The position numbers were made by a program, and so were the translations under genes. From Apium graveolens (taxonomy: Eukaryota > Streptophyta > Magnoliopsida > Apiales > Apiaceae), in the NCBI RefSeq assembly GCF_009905375.1, contig NC_133653.1, forward strand, positions 64,143,414-64,207,413: a DNA stretch of 64,000 bases, given 5' to 3'. Positions 1 through 64,000 of the stretch are shown piece after piece (position 1 is the first letter of the stretch; each line of letters opens with the position of its first letter). The notes under the pieces are model-generated. The model did not search any database and was not told where the DNA came from. It saw nothing but the letters and a program-made list of their open reading frames with translations.

Positions 1-3000
1 TCATGATCTTAGTTTTAAGTTTTGTTGTTTAGATTTCCTAATGTTTAGATGATGGGTTAGTGTAATGGGTGTGTAATCATATTTAAAGCTTGTTATGAGT
101 AGTTTAGTTGGTGAGAGGCATGATTATGGTTTGTTTAGAGATTGGTTAATTTTGTGATATTTTTGGAGTTGGAAATCTTGGTTATTAGTCAATGAACTTA
201 AGTAAACTCTTAGTTCATAATTGAGAAATAAGTATGAATTGGTAATATTGATTTGTTGGGGCTGTTGTAGTATGATATGGATGGAGTTTTGATTGGTTTG
301 TGAATTGGGATTGATTGGTGGTTGAATTGGTTAAGTAAAATTTTGGGAAATCGCGTAAACATAGCCGTCGTAATGCCCGATTTACCGTAGACTGTTTTTG
401 TTCTTAACATCAGAACCCTTGAACTCACTGTTAGATTTTTACCATTGCCATGTTTAGATATTTCATGTTACGAGCTTCATTTTGATATGTGGTTCGTTTG
501 ATTCTGATGTACGGTTTAGGAGAAACGGCCGTTTTAAGTAACGACGTTTCGCGAACGAATCATTACCCCTCGCCTTACTTTGAACATAGGTTAAAGACCT
601 TAAATGACTAATTGACGTATGAAACATTTATATAAGGTGTAATAGGCAGTTGGTAAGACACTTGCGAAAGAATCGCCTTAAAACTCGTAATGGTTAATTT
701 ATTAAAAATTGTGGAGCCGAGGGTACTCGAGCGACTTAAGTAAATCGTTAAGCGCGAAAGCGAACGTTAGGACTCTAAATGGTTAAAGTCTAGTTTCTTA
801 AGCGACCGGGGTTTAATTCCGACTTATGTTGTTGTTCATAGGTTATCGGACCCACTCTAAGCTTAAGCCTATCCGGGAGCACTCATGCAAGTTTTCTATC
901 CGTTATACTGTTGTTGTGATGTATACACTTGTATATGCATTATCTTGTGATAGATGCACGATGGTTAAATTAGAAAATTCTTGCGATATATTGTAGCATG
1001 TGATATGGTACATATGCATGCCTGTTTCGTATTCTTGTCATATATATCTGTTGGTTCAGTTGATAATACCCATGCTAGAAAATAGCGGTAATTTGCATAT
1101 ACCCTTAGTATAGGGACCCAAAGGTGAAAACATTTTCTAAAACCGGGAGTCGAGGATCCCGAGTAGATTTTATATATATATATATTTATATATATATGGT
1201 TATAGTTTTCAAAACTATTAATCGAATAAGGTTTATTCGATAACTTTATATTATTTAATGAATATTATTTCGAATATTCATTCGAGGGCTTATGACTCAG
1301 CTTATTTATTTATTGAATATTATTTCGAATATTCATTCGAGGGCTTATGACTCAGCTTATTTTATTTATTGAATATTATTTGAATATTCATTTGATGACC
1401 TATGACTCCGATTATTTACTGAAATATATTCTTTATTTTATTAAAGAATAAGGTGTCGATCATCAAACTTATTTTTGATTATTCAAATAAAGATAGTACT
1501 TTCGTATAAGTATATCTTGGGTTATTTAATACTCTTTTCAAGTATAAGTTTTACAAAATCTACTTCAATTATTTTTATAAAGATTATTCTTTATGGGAAT
1601 ATTATTTAAATAATAATATTCAGATATTTTCTAATATTGGGACTGATTTATTTTGTTAAATCAGCATCACTCCAAACATTCTTAAAAATGTTTTGCGAGT
1701 CTTCAAAATGATTTTTTTAAAAAAAAGTTAGAGCGGATCCCAAAACTCATTTTTATATTTAAGATCCTCCTTTCGAAGGGGATTTAAATACTCGCTCAAA
1801 ACCAACAAGGTTGCTGTCTTGATAAAAGAATTTTGATTACTTACCCAACACTCGGGAAGTAAAATTCTCGGGACAAGTTAATCCATTAACAGGCATCGCC
1901 TGGGAAATATCGGTGAGTTTTCCTTTCCAACTAGATACGACTTCTTGGTGGAGCCGTATCAACAAGTTTCTACTTGGGGAAAGTGGGGACGAGCTTTACG
2001 TTTCAGAGTCATGGATTTCATCTGAACTAGGAGTGGCGTAAGTGGTCGAGTAGCGCCGGACCAGCCTTATTATATTGGCCCAAATGGCCTGGAAGTTCCG
2101 CTAAGGCGGTCCATTCCTTAGGAGTTCAGTGTTCGGTTGACAAGTAAATCCGACAGGTTCTCCTCTGCATGTAGAAAATGGTGGGGTTGTACTACTACGA
2201 CTGATTATCGTAAGTGGTCTGCCTGGCGCGGCAAATTCCCGTAATGAGTTCATCATCCAATTGGATATTTCTGCAACACTACCCAGAGCACATCGATAGA
2301 AAGGCTACGGTAGGGCGATTGTTGAGTGTTGGCAGGGTCAAGTTTTCAAAATGATGTTTGCATCAAATGAAGTATCTCATAACTTCATTTTATTTTGATG
2401 ATATTTTAAAGATTTAATCTATTCAAATCTTGTCTTGTAGTCTCATCTATGTGATGAACTGTTGAAAGCTCATTATAACTTGAACGGTGGTAGTTCAAGC
2501 AGTATTTGGAAAAGATATAAGTATATTGGAGTATCTTGTAACTTCATCTTTTAAACTTATATCTAGTAAATGATTATCTTATGCATAACAAAGATTTTCA
2601 GAAAAACGTTGAGACAAGGTTAGATATATGAGATCACCATGCAACGATATTTTTATACAGTTATATACTGGAACTCTGTGTATATTATACATGTCAGAGG
2701 ATTTCAAAGATTGTGAAAAGTATATATATGTATATATATACTGAATATTTTACTACTTGGTCGCGTTAAGATATCAGCTTGGTTCATTTCTTTTGACCAA
2801 GACTTTCATGAGTACTATGAGAAGGCTCATATATTGTTAATCATTATACATATTATTTTGGTGGGCTTGTTGCTCACCCTTGCTTTCTTCTTTCATCACA
2901 CAACATCAAATAGACAAGATGAACAGGACCAAGCTTCCAATTCGCAAGCGGTTAGAAAATGTTCCGCAGTTTTCTGGAAGTGTTGATGCCGCCGTAGCTG

Positions 3001-3315
3001 AGGTAGGAGCTACCAATAGGTTAGGTGTTCAACTATTGATAAACCAGACTTATGTATAATATGAATTGTAATAATGGCAAAGAAATGTAAATTTATTCAG
3101 AACCTTCTTGAGGTATAATGACTTATTATGTAGAATAAAATGACTTGTGTTATTTTTTTGGGTATTCATCTCTGAGACTATAACTTGCGGTGTGTGTGTG
3201 TATATTGTGGGGTCACAGTACGCAGGAATTGGTTGATTGTTAAGATTAAGTGTTGTTAAGGGATATGGAACTCGTGACAACCCGAATCCCTGACCCCGGA
3301 TTTGGGGGTGTTACA
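1..3315 (+). repeat. G1 5' LTR (right 3.3 kb)
   Basis: Position 1 aligns with 9848 of the 3' LTR, so about 970 bp of this LTR lie outside the window. It ends GGGGTGTTACA at 3315. It lacks a 36-bp segment that is present in the 3' copy at 11667-11702, and it has a shorter TA run. The open frames inside (for example 210-428 minus) recur in both LTRs only because the LTRs are copies; nothing suggests they code. Confidence 0.9.
1260..1428 (+). repeat. Three tandem 54-57 bp units in G1 LTR
   Basis: Units starting near 1260, 1314 and 1371 share GAATATTATTTCGAATATTC and a following block with TATGACTC. The first two are almost identical and the third is diverged. The same array is in the 3' LTR at about 11122-11290, so it predates this insertion. 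Each unit contains the inverted half-sites GAATATT and AATATTC. Confidence 0.8.
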
Positions 3316-3319
3316 GAAA

Positions 3320-3331
3320 TGGTATTAGAGC
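3320..3331 (+). other. G1 primer binding site
   Basis: TGGTATTAGAGC four bases after the LTR end matches the initiator-Met tRNA primer site TGGTATCAGAGC with one change. It fixes the LTR boundary at 3315 and the element orientation. Confidence 0.85.
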
Positions 3332-3499
3332 TAAGCGTTATAAACCTCAGAGATGATGTGACGTTAAGATAATAACTAAGATAATAAGAACTCTTGCCAA
3401 GTTCATAGTCGGGCTACCTAACGTAGTACTGACAGTTAAAACCCTTATGGGAACCCTTATAAATATCGTGATAGAAGCGTAGTTCGTTATCGTATATGG

Positions 3500-4600
3500 T
3501 AGCGGGACTCCCCTGAGGTTGAGGAGTAACAGCGCGATGATGTTTTATTACTAATTGGAGATCGGATTGTGGATCCGATAGAGCGTCTTAACGCAGGACC
3601 GAATGATGTTGATATTGAGGATGTAGCGGTTGAGGATGTTGTCCTAGGAGGGATTGTTGCTGAGAAGAATCCCGTGAAGGGTCCTGACAAGAATGAATAA
3701 AGGACCATTGAGGAATTGATGACCATGGTTAGGGGAATTACCAGAGGTAGGATTGGCTGGTCACTACCGGAGGTTCGTTCAAGTTTGTAAAGATAGTAGC
3801 CCCTTTAACGCGGCTTACTCGTAAGACTGAGAAGTTCGAATGGACAGAGAAATGCGAGAACAACTTTTAAGAACCGAAGAAAAGGTTGGTGACGTTCCCT
3901 ATGTTGGCGTTTCCGGATGGAAAATGAGATTTTGTGAAGTGTAGTGACGCTTCGCATAAGGAATTAGGGTGCTTCTTATACAGCACAGCAAGGTAATCGC
4001 GTACGCGTCAAGACAATTAAGGGAATATAAAATTCGATATCCCCACCCATGAGCTTGGGCTCGTGGCAATAGTTTTTCCCTAAAGATTGGAGGCACTACT
4101 TGTATGGAGAAAAGTGCGAGATTTACACAAGCCATAAGTGCTCTAGTACATTTTCACGCAGAAAGAGCTCAACATGCGCCAAATGAGGTGGTTAGAGCTA
4201 ATCAAGTATTATGATTGGGAGATTCTTTATCATTCAGGGAAAGCCAATGTGGTGGCTGATGCCCTTAGTAAAAAGGAGAGACTCAAGATAATAATGTCTT
4301 TGGGAGAGTTTATAAGAGATTTTGAGAAAATGGAAATAGAAGTGAAGGTAACCGGAGCCGGTACCGAAAAGCTGTTTGAGATTGCAATACAGACCGAATT
4401 TTTGGAAAAGAACATATTGTGCCAGAAAAAGTGATGAATGAAGGCAGAGAGCCAATAAATAGATAAGAGATTAATACCGAGAAAGATGATAAGGGAATAA
4501 TGAGGTATTCCTACAGAATTTGGGTTCCAAATGTTCAAGAGCTTAAAGATGAGATCGTAGATGAAAGCTAGTTTGAGGAATAAGATTTAGAGCAAACCCT
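3500..4600 (+). pseudogene. G1 misplaced RNase H and integrase N-terminal fragment
   Basis: After about 280 bp of acidic, stop-interrupted leader (3500-3780), three-frame reading gives the end of RT and the RNase H domain of a chromovirus. KIVAPLTRLTRKTEKFEW starts near 3788, SDASHKELGC lies near 3945, and the 86-residue frame 4174-4434 carries MRQMRWLELIKYYDWE and [16 protein letters not shown]. Near 4505 RYSYRIWVPNVQELKDEI matches the start of the integrase zinc domain in element C. This block lies upstream of gag, whereas gag-PR-RT-RH-IN is the normal order, so it looks transposed or duplicated within the element. It has many frameshifts and stops and cannot be functional. Confidence 0.75.
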
Positions 4601-4689
4601 GAACGTGATAGTCAGGGAGGTCGCCATCAAGATAGAAGGAACCCATAACATAATAAAGTGGAAAATGAGGATTTAAAACATGTAGGATG

Positions 4690-5300
4690 ACCCCGATTAT
4701 GGGGAGGAGGAGGGAATGTTCAGACTAAGGAAACAAAAGTCTAGTAAGGAAAGGAGATCCGAGACGGTACTCCTATACGATAATTTATGGACCTTTCTAG
4801 ACAGAACTTAGACTATTATCCCCAACCACCACCTTGAGGAAACAATGCGGTAGGAAATTCTTTCAGGACCTTTAAGTCTCTAAGCTATCAGAGTTCCAAG
4901 GAACAGGTTGACCTAGTCGAGGCAAGAGCCTGGCTAAAGGAAATATAGGAATCATTTGAGATTCTAAATGATTGACGAATCACAAAAGACTATTTTTGTC
5001 ACTTACCATCCTAAGAGAGAGGCCACCCGTTGGAGAAAGGCCAAGGAAGGCACGAAGCAAGAGATTATAATAAACTGATTTAAGTTCAGTCAATTGTTTT
5101 CAAGAAAGTACTTCCCAAAGTTATGGAGATAGTGTAAAAGCTTTAGAGCCAGAACAAAGGCAGACGAGTATGATGAATCGTGAATCTAAGTTGTAAAAGT
5201 TGTCAAGATTCGTTCTAAGGACACGAATCCAGAATGACGGGATGTTCGAAATCAATGCTTATGTTGTGTTGGTTCATGAAATAATGATAAGAGAAAGGAA
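4690..5300 (+). pseudogene. G1 gag remnant (capsid region)
   Basis: Three-frame translation matches chromovirus Gag. VDLVEARAWLKEI begins near 4909, FEILND follows, and the QKTIF..YHPKREATRWRK stretch lies near 4984-5040. KYFPK and ADEYDES near 5105-5180 correspond to the KYYPKYM and LEYEKKFTELSRF region of element C Gag. At least four stops and several frameshifts interrupt it. No intact zinc knuckle is visible downstream. Confidence 0.7.
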
Positions 5301-5639
5301 AATAAAAAGAACTTGAAGTGGAAAGGAATATAAAGGCAATAGAGTTTGAGGAATGATAAGGGAGTTGGGTATGAGGAAACCCTAAAGACTCGTAGAAATA
5401 GAAATAGAAAAGTATGCATTCGTCAGGATGAGGGTGATTCACCATGAGTTAAAATTGATGGTTGAGGGCATAAGAGATACATATATTTTATCCCCTTTAA
5501 GTTGGGAGGATTCGGGGAAATCTTGAGATAATTCGAAGGATAAATAATGAGACGCGGATAGACTGAGGAGACAAGAAAGTAAGAAATTAAGAAAATTGGA
5601 TGAAGGAAGTGACCTTCAAGAATGTGAAGTGTAAGACCA

Positions 5640-6670
5640 GGGGCATGATACCCAGAAAGGGAGACGCCAGGTATGAAAGATATCCCAACATTGAGATGAC
5701 TGTTGAGATAAACAACAAAAGTAAATAAGGATTTATTAAGAAGAAGTTCACGTTGAACACGACCAATATCGTCCAGAACATCCATGTGATCATTACCAAA
5801 TCAGGAAAGAAAAGCGGATAACCGTTGTTATCTTTTGAAGGCCATAATTGATTGACCTCATTTTGAATACAGATGTTATTGTGAAATTAGGCATATACTA
5901 TCGAGGTGGGAATGATTGAATAAGACACCCTTATCAGGGCTATATGACTTGATTTATCCAAGGAAGGATGCATGTACTTTTTTTTAAAGGTGGAATTAAG
6001 GATATAACATCGGTAACTTAAAATGAATCCTAGGGGAATGCATAAAGGTTGGCATTTCACCCTTAATAGGGATAGTATGAGTTTGACAGTATGAATTGGA
6101 AAGGATTAAGGTAATAACAACCTTTAAGAATCAGTGGAGAAATTTTTTCAAAAGTATATAGACAATGATTCTAGTATTAGTATATGGTATTTTGATATGC
6201 CCTGTATCTAGGGAATACAGGAGGAACGATTCAAGGATAACCTTAGAGGTTTTACAAGGAGAAAGGTAATATTCAAAATTCTCAAGAATAGAAATGTTGA
6301 TAAAGGAAATATGATGTAATTATAATGATGCCAAGTGGGGCACGTGTTAAACCACGAGAAAGTATGGATCGAACCAGTAATGGTCGAAATTGTTCAGGGC
6401 AATTAGGACTTAAGATAAAAGATGTTCTAAGTATGACTGAGAGTTGTCGTGACAGTGATTAACCTCTAAAGACTGAGGCAATAACTTATGGAAAAATGGT
6501 GATTTTTTTTTCTCATCAGATTTTAAGGAAAACATCTTCACATAAGCAGTGACTGAAATGAGGTAGAAAATTTATTTGGAGGTGGTTAAAATGACATTGA
6601 CTGTAAGGAAATTTTACTATCAGGAAAGGCCAAAGAGGTGGCCGACACTTTAAAGGTAAGAGGATAATTA
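5640..6670 (+). pseudogene. G1 protease / RT / RNase H remnants
   Basis: Badly decayed pol. Near 5840-5900 a frame reads LIDLILNTDVIVKLG, reminiscent of the region after the gypsy protease. Near 6225-6320, SRITLEVLQGER followed by YSKFSR corresponds to the RT palm/thumb segment that follows the FIDD box in element C. The catalytic box itself is not recognisable. Near 6615-6650 LLSGKAKEVADTL matches the RNase H end motif [11 protein letters not shown]. The RT part is clearer than the protease part. Confidence 0.5.
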
Positions 6671-8090
6671 TAGGCGCTTGTGCCAAAGAAATACAGTGAT
6701 GATGGTTAAAGCTGTGAAGGTTGTATTATGATTTGGAAGATTGACATTCCTTCTGATGACTGTGCAATACCCAACCGTAATAGTAGTTGGTAAAGGTTTA
6801 ATTCGTGTAATCGCCATGAGCGGGCTATCAATCTCAGAAGGTACTATCTTGAGATAAGCCAGGACCATGTTTCAAAAAGGACTAGACGAACCTTCGAGTT
6901 AAGTCTTCTATTGAAGGTATATGATTAAGAATGGTATTAACCTGCTATCGGTGCTTTGATTGAAACTCTTCTGCAATTTTATATGCTTCATGTCATGTAT
7001 GTGTGTCAGGATCAGGAGTGTTCTTCATGAATTACGAATGGTGATTATGTTAACTCCTTAGAAGGATTTGATACGACATGTATGGACTCCGTATGGTTAG
7101 ATATTAAGACTTCATGGAAAATGAATGACGACGGTAGGTCAGTGGTGGACCATAGTAATGCAGCAACGATTCTTTGAATAATGAGCCGATTACAACCGTG
7201 AGAGTTGTAGTGTAATAGATGTTGAGATTGGGTACCCCTAATCGGGTTGTGGTGATGTATAAGTTGTCGTTGAATAGACTGGTTAAGTAGATTATCTACC
7301 TATTGAATATTTATTCCTTCTTATCAATAGAGAGTCGTATTACTATACGAGGAAGGTTGCGATGCAAGCATAGAATTCTAGTAACAATGATGTCTAGAAT
7401 GAGATCCCAGATTCGATTTTCGATATCGAGGGAGTTTCAAAGGTGATTGTGTATAAGCTCGAGGAAGAGCATGGGTCCATAGAATGATGGACGGAATAGC
7501 AAAAATATTTAGGCATGTGAAATACGATGCTATAATACTTGATGTTGATATAAATACATATATGTTTTGTTCTCCTATGACAAACCTCTATAGTTCAGAG
7601 GTAGATTCCAAGCCAGATATTTTATGGCAATATTTTTTTACATATATACAATTCTCTTCAGTTCGTTCTTTTCTCTTCTTTTTATTTCATGTAAGCTGAG
7701 AAGAACAACACTTCCAGAAGGGGAGGTATTGCCGAATGACTATCTATCTTTGTGATAGAAGCCTAGTAGGATACCATATGTTGTTTAATTGCTTGTCAAG
7801 TACTAAAGGCTGGCCACCTTCTGTACTAACTATGCAATAGAACAAGTGTTCATGATCATAGTGATCTCTCAACAAATTCCTTTACTTCTATATGATGGAT
7901 CAAGCTTTCGAAGATGGAAGCAGCTAAAGGAAGTAGTATCAGTACGGTGGTATTCCGATTCTAACGCATTCGTGATACTAAGGTTGACGTGGTTATTAAA
8001 AGGTTATAGAACGCTAACGAGCAAAAGTATAACCAGTATAATATTAGGAACGGAAGGTAGTAGAGATTACGAACTCGAAAAGAATGGGTA
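6671..8090 (+). other. G1 internal stretch, unassigned
   Basis: The integrase core should lie here, but I could not recognise the zinc-binding or DDE motifs in any forward frame. Open frames at 7484-7699 (71 codons) and 7846-8094 (82 codons) resemble nothing I know. A purine-rich tract CAGAAGGGGAGG at 7715-7726 resembles a polypurine tract but has no LTR start after it. Either the integrase core is deleted and filled with foreign sequence, or it has decayed past recognition. Confidence 0.4.
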
Positions 8091-8094
8091 TTGA

Positions 8095-8840
8095 GAAGCA
8101 AAAGCTCTAATGCTAAAAGCTATAATGAGAGTCTGTGCAATAGACTTGAAAGAAATTGGAATGATCACTTAACGCGGATTGAGTTTTCTCACAATAATAG
8201 ATCGTATGTCAGGTATCGAGGTGTCGCCTTATGAGACCCTTGAGGGAAGACAATGTCGATCTCCCTTATGTTAGGATGAAGTTGTAGAGCGCAAGATGCT
8301 CGGACCCGCAGTAGTCCAAAGGACCAGGGATATAATAGATCTAATCAGAGGACGGCTGGTGGTAGCCCAAGATGGACATAAGAAGTATGTTGATTTGACA
8401 CGAAAGGACAAAGAATAGGAAGTAGGGGACCTAGTGCTGTTATAGGTATTCCCTTGGAAAAGATGGATGAGGTTCAGAAAGAAAGGAAAGCTAGGCCCAC
8501 GAATTGTTGGACCCTTGGATATAGTAAGACGTATTGGGAAGTTAGCATATGAGCTAGCCCTACCCCCGAACATGTAGCAAGTTCATAACGTGTTCCACGT
8601 ATCAATGTTAAGGAAGTGTAATTCGGATGCCAGATAAATAAGGGCATATGAGTGCATAGACATGCAACCCGACGTAACCTATATGGAGCAACCAGGAAGG
8701 GTTATAGAGTGAAAAGGAACAAGTGCTTAGGAGAAAGGTTATCAAACTAGGCAGAGTTTGGTGGTAGGACCACAATGTGGGAAAATTTACTCGAGAGTTA
8801 GAAAGTGCAATGCTAAGAGAGTATCCCAATTCATTTTCTA
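8095..8840 (+). pseudogene. G1 integrase C-terminus and chromodomain remnant
   Basis: Reading across frames gives the integrase region MRVCAIDLKE, then IEFSHNN, QDGHKKYVDLTRKD, GDLVLL, and RFRKKGKLGPRIVGP (the GPY/F-like module). VHNVFHVSMLRKC follows near 8580. A chromodomain-like tail RKVIKLGRVWW...FTRELESAMLREYPN runs from about 8730 to 8830. At least eight stops are present. The order and spacing match element C, whose integrase ends the same way. The tail would normally bind modified histones and steer integration to heterochromatin. Confidence 0.8.
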
Positions 8841-8864
8841 TCTGATTCCGGGACGAAATCCTTT

Positions 8865-8878
8865 TAAGGAGGGGAGAC
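8865..8878 (+). other. G1 polypurine tract
   Basis: TAAGGAGGGGAGAC directly precedes the 3' LTR start TGTAATAACCCC at 8879. It would prime plus-strand DNA synthesis. Confidence 0.85.
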
Positions 8879-11014
8879 TGTAATAACCCCAATTTTTGGA
8901 AATTTTTGAAACCCTTATGAATAGTGATTTTGCAGATTATGCTGAATAAGAAAACTTTTCATGCCACACTATGTAGGGGTTCTGTTATGGATATTCTGTG
9001 TTTTTATTAGTACTCTACATGGTATATAAGTGTATGTAAAGATCGTCAGAATCCAATTCCGAACACTTTGATTTTTCCCGGAAATCCACTACATACGGAA
9101 AGAATTGAGTATAAGGTAACAGGATAAGAAGGATTTAAATTAAAGGATTATAAGAGAGGATCATAAAAGGAATATAATGTATGGAGAAAGGTTAAGGAAA
9201 CTCAAGTAATAAGATCCCGGGTATGATCCCTTAAACGAGAAACGAGAACAAAAGTTAAGCGAACCGTATAACAGATCAGCGGTCATTAGGCAAACAATTA
9301 GAAGCTAATCAAAGGGATTAGTGGGGATGATGTCATTAAACCAATAGGAAGAGGACAAAGGAGGGAGGGTGACATCACTTGATGATGTAAGCATGACATG
9401 GGGGGGAGGAAGTGTGGTTGAATGATAACCACACAAAATCAAGGTTAATTAGGTAATTAACCTAAAACAAATCAAAATTCAACCAACCAAGCCAAACATT
9501 TCATTTTTCACCAAACAAAACACAAAACCCTCCATTTTCTTCATGAAGCTCTCGACCCCTTTTCTTAAAAAATGAAGATCCAAGCTCCACCACTTACTAT
9601 TTGGCAAGGTATTTATCTAAGCTTCCCCATAGATAGTTACATAATTCCTATAAGTTTAAGCTTCTAATTCCAAGCCAATCTTTTTTTATAAATCAAGGAA
9701 GAAGATGGTGAATAGTACTTTCTTGAAATTAATTTTTGTGTTCTTGATTTCTTTGAAAGACCAAGCTTGTAGGAGGTTAGATTAAGGCTTCCATGGGCAT
9801 TCCAAGGATCTTTCATGGATTAAAAGCTTCAAGGAAGGTATAACTCTTCATGATCTTAGTTATAAGTTTTGTTGTTTAGATTTCCTAATATTTAGATGAT
9901 GGGTTAGTGTAATGGGTGTGTAATCATGTTTAAAGCTTGTTATGAGTAGTTTAGTTGGTGAGAGGCATGATTATGGTGTGTTTAGAGATTGGTTGATTTT
10001 GTGATATTTTTGGAGTTGGAAATCTTGGTTATTAGTCAATGAACTTAAGTAAACTCTTAGTTCATAATTGAGAAATAAGTATGAATTGGTAATATTGATT
10101 TGTTGGGGCTGTTGTAGTATGGTATGGATGGAGTTTTGATTGGTTTGTAAATTGGGATTGATTGGTGGTTGAATTGGTTAAGTAAAATTTTGGGAAATCG
10201 CGTAAACATAGCCGTCGTAATGCCCGATTTACCGTAGACTGTTTTTGTTCTTAATATCAGAACCCTTGAACTCACTGTTAGATTTTTACCATTGCCATGT
10301 TTAGATAGTTCATGTTACGAGCTTCGTTTTGATATGTGGTTCGTTTGATTCCGATGTACGGTTTAGGAGAAATGGCCGTTTTAAGTAACGACGTTTCGCG
10401 AACGAATCATTACCCCTCGCCTTACTTTGAAACATAGGTTAAAGACCTTAAAGGACTAATTGAAGTATGAAACATTTATGTAAGGTGTAATAGGCAGTTG
10501 GTAAGACACTTGCGAAAGAATCGCCTTAAAACTCATAATGGTTAATTTATTAAAAATGGTGGAGCCGAGGGTACTCGAGCGACTTAAGTAAATCGTTAAG
10601 CGCGAAAGCGAACGTTAGGACTCTAAATGGTTAAAGTCTAGTTTCTTAAGCGACCGGGGTTTAATTCCGACTTATGTTGTTGTTCATAGGTTATTGGACC
10701 CACTCTAAGCTTAAGCCTATCTGGGAGCACTCAGGCAAGTTTTCTATCCGTTATATTGTTGTTGTGATGTATACACTTGTATATGCATTATCTTGTGATA
10801 GATGCATGATGGTTAAATTAGCAAATTCTTGCGATATATTGTAGCATGTGATATGGTACATATGCATGCCTGTTTCGTAATCTTGCAATATATATCTGTT
10901 GGTTCAGTTGATAATACCTATGATCGAGAATAGCGGTAATTTGCATATACCCTTAGTATAGGGACCCAAAGGTGAAAACATTTTCTAAAACCGGGAGTCG
11001 AGGATCCCGAGTAG

Positions 11015-11059
<45 letters not shown>

Positions 11060-13223
11060 GGTTATAGTTTTCAAAACTATTAATCGAATAAGGTTTAATC
11101 GATAACTTTATATTATTTAATGAATATTATTTCGAATATTCATTCGAGGGCTTATGACTCAGCTTATTTATTTATTGAATATTATTTCGAATATTCATTC
11201 GAGGGCTTATGACTCAGCTTATTTTATTTATTGAATATTATTTGAATATTCATTTGAGGACCTATGACTCCGATTATTTACTGAAATATATTCTTTATTT
11301 TATTAAAGCATAAGGTGTCGATCATCAAACTTATTTTTGATTATTCAAATAAAGATAGTACTTTCGTATAAGTATATCTTGGGTTATTTAATACTCTTTT
11401 CAAGTATAAGTTTTACAATATCTACTTCAATTATTTTAAAAAAGATTATTCTTTATGGGAATATTATTTAAATAATAATATTCAGATATTTTCTAATATT
11501 GGGACAGATTTATTTTGTTAAATCAGCATCACTCCAAACATTCTTAAAAATGTTTTGCGAGTCTTCAAAATGATTTTTAAAAAAAAAAAGTTAGAGCGGA
11601 TCCCAAAACTCATTTTTATATTTAAGATCCTCCTTTCGAAGGGGATTTAAATACTCGCTCAAAACCTGAGGGATCCGGCTCTGTGGTGTGTTTTATATTC
11701 GCAACAAGGTTGCTGTCTTGATAAAAGAATTTTGATTAGTTACCCAACACTCGGGAAGTAAAATTCTCGGAACAAGTTAATCCATTAACAGGCATCGCCT
11801 GGGAAATATCGGTGAGTTTTCCTTTCCAACTAGATACGACTTCTTGGTGGAGCCGTATCAACAAGTTTCTACTTGGGGAAAGTGGGGACGAGCTTTACGT
11901 TTCAGAGTCATGGATTTCATCTGAACTAGGAATGGCGTAAGTGGTCGAGTAGCATCGGCCCAGCCTTATTATATTGGCCCAAATGGCCTGGAAGTTCCGC
12001 TAAGGCGGTCCATTCCTTAGGAATTCAGTGTTCGTTGACAAGTAAATCCGATAGGTTCTCCTCTACATGTAGAAAATGGTGGGGTTGTACTACTATGACT
12101 GATCATCGTAAGTGGTCTTCCTGGCGCGGCAAACTCCCGTAATGAGTTCATCATCCAATTGGATATTTCTGCAACACTACCCAGAGCACTTCGATAGAAA
12201 GGCTACGGTTGGGCGATTGTTGAGTGTTGGCAGGGTCAAGTTTTCAAAATGATGTTTGCATCAAATGAAGTATCTCATAACTTCATTTTATTTTGATGAT
12301 ATTTTAAAGATTTAATCTATTCAAATCTTGTCTTGTAGTCTCATCTATGTGATGAACTGTTGAAAGCTCATTATAACTTGAACGGTGGTAGTTCAAGCAG
12401 TATTTGGAAAAGATATAAGTATATTGGAGTATCTTGTAACTTCATCTTTTAAACTTATATCTAGTAAATGATTATCTTATGCATAACAAAGATTTTCAGA
12501 AAAACGTTGAGACAAGGTTAGATATATGAGATCACCTTGCAACGATATTTTTATACAGTTATAAACTGGAACTCTATGTATATTATACATGTCAGAGGAT
12601 TTCAAAGATTGTGAAATGGATATATATATGTATATATATATATATACTGAATATTTTGCGACTTGGTCGCGTTAAGATATCAGCTTAGTTCATTTCTTTT
12701 GACCAAGACTTTCATGAGTACTATGAGAAGGCTCATATATTGTTAATCATTATACATATTATTTTGGTGGGCTTGTTGCTCACCCTTGCTTTCTTCTTTC
12801 ATCACACAACATCAGATAGACAAGATGAACAGGACCAAGCTTCCAATTCGCAAGCGGTTAGAAAATGTTCCGCAGTTTTCTGGAAGTGTTGATGCCGCCG
12901 TAGCTGAGGTAGGAGCTACCAATAGGTTAGGTGTTCAACTATTGATAAACCAGACTTATGTATAATATGAATTGTAATAATGGCAAAGAAATGTAAATTT
13001 ATTCAGAACCTTCTTGAGGTGTAATGACTTATTATGTAGAATAAAATGACTTGTGTTATTTTTTTGGGTATTCATCTCTGAGACTATAACTTGCGGTGTG
13101 TGTGTGTGTATATTGTGGGGTCACAGTACGCAGGAATTGGTTGATTGTTAAGATTAAGTGTTGTTAAGGGATATGGAACTCGTGACAACCCGAATCCCTG
13201 ACCCCGTATTTGGGGGTGTTACA
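8879..13223 (+). repeat. G1 3' LTR, complete (4345 bp)
   Basis: Runs from TGTAATAACCCC to GGGGTGTTACA, with inverted termini TGTAA/TTACA. It matches the 5' copy throughout 9848-13223. It contains a 36-bp segment at 11667-11702 absent from the 5' copy, a long TA run at about 11019-11058, and a second TA-rich run near 12620-12650. It ends where copia LTR sequence begins. Confidence 0.92.
11019..11058. repeat. TA microsatellite in G1 LTR
   Basis: About 40 bp of TA repeats broken by one ATTTA. The matching run in the 5' LTR (1169-1198) is about 10 bp shorter, so it changed length after insertion. Confidence 0.85.
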
Positions 13224-13540
13224 CCGACGGATGATTCAATATAGTCCCGACGGATGACTAATTGATATTCATCGGGTGAGTAGCTTATGTAATAATTAGT
13301 CATGTAGCACATTTCTACAAACATCTTTGTGTAGATTCTGTAGTAGCTTATGAGTCATGTAGACTGCTAGTAGATGTGCAGAATAGGTTGATTAAATGTA
13401 AATATAAGATGTCTTGTAATTCTGCACAAATGAAATGGAGTCAAGTGATAAATGGCTACCTGACGGATGATTAACAAAGCTACCCGACGAATGATCAACA
13501 AGACAACCCGATGGATGACAAGCATGTACCCGACGGATAA
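13224..13540 (+). repeat. CGACGGATGA motif cluster in A 5' LTR (U3)
   Basis: Copies or one-base variants of CCCGACGGATGA occur at 13224, 13246, 13459 (CCTGACGGATGA), 13483 (CCCGACGAATGA), 13507 (CCCGATGGATGA) and 13529 (CCCGACGGATAA), with an inverted variant near 13266-13276. Several are spaced 22-24 bp apart. The cluster is about 230-550 bp upstream of the TATA box, so it lies in U3. In the RNA it would be in the 3' untranslated region. Confidence 0.9.
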
Positions 13541-13768
13541 TCAATTCAAACATCTGTTGATAGTGACAACATAGTCACATGCGTTGGGTGTTTGCAAAAG
13601 GAATGTGGAAGCCTGTTTAACAGGAAATGAAGAACAAATAAGCATTACCATTTCTATGCAAGTTAAGAAGGTTTTCAAAGATGCTGGAATAGAGTAGTGA
13701 AGCAACATAGAGTTTGACTTGATAGTTTTGTTTTATTATCCTGTCTTATTGCCATGTAAACTTGGTGG

Positions 13769-13776
13769 TATATAAA
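13769..13776 (+). promoter_or_regulatory. Probable TATA box of A LTR
   Basis: TATATAAA in the context GGTGGTATATAAACCAAG is kept in the 3' LTR (32938-32945). The corresponding B LTR site is GGTGATATAAACTAAGAG (53644-53661). Conservation between two diverged families supports a core promoter. The transcript would start about 30 bp downstream. Confidence 0.65.
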
Positions 13777-13926
13777 CCAAGTGTAGCTAGTAGAACAAAT
13801 AACTAAGCAAACACTTTTAGAAGAGAAATAGAAAAAGCTGTAACTGTTAAGAATTTCTCTGTAGTTTGTTTGTTCACTTGTAAAGCAACTATGAGACAAT
13901 TTATTCTTCACAGAGTTCTTAATTCG

Positions 13927-13949
13927 ATATATATATATATATATATGTA
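13927..13949. repeat. TA repeat in A LTR
   Basis: TA dinucleotide run in the R/U5 part of the LTR, with an equivalent longer run at 33097-33122 and a short one in B near 53803. Its position between the TATA box and the LTR end is the same in all three LTRs. Confidence 0.8.
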
Positions 13950-14168
13950 TATAGTGGATACTTTCAAATCCACCAGAAAGTTTTAAAGACTTGTGTTTTT
14001 ATTACTTTGTGTTTTTGATTTATTTAAGTTGTGATTCCGCACCTTGCAAATTAAAACACTTATTTATATAGTTTGAGTTAGAACATTTTATAGTTCAAGA
14101 AAAAGTTTACTAGAATTATATTCAACCCCCCTTCTGTAATTCTTGCTGCATTGTTAAGGACTAACAAT

Positions 14169-14180
14169 TGGTATTAGAGC
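14169..14180 (+). other. A primer binding site
   Basis: TGGTATTAGAGC, two bases after the LTR end, differs by one base from the initiator-Met tRNA primer site. Confidence 0.9.
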
Positions 14181-14226
14181 AAGCTCTTGAAGCACAAAGA
14201 GTTTAAAGATCAAAACAAACAGCAAG

Positions 14227-16606
14227 ATGAACAAGAAGGATGTTGGAGTCAAGATTCCTTTTATGGACAAAGATAATTACCAACACTAGAAGGTAAAGAT
14301 GCACATTCATTTACTTTCTCAAGATGAGGCCTATGTGGATTGCATAGAGAGAGGTCCTCATGTACCAATAAGAGCTGCAACTAGAAATGAGCCATCAGTT
14401 CCCAAGCCAAGGCATGAATAGTCAGATCCTGATATTGAACAAGTCAGCAAAGAAAAGAAGGCCATGAATATTCTGTTCAATGGAGTTGATGGTAAAATGT
14501 TTGATAACATCATTAACTGGAAGACAGCCAAGGAAGTTTGGGATACCATTCAAATAATCTGTGATGGCACTGAACAAGTTAGAGAAAACAAGATGCAATT
14601 ACTAATTCAGCAATATGAGCATTTCCATTGTGAAGAAGGAGAAACTCTCACTGATATCTTTAGTAGATTTCAAAAGCTATTAAATGCTCTGAAGTTGCAT
14701 GGAAGAGTCTACCAAACCAAAGATTCTAACCTCAAATTCCCGAGATCCCTTCCAAAAGAATGGAAACCACTGACAGTCTCCTTGAGAAATTCATAAGAAT
14801 ACAAGGAGTTTAAACTAGAGAGACTGTATGGCATTATAAAGACTTATGAGCTTGAAATAGAGCAAGATGAAAGAATGGAGAAAGGGAGGAAGAAAGGAGG
14901 GTCCATTGCACTGGTTGCTGAGTTAGAGAAAGAGAATGAGATGAAGATAAAAGTTGTTGAGTCTACTTCAAAGGTTTGGGAAAACAAGGGCAAGGGGCTG
15001 GTAGCAGAAAATGAAGATTCTTTGAGCCAAGATGATATGGATGATATTGATGAACATCTTGTATTTCTTTCCAGAAGATTTTCCAATCTCAAGTTCAATA
15101 AGAACTTTGGAGCAGCTAAGCTAAATAGAAACATGGTGAATAAATCAAAATTCAAGTATTTCAAATGTGGCTTGGCAAGGCACTTTTCCAGTGAGTGTAG
15201 AAAGTCAGATTCCAGCAAGAAGAAGTTTGAGCCTGTGGATTATAAACAGAAGTATTTTGAGCTGCTCAAACAAAAGGAAATGGCTTTTATTACACAAGAA
15301 AATGACTGGGCAGCAGATGGTCTGGATGAGGATGAAGATGTCAGTTATGTCAATCTAGCCCTAATGGCCAAGTCTGATGAAACAGAGACAAGTTCTTTAA
15401 GCAATCAGGAAATCACCACTAATCTTGCACAATTATCTAAATCTGAGTGTAATGATGTAATTAATGACATGTCCACAGAATTATATCATTTGCGTGTTAC
15501 ACTTAAGTCCCTCGCTAAGGAAAATGCTAAAATCAAAGAAAACAATTTTTTTTAAGTGAGAGGAATAATGTGCTAGAGTCTCAGTTTATTGAATTTGAAA
15601 AATTGAGAATAAAATGTAAGATTGCTAAGGAGGAATTAACTGAGTCCTTGAAGAAAGAACAGATTTTGAAGAAGCGGCTTGAACGAGAGCATGAGGTGAT
15701 TAAGGCATGGAAATCATCTAGAGATGTCCATGCTCAAATCACCAAAGTTTAAGGAATTGAGTCCTTCTGTGATGCAGCCTGGAAAAAGAGTAAAGAGAAT
15801 CTGGAATCCAATTTAGTTGAAGGATTTTTAACAGATGTAGACTCGACGGATGATGAGAGTCATCCGTCGGATAATCAAATGGATTATCCGTCGGGTGACA
15901 TAAATCCTCATCCGTCGGCTGTGAGCAAACCTGTGAGTAAAGCCAAACTTGCCAAGTTAAATAAAAAATATGGATCGGTTTCCAAAAACTTTATTTCAGG
16001 AGAAACAAGTTAAGTGAAGAAGGAGAAGAAAGTGAATGTTGGTCATCTGTCCATCAAGCAATTAAATGACAGATTAGAAAAGATTGAGGGTAAAAAGAGG
16101 GTAAAAAGAAAAATAATAGAAATGGGAAAGTAGGGATTAACAAACATAACAACTACACACCTGATAAATATGCTCCAAGAAAAATCTGTGTTAAGTGTGG
16201 TAGTGCTAATCATTTTTCTGTTAATTGCAAACTTTCCATGCCTACTCCCATATCTGTACCACCTTCTTTTCCCAATATGAGTGCTATGCCTTCTATGCCT
16301 ATGAATGCTATGTCTACACAGAATATGAATGCAAAATTTGCTAATATGCCATTTGCACCTAATCCTTATTATGCTGCATTTAGTATGCCTCAAATGCTAT
16401 TAAGCATGCCCTACTGGAATAATATGTTTGCAAATAGCATGCCATTTCTTGTTAATCAAAATATGCATGATAATTTTGTTTTAATAACTGGTTTCAAAGG
16501 TTCAACTCAGATGACTAAGGATAAATCTGATATCCCCAAGTTAAATGAGATAAAACCTAAGAAACAAAAGAAGAAAGCTAACAAGGCAGGACCCAAGGAA
16601 ACTTGG
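14227..16606 (+). pseudogene. A gag (copia nucleocapsid/capsid), broken
   Basis: Starts at ATG 14227 (MNKKDVGVKIPFMDKDNY). In one frame to 15555 it gives the capsid part, with LFNGVDGKMFDNII, CDGTEQVRENKMQLLIQQY and LPKEWKPLTVSLRNS. Three in-frame stops fall where Trp or Gln is expected (near 14290, 14420, 14794). A first zinc knuckle near 15160-15200 has lost its first Cys (YFKCGLARHFSSEC). A frameshift in a T run ends the frame at 15555, and 15570-15752 continues in another frame. The second knuckle, CVKCGSANHFSVNC, near 16188-16228, is intact. A Met/Asn/Pro-rich tail ends KETW at 16606. Gag would form the cytoplasmic particle that packages the RNA. Confidence 0.9.
15843..15918 (+). repeat. 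Motif cluster inside A gag
   Basis: TCGACGGATGA at 15843, TCATCCGTCGG at 15860, TTATCCGTCGGG at 15884 and TCATCCGTCGG at 15908 lie within coding sequence. Here CATCCGTCG reads His-Pro-Ser. The first two form a perfect 10-bp inverted repeat (15844-15853 with 15860-15869) with a 6-base loop. These are the complement of the LTR motif. Confidence 0.9.
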
Positions 16607-16644
16607 GTACCAAAATCAAGTTGATTTGGTTTTAATGTGTGCAG
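16607..16644 (+). other. 38-base gag-pol junction segment (GT..AG)
   Basis: Begins GTACCAAAATCAAG and ends TGTGTGCAG. It contains the gag stop TGA (16622-16624) and, in the pol frame, a TAA (16633-16635). Removing exactly these 38 bases would put the gag TGG codon (16604-16606) in frame with pol GGA (16645). Element B has the same 38-base length with the same ends (56473-56510). It could be a very short intron, or the region of a frameshift or readthrough signal. Plant introns are normally longer, so splicing is uncertain. Confidence 0.5.
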
Positions 16645-17837
16645 GGAAACAGAAAGAATCTTTGGTATCTGGATAGTGGTTGTTCAAGACACATGACAAG
16701 AGATTCTACCCTTCTCACAGAGTTCAAGGAGAGAGCTGGCCCAAGTATTACTTTTGGAGATGACAGCAAGGGTTATACTGTGGGATATGGCTTGATTTCA
16801 AAAGACAATGTCATCATTGAGGAGGTTGCCCTAGTGGATGGTCTCAAGCATAATTTGCTGAGTATCAGCCAGCTTTGTGATAAGGGCAATTCAGTAACCT
16901 TCAATTCGGAAGCCTGTGTTGTGTCTAACAAAAGAAGCAACAAAGTGGTTCTCACTGGTGTGAGAAGAGGAAATATGTATCTAGCTGATTTTAACTCATC
17001 CAATGCAGAATCTGTTACTTGCCTTCTCAGTAAAGCAAGTCAAGATGAAAGTTGGCTATGGCACAAGAAACTATCCCATCTAAACTTCAAGATCATGAAT
17101 GAGCTTGTCAAGAAAGAACTGGTTAGAGGCATTCCTCAAGTGGAGTTTTCTAAGGATGGACTGTGTGATGTCTGCCAAAAGTGAAAGCAAATCAAAGCAT
17201 CATTCAGAAAGAAGCTTGATTCAATAATTGAAGAACCTTTGCAATTGCTACACATGGATTTGTTTGGACCAGTCAATGTGTTGTCCATCTCAAGGAAAAT
17301 ATTTTGCCTAGTAATTGTGGATGATTTCTCAAAGTTCTCTTGGACATATTTCCTAAAGTTTAAAGATGAATCTAGTGAAATCATCATCAATCATATAAGC
17401 CAAGTCAACAATTATCCTGATTTTAAAGTAAGAAGAATCAGGAGTGACAATGGAACTGAGTTCAAGAATTCTGTGATGAGATCATTTTGTGAAGTAACTG
17501 GGATTATGCATGAATTTTCTACAGCAAGGACTCCACAACAAAATGGAGTGGTAGAAAGAACAGATCCCTTATTGAAGCTGCAAGGACAATGCTTGAAGAA
17601 TCAAAGTTACCAACATACTTTTGGGCTGAAGCTGTGAACACTGCCTGCTACACTCAAAATATCTCTTTGGTAAATCAAGAAAAATGCTTGACTCCCTACC
17701 AATTGTTCAAGAACAGGAAACCAACTCTAAATTTTCTTCATGTCTTTGGATGCAAATGTTATATCTTGAAGAATCAAACTGATCAACATGGGAAGTTTGA
17801 TGCTAAAGCAGATGAATGAATTTTTGTTGGATATGCT
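16645..17837 (+). pseudogene. A protease and integrase, broken
   Basis: The protease active site DSG is at 16672-16680 within LWYLDSGCSRHM. The integrase zinc domain near 17055-17180 keeps WHKKLSH and CDVCQ (the HHCC set). A TGA at 17182 then breaks the frame. The catalytic core has its three acidic residues in HMDLFGP (near 17252), RSDNGTEF (near 17443) and NGVVERT (near 17544). A frameshift near 17565-17590 moves the frame, then SYTQNISLVNQEKC-type sequence and NRKPTLNFLHVFGCKCY follow to a TGA at 17817. Roles are polyprotein cleavage and insertion of the cDNA into the genome. Confidence 0.9.
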
Positions 17838-18340
17838 GTGAGAAAAGCATATAGAGTCTACAATCTAAGAACCAACATTGTTGTGGAATCAATACATGTA
17901 GTGATTGATAATAAAAAGATTGAAGGACTGCAAGATGGATATTTTTATGAGAGCCTCAAATTTAACAATGTGGAGATGGTTAGTGATGACAGTGATGATG
18001 AAAGTGATCAAAAAACTACAACTAAGGATAATGCAGAAAAATCTACAACTAATGAAGCTAATAACTCATCATCCATCGAGTTACAAAATGCTTCATCCGT
18101 CGGGAGACAATCTGCATCATCCATCGAGAAAAAATCAGCCTCATCCGTTGGAACTCAAAGTGCTTCATCCGTCGGGTCATTGAGAGAAGCTGAAAGTCAA
18201 GGTAGATCACTCACAGAAAGTTCCCCTCTCTCATATCAAAGACTCACTAACTCAGGGGGAGTTTCTCATAATCAAAACTCAGTCACACATCAAGATAACA
18301 ATGAGGCATCTTCATCTAGAGTAAATCTAACATAACAGAG
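17838..18340 (+). pseudogene. A integrase-RT linker with 8-residue repeats
   Basis: The 165-residue frame 17838-18335 starts with the end of the integrase (AYRVYNLRTNIVVESIHV). It becomes a low-complexity acidic and Ser-rich linker with the repeat ASSVGxQS five times, then SLREAESQGRS. A stop at 18333 precedes the RT region. The linker is poorly constrained in copia elements and probably unstructured. Its codons TCA TCC GTC GGG are the complement of the LTR motif in a different frame from gag. Confidence 0.85.
18069..18176 (+). repeat. Five 24-bp tandem units in A pol linker
   Basis: Motif copies start at 18069, 18093, 18117, 18141 and 18165, exactly 24 bp apart: TCATCCATCGAG, TCATCCGTCGGG, TCATCCATCGAG, TCATCCGTTGGA, TCATCCGTCGGG. 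Each unit codes for eight residues. B has the same 24-bp spacing at 57946-58029. Confidence 0.95.
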
Positions 18341-19979
18341 AAAATGGACAAGAGATCACCCCTATGAGCTAATTATTGGTGATGCATCTTCTAGAGTTCA
18401 GACAAGGAAAGCAACTCAAGAAGAATGTCTATATAGAAGCTTCTTATCTAAGAAAGAACCAAAGAAGGTAGAAGAAGCTCTGTTGGATCCTGATTGGATT
18501 TTAGCTATGCAGGAGGAGCTAAACCAATTTGAAAGGAATAAAGTATGGAAGCTGGTATCCAAGCCTAAAGGAAAGAATCCAATAGACACCAAATGGGTAT
18601 TTAGAAACAAGAGGGATGAAAATGGCATAGTAGTCAGGAACAAAGCTAGATTGGTTGCTAAGGGCTATTGTCAATAAGAAGGAATAGATTTTGATGAAAC
18701 CTTTGCTCCTGTTGCAAGACTTGAAGCCATCAGAATCTTCTTAGCCTATGCAGCCCATGCCAATTTCAAGGTCTATCAAATGGATGTCAAGAGTGCTTTT
18801 CTAAATGGAGATTTGGAGGAGGAAGTCTATGTCAGTCAACCTCCTGGTTTTGAAGACCCAAATTTCCCAAATCATGTCTACTATCTTTTGAAAGCACTCT
18901 ATGGACTGAAGCAAGTACCTAGAGCATGGCATGATACTTTATCAAAGTTCCTTTTGGAAAATCACTTCACAAGAGGTACTGTGGATAAAACTTTATTCTT
19001 TAAAAATGTTAATGGCTCTAGTATACTTGTTCAAATCCATATAGATGATATTATATTTGGCTCTACGGATGAAAAACTTTGCAAAAAGTTTGCCAAATTG
19101 ATGTAAAGTAAGTATGAAATGAGCATGATGGGAGAACTAACTTACTTTCTTGGTTTACAAGTTAAGCAAGTTAGTGATAGAATATTCATTAGTCAAACTA
19201 AATACATTCATGATCTTTTAAAGAAGTTTGATCTAATGGATTGCACATCTGCAAAAACTCCTATGACAACTGCAACTAAACTTGAATTAAACACTACTGA
19301 AAAGTCTGTGGATTTTTCAAGTTATAGGGGCATGGTTGGTTCACTTCTATACTTAACAGGTAGTAGGCCAGATATAATGTTTGCTACTTGTCTTTGTGCT
19401 AAATTTCAGGTAGATCCTATAGAATCTCACTTAGTAGCTATTAAGAGAATTTTCAGATATCTCAAGGGAACACCAAAACTTGGCATTTCGTACCCTAGAG
19501 ATTTTGGTTTTGATCTAACTGGTTATTCATATGCAGATTATGCAGGTTGTAAAATAGACAGAAAAAGCACAACAGGAACATGTCAGTTTCTAGAAAACAA
19601 GCTTGTGTCCTGGTTCAGTAAAAAGCAAAATTCAGTTTCTACCTCTACAGCTGAAGCTGAATATATTGCTGCTAGTAGTTGTTGTGCACAGATTCTATGG
19701 ATGGAAAACCAACTGTTGGACTATGGTCTACAAGTGGATAGGATTCCTATTTTCTGTGACCCAAGTACAATTGACATCACTGAGAATCCAGTACAGCATC
19801 CAAGAACAAAGCACATAGACATCAAGTACCACTTCATAAGGGAACATGTGATGAATGGTACTGTGGAACTGCATTTTGTTCCAAGTGAAAAACAGCTTGC
19901 AGATATATTTACCAAGCCACTGGATGAATCCACCTTTTTAAGGTTGGTAAGTGAGTTAGGTATGCTTAATTATTATTAA
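18341..19979 (+). pseudogene. A reverse transcriptase and RNase H, broken
   Basis: RT starts near KWTRDHPYELIIGD (about 18344). DPDWILAMQEELNQFERN lies at 18486, DTKWVFRNKRDENG near 18586, then the [18 protein letters not shown] palm motif at 18777. [14 protein letters not shown] follows, with the catalytic box IDDIIFG near 19040. Stops at 18675 (Gln expected) and 19104 interrupt it. RNase H runs to 19979 with GSLLYLTGSRPDIM, KSTTGTCQFL, STAEAEYIAASSC and KHIDIKYHFIREHV. The last segment, 19119-19979, is one uninterrupted 286-codon frame. This enzyme copies the RNA into cDNA within the particle. Confidence 0.92.
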
Positions 19980-20510
19980 ATTATTTCAGATATTTTTGCA
20001 AGTTGTAATGCAGCCAGAAATTTAATTGATTTTTTCAGTTTTGGATGAAATTTTGGCTAAGTCAAAATTTACATCCCGACGGATGATCATTATCCATCGA
20101 GTTTGATCATCCGTCGGAATACAATTTGTTAATAAAATCAATTATTTTTCTGGAATAATTTATGACTCGACGGATAACTGATTTATCCTCATCCGTCGAA
20201 TTGTCTCAATCCTAGCCGTTAATTCTCTGAACATTATCCATCGAGTATACTTAGAGTTTGTAAGCATAACACGACGGATAAGTGATGGAATTTTTACAGT
20301 TTATTTTTAAACGGCTATTTTGGGAAATTTTTATTGGTCACTTTATTTTACTTTATTATTTTTGACAGTTATTTTCTGAGATAGTATAAAAGCAATTTCA
20401 CTTTTATTCATTTCTTTTATCATTCCCAAGATTCAATTGCTCTAAATTATTTCTTTCTCAAAAGCAATTACCCTCTATCTCTCTCTCTGTGCAATTTTTA
20501 CTCTCTAACA
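19980..20510 (+). promoter_or_regulatory. A spacer between pol and extra ORF: motif hairpins and promoter-like leader
   Basis: Holds seven motif copies. They are at 20075 (CCCGACGGATGA), 20090 (TTATCCATCGAG), 20107 (TCATCCGTCGGA), 20166 (CTCGACGGATAA), 20189 (TCATCCGTCGAA), 20234 (TTATCCATCGAG) and 20270 (CACGACGGATAA). A perfect 14-bp stem pairs 20076-20089 with 20104-20117. A TATA box TATAAAAG at 20385-20392 is followed by a pyrimidine-rich leader (CTCTCTCTCT near 20480) and the start context AACAATGGCA. This is the layout of a plant promoter and 5' leader, suggesting that the extra ORF has its own transcript. Confidence 0.6.
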
Positions 20511-20800
20511 ATGGCACCAGTCATCAAAATCATGTCTCAAACTGGCTTTATCTATGAGAAGAACAATTTCACAGCTCTAGTGAACAAGGGGATTCAACTG
20601 TCTGGCGACTACCACAAAATGATGGATTTTGTGCAAGGCTGTAAGTTCAACTATGTCATGCTAGAGTCTTCCACTATCTACTGTGAGGTTGTGGAGGAGA
20701 TATGGAAAGTGCAGTGTACAACTCAACTGACAAGACCATCACTTTCACTATTAAAGGTAAGGAATTCTGTGTTAATAGTGACATTGTTAAAGCATGCTTT
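20511..20800 (+). pseudogene. A extra ORF, N-terminal part
   Basis: Begins MAPVIKIMSQTGFIYEKN at 20511 and continues LSGDYHKMMDFVQGCKFNYV and STIYCEVVEEIWKV. A frameshift near 20715 moves to a frame reading DKTITFTIKGKEF and SDIVKACFRI. The frame is cut at 20805 by element T and resumes after 28600. I do not recognise an enzymatic domain. It resembles the extra ORF found downstream of pol in SIRE-type and other copia elements, whose function is unknown. I do not assign an envelope role: no signal peptide or membrane segment is visible. Confidence 0.7.
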
Positions 20801-20805
20801 AGGAT
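20801..20805 (+). other. T target-site duplication, left copy
   Basis: AGGAT here equals AGGAT at 28601-28605. The two flank the whole three-LTR T structure, so T integrated, or was resolved, as one unit. Confidence 0.95.
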
Positions 20806-22241
20806 TATTAGGGCGAAAACAAGCGCTAATATTCACGTAAGTATATGCGTTCACAAGTAGTATAAGATATAAATCAGATTCGTTCCCACAGAGACTGGTT
20901 TAGGTTAAGTTCAATTTATGCACCTATGCAATAATTTATGGTTATCGCTCAATTCTAAGACAAATAACAAATTGGGTTTTGATTAAACTAAGAGATTAAA
21001 CTAAAAATTATAACTAAGAAAACAAGAATGGTTGAATTAATATATATGACAAACATGGGATTCTAACTACATTAAATACTTCATTCAATAGCCTTATTGT
21101 TCTTAACCTTAGCATGTAATGGTGATGACACTAATCCGATAACACAAAACTAGTAAACGCCAACTTTTGTTGTACGAATACCCTACTACCAAGCATCCAC
21201 AAAAGAGATAGAAGTTGAATAGACACCAATTATGTTTAGTCCTTATATGTCTATAAAAATTCAAAACATAACGGTTTAATACGCAAGTTATCTATCGTGA
21301 TTACATAGGGCAAGTAAGATGGTTAAAATTACCTATGAATCATGCATAATAAATACATGAACCTTTGCTAGCATGGCAAGTTCTAAACCTCTATATTCAC
21401 TGTCGCTTCAATAGATATTAACACGCTATCTTATATGTTAGCTATGCACATAAGACGAATAAACACAGCCAATACTAGGATATCATACAATCACCACACA
21501 CTAAGATATCGAAACAAATTAATTATTAAAATCCATAAGTAAATCCGCTAGAATCCCATGATAACGATTAGCCCATAATAAAACTCATCGTCACCATGGG
21601 TTCATATGAAAGCATGATAATAACACAACGATATAAGATGAAAAATACTTAATAAATAATGAAGTACGTCACAAGAGTATTAAGGTTCAAAGCATAAAGA
21701 AAACTAGCATCCACTGTTACAATGAATTAAAAGAATCACAAGATAAATGTGTGTTTCCTCTTCTTCGTTGTTGCGTGCTAAAACGGTCTTCTCAATCTTC
21801 TTGCCCTTGCTCTTGATGAAGAAAACGTCTTCCCATAAGGTTTATATAATAGCCCAAGAGAACCAGCGCCAACAGAAGCCTAATTGTACTTAAATTAATA
21901 AAATCCAGAATCTGAAATTCCGCACGCACGCGGTCGCCTGCTGTCTCCACACGGCCGCTTGCTGACACGCGGTCGCCTTCTCCTGGCGCGCGGTCGCGTG
22001 CCAGCCTTCTGGAAAGTACTTTATTTTGCTTATGTTTTTGCTGATTTCTTCGCTCATCACCCCTAGACTGATTCCAAGCACTTCCTTAAGCTTTATTTGA
22101 TAAAAACCACCTATCTAAGCAAGTTATACCCTGAAATGCAAAAACACTAGAAAACGCGTCAAAATACCAACAACTTGAGTCCCAAACACCAATTTAAGCT
22201 TGTAATAAAGCATTCCAAGTGGATATAAAATCCACTTATCA
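20806..22241 (-). repeat. T LTR 1 (3' LTR in element orientation)
   Basis: On the minus strand it starts TGATAAGTGG and ends at 20806, where TATTAG replaces the TGTTAG (minus CTAACA) seen at the other full LTR. It contains a GC-rich repeat block at 21921-22007 in otherwise AT-rich DNA. The 63-codon frame inside (21890-22081 minus) is repeated in LTR 2 and is not a credible gene. Confidence 0.92.
21921..22007. repeat. GC-rich CGCGGTCGC repeat block in T LTR
   Basis: CGCGGTCGC occurs at 21929, 21968 and 21989, with a variant CACGGCCGC at 21950, at 18-21 bp spacing. The same block is in LTR 2 (about 27401-27487) and LTR 3 (about 28280-28367). It is a sharp CpG-rich island in an AT-rich LTR, and GTCGC/GCGAC pairs could fold. 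Confidence 0.85.
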
Positions 22242-22256
22242 CACCCCTAAACTTGA
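22242..22256 (-). other. T polypurine tract
   Basis: On the minus strand TTTAGGGGTG directly precedes the LTR start TGATAAGTG. The same arrangement is duplicated at 27726-27740. Confidence 0.75.
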
Positions 22257-23379
22257 ATCGATGCTTGTCCTCAAGCATAAACAGACTCAAAACTACAAAT
22301 CAAACCTGATGCATGAATGCAACTACGTGAATGCAACTAAATGATAATGCAATCGATCCCCTCAGAATAAACATAACCAAATGAATAAGCGAATGCCTCT
22401 AATAATGCAATGACTTAAAACAGAGTTCGAATAAATTTCGCAAACCAGAAACGTGCGTGTGTGGAATGCTTAACAGATATATCTCGATACTAGATCAATA
22501 ACCATAACTTATCTATCATCAAAACAATCAAAAGTTTATAAACATAATAGACAACAAACGCATTATGACTCACAACACCTCCTTTCTACTAGAGTTATAC
22601 AAGGATTCACACTATTATTGAACACATAACAAAGATGCTTATTTGACCGTGCAATGAATGAGGTCCCAAAAGACTTATGCAATAATACCCATGTAGCGAG
22701 CGTTAGGTTAGCGGGTCCCAGACTATAAAAAGCCTTAGGTCACTAGGCACAAAGTCCCCTAAGAACTTAATAACTCGAGTATTAAAGAGCTCACTCTTGA
22801 TCAATTATGCATAAACACATACCTTTTTTTTCTCTTTTTTCTAAATAATTTTTGAATGAGTGCGTTTCGCTCCATCTCATTCAACCCTAGAATACTCATA
22901 AAAATATGAGCCGACTACTAGCCATTTGACACCTAGCCTTACAACAAATAGCAATGGAATCCAAGTTTTTCTCCAAATAAAAAAAATTAGTGTTTTTACG
23001 TCATTACGAGAATATCACAAATTCTAAATATAACCAAGTGATTAAATCTCAACAACAAACAAGTATGATCATGATCTAGATCAAAAGCAACCCTATAAGA
23101 CTTTGTGAAAATTTGTTTCTGGCATGCAAATTAATTCATTAGGACTTAAATATCCCTCTATTCGTTATCACCACACTCAAATCAACATCAACTTATCAAA
23201 TATCATAGTTCATCTTAAGGGATCATGCTAAATATGCATGCAAATGCAACTATATGAAATCACATAAAAACAAACAAATATGTCCTAAATGAACAATCAT
23301 GGAAAAATATGAATGAACTACAACTAAACATGCAATATGAATCTATATGGATCTATATGGACACACACACTACTAATCC
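22257..23379. other. T 3' internal noncoding region
   Basis: AT-rich, with no credible ORF on either strand. The 382 bp next to LTR 1 (22242-22623) recur at 27726-28107. The rest is probably the remnant of the region that normally separates pol from the 3' LTR in Tat-type elements. Confidence 0.6.
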
Positions 23380-23907
23380 TTACATTATCACCCCCAAACT
23401 TAAAATTTTAAATGTCCTCATTGAAGGTAATAATAAGGATTTCAGGCATACATAATTAACGGGAGAGTCACCCTCGTCGGGTGGAGGATCAGGTGGCCAA
23501 TGAACCTCGCCACTAGTGTCTCGAACAACAGTACTGAAAGCGTGTGTCAAATCTTCAGCAAAATATCGGTGGATGACATGCATGGCCTCCATACGCCTAG
23601 TCAATCTTCTATACTGTGCATCACCAAAATCAGTCCTATCAACTACCTGTTGCACATGAGAAGAACCCTCTGTAGGCACGGGAATATCCGTCCAGCCACT
23701 CTCTATATCATCAAAAATATATCCCAACCCCTTATCATGGGGTGCACTTAAGAATGAATAACTCAAGTGATCTGGCATTTGGTTGAGCTCAAGTGTGGGA
23801 GCTTCTTGAATAAATGGTTCAAAACACCCCTGAGAAATTTTCAGCTCTGCTAACCCAAGAGAATCGAATGGCATATCCAACTTCCCCTTCCACGAAGGTG
23901 CATTCAA
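23380..23907 (-). CDS. T ORF after protease, unknown fusion
   Basis: A 175-codon frame on the minus strand begins with the segment that normally leads from protease to RT in Tat/Athila elements (EAPTLELNQMPDHLSYSF). From about residue 60 it turns into sequence with no RT motif: ESGWTDIPVPTEGSSHVQQV, then YRRLTRRMEAMHVIHRYF. It looks like a deletion or replacement junction where pol was lost and other sequence, perhaps an Athila-type downstream ORF, was joined in frame. It keeps a long open frame although gag has stops. Expression is unproven and the function unknown. Confidence 0.45.
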   Translation of the reverse strand: MNAPSWKGKLDMPFDSLGLAELKISQGCFEPFIQEAPTLELNQMPDHLSYSFLSAPHDKGLGYIFDDIESGWTDIPVPTEGSSHVQQVVDRTDFGDAQYRRLTRRMEAMHVIHRYFAEDLTHAFSTVVRDTSGEVHWPPDPPPDEGDSPVNYVCLKSLLLPSMRTFKILSLGVIM

Positions 23908-26153
23908 ATCCTACAATTGCTCTGCTCCTTCTTTATCTTCAATAACTGATTCCCCTTTAAGGATCTCTCTAAGGTATCTGACTTTGACAATTGCTCAGGA
24001 TCTGAATTTACTATAGAGTCGACCCACTCTACTTTAAAGAACTCCTCTTTAGCTGTGGATAACTTTATTTCCTTGAACATATTAAAAGTGACCTTTTGAT
24101 CGTAAACATTCATCAAAATCTCTCCTTTTTGCACATCGATCATAGTTCGGCCTGTAGCGAAGAATGGTCTTCCCAAGATAATGGGAATCTTCTTATCTTC
24201 CTCGAAATCAAGAATTACAAAGTCAGCAGGGAAGATGAGTTTATCCACCTTGACCAAGACATCCTCTACTATACCTCGTGGATAAGCTATGGAACGGCCA
24301 GCTAGTTGCAATGACATGTATGTTGGTTTCGGATCAGGCAGACCAAGCTTCTTGAAGATAGATAAGGGCATCAGATTAATACTAGCTCCTAAATTACATA
24401 AACACTTGTCGAACGACAAGTTTTTGATAGTACAAGGAATAGCGAAGCTTCCAGGATCTTTAAGCTTCGGAGGCAACTTCTGTTGCAGCACACCACTACA
24501 TTCCTCCGTTAGAGCAACGGTCTCTAAGTCATCGAGCTTTACTTTCTGAGAGAGAATACCTTTCTTAAACCTCGCATAGCTAGGAATCTGTTCAAGAGCT
24601 TCAGCGAAAGGTATGTTGATATGAAGTTTCTTGAACACCTCCAAAAACTTCTCAAACTGCTTATCCAGCTTTTTCTTCTACAACCTCTTAGGAAAAGGAG
24701 GTGGGTAATAGATCTGTTTCTCCCCTGTATTACCCTCAGGAGGAGTGTGTTCCATATTAGTCTTCCTTGGTTCCACTTTCGCTTCCTTCTGCACTTCTTC
24801 TTCAGCCAAAACTTCAGATTCTGGAACTTGAGATTTTTCAGGGCTTGCAACCTTCCCAGACCTTAATGTAATTGCCTTAACCTACTCTTCTGCTTCTCTC
24901 TTTCCTGGGACTTCTATATCACTAGAAAGCGTTCCAGGTAGTTGATTCAATTAGTCATTAGAAATTTGTCCTATCTGGTTCTCCAGATTCTGGATAGAAA
25001 CAGCCTGGCTTTGGCATATAAGAGCCTGGTTATTGCACATAAGCCCCAACTCCTCCAATTCAAATTTTTCACTTGAAGATAGACCTGCATCATGAGTTTG
25101 TTGTTGAAGTTGGAGTTGTTGTCTTGGTGCAAATTGTTGCTGAAAACCAGGAGGGTTGAATTGTTTTGCTCCAAACTGCTGGAACGGCTATTGCATCGCA
25201 TTCTGATTGTTGCTCCATCTGAAGTTAGGATGATTCCAGTTGTCAGGATGATAAGTGTCTGGAACTGGTTGTTGTGATCTCTGAAAGTTACTCACAAACT
25301 GAGCTGATTCACTAGATATTGTGCATTGCTCCGTCACATGCGAACCTGCACATAGCTCATAAACACTTGTTATCTGCTTAACACCATAGTTAGCCAAAGA
25401 ATCGATCTTCATAGACAACGCCTTAAGTTGAGCAGTGATAGCCGTAGCTGTATCCACTTCAAGAACTCCTACTACCTTTCCCTGTGGACATCTCTAGATT
25501 GGATATTGATATTCATTAGCAGCCATCAGTTTAATTAGATCATAAGCTTCCTCATAGCTCTTTGCCCATAATGCTCCGCCTGATGCTCCATCGAGCATGG
25601 GTCTGGACTGTGCTCCCAACCCATTGTAAAAATAATTGATGATCATCCAATAAGGAATTCCATGATGAGGACACTTCATAAGCAACTCCTTGTAGCGCTC
25701 CCAAGCTTCACATAGCGATTCTCCCGTTTGATGCGTAAATTGAGTAATAGCATTCCTGAGTGCAGCTATCTTCGCCATAGGGAAGAATTTAGTAAGAAAC
25801 TTCTGAGCAAGATCTTCCCAAGTAGTAATCGAACCAGCTGGTGGAGAGTGTAACCAGCTCTTAGCCTTGTCCCTCAGAGAGAATGGGAACAGTCTCAGCG
25901 TCACAGCATCTTCAGAAACACCGTTGAACTTGAAGGTGTCACAGATCTCAATGAAATCCCTAATGTGCATATTGGGATCTTCAGTTGGAGAACCCCCAAA
26001 CTGAATTCAATTCTGCACCCATTGAATTATGCCAGGCTTGATCTCAAAGGTATTAGCTGTGATAGCTGTCCGGACAATGCTAAATTGAATGTTATTGATC
26101 TTGGGTTGAGAAAAATCCATCAAGGATTTCGTTCATGTTGCTGGATCTCCCAT
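23904..26153 (-). pseudogene. T gag-protease, broken
   Basis: Reads on the minus strand from ATG at 26153 (MGDPAT, then a stop at codon 7). The frame has a handful of in-frame stops (near 26136, 26008, 25491, 25188, 24957, 24887, 24678) but apparently no frameshift. Capsid: FIEICDTFKFNGVSEDAV, LRLFPFSLRDKAKSWL and WEDLAQKFLTKFFP (25494-25970). A zinc-knuckle-like CELCAGSHVTEQC variant lies near 25370 (YELCAGSHVTEQC). Protease-linked region 23904-24644: VALTEECSGVLQQKLPPKLK, then LGASINLMPLSIFKKLGL (active-site Asp replaced by Asn or Gly context, DLGASI expected) and IILGRPFFATGRTMIDV. This is the Tat/Athila gag-pro arrangement. Confidence 0.85.
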
Positions 26154-26265
26154 TGTAATGAGTACCTGAAACACAAACAAATAAACCGTGAAAGTAAAAG
26201 AATCTGAGTCAGTGAACTTTAACGACCAGTGATGACAAGCACATAAACTAAAAATTAACACCGAG

Positions 26266-26284
26266 TCCCCGACAGCGGCGTCAA
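26266..26284 (-). other. T primer binding site (tRNA-Asp type)
   Basis: Minus strand TTGACGCCGCTGTCGGGGA, just inside LTR 2, resembles the TGGCGCCGTTGCCGGGGA primer site used by Tat and Athila elements. It fixes the minus orientation. Confidence 0.8.
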
Positions 26285-26289
26285 AAACT

Positions 26290-27725
26290 TGTTAGGGCGA
26301 AAACACGCGCTAATATTCACGCAAGTATACGCGTTCACAAGTAGTATAAGATATAAATCAGATTTGTTCCCACAGAGACTGGTTTAGGTTAAGTTCAATT
26401 TATGCACCTATGCAACAATGTATGGTTATCGCTCAATGCTAAGACAAATAACAAATTGGGTTTTGATTAAACTAAGAGATTAAACTAACAATTATAACTA
26501 AGAGAACAAGAATGGTTGAATTAATATATATGACAAACATGGGATTCTAACTTCATTAAATACTTCATTCAATAGCCTTATTGTTCTTAACCTTAGTATG
26601 TAATGGTGATGACACTAATCAGATAACACAAAACTAGTAAACGCCAACTTTTGTTGTACGAATACCCTACTACCAAGCATCCACAAAAGAGATAGAAGTT
26701 GAATAGACACCAATTATGTTTAGTCCTTATATGTCTATAAAAATTCAAAACATAACGGTTTAATACGCAAGTTATCTATCATGATTACATAGGGCAAGTA
26801 AGATGGTTAAAATTACCTATGAATCATGCATAACAAATACATGAACCTATGCTAGCATGGCAAGTTCTAAACCTCTATATTCACTGTCGCTTCAATAGAT
26901 ATTAACACGCTATCTTATATGTTAGCTATGCACATAAGACGAATAAACACAGCCAATACTAGGATATCATACAATCACCACACACTAAGATATCGAAACA
27001 AATTAATTATTAAAATCCATAAGTAAATCCGTTAGAATCCCATGATAATGATTAGCCCATAATAAAACTCATCGTCACCATGGGTTCATATGAAAGCATG
27101 ATAATAACACAACGATATAAGATGAAAAATACTTAATAAATAATGAAGTACGTCACAAGAGTATTAAGGTTCAAAGCATAAAGAAAACTAGCATCTACTG
27201 TTACAATGAATTAAAAGAATCACAAGATAAATGTGTGTTTCCTCTTCTTCGTTGTTGCGTGCTAAAATGGTCTTCTCAATCTTCTTGCCCTTGCTCTTGA
27301 TGAAGAAAACATCTTCCCATAAGGTTTATATAATAGCCCAAGAGAACCAGCGCCAACAGAAGCCCAATTGTACTTAAATTAATAAAATCCAGAATCTGAA
27401 ATTCCGCACGCACGCGGTCGCCTGCTGTCTCCACACGGCCGCTTGCTGACACGCGGTCGCCTTCTCCTGGCGCGCGGTCGCGTGCCAGCCTTCTGGAAAG
27501 TACTTTATTTTGCTTATGTTTTTGCTGATTTCTTCGCTCATCACCCCTAGACTGATTCCAAGCACTTCCTTAAGCTTTATTTGATAAAAACCACCTATCT
27601 AAGCAAGTTATACCCTGACATGCAAAAACACTAGAAAATGCGTCAAAATACCAACAACTTGAGTCCCAAACACCAATTTAAGCTTGTAATAAAGCATTCC
27701 AAGTGGATATAAAATCCACTTATCA
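26290..27725 (-). repeat. T LTR 2 (full length)
   Basis: Same 1436-bp length as LTR 1, with scattered single-base differences. It serves as the 5' LTR for the gag-protease unit because the primer site lies at its left edge. Confidence 0.92.
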
Positions 27726-28107
27726 CACCCCTAAACTTGAATCGATGCTTGTCCTCAAGCATAAACAGACTCAAAACTACAAATCAAACCTGATGCATGA
27801 ATGCAACTACGTGAATTCAACTAAATGATAATGCAATCGATCCCCTCAGAATAAACATAACCAAATGAATAAGCGAATGCCTCTAATAATGCAATGACTT
27901 AAAACAGAGTTCGAATAAATTTCGCAAACCAGAAACGTGCGTGTGTGGAATGCTTAACAGATATATCTCGATACTAGATCAATAACCATAACTTATCTAT
28001 CATCAAAACAATCAAAAGTTTATAAACATAATAGACAACAAACGCATTATGACTCACAACACCTCCTTTCTACTAGAGTTATACAAGGATTCACACTATT
28101 ATTGAAC
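27726..28107 (-). repeat. T duplicated 3' internal end with polypurine tract
   Basis: Near-identical to 22242-22623, including the polypurine tract. It ends at ATTGAACA, after which the sequence switches directly to LTR (TTCTTCGTTGTTGC, found at 21759 in LTR 1). In LTR 1 context the internal copy instead continues CATAACAAAG. Confidence 0.92.
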
Positions 28108-28109
28108 AT

Positions 28110-28600
28110 ATGCTTCCCCTTCTTCGTTGTTGCGTGCTAAACCGGTCTTCTCAATCTTCTTGCCCTTGCTCTTGATGAAGAAAACGTCTTCCCATAAGGT
28201 TTATATAATAGCCCAAGAGAACCAGCGCCAACAGAAGCCCAATTGTACTTGAATTAATAAAATCCAGATTCTGAAATTCCGCACGCACGCGGTCGCCTGC
28301 TGTCTCCACGCGGCCGCTTGCTGGCACGCGGTCGCCTGCTCCTGGCGTGCGGTCGCGTGCTACCCTTCTGGAAAATACTTTATTTTGCTTCTGTTTTTGC
28401 TGATTTCTTCGCTCATCACCCCTAGACTGATTCCAAGCACTTCCTTAAGCTTTATTTGATGAAAACCACCTATCTAAGCAAGTTATACCCTGAAATGCAA
28501 AAACACTAGAAAACGCGTCAAAATACCAACAACTTGAGTCCAAAACACCAAGTTAAGCTTGTAATAAAGTGTCCCAAGTGGATACAAAATTCACTTATCA
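28110..28600 (-). repeat. T LTR 3, truncated to its first 490 bp
   Basis: Aligns with 21752-22241. In element orientation this is the 5' end of an LTR (TGATAAGTG start) with the rest missing. It is more diverged from LTRs 1 and 2 than they are from each other, for example in the GC-rich block. It ends CACTTATCA next to the right AGGAT target copy. Confidence 0.9.
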
Positions 28601-28605
28601 AGGAT
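28601..28605 (+). other. T target-site duplication, right copy
   Basis: AGGAT, identical to 20801-20805. The extra ORF of A resumes here in frame with its left part (AGG ATT CTT). Confidence 0.95.
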
Positions 28606-29885
28606 TCTTGATAATACTGTCACTACTCCACACACAGACACTGATATTGTTAACATGTTAAACTCCATGGGTTATGCACTCACCAGCTCTAAATTAAGTG
28701 AAATTAGGAAATTGGTCTTAGGAAAGAATGGAGTTACTTGTGTGATGTAGTTACTAAAGTATTTTCTGTTAAAATTAGCAATTTTGATTCTGTCAATATC
28801 TACATGCTCAACATGCTTTACATGCTAGTAACTGATAAATACTTCAATTTTAGTGATCTAGTCTTGTTTGGGTTGGGGTTTAAGTTAGGGGAGCTTAATA
28901 AGAGGGGTAAGAGTGTGTATTATGCTAGATTTTTCATGATGCTTGCTAACCACCTCTCTGAGGACATTGTGATTGAGAACCCAACCAACAAGTTAAATTG
29001 TTGGGTTCAAGAAAGAAGAAGTATTGCAGATCTCAATAGAGCAGATCACCAAAAAGGGGTGCCACTCTTTTACTTTCCAGTAATGGAGGCACCTCAGGTA
29101 AGTGAGGTAATTTCAACTGTCTCTACTCTTCCAACCTCAAACATTTATTTGCCTTCTAGTGTAGCAGTGGCATATGTGTTAATGACAAGACAGATGCCTA
29201 CCCAAGCTACCAAAACCAAAGTTTTAAAAACAAAGACAAAGAAAGCCCCCTCTGATTTCTTTCAAAAGAGATCAGTTGTAAAATCCACCAAACCTAAAGA
29301 GGGGAGTGTGAAGGTGGGTAAGAAAGGTGAGGGACAGGGTGAAAATCAAAGAAGCCCTAAGAATAAGGATGGTGAGCATAGTGTACCCAAACCAAGCAAC
29401 ACCACATTTTCCCAACAAACTGTGGTTGTTAATAAGGACAAAAACTCAATTCTAGTTTCATCCTCCCAAAATGATGTAACTATTGAAACAAGCCCTCAAC
29501 CAGGAGCACAGAACAAAAGGGGTAGGGGCACAAGTTCAGCAAAAACTTACACAAGAAAGAAGAAAACTAAAACCCTTGGGGATGCACAGGGTACACACAT
29601 AGTGAAAACTGGAGCTAAAGACCCAGTCACTGCACCATCTCAAAGTCAAATTGATGTGGCTCCAACAAATGTGGAGTCATAGCCAAAATCTGTACAAATT
29701 GAAACACCTCAAACACCAAATTCTCCCACACACTTTTTGGATATTGACATGATTCAAACATCTCAACCATATTCTCCATCTTTAACTCTGGTGGAGAAGC
29801 GAAAAATCCATGCAAGTGAGCATCATCTTCTAGATGATTTGTTGGCTCACTTGCCATTTCAGAAGAATTCTTTGGAGGTGAGGAT
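28606..29885 (+). pseudogene. A extra ORF, middle part
   Basis: Continues from 20805 with DNTVTTPHTDTDIVNMLNS and YALTSSKLSEIRKLVLG. A frameshift near 28730 leads into the 314-codon frame 28738-29682, with LCDVVTKVFSVKISNFDSVN, DKYFNFSDLVLFGLGFKLG, KSVYYARFFMMLANHLSED and CWVQERRSIADLNRADH. A basic, Lys/Ser/Thr-rich tail follows (KTYTRKKKTKTLGDAQGTH), which could act as a nuclear targeting or nucleic-acid-binding segment. After a TAG at 29680 the frame continues to about 29885 (LDDLLAHLPFQKNS) before breaking. No known fold was recognised. Confidence 0.7.
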
Positions 29886-32084
29886 GGAGATAGTGAAGAA
29901 GAGCCATTGGATATAGGGGAGAAGCAGGCCCTAGTTCCAGATCACGCATGCCATCATGGGCCTTCTCCAAGAAATGTGATGATCACTATTTCAAGACCAC
30001 ACTCATTCAACTTATCAGCCAATTAACACAGTCTGCACTTCAATCAACCACAAATTCTAGCACCAAGAAGCTTCTGGAAGCACATCTTGCTTCTCTCCAA
30101 CTACAGTAAATTTCAGACTACCGACAAAGTCAAAATGTCTCCCTCGTCAAAAATGAAGTTGATCAACTTAAGAAAGACATCTTTGACAAGTTGGAAGCTA
30201 GACTTCCAGAGACAACAATGATAGACATCAAAAGATAGCTCAATAAAAAACTCTGATCTTGCAACCAAGGTGGATTCCTTGGACAAAAGAATGGTTGCTA
30301 TGGAAGCTTCTCTTATAGCAATCCATTTACACCAAGCTCAACAAACAGACTTGCTTCAGAAACTGGTGAATGCACAGACCTCCTCCTCTACTCAACTTGT
30401 TGATAACAAAAAGGGGGAGAAAGAAAGTTCTAGGAGTGAGGGGGAGCAAAAAGTTCTTAGCATTCAAGTGAGTAAAGCAATTGTGCCAACAATTGCTTTC
30501 ACAAAGCCACCAGCTAAAGATAGCATTGATCTGATAAATGAAGCAACAGCCACTTTGAGAGCAGCTGAGAAGAAGCAGTTTAGTCCAATCAACTGGGAGA
30601 AAATTGATGAGGATTTTCAAAAGAAATTTGGTCTAGAAATGAAGCCAGAAAAATCAGTCATTCATCACTCTCAAGTAAGGAAAATTTATGTGAATGATAT
30701 GAGCATGAACTATCTGGAGAGAGGCCAGACATCCTGCATCAAATCCCCAAAGGCAGATCTAATCATGAATCCAAAGGTGAACTACCCAAAGTCTTCACTC
30801 AAGAACCCTTCGGACACAGTGTATGAAACACCAAAGCCTGATGAGAAGAAGCTGTTGGCCAGGTCTATAGCATTCTACAAAGATCCTACAGAATCAGCTC
30901 TAAAAAAGAGAATTGCCAAGGTTTTCAGAAATGGTAAGGAAATTTGTGTGGTGGCTGGACACCCTCAATTTGTTGAAACAAAAAGGGAAGAAAATGCATG
31001 ATTGAAGCCAGAAAAGAAGCAAGTTGCTCTAGATGCTAAAAAGCTCAAATAAAAGAAGGAGCAAGCTGCTATCTTGGCCAAGTTGCAAGCTGTGAAACCC
31101 ACACAACAAATTCCTGAACAACCATCTGAAACCACTGAATCTAAAGATCAGAAAATGCAAGAAACACCTCAAAAGAAAAGAAAATTCAGATACAAGCTTC
31201 ATTCTAAGAGAAAATTGGAGTTCAGTGATGAGGAGATGAAAGACTACTTTCCCAAAGAGTCTACTTCTACAATAACTCAAACATCCATGCCCTCTATGGC
31301 ACATGAAGAATTCAAGATAGATCCATCCAAGAATTTCCATGGTGAACCTATCATTCCAAAGGATGAGCCAATAGACTGGGATAGTCTACCAATTCCTTGA
31401 CTCAATCTACCTCATTTAATGAAGCCAAAGAAAACAAAGACCGGAGCAGTCAAGAAAGTGAAGCCCTCGACTCTCAGATCCAAGTCCCTAACCAAAGCTC
31501 AAACCAAAGTCAACAAGGGAGATATCATGTACATATGTGACATCAAGGAATTCTCTAATCTAAACTTTTATCTAGATGAACTGGATGAAGTTAAAGGGAT
31601 TGATGCTTATAGGAATCTACCTGAAAGGCTAGTATTCAAATACAAGGCAGGAAAAGAGATGACATGGCCACTTCAAAGGATTCTTCAAGAGAGCGAATCT
31701 ATACTGATAAAAGTCTATTCATCTTTCAAGAAGAACTTTGGATTCAATGTGACAGCTAGAAGACTAGTTCTAAAGAAGATTGAAGAACTGATGAGTATTA
31801 GAGCCAAAGATGCACTTCCAAAGACTTTAACTATTCCTTATACAGGAAGTAGAGTGCATCTAAGGCCCTACTGGCTGATGGAATTGTTTGATGATAAGGG
31901 AGTTAGAAGATTCTTCAGACTAGAGGACCAGTTGAGCATCTCTAGCAATGAGACTCTACTGGAAATGCAAGAAATGCTAGATCTGTAAGAAAATGATGAA
32001 CTTGAGTTCCACAGACAACTCCAAAATCAGATAGAAGAAAACAACAGGAAGCTTGGAAAGAAATCTAGACCATCAAGGAAATAA
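29886..32084 (+). pseudogene. A extra ORF, C-terminal part
   Basis: A broken stretch (29886-30260) reads DHYFKTTLIQLISQLTQS in one frame. From 30270 one frame runs to 32084 with stops only at about 31001, 31049, 31398 and 31986. Early heptad-like sequence (DSLDKRMVAMEASLIAIHLH) suggests a coiled coil. PINWEKIDEDFQKKFGLE, SMNYLERGQTSCIKSPK, RSIAFYKDPTESALKKRI and KEICVVAGHPQFVE follow. After a Lys-rich section, IKEFSNLNFYLDELDEVKGI and RRFFRLEDQLSISSNE lead to the end. With the earlier parts it totals roughly 1,200-1,300 codons, far larger than a gag. The function is unknown. Confidence 0.7.
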
Positions 32085-32278
32085 ATCAATCTGCTCAGAA
32101 TAGAGGAGCACCTTGAAAATGACTGTGAGCAAATCTTTGTACACTTTGTCTTATAAATTCTTCAGTAAATATTGCACCACTTTTTAGTTTTAACTACTAC
32201 CTTATAAATTTGTATTTTTAGGGTGTTTTGTTATCATCAAGTTTCTCTTAATTTATGACTATAATTCTAGTAGGCATA
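32085..32278 (+). other. A 3' untranslated spacer
   Basis: AT-rich sequence between the extra ORF and the polypurine tract. I see no ORF or motif copy in it. Confidence 0.6.
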
Positions 32279-32291
32279 AATTGGGGGAGAT
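32279..32291 (+). other. A polypurine tract
   Basis: AATTGGGGGAGAT immediately before the 3' LTR, in the usual copia form. Confidence 0.88.
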
Positions 32292-33092
32292 TATTGGGAA
32301 TATGTTCTGAACTTGATGATTACATTAACAAAACACCTTAGTAGATTTAACATAGTGAAAAATATAGCACCCGACGGATGATCAATTATAGTCCCGACGG
32401 ATGATTCAATATAGTCCCGACGGATGACTAATTGATATCCATCGGGTGAGTAGCTTATGTAACAATAAGTCATGTAGCACATTTCTGCAAACATCTTTGT
32501 GTAGATTCTGTAGTAGCTTATGAGTCATGTAGACTGCTAGTAGATATGCAAAATAGGTTGATTAAATTTAAATATAAGATGTCTTGTAATTCTGCACAAA
32601 TAAAATGGATTAAAGTAATAAATGGCTACCCGACAGATGATTAACAAAGCTACCTAATGGATGATCAACAAGACAACCCGATGGATGACAACATGTACCC
32701 GACAGATGATCAATTCAAACATCTGTTGACGGTGACAACACAGTCACATGTGTTGGGTGTTTGCCAAAGGAATATGGAAGCCTGTTTTACAGGAAATGAA
32801 GAACAAAGAAGCATTACTATTTCCATGCAAGTTAAGAATGTTTTCAAAGAAGCTGGAATAGAGTAGTGAAGCAGCATGGAGTTTGACTTGATAGTTTTGT
32901 TTTATTATCCTGTCATATTGCTATGTAAACTTGGTGGTATATAAACCAAGTGTAGCTAGTAGAACAAATAACTAAGCAAACACTTTTAGAAGAGAAATAG
33001 AAAAAGTTGTAACTGTTAAGAATTTCTCTGTAGTTTGTTTGTTCACTTATAAAGCAGCTGTGAGACAATTTGTTCTTCACAGAGTTCTTAAT

Positions 33093-33123
<31 letters not shown>

Positions 33124-33340
33124 CTGGTGGATACTTTCAAATCCACCAGAAAGTTTTAAAGACTTGTGTTTTTATTACTTTGTATTTTTGATTTATTTAA
33201 CTTGCGATTCCGTACCTTGCAAATCAAAACACTTATATATATAGTTTGAGTTAGAACATTTTATAGTTCAATAAAAAGCTTACTAGAATTATATTCAACG
33301 CCCCCTTCTGTAATTCTTGCTGCATTGTTAGGGACTAGCA
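32292..33340 (+). repeat. A 3' LTR, complete (1049 bp)
   Basis: Starts TATTGGGAATATG (expected TGTTGGG, one G-to-A change) and ends GGGACTAGCA. Motif copies: CCCGACGGATGA at 32370, 32393 and 32416 (23-bp spacing), an inverted TATCCATCGGG near 32436, and degenerate copies at 32630-32720. TATA box TATATAAA at 32938-32945. It shows the intact target of G1 at 32393-32404. Confidence 0.92.
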
Positions 33341-33427
33341 AATAGGTAGAACAAATTGTTAGGAAGTTAGGATGATGTGTTTAATGTCTCAGTTTCATGA
33401 TATCATTAAAAGGAGCTTATTAACTTA
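33341..33427. other. Short flank of A
   Basis: Nothing recognisable apart from GAGCTTATTAACTTATAAG at 33413, which is repeated in the MITE start 50 bp later. Confidence 0.4.
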
Positions 33428-33515
33428 TAAGTTGTATATTGGCTTTGTTTGGCCATCCCCTTAAAATGAGCTTATTAACTTATAAGCTGTAAGTACTTAT
33501 CGACGAGTGTTTGTC
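33428..33515. mobile_element. MITE-like element, left part
   Basis: GTTTGGCCATCCCCTTAAAA then GAGCTTATTAACTTATAAG is mirrored at the far side of the solo LTR, where the sequence ends CTTATTTTAAG and TTTTTCAAACGGACA (38029-38053). CTTATAAG and ACTTATAAG repeats fill both parts. This TIR style and composition resemble hAT-type MITEs of plants. With the LTR removed the element is about 430 bp. The outer 8-bp target copies could not be identified with confidence. Confidence 0.55.
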
Positions 33516-36500
33516 TATAACATCCCCAAATCCGGGGTCAAGAATCTGGGTCGTCACACAATCCTTCAATCATGTGTAACCTGTATTAACTCAATAATCC
33601 AATAACTCTATATTATAGACCCCCAATCTCTCTCTCTCACACACACACAAGTTATAGCCTTAGAAACGATGTACACAATATAATCTTCCTTTATTACAAC
33701 TCGAATATACTTTACAGGATCTTAAACAATTATTCGTAACCTCTACATGAAGTCACAATAATTATTACTAACACCTTATACCTATCTGGATACTCTGGTC
33801 CACCTGACACAACGCTGCAAGGGTTTCTCCCCATAACTGCAAGCGACTATGTCTCACATCAGCATACTTCTTATCTGTTGTGTTGTGACATTTAAAAGAA
33901 AGCAAGAGTGAGCAATGATGCTCAGCCATAATGTACAAAATAGTTGGAAAATAACTGTTAAAATAATACTCTGTAGTATAAAAGGATGATTTGAAAACTT
34001 GGTGATATACACCTTTTTCTCTTTAAATCAAATCAGATATTTTATATATATCAAAATATCTTTACAAAGCTCTCGATAGTATTATGTACTCAGGAGAATC
34101 GATCTCTTGGTGTTATACACCTCTTTTTAAAATTATGTTTTTTGATTGACTTATTAGTTTGCAAATACCTTAATGGTAAACCCAACCCCTAGTTGGGTTA
34201 CAGTATTGCATCTAAATTTCAATTGGAAGAATATAGGACATTCACTGAAGCCTCCACATACACTGATCAGTCGTAATATAAAAATCTGTAACATTTTTTA
34301 CTAGTAGAAGGACAACACCTTTGTATCCCGGTTATCACCCTTGCCGCATTCGGGCTATGTGTCCCATTTCGAGTATGCACACACTTCACAAGTTCCTGAG
34401 TACACAGAGTACCTTCGCCTGCGGTACCTTTGGTAGTCTCCCTAGTAATCATCGTACTAGAGTCTACCCCTCCAAGTCCTTTGAAGATTCCTATCATATC
34501 TCGAGAACTCGAACCACATCGAAGAACTCGAACCACATCGAAGTTCCCCAAGCGTATTGCTTGTTGATAGAAACAACTTATCTCATGTGTGTATATATGT
34601 ACTTCCGAGAATTTTCGGAGGAAGTATTAAGGTAATGTGAGTTGACCGTTGTCAACAGATAAAGAAATAAGGGGAAGTTTTTTTGAAACTATATTCAAAA
34701 TATTTAAAATACGTCAAGATAATATTTTTGACGATCTGAAATAATTAGAATGATTTTCTGAATATTCAGAATATATTTTTCAAAATAGGTTTTATGAATT
34801 TTAAATCATATTAAATCATTGAATAAATATTTAATAATTAAATAATAATTATTAAATAATTAAACCTCGAATAATTATATTTTAAAAGAATATTTGAATT
34901 GATATTCCTCAACTAATTTATGTTTAAATAAAAGTAATCTTTAATAGATATAAGTAATCGAGTTTGAAATAAATAATTGTTGGAGTATACTACTCCTATT
35001 TAAAAATGAATATCCAAAATAATATTCACTGTTCGAGTGATTAAATATAGTTGAAGGAACACGATCTTTGGAAAGAGTTTTAAATAAATTCGAGGTATTT
35101 AATACTTCGCAAGTTGACATCGAGTCCCTTGGAATAAAATAAATACGGACTTTACTTGTCCAAAACATCTCCGGAATACTTCCGGGTTTTTAAATAATAC
35201 ATATCGACCGACTCTCGGTCTACAATATATATGCAACGCTACTCTCTAGCGTTAACATTTCTCAAATATAAACACCTCCAGAATACTTTCGAGTTTTTAT
35301 AAACTAATACCGACCGACTCTCGGTCTAAATATATATTTCCAATCCGGTATTTTTACTGTACCAAAATTATCATATCTTATGATTCAATATATAACAATT
35401 CGTGAAACACCGTAAAAAATTCATCATGAATATATCGTAGTGTTTAAAAGCAATCACAACACAACCTTTCTAAAAAGGTAGGGTTTGAAAACTTGCCTGG
35501 AGTCTAAGATATGTTTTCCGACTTCCTCTCGTTCAGGGTTTTCTAATCAACAAATATCATAATCTTAATCAGTATTCCTTATCCCATCACCGACTTATAT
35601 TTCTAATAAGTGCAATACTTCATATTTTTCAATATTCAACCGACTCGAAATAAGTATCAATCCTTGGTCGAAACAGACGGTCATAGTGGTCTTCTAGAGT
35701 TGACTTTACCGAATATTACTATTACGCGACTCACACTCTAACATTTTTAATAAATTGAAAAATTAATATTTTAATACTAAACTACCTCGAGGAGCTTCTT
35801 CAGTGCTTTTAATATTTATCATAAAAGTTTTATTTTGATAAAATGAATTTAAATAGGTAAAAAGTATTTTAAAAGTTTGGTCACCTACAGAGTTTTATTA
35901 TTCATACCACTTTCACTAAAACGTTGATTTCTCTCAAAATGTTAACTCAATTGATGCACCATTTTTGCGTGCGCGATCTAGAAAAATTTAGAACATATTA
36001 TTTGAAAATGGTTTTCTGGTAACAGGGGTGAAAATCCCGAATTGGCAGTTTTCTAGAAGTGGGTTGCATTTGGTGTTTTTACTCCACGCGACCTCAGCTC
36101 TGATATTTTTACAAAATTGAAAAATCAATATTTGTACTTGAAATTTTTATGGAAGTTAATAAACTCTATTTTTTACTCTGTGTAAAAGTTTCATGATTTT
36201 TGAATATTCTTAAGTCGATGATTTCTATTTACAAAGTTCGTAATTTGTAGCCGTTTTTGTCGCGTAAATCATTTTTACTAAAACGGTCATAACTTTTGAT
36301 CCGTAAATCAAAATCAAGTGATTAAAGCGTCTAAACGATCCTCATAATATTATATATAATAATAAATGATTTTTTATTATTCAAGAATCTACAGTTTATA
36401 CATTCTGTATTCCTGCAGAAAATATATGGTTACGATTCTCTCGTTTTAAAGACGTTACGCTCGTGACTCGAGTTTCGTTTTCACTCTAATTCATTTATCA

Positions 36501-37706
36501 ACCATAGTCAATCACCATACCATAATTTTAAAACCTTCTCCTCTCAAGAAAATCATGTTGTTGAGGCCACAACATCAACCTTAATAACTAACTAATTAAT
36601 CATCAAGAAAATAACAAATCAACCACAAAAACTAAGTTTACAACTAAGATCTTTAATCTTCGTAAAACTTAAACCTTAAACAAAGTTTGGGTAAGGATTT
36701 ATACCTTTATTAAAAGCTTGTAATATGTTATTCTTGATGGTTGAACCTTGGGAGGACTTGGTTGTGCTTAAGGATCCTAAATCATGCCATGAAAATCAAG
36801 AAAACAAAAAGAGATTTTTGGAGAACTATTCATCACCAACTTTGAGCAAGTATTTGACTATGCTATACTAATCCAATGACCATCAAATTTTTAATGGTCC
36901 TTTTATATGATATGATGAAGCTTTGGTTAAAATTTGGTGATTTTTTAATGGATTGAACATGAGATTTGAATTTTTCTTTCCTTGGTGTTCTTGAAAATCA
37001 GCATGATATTTTTTCTTGAAGAGAGAGAGAGAGAATTTGCTTGGCTTCTTGGATAATTATTATAAAAATAATACTATAGGATCTTGTATATATCTTTTAG
37101 TACAAATAAATCTATCACAATCTTTCTAGGTTCCCTATTTTCCAAGCTATGAACTAGCTTAAGTACCTTGGTTACTATTCCACTACTATTCACTAGCTAG
37201 GTCATCATGTTCTATTAGATAGGCTACTATTCTTGCTAGGTAAGCTCACTATTTGGTTAATAACCATGGTTAGCTTATTACCCTAGTTTGCTTGTATGGT
37301 TAGTTTGGCTTGATACATTTATTTATTCTCTTACGTGTTCTCTCGGTCGCTTATTCGTTTTAGTAATAAATCTTCGTAAACGGTTTCGCAGGGTAAATCC
37401 TTTCTTATACGTCCTTTACATTTTGAAGTCTCGTACTTGGCTTTGAATTTGTAGGATTTTAAATTTGTAACTGTATCGTGATTCTCGTATTCCTTGACGG
37501 TTCGTAGATACGGTCGTTTTTCAAAGTTCATTTTCTTCGAAAACTAATAGCGTTTACATACACGTATTTGGTACGTATAATCACAATATCAACTCAGAAT
37601 CTTAAATTAAAAACTCGTATATGGTGTGGTCGTAAAAGGTTTTACTAAACCACAAGATTACTATTTATAAGAGTCTTTTACCGATTAAAAAAATTGGGTT
37701 TTTACA
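33516..37706 (-). repeat. Solo LTR of a chromovirus, reversed (4191 bp)
   Basis: Plus strand starts TATAACATCCCCAAATCCGG and ends AATTGGGTTTTTACA; reversed, it runs TGTAAAAACCC to GGATGTTATA, as in Tekay-type LTRs. It shares the terminal CCAAATCCGGGGTCA style with the G1 LTR end. Flanking 5-mers TTGTC (33511-33515) and TTGTT (37707-37711) differ by one base, as expected for an aged target duplication. No internal domain follows. The remaining open frames are short and the sequence is AT-rich, so I see no gene in it. GA repeat at 37021-37034. Confidence 0.8.
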
Positions 37707-38056
37707 TTGTTGACCCAACTTATAAGTCAAATTTATAACTTATAAGCTGATAAGTTGAATTTTAATAAAAAAACATACTTTTTCTCAACATATTTCGATT
37801 TTTCGCTTTATAATTAATTTCAGCTTTACAAATATATATTTTTAAATAATAATCTAATCTAAAATTTACGAATTAGAATAATAATATTTAATAATTATTT
37901 TTTAGTTCATTTAAGTAAAAAAATACTGACTTATAAGTAAAATTATCTAAACACTTATATTACTTATAAGTATTTATCTACTTATCACTTATAAGTCATA
38001 TTTTTAATTTAAGTCATAAGTTACTTATTTTAAGATTTTTCAAACGGACACTTTAT
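37707..38056. mobile_element. MITE-like element, right part
   Basis: Contains many CTTATAAG and ACTTATAAGTC boxes and ends near AAACGGACAC. It continues the element begun at 33428. Confidence 0.55.
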
Positions 38057-38908
38057 AGGGCGCATCTTTCCTCTTGAGTAGTATATGATTGATTGAGGCG
38101 GGAAATAATAATTGCATTGATTCATACCAGTGGGGATACTTGAGTCTAGATTTTTTTAATTATTTAATTAATACAATGTATTTGCTTTAGTATAATTTTA
38201 GTTAAACAATCTCTCAATTTTTATTGTGTTACTTACTTAGTTAAATCGAGTCAAAAATTACTAGTAATTAGCAGAGGCGGATTTAGGGGTCATAGGGGGT
38301 CCTTGGCCCTCCTAAAATCATGATACATACCAGGTAATATGCATTTAGTGCAGATTGACAATGTAGCTCAAATAGTAATCTAGTGCTTCAGTTAGGTTAG
38401 ACATCTGCGTTGGAATCACATCTCTTACGTCTCCATTGCATTTGTTACTATTTTTTTGCACTCCCCTTCTAAACTTTTTATGCATAATTCTTTTACATGG
38501 GTTTCTTACGAATCTAAGTGCTTTTACTTAATATTTAGTAATTTTGGTTGTTCATGACATCATGACAGGAGTAATGTTTTTTATAAAAAAATCACAGTTT
38601 TATTATTTCATAACTAAAACTTATGATTTTATTATTATTATTATAAAAACTGGAATCCCTCAAAAACTTTTATGCGTCTGACATTGATAATTGGTATGTT
38701 TGTCTTTTTGGGTAATAAGAAGAACTATCTTAAGTCCTGTGCGATGCACGAGTTTGTTAATATTCAAATAATTTTAAAATTTTATTTATCCAATCATATA
38801 ATAACTTTAATATATTTATATAAATTTATAATAATTATAGATTTCTATAAAAATAATAAAATAATATTAGGAAGAAGTTATGGTCATAATTTAGTAGGAT
38901 AAGTTTTT
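38057..38908. other. AT-rich unassigned sequence
   Basis: No ORF with family resemblance. Two suggestive bits: GGATTTAGGGGTCATAGGGG near 38279, a phrase like those at degraded DNA-transposon ends, and a palindrome GTGCGATGCAC near 38741, as seen in some Helitron-like repeats. Neither is enough for a call. The 76-codon frame at 38672 looks like chance AT-rich coding. Confidence 0.4.
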
Positions 38909-39424
38909 GTTAGGTCTTGAAGTATCGTAGAAGGGGGTTGAATACGATACTCACTAAATTAAAACAATCTTTATGAATGAATAACAGCTTTCTGATTGTC
39001 TTGATGACTATATATTAGCTTGCTGATTGTTTTGCAAACAGCTTGTTGTTTTTCCTGCTAACAGCTTGATGTTTGTTACCGATGACAATAGAACAACTTG
39101 ATGTTTGTCACCTTTTAAGTCATTCTTCTGAATCTTTTGCAGATAAATAATTTAATGTTCAGTTAGTGGCTCTGTGTTCTCAAGAGTGAATGGTGTTTAG
39201 GACATTAAAATAAAGAACACAAGATATTCGTGGAAGTATATATTCATATATAAATCCTCGAGGGTGTTGATACACTCCGATCAATAAATTAATCGGCTAT
39301 AGTTCGAGATCAAAAATATTCTTGCTTCTACAAAAATCAAAAAATTAAATCCTTTACAAAATCTACAATTATTTGTCCAAGGATTTAATTATCAGATAAC
39401 AATTATAATGCCCCTTAAGAATAT
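38909..39424 (-). repeat. Reversed copia LTR fragment
   Basis: Plus strand TGTTAGGTCTTGAAG followed by AGAAGGGGGTTGAATAC is the complement of a copia LTR 3' end (TTCAACCCCCTTCT then ...CTAACA, as in A and B). It is cut at 39424 where the B LTR begins. No primer site is visible next to it, so it is a truncated or solo LTR of another copia family that received B. Confidence 0.65.
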
Positions 39425-39514
39425 TGTAAGGAATATACTATAGGCTTGATGATTATTTACCAAAACACTCTAAGTAGACAAATTAAATGTTAATTTGTAG
39501 CTCTCAACGGATAA
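39425..39514 (+). repeat. B 5' LTR, left 90 bp
   Basis: Starts TGTAAGGAATATAC (A: TGTTGGGAATATG type). It ends CTCTCAACGGATAA, a copy of the B motif in which C inserted. Confidence 0.75.
39510..39514 (+). other. C target-site duplication, left copy
   Basis: GATAA, equal to 53053-53057, and part of the motif CAACGGATAA. Confidence 0.95.
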
Positions 39515-42500
39515 TGTCACACCCCCAACTTAAACAGCAAAGTAAATATAGCTATTACAATATTTTAAAAGAAAAATACACAACCAAATCCAAGATCTTA
39601 CAGTTTAGGGTTTGAAACAGCCCAACACTACCAACTATTACATCTGATTACGAATACCGAGTCCTCACACAACTATTATTACTTATTCTACCTGAGCTCG
39701 AACATAAGCATCAGCATCACAGGTCTTACGGGCAGTCTGCTTGAATCTAACCATAGCTGCTAGCTGTAATATCAGGGTAAAGCAAGAAGTGAGCCAAATG
39801 CTCAACAAGTGCTAACAGTATGACACAAAGCATAAATCGAGATATACTTTTAAGAATGTCAATGGAAAGACATAACTAATGATAACGAGAGATAAAACTA
39901 TGTGAGATGGCATCTTTTTGCTTGTATCAAAACAATTTTAAAAATCATGTCTTAATCAAAATCGTTTTATGACGCTACGGATTACAGCCGGTGATCAGCC
40001 GCGAAGTAATCCCGAACCTCGCTGGGTTCTAAAACATTAACGGGAATCCCTAGGCAACTTTTAAGCCTAATATAAGTGTGGAAAGGACTCGCGTCTCAGT
40101 CCAGATCCACTATTCAAGAAAACATTTATCCCCCTTTGGGACTGAAAACCCATATTTTATTTATTTCAAAAGCTGATGCCGAATTGTAACAAAATCTCTT
40201 TTAACAGTAAACATTTTTATTAAGGGAATATAGATCAACTCGAAACACGGGAAATATGGTACTAAATCTCAGGGCCATGATTCACAAATCTTTACTCTAT
40301 TAGGGTAACCAAAAGGTTTTCATATGTCAGAACTTGGACAGGAAAATATGGTGAGACTAATGGATAATATGAAGGGGTAATTCCAAACTGGGCTTAAAGC
40401 AATGGTTTCTCGTCAAGATACAGGTGTTGGATCATTAAGAAGATAAGCTTCACGAATACTATGGGTGTTAAGGTAATGATCTCTAGCTCAGGATGTATAT
40501 ATATATATATCAGAATTGTCAAGCTTTAGGATAGGAAAGAGGGTATCAATCAATGAGGAATCATGTTGGTAAGTTTTTAACTATCAGAGTTCAAGGTAAG
40601 GTTCTATAGGGGTTCAAGTATCAGGATGAGATATCAATACTTAGGAATCATCATCATGTTAATCAAGAGGATCAATCAAGTAATATAACAACTCTTTATT
40701 TTATCATGGCATTTAATTATCATGAAAAGACTTTTGAACTACTTGCAATACATACTTGAGGGTTCATGGCATCTCTATGTAATTCAAAGATAAGCGAGAG
40801 ATACGCTTGATTTAAACATATCAAAATGACTCAGGATAATTGCATCGATATATATGAACTGTTTATAGTAAATATGAAGGTCAAGTTGAATCACTTGCCT
40901 TGAGATAAGCTGGTCTGGTCTGACTGGTAGGAGTAACTGGAGCTTCACTCGACCTTTATGGCAAGTTTTCCCTCGTCTCGAGATCCTACATAAATAATAA
41001 TAATCTTCATTATAATATATTCTCACCACCTTAACCTATTTACAACTCGAAATTAAACACGGATGGCACTTAGGCCTATACGCACTTAATTTATATCCAC
41101 CTTTATATTTCAAATGCACACACATAGCCACATATTCACATATCATATATTAACACCAAATAACACCATATATACCATAATGCAACACTGGGCTTGGATG
41201 ATCTCGACTCACCACTTAAGTCACTTGGTCGCTAAACTAGACAAAGTCTTCAAATTTTGGCTCCCTAACTCGATGTGCCTTTACTAAATTATCCAAAACC
41301 TATTGACCCTCACTTGTGCCTTTTGCTCTACTGACCTTATACTATCTTACAACTATGGTGGTCGACCTAATACTCACTTCTAAGTGTTCTAAAACTATGT
41401 GATAAGTGATAGTGCTAACTGGTGCAAATTTCGGAATGACAACTATAGTTTCTTGAGTGCATTAGGCACTCTTAAACTACAAGTTTTCCTTCAAAACTTT
41501 TACACAAAACTCTCCTGACCTAAGGGCATCTCACAAGCTTGATGTGGCTCAAGGGCCTGGCTTGGGCCTTCTTGGGCCTAAGCTAAAAGTCCAAGGTTCC
41601 CCCTGTTTTTCTGGGCAGAAAATGCCCTGACTTGAATTAACTTGTGACACATGGTTCTAACTCATATCCTATGAAATATGGTTGGAAAAACTTCTCTGAC
41701 ACTCCCTCTAACTAAGGCCCAATTGTTCCTAATGAGGGCCTACCCATGACATGGTCAATTCTCCCTATTTCTAAGTTACAACAAAACTGTCCCCTCCTGG
41801 ACAGATTTTGTTATTCTACTTGTGCACCTAACCAAATGACATGCAAACCTCCAACCAACTCCTAAAACCTTTTATAAACTCCCAATACTAACTTCTGGTA
41901 GCTTGGGCCTCAAAGTGCACACCAATGACATGGTCAAAACTCACTCTAAACCTCAGTGTACTAAACTGATTTTTTGCAGAAACTATAACTCTCATTTCTC
42001 CAAGGTCTTGACTTGACAAACTCAACTACCAACAACCCAATACTCAAACCAAGACTTAAACATGGTATTCTACTGAACTAACTCCCTTATTCTCAAAATA
42101 ACCTTGGTGAGATCATCCTTACCTTAAGTACAATTATGGCAAAACAAGAGAATCTACACTTCATAAATCACAAATCTTCATGCTTTTGAAACAACAAGGT
42201 ATGCATTTTTATAAGAGATAATCACAAATTATTACCATGCAACAAGAAGCATAAATCAATATTAACACATTATACCTACTGCAATTAAGGCTCACTAACA
42301 AAATCTTTCCAAATGATCAAAATCTTACAACATTCTAAGAGAAATCCTCATGCATGCATGCCTTCGGGTTTTTTAAACCAAAACAACACATTTATAACAT
42401 ATATTCCATCTTAAAATTGACATGCAAGCCTAGCATAAGGTATACCTAGATGATCACTTAGCATGCAAGAAGTTTTATCAAATTTTCACCACAAAATTCA

Positions 42501-43558
42501 AGTCATTATCACATAAACATGCAAGAATTGATCAAAACAACAAGAATGATTTCAAGGACCATTCATTCGGCTCCCATATGGTCATGGCCGAATTAAATGG
42601 ATGGAAATGGCCATTAAATCATCAAGAGTTTCCTTCTCAAGACTTGGCATTTATCCATTCCTTGTAGTCCTCTCAAAAACAACCTTAAATCCATAAGAAT
42701 CAAGATTGTATTTTGAGTTTCACTAAAACCTTTACATACAACCCTTAAACTTAAATTTTCTACTCAAAACTCTTTGAAATATATATGGACAACATGTAGG
42801 GAGCAAGATTACTTGAATATAAGATGGATGTTTGAGTGAAAGAATGGAGAAAAGAAAGGGGATGGGGGCTTCGGCTATGGTGATTGCCGAGAGGGAGGAA
42901 AAACCGAGAGGTGAGGGAGGAGGGAGGGAGGAGAGAGTGAGGGTGGAGTGTGGAGTGGGGAGAATGATCACAACACTTTGTACTTTGGGTTTTTATGATT
43001 TTGATTGATTGAAATAAGTGAGTGGAAATGAGAATTGACAAGATTAACCTTCCCACATACTAAGACCATTTTGCATGCAAGGACAAAGGAGTAATTTGGT
43101 TAGCAAGATGAGAGTTAGTGGGGTTGTAATTGTCCTTTTTAGCCCTTTAGTTGAATAGAAGAGAGTTTGCATGCAAGGTTACTCATGTAATTTGATAAAT
43201 ATGACAACTAAAATTTATAATGATTTATTTTTATAAAATAAAATACAAGTTCAAAAATTATAAAATTTATACCATAAATTAACTTGGATTTTTAGAGACT
43301 TTATAAAATCATTTTCAAAATTTATGAACAAAATAGCTTTTAAAAGAAAAATTTTCCAAAGCTTAGAATATACCTTATAAATCAAAAATAAAGAAATTAA
43401 ATAAACTTTTGCTTTAAAAAATCATATATTACACAAAGCAAATTTATAATGCAGAAATTTTCACTCATACTAGCGTACAATCATTGAATATATATTCATT
43501 TGACTTTAATATTATACCAAATCCACAAACAATATTACATAAAATGTCAGTCGTAACA
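39515..43558 (-). repeat. C left LTR (3' LTR in element orientation)
   Basis: Plus strand TGTCACACCCCCAACTT to CAGTCGTAACA. A purine-rich tract (GAGGGAGGAGGGAGGGAGG near 42914-42932) lies near the U3 side. Open frames such as 42760-43056 minus are repeated in the right LTR and look like translation of CT-rich DNA, not genes. Confidence 0.95.
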
Positions 43559-43573
43559 TCCTCTCCCCCTTAA
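43559..43573 (-). other. C polypurine tract
   Basis: Minus strand TTAAGGGGGAGAGGA immediately before the 3' LTR start TGTTACGAC. Confidence 0.88.
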
Positions 43574-43592
43574 GGGATTCTGTCCCCAGAAT

Positions 43593-46500
43593 CTAAGAGA
43601 AAAGATGAGGATGCTGGGAACGCTTATCAGATTCTAACTCCCAAGTCGACTCTTCGACCTTAGGGTTCCTCCAAAGTACTTTTAATAACTTTACTGACTT
43701 ATTTTTAAGACTCTTTACTTGCCAGTCGAGTATTTTAACCGGTTGCTCCACAAATGACAGGTCTGCCAGAATTTCTACAGGTTCATATTCTATCACATGA
43801 CTAGCGTCAGGATTGTACTTCTTAAGCAACGACACATGGAACACATTATGCATATGCTGATACTGAGGTGGTAAGGCCAACTCATAGGCTGCCTTTCCTA
43901 CTTGACTTAAAATCTCAAAAGGACCTATGTATCTAGGTGATAACTTCCCTTTCTTGCCAAATCTCATCAACCCTTTTCTAGGTGACACCTTCAGCAACAC
44001 AGCTTCGCCAATTTGGAATTGAACGTCCTTACGCGCTGGATCCGCATACTTCCTCTGTCTATCTTGAGCAGCAAGCAACCTGTTCTGAATTAACTTGACC
44101 GAGTCATGCAACTGTTGTACCAATTCCGAGCCGAGAATTCTTCCTTCTCCTACTTCATCCCAACTTGTTGGTGATCTACATTTTCGCCCGTACAAAGCTT
44201 CGTATGGTGGCATGCCGATACTGGAATGATAGCTGTTGTTGTAAGAGAATTCAATCAACGACAAATGGTCGTCCCAACTTCCTGCAAAATCGATTGCACA
44301 ATTACACAACATGTCTTCAATCGTTTGAATTGTCCTTTCACTCTGGCCATCAGTCTGCGGGTGGTACGCCGTGCTCATATTCAACTTTGTGACAAGACAT
44401 TCCTGAAATTGCTTCCAGAATCTCGAGTTAAATCGGGGATCTCTGTCTGAAACTATTGATACGGGTACTCCATGCCTTAGTACGATTTTGCGCACATACA
44501 GATGAACCAACTTGTCCAGTGACGACTTCTCATTTATTGGAAGGAAATGCGCCGACTTCGTAAGACGATCAATTATAACCCATATTGCGTCATGCCCGGA
44601 TTTCGTTCGCGGTAGTCCCACTATAAAGTCCATAGCGATATTTTCCCATTTCCATTCTGGAATCTTCAGGGGCTGAATTAATCCGCTTGGTCGTTGATGT
44701 TCTGCCTTTACTTTCTGACAAGTATAGCACTTCGCTACCCATTCTGCCACGTCTCGCTTCATATTTGGCCACCAAAAGTTCTTCTTTAAGTCTCGATACA
44801 TCTTGGTGCTTCCCGGGTGGATTGAAAATTTCGAATTGTGGGCTTCATGGAGGATCTCATTCTTTAATTCAGGTACATGGGGAATCCATATTCTGGATGA
44901 AAACCTTAGTATCCCTTGCTCATCCCTTTGAGTATTAATCTCCTCTCTAGATAACTGATTCTTCTCTTTTTCCATTACTTCCTCTTGACACTTCTTTATC
45001 TTTTCCACTAGTGTTGGCTGAAAGGTCATCGCACGACAAACTTCCTCGACTTTTCTATAAGCACAAAGTTCCAATTCCAATCTTTCGATTTCTTCAGATA
45101 ACTCTTTTGATGTTATCATCATATTCAATCTCTCCTTCCTACTCAGAGCATCGGCCACTACGTTCGCCTTTCCAGGATGGTAATTTATCGAACAGTCATA
45201 GTCCTTGATCAATTCCAGCCATCTCCTCTGCCTCATATTGAGCTCTTTCTGAGTAAAAATGTACTTTAAACTCTTGTGATCCGTGTAGATTTCACACTTC
45301 TCTCCATAGAGGTAATGTCTCCAGATCTTGAGTACGAATACTATGGCGGCTAGTTCTAAGTCATGCGTCGGGTACTTTAACTCATGCGGCTTCAACTGTC
45401 TTGACGCATATGCGATCAGTTTACTGTGTTGCATCAACACACAACCCAAACCCTTATGTGAAGCATCGCTGAATATTACAAAATTCCCTTGATCATCTGG
45501 AAGTACCAACACCGGAGCTGTTACCAACTTCTGCTTTAACTTTTGAAAGCTATCTTCACATTCTGCACTCCATTCAAACTTTTGATTCTTTCTGGTTAAC
45601 TTGGTCAATGGCGTGGCGATCTTCGAGAAATCCTTGACGAATCTTCTATAGTATCCGTCCAATCCTAGAAAACTTCGCACTTCCGTAGGAGTCTTTGGCC
45701 TCTCCCAACTCATAACTGCCTCAATCTTTGCCGGATCCACTTTAACTCCCTCATTTCCAATAACATGCCCCAAAAATTGAACTTCCTTTAACCAAAACTC
45801 ACATTTGGTAAACTTGGCATACAACTTCTCTTATCGGAGTATCTCCAATGCTATCCAGAGGTGCTGCTTATGTTCTTCTTCCGACTTAGAATAAATAAGG
45901 ATGTCATCAATGAATACCACGACAAATTTGTCCAAATACTTCTTAAATACCCGATTCATCAGATCCATAAATACGGCCGGAGCGTTGGTTAATCCAAATG
46001 GCATTACTAGGAATTCATAATGCCCATATCTGGTCCTGAATGCGGTCTTAGGAATATCTTCTTCTTTGATCTTTAATTGATGGTATCCCGATCTCAAATC
46101 AATCTTCGAAAAGCATTTTGCTCCCTTCAACTGATCAAAAAGGTCATCTATCCTTGGTAGCGGGTAGCGGTTCTTGATCGTCACCTTATTCAACCCCCGG
46201 TAATCTATGCATAGACGCATACTCCCATCTTTCTTCTTTACAAACAGAAAAGGTGCTCCCCATGGCGACGTACTTGGTCGTATCACTCCTTTATCCAATA
46301 ATTCTTGTAGCTGGCTCGCCAACTCTTTCATTTCTGCTGGTGCCATCTTATATGGGGCCTTTGAAACTGGTTCCGTGCCTGGAGCAAGGTTGATCTCGAA
46401 CTCAATTTGTCGATCTGGTGGTAAGCCTGGTAGTTTGTCGGGAAACACATCGGGGAACTCGTTAACTACAGGAATATCTTCCATTCTGAGGCTGCCTCTC

Positions 46501-46802
46501 TCTAAATCCACTAAATATGCTAGGAACGACTCACAACCTTTTCTAAGTAACTTCTTAGCCTGAACAACTGTAAGAAATAGTTGCTCTTGCCTCTGCCCCT
46601 TAAATACTACCTTCTCTCCACTCTTCATCTTTAAATACACTATCTTGGTCTTACAATTTATCTGAGCGCTATTCTCTCCTAATCAATCCATTCCTAAAAT
46701 TATATCAAACTCTCCCAACTTGAAGAGTATCAAGTCGGCTGAGAACTTATACCCCGAAATATCAATCTCACACTTTGGACAAAATTGATTCACAGGAATC
46801 TT
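43593..46802 (-). pseudogene. C pol: RT, RNase H, integrase, chromodomain (two stops)
   Basis: In one frame with gag. RT 46640-45500: [55 protein letters not shown] and catalytic [11 protein letters not shown]. RNase [50 protein letters not shown]. Integrase: zinc domain with H..H ([13 protein letters not shown]) and CYTCQK; catalytic core D in [15 protein letters not shown] in [14 protein letters not shown] and E in [16 protein letters not shown], all present. The GPY/F-type module [13 protein letters not shown] and [12 protein letters not shown] lead to a chromodomain-like tail, [20 protein letters not shown], ending at 43593. Stops at 46683 (Trp expected) and 45831 (Gln expected). It copies and integrates the element, with the tail likely guiding it to heterochromatin. 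Confidence 0.93.
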
Positions 46803-48206
46803 CTCTTAGTTTGCAATTACCACATTTACTACCTCACTCATAACCATTTTATCACATTGGAGCTTATCAACAAAAGATTCTGATATGAAAGATCTTGTTG
46901 CTCCCGAATCAATCAATACTTTAGCTTTGACATTATTGAGTAAAAGTGTACCTGCTATCACCTCAGAATTCTGAACAGCATCCTTCATCTTCAAATCAAA
47001 TGTCCTTGCTGTTGCTTGCGGGGTTGGTGCAGGTGGTGGAGGTAATGCCAATACCTCAACTAGCACACTCGCACTAGTATTTGCCATATTCATTAGAGCT
47101 TTTCCTGGTCCGGTTGCCTTGCACTCCCTAGCTATGTGTCCAGTCTTCCCACACTTGTAGCACGTAACTCCTGGCTTTGGCATCTTGCACTCATTCGCCA
47201 AATGTCCCTTATGATTGCACCTATTACAGGTCATGCTCAGCTTATTGCATACTCCGGGGTGCCTTCTTCCACGGTGCTTGCATTCCGGTCTCTGGAACCT
47301 GTTTTCTCCAACTTGCCCTTGGCTTGCCGGGTTGTTCCCTTTTGATTCTTGCCTTTTGTCCAAATTTCCCTTCTTTTGAAAATTTCCGCCCTTCTGGAAA
47401 CCAATCCTCTTTATATTCCGATCTTGCGAACTTCCAGCTTCAGACTTTTCTCCATAAAATGGAACCTTCCTCTTCTTGTTATCCCTCTCTTTCCTTGACT
47501 GCATCCCATTATTCTCAATCAGAGCAGCTTTCCGTACTACCCCCGCATAAGTTTCAAGCTCAAATATAGCCACCCTATCTCTGATCCAAGGCTCCAATCC
47601 TTGCTGGAATTTCTTTGCTTTTTCCTCCTCAGTGCTGGTATACTTTGTCACAAACCTTGACAACTCAGTGAACTTCTTCTCATACTCCAATACAGTCATG
47701 TTTCCTTGCTTCAACTCAAGAAATTTTAGCTTCATCTGATTCTGCATGTACTTAGGGTAATACTTTTCCAGAAATAACTTCTTAAATCTCTCCCAAGAAA
47801 CCTGCTGAATGACTTCCATAGCCTTTACTGATTCCCACCAATAGATGACTTCTCCCTTCAAGAAGTAAGTAGCATACGGCATCTTCTGATCATCTCCTAA
47901 CTGTACCAACTCAAAAGCCCTTTCCATCTCCTTGATCCATGTGTTAGCTATCACTGGATCAGTGGTATCATGAAATGCAGGTGGATTCACATTCTAAAAA
48001 GCCTTGAAGGTGACAATTTGTCTAGGTGGTACTGGTGGTTCAGGTGGTTGGTGTGGCTCACGGTTATCTTAGTTTTCAATTCATTGTTGAAGAGTTAGTT
48101 GTTGTTGAGCTATAGCATTGGTTTGCTGTTGCAAGGTTTCCAGTAGTCGAAGAATATTTGGGTCTGTGGTGGAGGTGGTTGTTGGGTTCTTCTTTTTGGG
48201 AGGCAT
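46803..48206 (-). pseudogene. C gag and protease (four stops)
   Basis: ATG at 48206 gives MPPKKKNPTTTSTTDPN, then a Gln-rich and Pro-rich N-terminus with stops at 48083, 48071 and 47996. From 47993 one open frame reads the capsid (WIKEMERAFELVQLGDDQKM, YFLKGEVIYWWESVKAMEV, LEKYYPKYMQNQMKLKFLEL), a basic Asn/Gly-rich linker, and two zinc knuckles CNRCNHKGHLANEC and CYKCGKTGHIAREC. The protease site VLIDSGATRSFI keeps the DSG triad. The stop at 46806 follows VVNVVIAN. The 47990 start some callers would use is GTG; upstream ATG 48206 is in the same frame and is the likely ancestral start. Confidence 0.92.
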
Positions 48207-48518
48207 GATCCTGAAATAAGAGTTGTGTCAAAACAGATATGAATGATAAAATGATTCGAGGGTATCGCATGGCATTCTCATTTACATATGGGGTCAAGTT
48301 TCCAAATTAAGCAGATATGATGATAAAAACATAAAATAACAGTTGAGAGCAAATGGAACAATAGCACATAATTATTGAAATTTTAAAGTTCACAGTACAT
48401 AGGATTGGGACATAGTCTGATTCTAGGAATAACAGGCTTATTTAAAGGAAACAACGGAAACAACTGGGGATTCCACAGAGTCTGATAGTCCAACAACATG
48501 AAAGGTAAATGGAAAGAA

Positions 48519-48890
48519 CTAAGGCTCCACTCCATCTGAACGGGGCTTGGTAGTCTTTTCCTCTTGAAGCGTCTTCACAATGCTCTGGAGCTCATCCGCC
48601 ACCATCTGAATGACATACTGGCTGGTACGGTCCCGGTGCGCTGGCATCTCCTCAAGCTTAGTGTTGACGTACTGAACCAAGGTCTCAAGTCTCGCAGTCA
48701 TCTGCTCCTTGGGCTTCCCTTCGTAGTTTCGGCTGTCCGGATACACGTTCTTCAGTCGGTCTATCAGTCAGTCGTACTTGCCCTGAAGCATGTCAAACTC
48801 GCGCCTCAACTCAGCATACACGGAGAAAGCAATAGTGTCGTCCGACCCAGAGGATGACGAGGAATGCGCCCTTTACTGACAACCAATAAG
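48519..48890 (-). CDS. C leader ORF upstream of gag, unknown
   Basis: Between the primer site and gag a minus-strand frame reads DDTIAFSVYAELRREFDMLQ, GKYD, a TGA stop, LIDRLKNVYPDSRNYEGKPK, EQMTARLETLVQYVNTKLEE, then MVADELQSIVKTLQEEK, ending at 48519 (GVEP stop). It is in a different frame from gag and separated from it by about 310 bp. Composition (Leu/Glu/Lys heptads) suggests a short coiled coil. The only internal ATG before the TGA is MLQGKYD, so translation start is unclear. T-rich sequence ending TTGTCAG at about 48884 could be a splice acceptor. I do not recognise the protein. Confidence 0.45.
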
Positions 48891-48995
48891 AGGAGTATTA
48901 ATAATAATTTACTTAACCTACTCTCTCGCATAATATCTATAACCTACACACAAATCCTATAACCTATTTGGGCTGTCCAGGGACTCTAAACCGTA

Positions 48996-49007
48996 GCTCT
49001 GATACCA
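48996..49007 (-). other. C primer binding site
   Basis: Minus strand TGGTATCAGAGC, the perfect initiator-Met primer site, five bases from the LTR end. Confidence 0.93.
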
Positions 49008-49012
49008 AAACC

Positions 49013-52000
49013 TGTCACACCCCCAACTTAAACAGCAAAGTAAATATAGCTATTACAATATTTTAAAAGAAGAATACACAACCAAATCCAAGATCTTACA
49101 GTTTAGGGTTTGGAACAGCCCAACACTACCAACTATTACATCTGATTACGAATACCGAGTCCTCATACAACTATTATTACTTATTCTACCTGAGCTCGAA
49201 CATAAGCATCAGCATCACAGGTCTTACGGGCAGTCTGCTTGAATCTAACCATAGCTACTAGCTGTAATATCAGGGTAAAGCAAGAAGTGAGCCAAATGCT
49301 CAACAAGTGCTAACAGTACGACACAAAGCATAAATCGAGATATACTTTTAAGAATGTCAATGGAAAGACATAACTAATGATAACGAGAGATAAAACTATG
49401 TGAGATGGCATCTTTTTGCTTGTATCAAAACAATTTTAAAAATCATGTCTTAATCAAAATCGTTTTATGACGCTACGGATTATAGCCGGTGATCAGCCGC
49501 GAAGTAATACCGAACCTCGCTGGGTTCTAAAATATTAACGGGAATCCCTAGGCAACTTTTAAGCCTAATATAAGTGTGGAAAGGACTCGCGTCTCAGTCC
49601 AGATCCACTATTCAAGAAAACATTTATCCCCCTTTGGGACTGAAAACCCATATTTTATTTATTTCAAAAGCTGATGCCGAATTGTAACAAAATCTCTTTT
49701 AACAGTAAACATTTTTATTAAGGGAATATAGATCAACTCGAAACACGGGAAATATGGTACTAAATCTCAGGGCCATGATTCACAAATCTTTACTCTATTA
49801 GGGTAACCAAAAGGTTTTCATATGTCAGAACTTGGACAGGAAAATATGGTTAGACTAATGGATAATATGAAGGGGTAATGCCAAACTGGGCTTAAAGCAA
49901 TGGTTTCTCGTCAAGGTACAGGGGTTGGATCATTAAGAAGATAAGCTTCACGAATACTATGGGTGTTAAGGTAATGATCTCTAGCTCAGGATGTATATAT
50001 ATATCATAATTGTCAAGCTTTAGGATAGGAAAGAGGGTATCAATCAATGAGGAATCATGTTGGTAAGTTTTTAACTATCAGAGTTCAAGGTAAGGTTCTA
50101 TAGGGGTTCAAGTATCAGGATGAGATATCAATACTTAGGAATCATCATCATGTTAATCAAGAATGTTCAATCAAGTAATATAACAACTCTTTATTTTATC
50201 ATGGCATTTAATTATCATGAAAAGACTTTTGAACTACTTGCAATACATACTTGAGGGTTCATGGCATCTCTATGTAATTCAAAGATAAGCGAGAGATACG
50301 CTTGATTTAAACATATCAAAATGACTCAGGATAATTGCATCGATATATATGAACTGTTTATAGTAAATATGAAGGTCAAGTTGAATCACTTGCCTTGAGA
50401 TAGGCTGGTCTGGTCTGACTGGTAGAAGTAACTGGAGTTTCACTCGACCTTTATGGCAAGTTTTCCCTCGTCTCGAGATCCTACATAAATAATAATAATC
50501 CTCATTATAATATATTCTCACCAAATTAACCTATTTACAACTCGAAATTAAACACGGATGGCACTTAGGCCTATACGCACTTTAATTATATCCACCTTTA
50601 TATTTCAAATGCACACACATAGCCACATATTCACATATCATATATTAACACCAAATAACACCATATATACCATAATGCAACACTAGGCTTGGATGATCTC
50701 GACTCACCACTTAAGTCACTTGGTCGCTAAACTAGACAAAGTCTTCAAATTTTGGCTCCCTAACTCGATGTGCCTTTCCTAAATTATCCAAAACCTATTG
50801 ACCCTCACTTGTGCCTTTTGCTCTACTGACCTTATACTATTTTACAACTATGGTGATCGACCTAATACTCACTTCTAAGTGTTCTAAAACTATGTGATAA
50901 GTGATAGTGCTCACTGGTACAAACTTCAGAATGACAACTATAGTTTCTTGAGTGCATTAGGCACTCTTAAACTACAAGTTTTCCTTCAAAACTTTTACAC
51001 AAGACTCTTCTGACCTAAGGGCATCTCACAAGCTTGATGTGGCTCAAGGGCCTGGCTTGGGCCTTCTTGGGCCTAAGCTAAAAGTCCAAGGTTCCCCCTG
51101 TTTTTCTGGGCAGAAAATGCCCTGACTTGAATTAACTTGTGACACATGGTTCTAACTCATATCCTATGAACTATGGTTGTAAAAACTTCTCTGACACTCC
51201 CTATAACTAAGGCCCAATTGGGCCTAATGAGGGCCTACCCATGACATGGTGAATTCTCCCTATTTCTAAGTTGCAACAAAAATGTCCCCTGCTGGACAGA
51301 TTTTGTTATTCTACTTGTGCACCTAACCAAATGACATGCAAACCTCCAACCAACTCCTAAAACCTTTTATATACTCCCAATACTAACTTCTGGTAGCTTG
51401 GGCCTCAAAGTGCACACCAATGACATGGTTAAAACTCACTCTAAACTTCAGTGTACTAAACTGATTTTCTGCAGAAACTATAACTCTCATTTCTCCAAGG
51501 TCTTGACTTGACAAACTCAACTACCAACAACCCAATACTCAAACCAAGACTTAAACATGGTATTTTACTGAACTAACTCCCTTATTCTCAAAATAACCTT
51601 GGTGAGATCATCCTTACCTTAAGTACAATTATGGCAAAACAAGAGAATCTACACTTCACAAATCACAAATCTTCATGCTTTTGAAATAACAAGGTATGCA
51701 TTTTTATAAGAGATTATCACGAATTATTACCATGCAACAAGAAGCATAAATCAATATTAACACATTATACCTACTGAAATTAAGGCTCACTAACAAAATC
51801 TTTCCAAATGATCAAAATCTTACAAGATTTTAAGAGAAATCCTCATGCATGCATGCCTTCGGGTTTTTCAAACCAAAACAACATATTTTCTACATATATT
51901 CCATCTTAAAATTGACATGCAAGCCTAGAATAAGGTATACCTAGATGATCACTTAGCATGCAAGGATTTTTATCAAATTTTCACCACAAAATTCAAGTCA

Positions 52001-53052
52001 TTATCACATAAACATGCAAGAATTGATCAAAACAACAAGAATGATTTCAAGGACCATTCATTCGGCTCCCATATGGTCATGGCCGAATGAAATGGATGGA
52101 AATGGCCATTAAATCATCAAGAATTTCTTCTCAAGACTTGGCATTTATTCATTCCTTGTAGTCCTCTAAAAAACAATCTTAAATCCATAAGAATCAAGAT
52201 TGTATTTTGAGTTTCACTAAAACCTTTATATGCAACCCTTAAACTTAAACTTTCTACTCAAAACTCTTTGAAATATATATGGACAACATGCAGGGAGCAA
52301 GATTACTTGAATATAAGATGGATGTTTGAGTGAAAGAATGGAGAAAAGAAAGGGGATGGGGGCTTCGGTTATGGTGATTACCGAGAGGGAGGAAAAACCG
52401 AGAGGTGAGGGAGGAGGGAGGGAGGAGAGAGTGAGGGTGGAGTGTGGAGTGGGGTGAATGATCACAACACTTTGTACTTTGGGTTTTTATGATTTTGACT
52501 GATTGAAATAAGTGAGTGGAAATGAGAATTGACAAGATTAACCTTCCCACATACTAAGACCATTTTGCATGCAAGGACAAAGGAGTAATTTGGTTAGCAA
52601 GATGAGAGTTAGTGGGGTTGTAATTGTCCTTTTCAACCCTTTAGTTGAATAGAAGAGAGTTTGCATGCAAGGTTATTCATGTAATTTGATAAATATGACA
52701 ACTAAAATTTATAATGATTTATTTTTATAAAATAAAATACAAGTTCAAAAATTATAAAATTTATACCATAAATTAACTTGGATTTTTAGAGACTTTATAA
52801 AATCATTTTCAAAATTTGTGAACAAAATACCTTTTAAAAGAAAATTTTTCCAAAGCTTAGAATATACCTTATAAATCAAAAATAAAGAAATTAAATAAAC
52901 TCTTGCTTTGAAAAATCATATATTACACAAAGCAAATTTATAATGCAGAAATTTTCACTCATACTAGCGTACAATCATTGAATATATTTTCATTTGACTT
53001 TAATATTATACCAAATCCACAAACAATATTACATAAAATGCCGGTCGTAACA
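49013..53052 (-). repeat. C right LTR (5' LTR in element orientation)
   Basis: Plus strand TGTCACACCCCCAACTT to GCCGGTCGTAACA, 4040 bp. It matches the left LTR with scattered substitutions and small indels, for example a shorter TA run near 49994. Confidence 0.95.
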
Positions 53053-54022
53053 GATAACCACATTATTTATCCATTAAAAGAGTAATTTATATGAATAAGT
53101 GTGTGGCACATTCCGTATACTAGAATAGCTGAGGGATTTGGAAGTTTTAGTTATTTTTAAGTCATGTTGACTACTAGAAAGATATACAAAATATGAGGGT
53201 TAATTATAAATATAAAATGCCTTGTAATTTGTATAACTGAAAGAGTATCAACTGCTATAAAAATAACTTCAACTACTAATCTACAAAGCTTCAACGGATG
53301 AGCTAGTAAAGTTTCAACGGATGAGCTAGTCAAGTTTCAACGGATGAGCAAGTCAGGTTTGAACACATAACAGATGAAGTTTCAACGGATAACTCCTATA
53401 AAACTTCAACGGATGATCAATAAAAATAGCAGCTGAAAGGGACTTGACAGTGACTTAACAGTCACATGGGTTGATTCTATACAAAAGGAATTAAAAGAAA
53501 ATGAAGCATTTTCATTTCCATGCAAAAGATGGACGTTCCAAGATGTCGTATCTAACTGGATTGCATTGGATAGATAAATGAAGAAACATGTGATTGAACC
53601 TAGCTGTTAGGTTTTATTCTTTATCTTATTTCACATGTATCTCGGTGATATAAACTAAGAGTAGTAAGTGTTTCATAAAAAGATTACAATTTTGATTTAG
53701 AACAACATAGCAAGAAAGTTGTATTCTTAGTCTCTACAGTTCTAAGTTTGTAAACACTTGTAGGTAGTTGTGTGCTATTAGCATCACATAGTAATCTTCT
53801 CAATATATATATATATGGTGGAAATATCAATCCACCAGAAAGTTTTTAAACACCTTTTTATTTACTTTGTGTTGTTGAATACGATTATTGTTTATCTGCA
53901 CTGAAGCATATTCAAGCACAATAATATATTTTTATAAGAAGTTTTTAAAGTTTCAAAAAGTAACCAGAATTTCATTCAACCCCCCTTCTGTAATTCTGTT
54001 GATAGATTGTTGGGGAATAACA
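53053..54022 (+). repeat. B 5' LTR, right part, with right GATAA target copy
   Basis: 53053-53057 is the second GATAA copy. The LTR continues to GGGGAATAACA at 54022. TATA box ATATAAA at 53648-53654 in a context shared with A. TA run near 53803. It ends with the TTCAACCCCCCTTCTGTAAT block also found in A. Confidence 0.9.
53290..53416 (+). repeat. CAACGGATGA motif cluster in B 5' LTR
   Basis: TTCAACGGATGA at 53290, 53313, 53336 (23-bp spacing) and 53405, with TTCAACGGATAA at 53381. A further copy, CTCAACGGATAA, is the C target at 39503-39514. Position relative to the TATA box is the same as the CGACGGATGA cluster in A. Confidence 0.93.
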
Positions 54023-54024
54023 AT

Positions 54025-54036
54025 TGGTATCAAAGC
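54025..54036 (+). other. B primer binding site
   Basis: TGGTATCAAAGC, one change from the initiator-Met site, two bases after the LTR end. Confidence 0.88.
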
Positions 54037-54082
54037 ACGCTCTTAACACACAAAGAGTTTAAAGATCAAGCAATCTAACAAC

Positions 54083-56472
54083 ATGAGCAGAAAGGATATT
54101 GGAGTAAAGATCCCACTTCTAGATAAAGACAACTTTCATCACTGGAAACTGAAGATGCACCTTCAACTACTCTCTCAAGATGAAATATATGTTGACTTCA
54201 TAGAGAAAGGACCTCATATTCCTCGCAGGACTGCAACAGATGTTGAAGAAGCTATTGGAAATGGGCAAACAGTCCCAAAAGCCTAGGTCAGAATGGACAG
54301 ATGAAGACATTGAGCAAGTTCATAAAGACAAGAAGGCCATGAATATTCTGTTCAACGGTCTTGATGGAGATATATTTGACAATGTCATTAACTTCAATAA
54401 TGCTAAGGAAAATTGGGATCAAATTCAAGTGTTATGTGATGGAACTGAGCAAGTCAGAGAAAACACGATGCAGCTTCTCATACAGCAGTACGAATACTTC
54501 CACTTTAAGGAAGGTGAATCTTTGAATGATACTTTTAGTAGATTTCAAAAATTATTAAATGGCTTAAAGCTGTATGGAAGGATCTACTAGACTAAAGATT
54601 CTAATCTGAAATTCCTGAGGTCTCTACCAAAAGAATGGAAGCCAATGACAGTCTCTCTTAGAAATTCTCAAAAGTATAAAGACATTACTCTAGAGAGACT
54701 GTATGGTATCTTAAAAAACTATGAGCTCAAAATGGAGCAGGATGAGTAGTTAGAGAAAGGAATAAAAAAGGGTGGAACTGTTGTATTAGTAGCTAAACAA
54801 GAGAGGAAAAGAGGTTAAGGTTGAAGCTGTTTAATCTGCACCAAACACAAGTGTTTGTGAAGTCAAGGGCAAAAGTTTAGTGGCTGAAGATGAGTACTGC
54901 ACAAGCCAGGATGAAATGGATGATATTGATAAGCATCTGGCCTTTTTGTAAAAAAGGTTTGCAAAACTCAAATTCAAGAGAAACTTTGGAGCTGCAAATT
55001 CCAACAGAAACATGGCTGATAAAGCTAAATTCAAATGTTTCAAATGTGAGATGAATGGTCACTTTGTCAATGAGTGCAGGATGCCTAGATCAGAATAGAG
55101 AAAGTTTGAGCCTGTGGATTATAAGAAGATATACTTTAAATTTCTCAAACAAAAGGAAAAGGCTTTGATTACTCAACAAAGTGGCTGAGCAGCTGATGGT
55201 GAGGATGCAGATAAAGACATGAATTCTGTTAACCTAGCCCTAAGTCAGATGAGATAAAATTCAGTTCATCAAGCAATCATGTAATCACTATAAATCTAGC
55301 ACACCTTTCTAAAGATGAATGCAATGATGCTATAAATGACATGTCTACTGAATTGTATCACTTATGTGCCACACTAAAATCACTCACTAAAGAAAACAAT
55401 AGATTTAAAGAGAATATTGTGTTTTTGAGTGATATAAATGTTGTGTTAGAAACTCAATTTATTGAATTTGAGAAATTGAAAATAGAGTGTAAGATTGCCA
55501 AGGATGAATTAACTGAATCTTTAAAGAAAGAAGAGATTTTGAGAAAGCAGTTTGAACGTGAGCAAGAAGCGATCAAGGCCTGGAAATCATCAAGAGATGT
55601 AAGTGCCCAAATTTCTAAGTTCAAGGAATTAAGTCTTTTCGTGAAGAAGCCTGGAAAAAGAAAAAGAAGAAACTGAACCAATAGTTGGTTGATGGTATTT
55701 CAACGAATTTTGAATCAATAGATGATGAAGCTTATCCATCGAAAGATAAAGCTCATCCATTGAAAGTTAGTTTTCATCCATTGAATGAGAAAAAGACCAT
55801 TAGCAAAGAAAAGCTAGCAAAGCTGAATGAGAAATATGGTTCAGTTACAAAGAACTTTGTTCAAGGAGAATCAAGCAAAGCCAAAGATACAATCGGAGTG
55901 AATGCGGGCCATCTGTCAATAAAGCAGTTGAGTGACAGATTGGAGAAGATTGAGGTCAAGGCAGATTCTAAAAGGAAAAAAATAGAAATGAGAAAGTAGG
56001 GATTAACAAACAAAATAACTACACACCTGATAAGTATGCACCTAGAAAGACATGTGTTAAGTGTGGTAGTGTTAATCATTTATCTATTAATTGCAAGTCT
56101 GTGATACATGCACCCATGTCTGCACCTCCTTCTTTTCCTAACATGCCCATATCACCAATGCATGATTTGTATGTTATGCCTGCACAAAATTTAAATGCAC
56201 AGTTTGCTAATATGCCATTTGCACACAATCCTTATTATGCTGCATATAATATGCCATAAATTTCGTTTAGCATGCCTTACTAGAATAACATGTTTGCACA
56301 ATCTATGCCATATCATGTTAATCAAAATGTGCTTGATAATTCTAAAATTGATCAAGGGATTCAAATTCAATTCTCTAAGAATAAGGTTAATTCTCAATCA
56401 CCTAAGTTTGATGGTGGAAAGCCTAAGAAACCTAAAAGAAAGGCTAATAAGGCAGGACCCAAGGAAATTTAG
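54083..56472 (+). pseudogene. B gag, broken
   Basis: ATG at 54083 (MSRKDIGVKIPLLDKDNF). A frameshift near 54270 leads to LFNGLDGDIFDNVINFNNAK and CDGTEQVRENTMQLLIQQYE, up to a stop at 54588. LPKEWKPMTVSLRNS follows, then a run of stops between 54750 and 54960. The first zinc knuckle CFKCEMNGHFVNEC (near 55038-55078) is intact, unlike in A. The coiled-coil-like 55341-55676 frame precedes a motif-bearing stretch (55698-55785). The second knuckle CVKCGSVNHLSINC lies near 56053-56095. The Met/Asn-rich tail ends KEI plus TAG at 56470, where A has Trp. Confidence 0.88.
55698..55785 (+). repeat. Motif copies inside B gag
   Basis: TTCAACGAATTT at 55699, TTATCCATCGAA at 55732, TCATCCATTGAA at 55753 and TCATCCATTGAA at 55774 (21-bp spacing). 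CATCCATTG reads His-Pro-Leu, the same phase as in A gag. The ATTGAA ending matches the B LTR type (TTCAAC..). Confidence 0.88.
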
Positions 56473-56510
56473 GTACCAAAATCAACTTGATTTGGTTTTG
56501 GTGTGTGTAG
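56473..56510 (+). other. B 38-base gag-pol junction segment (GT..AG)
   Basis: GTACCAAAATCAACTTGATT to GTGTGTGTAG, the same length and ends as 16607-16644 in A. Removing it would bring the gag frame and the pol GGA at 56511 into phase. The internal sequence differs by only a few bases from A. Confidence 0.5.
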
Positions 56511-57880
56511 GGAAATAGAAAGATTTTTTTGTATCTAGACAGTTGTTGCTCAAGTCACATGACTGGAGATTCTACCCTGCTCACTGAGTTTAAGGAAAGG
56601 GCTGGCCCAAGCATTACCTTTGGAGATGACAACAAAGGGTATACTATAAGATATGGCTTATTTCAAAAGAGAATGTCACTATTGAAGAAGTTGCTCTAGT
56701 TGATGGACTCAAACACAATATTTTGAGTGTCAGTCAGCTATGTGATAAAGGCAACTCTGTTACTTTGACAACTGAAGCCTGTGTTGTTACTTGCAAGAAA
56801 AACAACAAAGTGGTCCTTACTGGAGTAAGGAAATAAAATGTGTATCTAGCTGATTTCAACTCAACAAATGCAGATTCAATTACTTGTCTTTTCAGCAAAG
56901 AAAGTGAAGATAAAAGTTGGCTATGGCACAAGAAGCTATCTCAGTTGATCTTCAATACCATGAATGAATTGATCAAGAAAGACCTTTTTAGAGGAATTCC
57001 TCAAGTTGAGTTCTGAAAAGATGGACTGTGTGGGGCTTGTCAAAAAGGAAATCAAGTGAAAGCATCATTCAAAAGGAAGCTTGAATCAACAATTGATGAA
57101 CCTCTACAACTATTACACATGGATTTGTTTGGACCAGTTAATGTATTGTCAATCTCAAAGAAGAAGTATTGCCTAGTGATTGTGAATGATTTCTCAAAAT
57201 TCTCATGGACATATTTTCTTGGATCAAAAGATGAAGCTAGTGAAATCATTATTAATCATATAAGGCAAGTCAACAATCATCCCCATCTCAAAGTAAGAAG
57301 AATTAGGAGTAAAATGGAACTGAGTTCATGAATTCTACTATGAGGTTATTCTGCGAAGAAAATGGAATCATGCATGAGTTCTCAACTGTAAGGACACCGC
57401 AAAAAAGGAGTGGTTGAGAGAAAGAATAGATCATTAATTGAAGCAACTAGAACCGTGCTAGAAGAATCAAAGTTACCAACTTACTTCTGGGCTAAAACGG
57501 TCAACACTGCATGCTACACTCAAAATATCTCTTTGATTAATTAAGCAAAGTGCATGACTCCTAATCAATTGTTCAATAATAGAAAGCCAATATTGAACTT
57601 TCTCATATTTTTTTATGCAAGTGTTATATCCTAAGGAATCAAACTGATCAACATGGAAAGTTTGATGCCAAAGCTGATGAAGGTATCTTTGTTGGATATG
57701 ATGTTGGAAAAGCATATATAGTCTACAATCTAAGAACCAACATTGTTATGAAATCTGTACATGTTGTGTTTGATGATAAAAAGATTGAAGGACTGTAAGA
57801 TGAAGGTTTCTATAAAAGCCTCAAATTTGATAATATTGAGATATATTGTGATGATAGTAATGATGAAAATGATCTAGAAG
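56511..57880 (+). pseudogene. B protease and integrase, broken
   Basis: The protease site reads YLDSCCSSHMTGD near 56535: the Gly of DSG is replaced by Cys. LWHKKLSQ near 56921 has Gln where the second His of the zinc domain should be, and CGACQK is kept. The core has HMDLFGPVNVLSISKKKYC, but the second catalytic Asp is destroyed: A reads RSDNGTEF, and here a small deletion gives RSK followed by a frame change near 57308. VVERKN-like sequence follows near 57410. Several stops lie throughout. This integrase cannot be active. Confidence 0.87.
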
Positions 57881-58140
57881 AAATGACAAAAGAATACTCA
57901 AAGTTATCTTCAAATGAAGGAACAACAGTTGATACACAAGATACTGTATACGTTGAAAGGCAAAGTGCAATATCCGTTAAGAGACATAGTGCATCATCCA
58001 TTGAAAGGCAGAATTCAACATCAATTAAAAATAATTCTAGATCATTATTTGACATAAACCCATCTTCAAATGAAAGATCCGCAAACTCAGGGGGTGTCAT
58101 CTAGTCAACATTCAATTACACATCAATACACTAATGAGGC
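57881..58140 (+). pseudogene. B integrase-RT linker with repeats
   Basis: A Ser-rich, low-complexity linker reads VERQSAISVKRHSASSIERQ. It is the counterpart of the ASSVGxQS repeats in A, followed by NPSSNERSANSGGVI. Confidence 0.8.
57946..58029 (+). repeat. 24-bp tandem units in B pol linker
   Basis: Units start at 57946 (GTATACGTTGAA), 57970 (ATATCCGTTAAG), 57994 (TCATCCATTGAA) and 58018 (ACATCAATTAAA), exactly 24 bp apart. Period and phase are as in A, with the TTGAA ending of the B motif. Confidence 0.9.
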
Positions 58141-58537
58141 CACCTCATCGAGAGCTAATCTACCACCTCAAAGAAAATGGACAAGAGATCACCCATTTGA
58201 ATTGATCATTGGTGATGCAACATCTAGAGTGCAAATAAGAAAAGCAACTCAAGATGAATGTGTGTATAGTAGTTTTTTGTCACCGGAAGAGCTAAAGAAG
58301 GTAGGAGAAGCTTTGATACATCCTGATTGGGTTTTAGCTATGCAGGATGAGCTAAACCAATTTGAAAGGAATAAAGTATGGAAGCTAGTACCCAAACCTA
58401 AAGGCAAGAATTCTATTGACACCAAATGGGTATTCAGACTCAAGATGGATGAGAATTGCATAGTCATAAGGAACAAAGCTAGATTGGTTGCTAAGGGCTA
58501 CTGTCAACAAGAAGAAATAGATTTTGATGAAACATTT
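58141..58537 (+). pseudogene. B reverse transcriptase, N-terminal piece
   Basis: Continuous frame with KWTRDHPFELIIGDATSRVQ, HPDWVLAMQDELNQFERNKV, DTKWVFRLKMDENC and NKARLVAKGYCQQEEIDFDE, ending TF at 58537. The catalytic IDD box and RNase H are absent because foreign LTR sequence starts here. Confidence 0.9.
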
Positions 58538-60028
58538 TATAACGACTCGTGTATTTTTGAATTATTAAAAAAATGTGATTACGGAAATTATTAAATGAAT
58601 AAAATATGTGTATTGGTTTTGACCGTTATGTGTTGTTTAATTAATATGTGATTTATGGTGTACCGGGTTGTCCGCGTGACTAATTATGGAGTCATACTGA
58701 ATTATTTTCAATTTCAAAAGTGGATTTAGAGCAGATTTAATTGCATAAATATTTGGAATGTCTTTAAAATTATTTTTATGGTTCCATAATTACAATAGTT
58801 ATTTTTGGGATTTTATAAAATTTAGAAATCAATATTTTATTAATTATTTATCTTTAAATGATTTTCTGATTGCTTTTATTTGTAAAATCCATATTTAATT
58901 CATGAATTCTTCAAAAATTATGAAACTCATATTTATTTAAGTTTGAAATATATCGAGAATTTTAAAATTATTCCGAAAATTTTTGGGAATAATCTCACTG
59001 GCACATTGTTTCATTAATTGTTAAAAAGCGGGTATAAATTACGTTTCAAAATTTATATTAAAATTTCAAAATTTATGTTTTTATAAACTTCAGGATATTT
59101 CTAACATTTTAAAACTATTTTGGTAATTTTCTGAATTTATTTTAAGAGCAGCTCGGTTCGTTAATTGATAAATGCGGGTACCAGTTGCATTTTAAAAATG
59201 CTTTAAAATTATGAAAATTTTACTTGATTAGTTTCGGGATTTTTAGAAAATTTTAAGACAAGTTTGATAATTTTCCGAGTTTATTTTATGTGCAACTTGG
59301 TTCGATAAATTTTAAAACGCGGTATCAGAATTGGGTTTTTTGTACCAGGCCACGTGTCAATTAATAGACACGCGGCTGTAAACTAAAACACAGGTCCTTT
59401 ATCTTTTATTCTACCTTCTTATTCATATCACTTTCTTGATTCAATCTCTTTAAAATTCTTATCTCTTGATCCCTCATCTCTCCCTGTAATCTTTTTAATC
59501 TCTCAATTCATTCGCTCTTATTTCTTTATTCCCTCTATTTCCCTTCCTTATCTGCGTTCCTTTTGCTTCCGGTAGCCCTGCATCGGTTTTTCCGGCCGCT
59601 TCCGGTAAGCTGCCGCCTGCTTCGGTGGGCTTGGTGGCCTCAGTTTCCCTTCTGGTTTATGCACATATATACATATATTTTTATAGATGTGTGTGTGTGT
59701 TGTGCTAATTATTATTGTGCTGCTCCAGCTATTCTGTGATCATTTTCTTTCGACTCTGTTGCGCAGTGGTGCGCGTGTGTGCAAGTGTTGGTCGTGCCTG
59801 TGTGTGTGGTTTGGTTATGCTTTTGGCCAGTAATTTAAAACTTGTGTTGGGAATTTTGTTTAATTCAATGACTGCTTCTATGATTTCTTGAATTATAATT
59901 TCTAATTTTTGAATTATTTCAAAAATTTCAATCGGTGGAATTTTTGCGTTGGAAACCCGAAATTTAAATCGGGTACCCGTGAAATTTTGCCGCCGTCGAC
60001 GGTGAACTTAGGTGAGTCGACGGTGGAC
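58538..60028 (+). repeat. Chromovirus-type LTR start inserted in B RT
   Basis: TATAACGACTCGTG begins abruptly in the RT codons and resembles TGTAACGACCCG-type LTR starts of chromoviruses, with a G-to-A change in the first dinucleotide. The sequence is AT-rich at first, then CT-rich (59440-59560) with TG repeats near 59686-59701 and 59797-59806. CACGTGTCAATTAATAGACACG near 59353 holds an inverted pair. No ORF is recognisable. The far end, and hence the right target copy, was not found. Confidence 0.55.
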
Positions 60029-61018
60029 TGTGATGACCCGGTTCTGAGTCCTAATATTTTCAACTAAATAAAAATAAAATAAGAATAATAATTAATAATT
60101 ATAATTAAGTTGAAACTTGGAAATGTGTGGAATTTTAAGTGTTATGATTGGATTGAATTGGAGGTTGGGAATTGTATTTGGATTGTTGGATTGTGGTTGT
60201 TGTAAGTTTGATTGTTGTTGATTTGAAGTCGAATTGCTTCGACGGGTAGTCCGATAAACAAAGGAGACGCTGTCCGATTTTCGGGAAATTGACTTACGGA
60301 AATACGGGAGTGTATCCTATAATTATCGGGATGTCGAGTGAATATATATACTTATACGTTATACGAACTTGATTGCATATTACGGTAAATGTTCTGTCCA
60401 AAACTCAGTAACCCTAACTTCGTAAAATGATGAGTAAACGTATTTTCTAAAAACGAACACTGAACCGATTTCGAGAACGTGAACCCTAATTGTTGTTTGT
60501 GTTATTATAATATGAATGATTACGAGTCGGAATATGCTATCGTATGGGTAGGTGGTTAGCAAGAATATGTCAAGCATAACTGAGTTTCTAACATAGAGTA
60601 TTTCGCCCCTGTAGGTTCTAGTCGGGAAATTGAAAGTGGACGTTGGACTAAAGATGACCTAATAGTCAGTCGACGAGCTCAGTAGAGTTTCAACAAAAAA
60701 ACCTGAGTACCGAAGTCGAATCTAATGTGATCTAGTGATTGGACGTTAAAGCCTGAGCGACAGAGTCGGCTCAGAGTTGATCAGTAATAGTTGTAAAGCC
60801 TTGTAAGGCAAGTACTTCTGAACTTTTCTTCGAGATATATCACAAATTTTTTCGAACTGTTTCATAACATGTCGCTATTATTCAAAATAACTCATGTTTT
60901 ATATTGCAAGTGTTTTAAACTATTTAACCTTGAATCCGGATTTTATTGATCTTGAGCCATAAGCCTTATTCTTTGTAAACCATCCTTCATTGATTTTCAG
61001 ATACCAAACCACCCAGAT
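60029..61018 (+). repeat. Second LTR-like stretch, boundary uncertain
   Basis: TGTGATGACCCGG at 60029 looks like another chromovirus LTR start and may be a nested insertion. Alternatively it is part of the LTR that began at 58538. The text around 60380-60490 (AAACTCAGTAACCCTAAC, AAACGAACACTGAACCG) has the character of Tekay LTRs. No terminal TTACA or primer site was seen before the coding sequence at 61019. Confidence 0.4.
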
Positions 61019-62009
61019 ATGATACTGCTCCCCAAATGTATAACTACCAAACACCAAACACTGGAAGAAAATTATTTGAAAACACACAAGGATTCGATTG
61101 TCGGCAGCACAGCGCTTGCCAAGGAAGTGTCTAAGCATTCCATCTCCCCGGTTGACTATCAAGACTTTGTCCTTCAACAGGACTTGGAGGGGAATGAGCT
61201 TTTCGGGGCTCAGGCTTTGGCGACGGTACGTCTTTTTCCTTAGCCCTTCATAGTTGCCTTTTTGATTTTCCCGTCTCTTACTTTTGTTGTGTTTTTTGTA
61301 GGGGAACGCCCATTTTCAAGGGGCGATTCACCAAGCCAAGGCTTGGAAGGTTGGCCTGGAGGACGCGAACAAGAAGTTGGAGGAGGCCAGCCAAAGAATA
61401 GAGGCCCTTGAAGCCCGACTTGCCTCATCTACTTCGGATTTGGAAACGACCCGAGCTGAAAATGTTATCCTCAAGGCTCAAGAGGATAAAGCCTTTGACG
61501 GCTGGATGGACAATCAAGAGTTCAAAGATTTAATGGTGGAGCATGATGCCCTCCTTCATCCAGTCAGCTATAAGGAAGGCTGGGATGCCTTGTGGAGGCC
61601 ATTCAGGACGAATTTCCAGAAGTCTTCGAACAGTCCTCCTTCCCTTGCCCTGTGCGAGTTCCAGCACTTGGGGGTGTTACAGATAAGCTTGCTGATATGA
61701 TCAAGGACGGCCCATCGGGGAGTCAAGGCCAAAAGAGGAAGGAGCTCGAGTCCAGCTCTGAAGAGGAGCAAACTTCTTCTGAGGAGGAGCCTGAGCCCGT
61801 TATAAAGAAGGCCACGGTAGAAGAGCCTCCAAAGGCAGCGCCTCATAAACCAGCATCTCCTGCAGCATCCAAAGCATCCGAAGGTAGTTCCGAGGGAACC
61901 TCTGTCGGGGACTTCCGAGGGGACGACTGAGACATCCGAGGGGACGACTGAGACATCCGAGGAGACTTCGAATAGTAGTTCCGAAGAATCCCAGCCTTCC
62001 ACGACCTAA
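61019..62009 (+). pseudogene. Antisense extra ORF of Tat-type element, with intron
   Basis: Exon 1 (61019-61225) ends DLEGNELFGAQALAT. A probable intron is 61226-61301. Exon 2 begins GNAHFQGAIHQAKAWKVGLE and forms a coiled coil (DANKKLEEASQRIEALEARL, then TSDLETTRAENVILKAQEDK), followed by GWMDNQEFKDLMVEHD. A 1-bp deletion near 61590 shifts to EAIQDEFPEVFEQSSFPC. An acidic Ser/Glu tail follows, with TSEGTTE units near 61910-61970 and a stop at 62007. It runs opposite to the Tat pol at 62325-64000. Extra ORFs in this antisense position are known in Tat-lineage elements; their function is unknown. Whether 61019 is the true start is unclear. Confidence 0.65.
61226..61301 (+). other. Probable spliceosomal intron (76 bp)
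   Basis: ACG then GTACGTC at the 5' side and TTTTTTGTAG then GGG at the 3' side, with a T-rich body. Removal keeps the frame (phase 0) and joins LAT to GNAHF. Read through unspliced, it hits an in-frame TAG at 61241-61243. Confidence 0.65.
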
Positions 62010-62324
62010 GTTTTTTATGTATTTCTTCTTTATTAAAAAATATTTGAACTTTGTAATTGACTTTTATTATTTTCAGTCGTATTTTTCAAAGTCAAGTTTA
62101 TAACTTGGTTTTATCTTTCATAATGTAATTAATCTAACAGGCCAAGATTAAGTTGAAGGTTTTATACTATAACTTGGTATTCTGGATACCTTACATGAAA
62201 TGGGTTCAACCCTGATAAAATCTAAACATATCTTCTATATAGAAAAATCCTAAGCAAGCAAAGCTTCAAGGTGCTTTTAAACCTACTTGTCATTCTGACA
62301 AGTGAGAATCGTACTTTAACTATT
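62010..62324. other. Spacer between antisense ORF and Tat pol
   Basis: AT-rich, convergent 3' regions of two opposed coding strands. No motif or ORF that I can support. Confidence 0.5.
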
Positions 62325-64000
62325 TTACACATAGTAAACCTTCAGGTTTTGTGCATGCCAAGTTCTCGGGACTTCAAAACCATCCATAGTCTCCAGCTTG
62401 TAGGTTCCTCTACCCTGAACGCTCTTGACATTGTATGGCCCTTCCCAATTTGGGGCAAGTTTCCCTTTCTGCCCAACACCAGAAGCTTCCACTTTCCTCA
62501 AAACTAAATCACCTTGTTTGAAGAATCTTTCTTTAACCCTTAGGTTGTAGTAGAATGAAGCTTTTTTCTGATATTCCACTATCTTTGCATGTGCCTCATC
62601 TCGTACTTCATCAATTAGATCCAGGGCTAACCTTTGCCCTTCTTCATTTTCCTCAGCACTGAAAGCTTGAATCCTGGGGGAGGAATGTGATATCTCTACA
62701 GAAACAACTGCTTCTGCACCATATGCTAACATGAAGGGAGTTGCTCCAGTCGTGACTCTACAGGTAGTCCTATAGGCCCATAGTATGGGGAGTATTTCAT
62801 CCACCCAGTTATTCCTTGACTTCTCGATCCTCTTCTTTAGTCCATCCAGGATTATTCGGTTTGCCACTTCCGCTTGCCCATTGGCTTGCGGGTGGGCTAC
62901 AGATGTGAATCGTAACTCAATTTCATTTTCCTCACAATACTTCTTGAATTCTTCGTTGTTGAACTGTGTTCCATTTTCAGTGACTAGGATGCGGGGAATT
63001 CCATACCGGCACATAATACTTTCCCACAGGAATTGTGCAACTTGCTTAGTTGTGATCTTAGCCAAGGGTTTGGCTTTAATCCACTTGGTGAAATAATCAA
63101 TGGCCACAATCAGAAACTTCCTTTGTGCCGTGGCCATGGGAAAAGGCCCTAATATATCCATTCCCCACATAGCAAAGGGGATGGGCGAGTTGATAGAGGT
63201 CAGCATCTTGGGGGGTTATCTAACAACTGGTGCGTGCTTCTGACAATGGTCATATCTTTTCACATATTCTTTGGCATCAGCCATCATTTCTGGCCAATAG
63301 AAACCTAAACGGGTTATCTTATGAGCCAAGGCCATGCCCCCCAAGTGTTGCTCGCATATGCCTTCATGTGCTTCTTCAAGAGCCAAGCGAGTCTCATCAG
63401 GCCTGAGACATCTTAAGTAGGGAACCACGAAAGATCTTTTATATAGAATTCCATCTATCAAAGAGTATCTTAGTGCTCGAACAGCCAATTTTTGTGCTTC
63501 AGTAGCATCATTTGGTAACCAGCCGGTTTGAATGTGAGCCTTAATGGGATCGATCCATGACGTCCCTAGGCCTATAGGAGCCACAAGCTTAACATCAATG
63601 CTTCATGTTTTCAAAACGCAATAGTATACACTTCCAGAACTTTCTTCTATCTCAGATGATACAAATTTTGACAACGCATCTGCCTTAGCATTTTCCTCTC
63701 TTGGAATGTGCTTAACATGACATTCATCGAATTGGGTCATCACGGCCCTTACTAGGCGGACATACTTAGCCATCGTCTCATCCCTTGCCTCAAACTCTCC
63801 CTTCACCTGGGATATGACCAACTTGAGTCTCCACAGACTTTTAAGTTCTTGACTCTAAGTGTCCCTGCTAAGCCAAGACCAGCTATCAGAGCTTCATATT
63901 CTGCCTCATTGTTTATGGTTGGGAAGTCTAGCTTCATGGCATACTCAATTAAGAACCCATCAGGGCTTTGTAAAACCAAACCTGCTCCACTTGAATTCAT
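62325..64000 (-). pseudogene. Tat-lineage gypsy RNase H and integrase, partial
   Basis: Minus strand, extending past the window. RNase H: SSGAGLVLQSPDGFLIEYAM and NNEAEYEALIAGLGLAG (64000-63803), a frameshift near 63810, then HVKHIPREENAKADALSKF. Stop at about 63601. Integrase zinc domain 63584-63216: H..H in EEAHEGICEQHLGG and CQKH after YVKRYDH (the first Cys of the CxxC pair is now Tyr-Asp-His context). A TAA replaces Gln at 63213. Core 63206-62325: MDILGPFPMA (first Asp), VTENGTQFNNEEF (Glu where the second catalytic Asp is expected), NGQAEVANRIILDG (Glu). The C-terminal LAPNWEGPYNVKSVQGRGTY is typical of Tat/Ogre-type integrases. Confidence 0.9.

Follow-up and report, generated by a model that had tools for sequence, protein, structure and literature searches.

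A short motif shared by the LTRs and coding regions of celery Sireviruses differs by one base between related lineages

Passages of PMC2829016 describe repeated motif (RM) boxes in Sireviruses: element-specific, high-copy short sequences found in the LTR and in the spacer that precedes the env-like gene; in two elements, further copies lie where env begins. These boxes are palindromes, 12 of the 13 elements having a CGG-CCG core, and they form CpG islands where they cluster. The env-like gene, between pol and the 3′ LTR, is present in many members of the group, not in all. Palindromes in maize Sirevirus LTRs have been described as small-RNA hotspots (Bousios et al. 2016, as cited in a passage of PMC5311732). 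In Arabidopsis, VANC-binding motifs of VANDAL elements are, according to passages of PMC5735166, short and mainly non-coding, and form tandem-like arrays at several sites of an element; ChIP-seq and EMSA identified an element-encoded binder, and VANDAL subfamilies differ by a single base (C-type and T-type), for which co-evolution of motif and binder has been proposed. A further mark of VANC-type arrays is that DNA methylation is lost in the presence of the binder.

Motif arrays in two celery elements

We analysed a 64,000-nucleotide stretch of the celery (Apium graveolens) genome, the window, which holds two Ty1/copia Sireviruses, A and B. Both carry a motif of about 10 bp, YCGAYGGATRA in A and TCAACGGATRA in B, of which their family carries about 20 copies in control regions and inside protein-coding genes; the initial annotation had located it accurately in both. 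The LTR, gag tail and integrase–RT spacer are motif zones common to A and B, and A has a further zone after pol. The left-truncated 5′ LTR of A (13224..13540, plus strand) has two copies near its left end and then four spaced 22–24 bp apart. Downstream of the primer binding site (PBS) at about 14169, the gag tail (15842..15919) holds four copies, the first in LTR orientation and the next three, spaced 24 bp apart, in the opposite one, and the integrase–RT spacer (18069..18176, minus strand) holds five copies 24 bp, or 8 codons, apart. Seven copies of mixed orientation lie in the non-coding post-pol spacer (20075..20281) upstream of the env-like gene. The 3′ LTR begins at about 32293, after TGGGGGAG at 32282, and its array (32370..32709, plus strand) has three copies near the left end and four further in. 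Element B has an LTR array (53290..53416, plus strand) of TTCAACGGATRA, three gag-tail copies 21 bp apart (55732..55785, minus strand; one CG, two CA) and mostly decayed spacer copies 24 bp apart (57947..58030, minus strand). Its internal copies had been said to match its LTR copies at the variable bases; the internal TCATCCATTGAA is one base off the LTR motif, and one gag copy is CG.

The motif is far more abundant than expected by chance. CCGACGGATGA has genome counts of 50,352 and 50,277, against 37 and 41 for the reversed pattern, and TTCAACGGATGA has counts of 22,811 and 22,798, against 69 and 62; a gag-pair pattern matches about 12,500 places, and the element family has thousands of copies. 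Spacing varies between about 15 and 24 bp, and given this range no helical phasing of the copies is shown. The arrays have a GC content of 36–43% and a CpG observed/expected ratio of 0.85–1.81; since this GC content lies below the usual threshold for CpG islands, they do not qualify as such. Among 15 loci (ten A-type and five B-type), gag copies are present in 12, spacer copies in 14 and post-pol copies in 13, so that most sampled members of the A/B clade have internal copies; LTR copies are visible in the sampled slice of only nine loci (six A-type, three B-type).

Assignment to the Sireviruses rests on several features. Pfam matches in A (GAG-pre-integrase, rve and RVT_2) follow the copia gene order, and a polypurine tract, AGGGGGAG, lies about 10 bp before the 3′ LTR in A (TGGGGGAG) and in locus L041 (AGGGGGAGAT, then TGTTAGG). 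Sireviruses also have several more such tracts clustered near the 3′ LTR; identical tracts occur at 30412 and 30439 in A and at 1760, 2151 and 2642 in L041, the latter three inside the env-like frame and 1.8–2.7 kb from the LTR, and they may or may not correspond to that cluster. An iMet-type primer binding site is a Sirevirus trait; the PBS TGGTATCAGAGC, with 0–1 mismatch, was found about 3.4–3.5 kb before the integrase anchor in A, B, L015, L016, L018, L019, L021, L023, L033 and L034, and the same search did not find it in L013, L014, L024, L030 or L031. The env-like gene is open in L041 (1032 aa) and broken into several ORF pieces in A (28568..31985, plus strand), and the copia frames of B stop near 58.6 kb, short of the env-like region. 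Within the env-like gene of A we found no motif copy at up to one mismatch to CCGACGGATGA, and a Pfam scan of four of its pieces gave no domain match. One B element has five motif copies inside its env-like ORF, in mid-env coding sequence; proteins related to the corresponding B-type ORF are for the most part hypothetical ones from Heracleum and Apium, and an AlphaFold model of a Heracleum env-like protein (pLDDT 30) gave no usable structure. At the protein level only, polyproteins P0027, P0028 and P0029 (ENA) and P0034 (Heracleum) show SV(E/D/G) about every eight residues in the integrase–RT spacer, which offers a lead, and two Daucus polyproteins (P0031 and P0035) are without this repeat.

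Flanks, reading frames and the path of the base switch

Similarity between zones is confined to the motif. Cross-zone identity is down to background some three bases from the core, at only 0.22–0.38 outside positions −3 to +9, in a profile in which positions 2 and 4–7 were fixed by the search and positions 0–1 and 8 were restricted; at the restricted position 1, identity reaches 0.91 inside single elements and 0.09 when A is compared with B. The flanks are thus not common to the zones. Copies of the same zone share some flank (0.30–0.45), and gag copies keep position-specific flanks across elements. The motif also reads in different frames in gag and in the spacer. With the frame taken as the one that has most such tripeptides, SS[VI] sites in the spacer use TCA-TCC in 27 of 30 cases, while TCC makes up 43 of 640 serine codons elsewhere, and gag sites use TCG in 24 of 35 cases, against 8 of 640 elsewhere. 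The A/B switch is a serine-to-leucine change in gag (TCG to TTG) and is silent in the spacer (GTC to GTT). We therefore disfavour repeats at the protein level, since the two frames differ and the switch alters a residue in only one of them.

Within each type, the zones agree almost completely on the diagnostic base, and the two types differ: of 160 A-type copies from ten loci, 153 have G, and of 72 B-type copies from five loci, 68 have A, tabulated after removal of 15 zone copies with a dinucleotide other than CG, CA or TG and without L029 and L032, which have no integrase anchor, and L010. The last was rejected as A-type, its integrase falling in another clade and its copies outside the zones. 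LTR and gag types agree wherever both are listed, and L039 and L040, for which no LTR motifs are listed, are CA-type. An apparent counter-example at C1:2835842, with CA in gag and CG motifs about 3 kb upstream, in fact arises from the insertion of a CA-type element into an A-type LTR. The proposal that the variable bases match within each element is thus borne out for the core base; the CCC-to-TTC flank tracks only loosely, with a cross-zone identity at position −2 of 0.46 inside an element against 0.19 when A and B are compared, and with CCC in most LTR copies and TTC in gag of L023.

A tree rooted on a distant outgroup, on which the direction of the switch rests, nests A within B, with three intermediates (98–100% support) separating the B grade from A. 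Because A is rooted inside B, the change runs from CA to CG, opposite to CpG decay. An AU test rejected a clade made up of B and the intermediate L049 (p = 0.03), a grouping named after an earlier tree had been seen. All three intermediates have CA in the LTR and mixed CA and CG inside, with the two kinds adjacent within one array, which indicates turnover site by site, not in lock-step. LTR and internal variants track each other in the plain A and B elements that have both, and the intermediates are a partial exception. The tree holds a single switch, so that it counts as one independent case.

Candidate explanations for the motif copies

The initial annotation offered three readings: RNA pairing, gene-conversion-like homogenisation and an array of DNA-binding sites. 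The first, in which internal copies pair with those of the 3′ U3, or inverted copies form gag and post-pol hairpins, and the A/B changes are compensatory, is now improbable in our judgement. Orientation fits it in part: plus and minus copies number 53 and 5 in the LTR, 11 and 34 in gag, 1 and 48 in the spacer and 33 and 47 after pol, so that spacer and most gag copies are the complement of LTR copies, as had been stated, whereas the post-pol copies are mixed and gag too holds both orientations. Local folds exceed shuffled sequences in A gag (z = −7.9) and post-pol (z = −5.6), where strong hairpins are possible, but hardly in the LTR (32365–32440; z = −2.3), A spacer (z = −0.2) or B gag (z = −0.7). 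The switch leaves gag inverted pairs matched (51 CA/CA and 39 CG/CG among the 100 pairs listed), and plus copies show 14 duplex-compatible against 6 incompatible transitions; among the 61 single-base changes in minus copies, however, 37 are transitions forbidden in a duplex that tolerates G-U and 5 are permitted ones, and pairing would be mismatched in the intermediates, which combine LTR copies of CA type with internal copies of CG type. Homogenisation, in which gene conversion, template switching or tandem duplication generates new copies from old ones and the motif is not selected, appears equally improbable. It would account for the spacing and partly shared flanks within arrays, but not for the background identity between zones so close to the core, the position-specific gag flanks or the copy-by-copy replacement seen where CA and CG copies adjoin in the intermediates.

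Least probable of all, we think, is that B is A after methyl-CpG deamination. A has two CpGs and B one, and CpG-type variants are common in both; against this stand the nesting of A inside B and the AU result. In addition, the second CpG is mostly kept in B copies, 58 of 72 having C at position 3, and TG at the first CpG is rare (2 of 72). Within the second CpG, decay would yield C-to-T at position 3 and G-to-A at position 4 alike, yet the 32 cases of the former far outnumber the 6 of the latter; this excess counts in favour of a reader of sites. A possible but doubtful alternative is that an ordinary host transcription factor uses enhancer repeats in the LTR and before env, a role proposed for RM boxes, the coding copies being incidental. 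This overlaps the host-encoded form of the explanation we prefer, and the likelihoods we assign do not sum to one. The B core contains AACGG, the core of plant MSA/Myb sites, but A-type motifs lack it. Sampled Sireviruses of other families have motifs of their own in the LTR or after pol (4 and 8 copies in L011, 9 and 9 in L022) and none in the gag or spacer zones, and enhancer repeats would agree with the RM boxes of Bousios 2010 (passages of PMC2829016). Yet the coding copies in celery are kept in most sampled A/B members, drive codon choice and follow the base switch.

Of the readings first offered, the array of DNA-binding sites fits best, and we consider it probable, from the pattern of the copies, that they are sites for one DNA-binding protein whose preference drifted. 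A one-letter change in most sites is what would be expected if one protein reads all of them. Such a protein would bind the copies in double-stranded DNA, at sites placed where the element tolerates extra sequence: the upstream region of the LTR, the gag tail, the integrase–RT and post-pol spacers and, in one B family, mid-env. Gathered on element DNA, it might aid transcription or resist silencing. In one lineage its preference would have moved from A to G (TCAACGG to YCGACGG), probably by way of a stage at which either base was tolerated, with sites replaced singly, internal ones first and the LTR last. Binding, its effect and the origin of the binder are inferred; a host-encoded candidate seems somewhat the better guess, and an element-encoded one a little less likely. 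Two observations sit poorly with DNA-site reading. The position 3 C-to-T changes are biased by strand (26 in minus copies, 6 in plus), which a strand-blind reader does not predict and which may reflect the descent of single post-pol and spacer copies; and DNA reading does not need the strong gag and post-pol hairpins of A.

Comparison with Sirevirus and VANDAL motifs

Like RM boxes, the celery motif has a version per element and is high-copy in the LTR and pre-env spacer. Adding LTR and post-pol counts, we find the minimum of eight copies expected of an RM box, in LTR and pre-env positions, in A, L016, L018, L019, L021, L033 and L034, env being seen only in A and L034. Unlike RM boxes, the arrays are low in GC and the motif is not a palindrome with a CGG-CCG core: TCAACGGATRA in B has no dyad, and the A motif gives CCG-A-CGG only in copies with C just ahead of the core (21 of 37 in the LTR). 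It also differs in having copies inside gag, the integrase–RT spacer and mid-env coding sequence. To call this a kind of feature not described in copia elements, as had been done, was too strong, since LTR and pre-env Sirevirus motifs have been known since 2010; passages of PMC2829016 make no mention of gag or pol copies or of a tracked base switch. In the literature searched, judged mostly by titles and abstracts, we found no pointer to coding-region copies, and among the matches listed for the exact string CGACGGATGA none appears related by title and start of abstract; the gag, pol and mid-env coding copies and the resolved switch appear to be new within that search. The maize palindromes likewise recur as short structures in the regulatory part of Sirevirus LTRs, but they were described for LTRs, and passages of PMC5311732 mention no matching internal copies.

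Coding sequence rarely holds a dispersed recognition array; here one 10-bp word occurs in different frames and both orientations, and its stepwise switch supplies natural variants for finding the factor that reads it. By analogy with VANDAL elements, a VANC-like protein encoded by the element, perhaps the product of the env-like ORF, might read the arrays across the whole element, including coding sequence; the A clade would then be a case in which binder and some twenty sites shifted jointly to a new specificity, with intermediates still in the same genome. We regard this as a tentative and rather unlikely extension. As in VANDAL elements, the same motif forms several arrays per element and differs between families. 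VANDALs are DNA transposons, whereas the celery elements are LTR retrotransposons with coding copies and a putative binder. The stepwise A/B switch also invites the question of whether self-recognition of the VANDAL kind exists among retrotransposons.

A word common to LTR and internal zones

The initial annotation had proposed that a motif of about 10 bp, YCGAYGGATRA in element A (LTR copies from 13224) and TCAACGGATRA in the related element B (LTR copies from 53290), has variable bases that agree between the LTR and internal copies of each element and differ from one element to the other. We tabulated 232 copies from ten A-type loci (A, L013–L016, L018, L019, L021, L023 and L024) and five B-type loci (B, L030, L031, L033 and L034) and scored the diagnostic base that follows the first C or T of the motif, after removing 15 copies whose dinucleotide was not CG, CA or TG. 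The base was G in A-type loci in 34/37 LTR, 31/31 gag, 32/34 integrase–RT spacer and 56/58 post-pol copies, and A in B-type loci in 21/21, 13/14, 15/15 and 19/22, respectively. B and L031, both plain B type, each held one stray internal CG copy. Within each type, the diagnostic base was nearly uniform from zone to zone.

Copies in different zones of one element shared the word and little else. Cross-zone identity within elements (1454 pairs) was 0.90 at position 0, 0.91 at position 1 and 0.69 at position 3, and 0.22–0.38 beyond −3 to +9; between A and B it was 0.09 at position 1, 0.19 at −2 and 0.22 at −3. Since the motif search fixed positions 2 and 4–7 and restricted 0, 1, 3 and 8, what is informative is the flanks, together with the contrast at position 1 between within-element and A-versus-B comparisons. 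Gene-conversion-like homogenisation had been offered as an alternative, and the evidence speaks against conversion tracts between zones: flanks are not common to zones, and gag copies retain position-specific flanks across elements. Same-zone flanks are more alike (0.30–0.45, above cross-zone), so duplication inside single arrays is likely.

Genome-wide, CCGACGGATGA has 100,629 exact matches versus 78 for the reversed pattern, and TTCAACGGATGA has 45,609 versus 131. The A-type word also surfaced without prior input in an unsupervised repeat count over A, B and 20 Sirevirus loci, the latter picked in genome order with an integrase pattern often missing from B-type elements. Offsets from a conserved integrase site are nearly constant, with insertions shifting some loci: about −4450 to −4000 for the LTR, −1830 to −1670 for gag, +430 to +545 for the spacer and +2400 to +2700 for post-pol. 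Copies occur in these zones in 9, 12, 14 and 13 of the 15 loci, respectively. The env-like frame of a B-type element (L041:1409-1527) contains five copies, in both orientations and at codon positions 1 and 2; none was found in the env-like pieces of A.

RNA pairing, coding and a possible double-helix reader

Pairing of LTR and internal copies in an RNA, also suggested initially, is disfavoured. The motif is in plus orientation in 53/58 LTR copies and minus in 48/49 spacer and 34/45 gag copies, with 33 plus and 47 minus copies in post-pol. The A gag (z −7.9) and A post-pol (z −5.6) segments fold strongly at the local level; among the segments tested, folding is weak or absent in the LTR (z −2.3), spacer (z −0.2) and B gag (z −0.7). 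The gag hairpins may still have a separate role. Single-base variants of minus copies are largely incompatible with a G–U-tolerant duplex (5 transitions allowed, 37 disallowed, 19 transversions); the counts for plus copies are 14, 6 and 18. The commonest change, C to T at position 3 as read along the motif, makes up 32/99, and the mirror change at position 4 numbers 6. This motif-frame bias, seen in both orientations, is more readily explained by recognition of the double helix than by RNA pairing, although such recognition leaves the excess of C to T in minus copies (26 versus 6 in plus copies) unexplained.

In A and B alike, the start of minus copies falls on codon position 1 within gag and on codon position 2 within the spacer. 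In the spacer, SS[VI] tripeptides are written with TCA-TCC in 27/30 cases, although TCC makes up only 43/640 serine codons of the protease–integrase part; in gag, TCG serves 24/35 and TTG 9/35 of the HPS-type tripeptides, although TCG makes up 8/640 serine codons elsewhere. The bias is strong, but the counts are not independent trials, since the frame was selected for its yield of such tripeptides and the copies are related by descent. The A/B switch is accompanied by serine to leucine in gag and is silent in the spacer. On these grounds the motif is a nucleotide signal.

The CA to CG switch

Integrase-region trees place the A/B loci in a single clade (100/100), with A nested among B lineages. 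Forcing B and the intermediate L049 into one clade, a grouping specified once an earlier tree had been seen, was rejected (p 0.03). In the last tree, with four long or doubtful rows left out (L013, L022, L028 and L030), three loci diverge before A (supports 100/100, 98/98 and 100/99). These three intermediates were picked for mixed-looking gag copies and show existence, not frequency. Slices L053–L055 have 2 CA in the LTR, CA/CG in gag, 1 CG and 3 CA in the spacer and no post-pol copy in the slice; L048, L049 and L052 have 6 CA, CG/CA, 2 CG and 1 CA, and again no post-pol copy in the slice; L056–L059 have 4 CA and 1 TA, 3 CA and 1 CG, 1 CG and 1 CA, and 5 CA, 1 CG and 1 TG. The LTR slices L048 and L056 each carry one minus copy some 200 bp ahead of the main array. 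Of three further loci chosen alike, L042–L044 and L050–L051 are plain B type (no copy in L044); the third, L045–L047, is A type and has a single CA copy in gag and some TG copies, while its LTR slice shows no typical motif. In the sampled plain A and B elements with both kinds of copy, LTR and internal types track each other; in the three intermediates the LTR keeps CA and the internal copies are mixed. The switch is a single CA to CG event, opposite to the usual direction of CpG decay, its direction being set by a distant outgroup. It proceeded copy by copy, with internal sites ahead of the LTR in the three intermediates.

We compared LTR and gag in 27 of the 50 gag inverted-pair loci listed, those up to 8.67 Mb of C1. 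Gag is CA in 16/27; exact TTCAACGGATGA lies in the 5′ LTR window of 12/16. Of the remaining four, the three examined (L035, L039 and L040) all carry CA-type LTR arrays. Gag is CG in 11/27, with TTCAACGGATGA in the 5′ LTR window of 0/11. Among the matches listed, 7/11 have CG-type LTR copies and 3/11 no LTR copy, the CG listing covering up to 3.8 Mb and 15 rows of the 24-bp-pair listing being taken as LTR pairs; L023 is an eighth locus with a CG LTR. Of the seven, C1:5719206 combines a single CA with a single CG LTR copy. With both diagnostic dinucleotides left free, 100 listed gag pairs comprised 51 CA/CA, 39 CG/CG, 2 mixed CG/CA and 8 with a different dinucleotide on one side. At L035 (C1:2832300-2833600), a B-type Sirevirus is inserted into an A-type LTR, just beyond the latter's motif array.

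Sirevirus affinities and a candidate reader

The window lies at C7:64143414-64207413 of a 3.33-Gb genome. A domain scan of A found GAG-pre-integrase, rve and RVT_2 in copia order; A also has an iMet-type primer site, an env-like gene in pieces (28568-31985) and a 3′ LTR starting at ~32293, shortly preceded by TGGGGGAG. The best protein relatives include Apium graveolens entries, one of which, P0017, matches the env-like query at 91% identity over 36% of the query; celery is therefore the probable source. L034 and the abutting slice L041 form one B-type element with an open env-like frame of 1032 residues. Of its four AGGGGGAG tracts, the last adjoins the start of the LTR and the other three lie within the frame, away from the LTR. 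By most features given in Bousios et al. 2010 (PMC2829016), A and the B-type elements are Sireviruses.

The 5′ LTR of A starts within its own motif array and adjoins the TGTTACA end of another LTR element (13200-13224), repeat copies of which span 1-about 3314 and about 9848-13223. A repeat pair 5484 bp apart (20805-22051 and 26289-27535; third partial copy 28111-28410) sits within A between the post-pol array and the env-like gene and is probably a nested LTR element. Minus-strand ORFs at 43593-47993, by eye similar to a Ty3-type gag-pol, are flanked by near-identical repeats (39515-42929 and 49013-52423) some 9.5 kb apart. A 55-bp and a 21-bp tandem repeat lie at 1246-1418 and 61910-61966, respectively.

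One word is retained in coding as well as non-coding DNA, in more than one reading frame and in either orientation, and after a one-base change it was replaced site by site. The simplest common cause would be a sequence-specific DNA-binding protein, as the initial annotation had allowed in proposing a binding-site array; that the word is shared without its flanks also favours this. One candidate protein, encoded by either element or host, would read the LTR, gag, spacer and post-pol copies. The B core contains AACGG, the core of plant MSA/Myb sites; the A-type motif lacks it.

SV(E/D/G) recurs about every 8 residues in the integrase–RT spacer of polyproteins P0027–P0029 (ENA contigs) and P0034 (Heracleum); two Daucus proteins lack this recurrence there. 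Sampled Sireviruses outside the A/B clade carry different motifs in the LTR or post-pol: GGTATGACAA in L011 (4 LTR and 8 post-pol copies) and GACTTATCGA in L022 (9 and 9). Family-specific dispersed motifs of L011, L022, L020 and L026 include these and GAGTTCTCTA. No motif copies were found in gag and spacer zones of these other families, so within this sample coding copies characterise the A/B clade. The LTR/post-pol pattern of L011 and L022 corresponds to the repeated motifs of Sireviruses, as described in PMC2829016. The layout in the A/B clade resembles the target arrays of VANC, the protein that binds motif arrays of VANDAL transposons; VANDAL subfamilies, too, differ from one another by single bases of the motif (PMC5735166).
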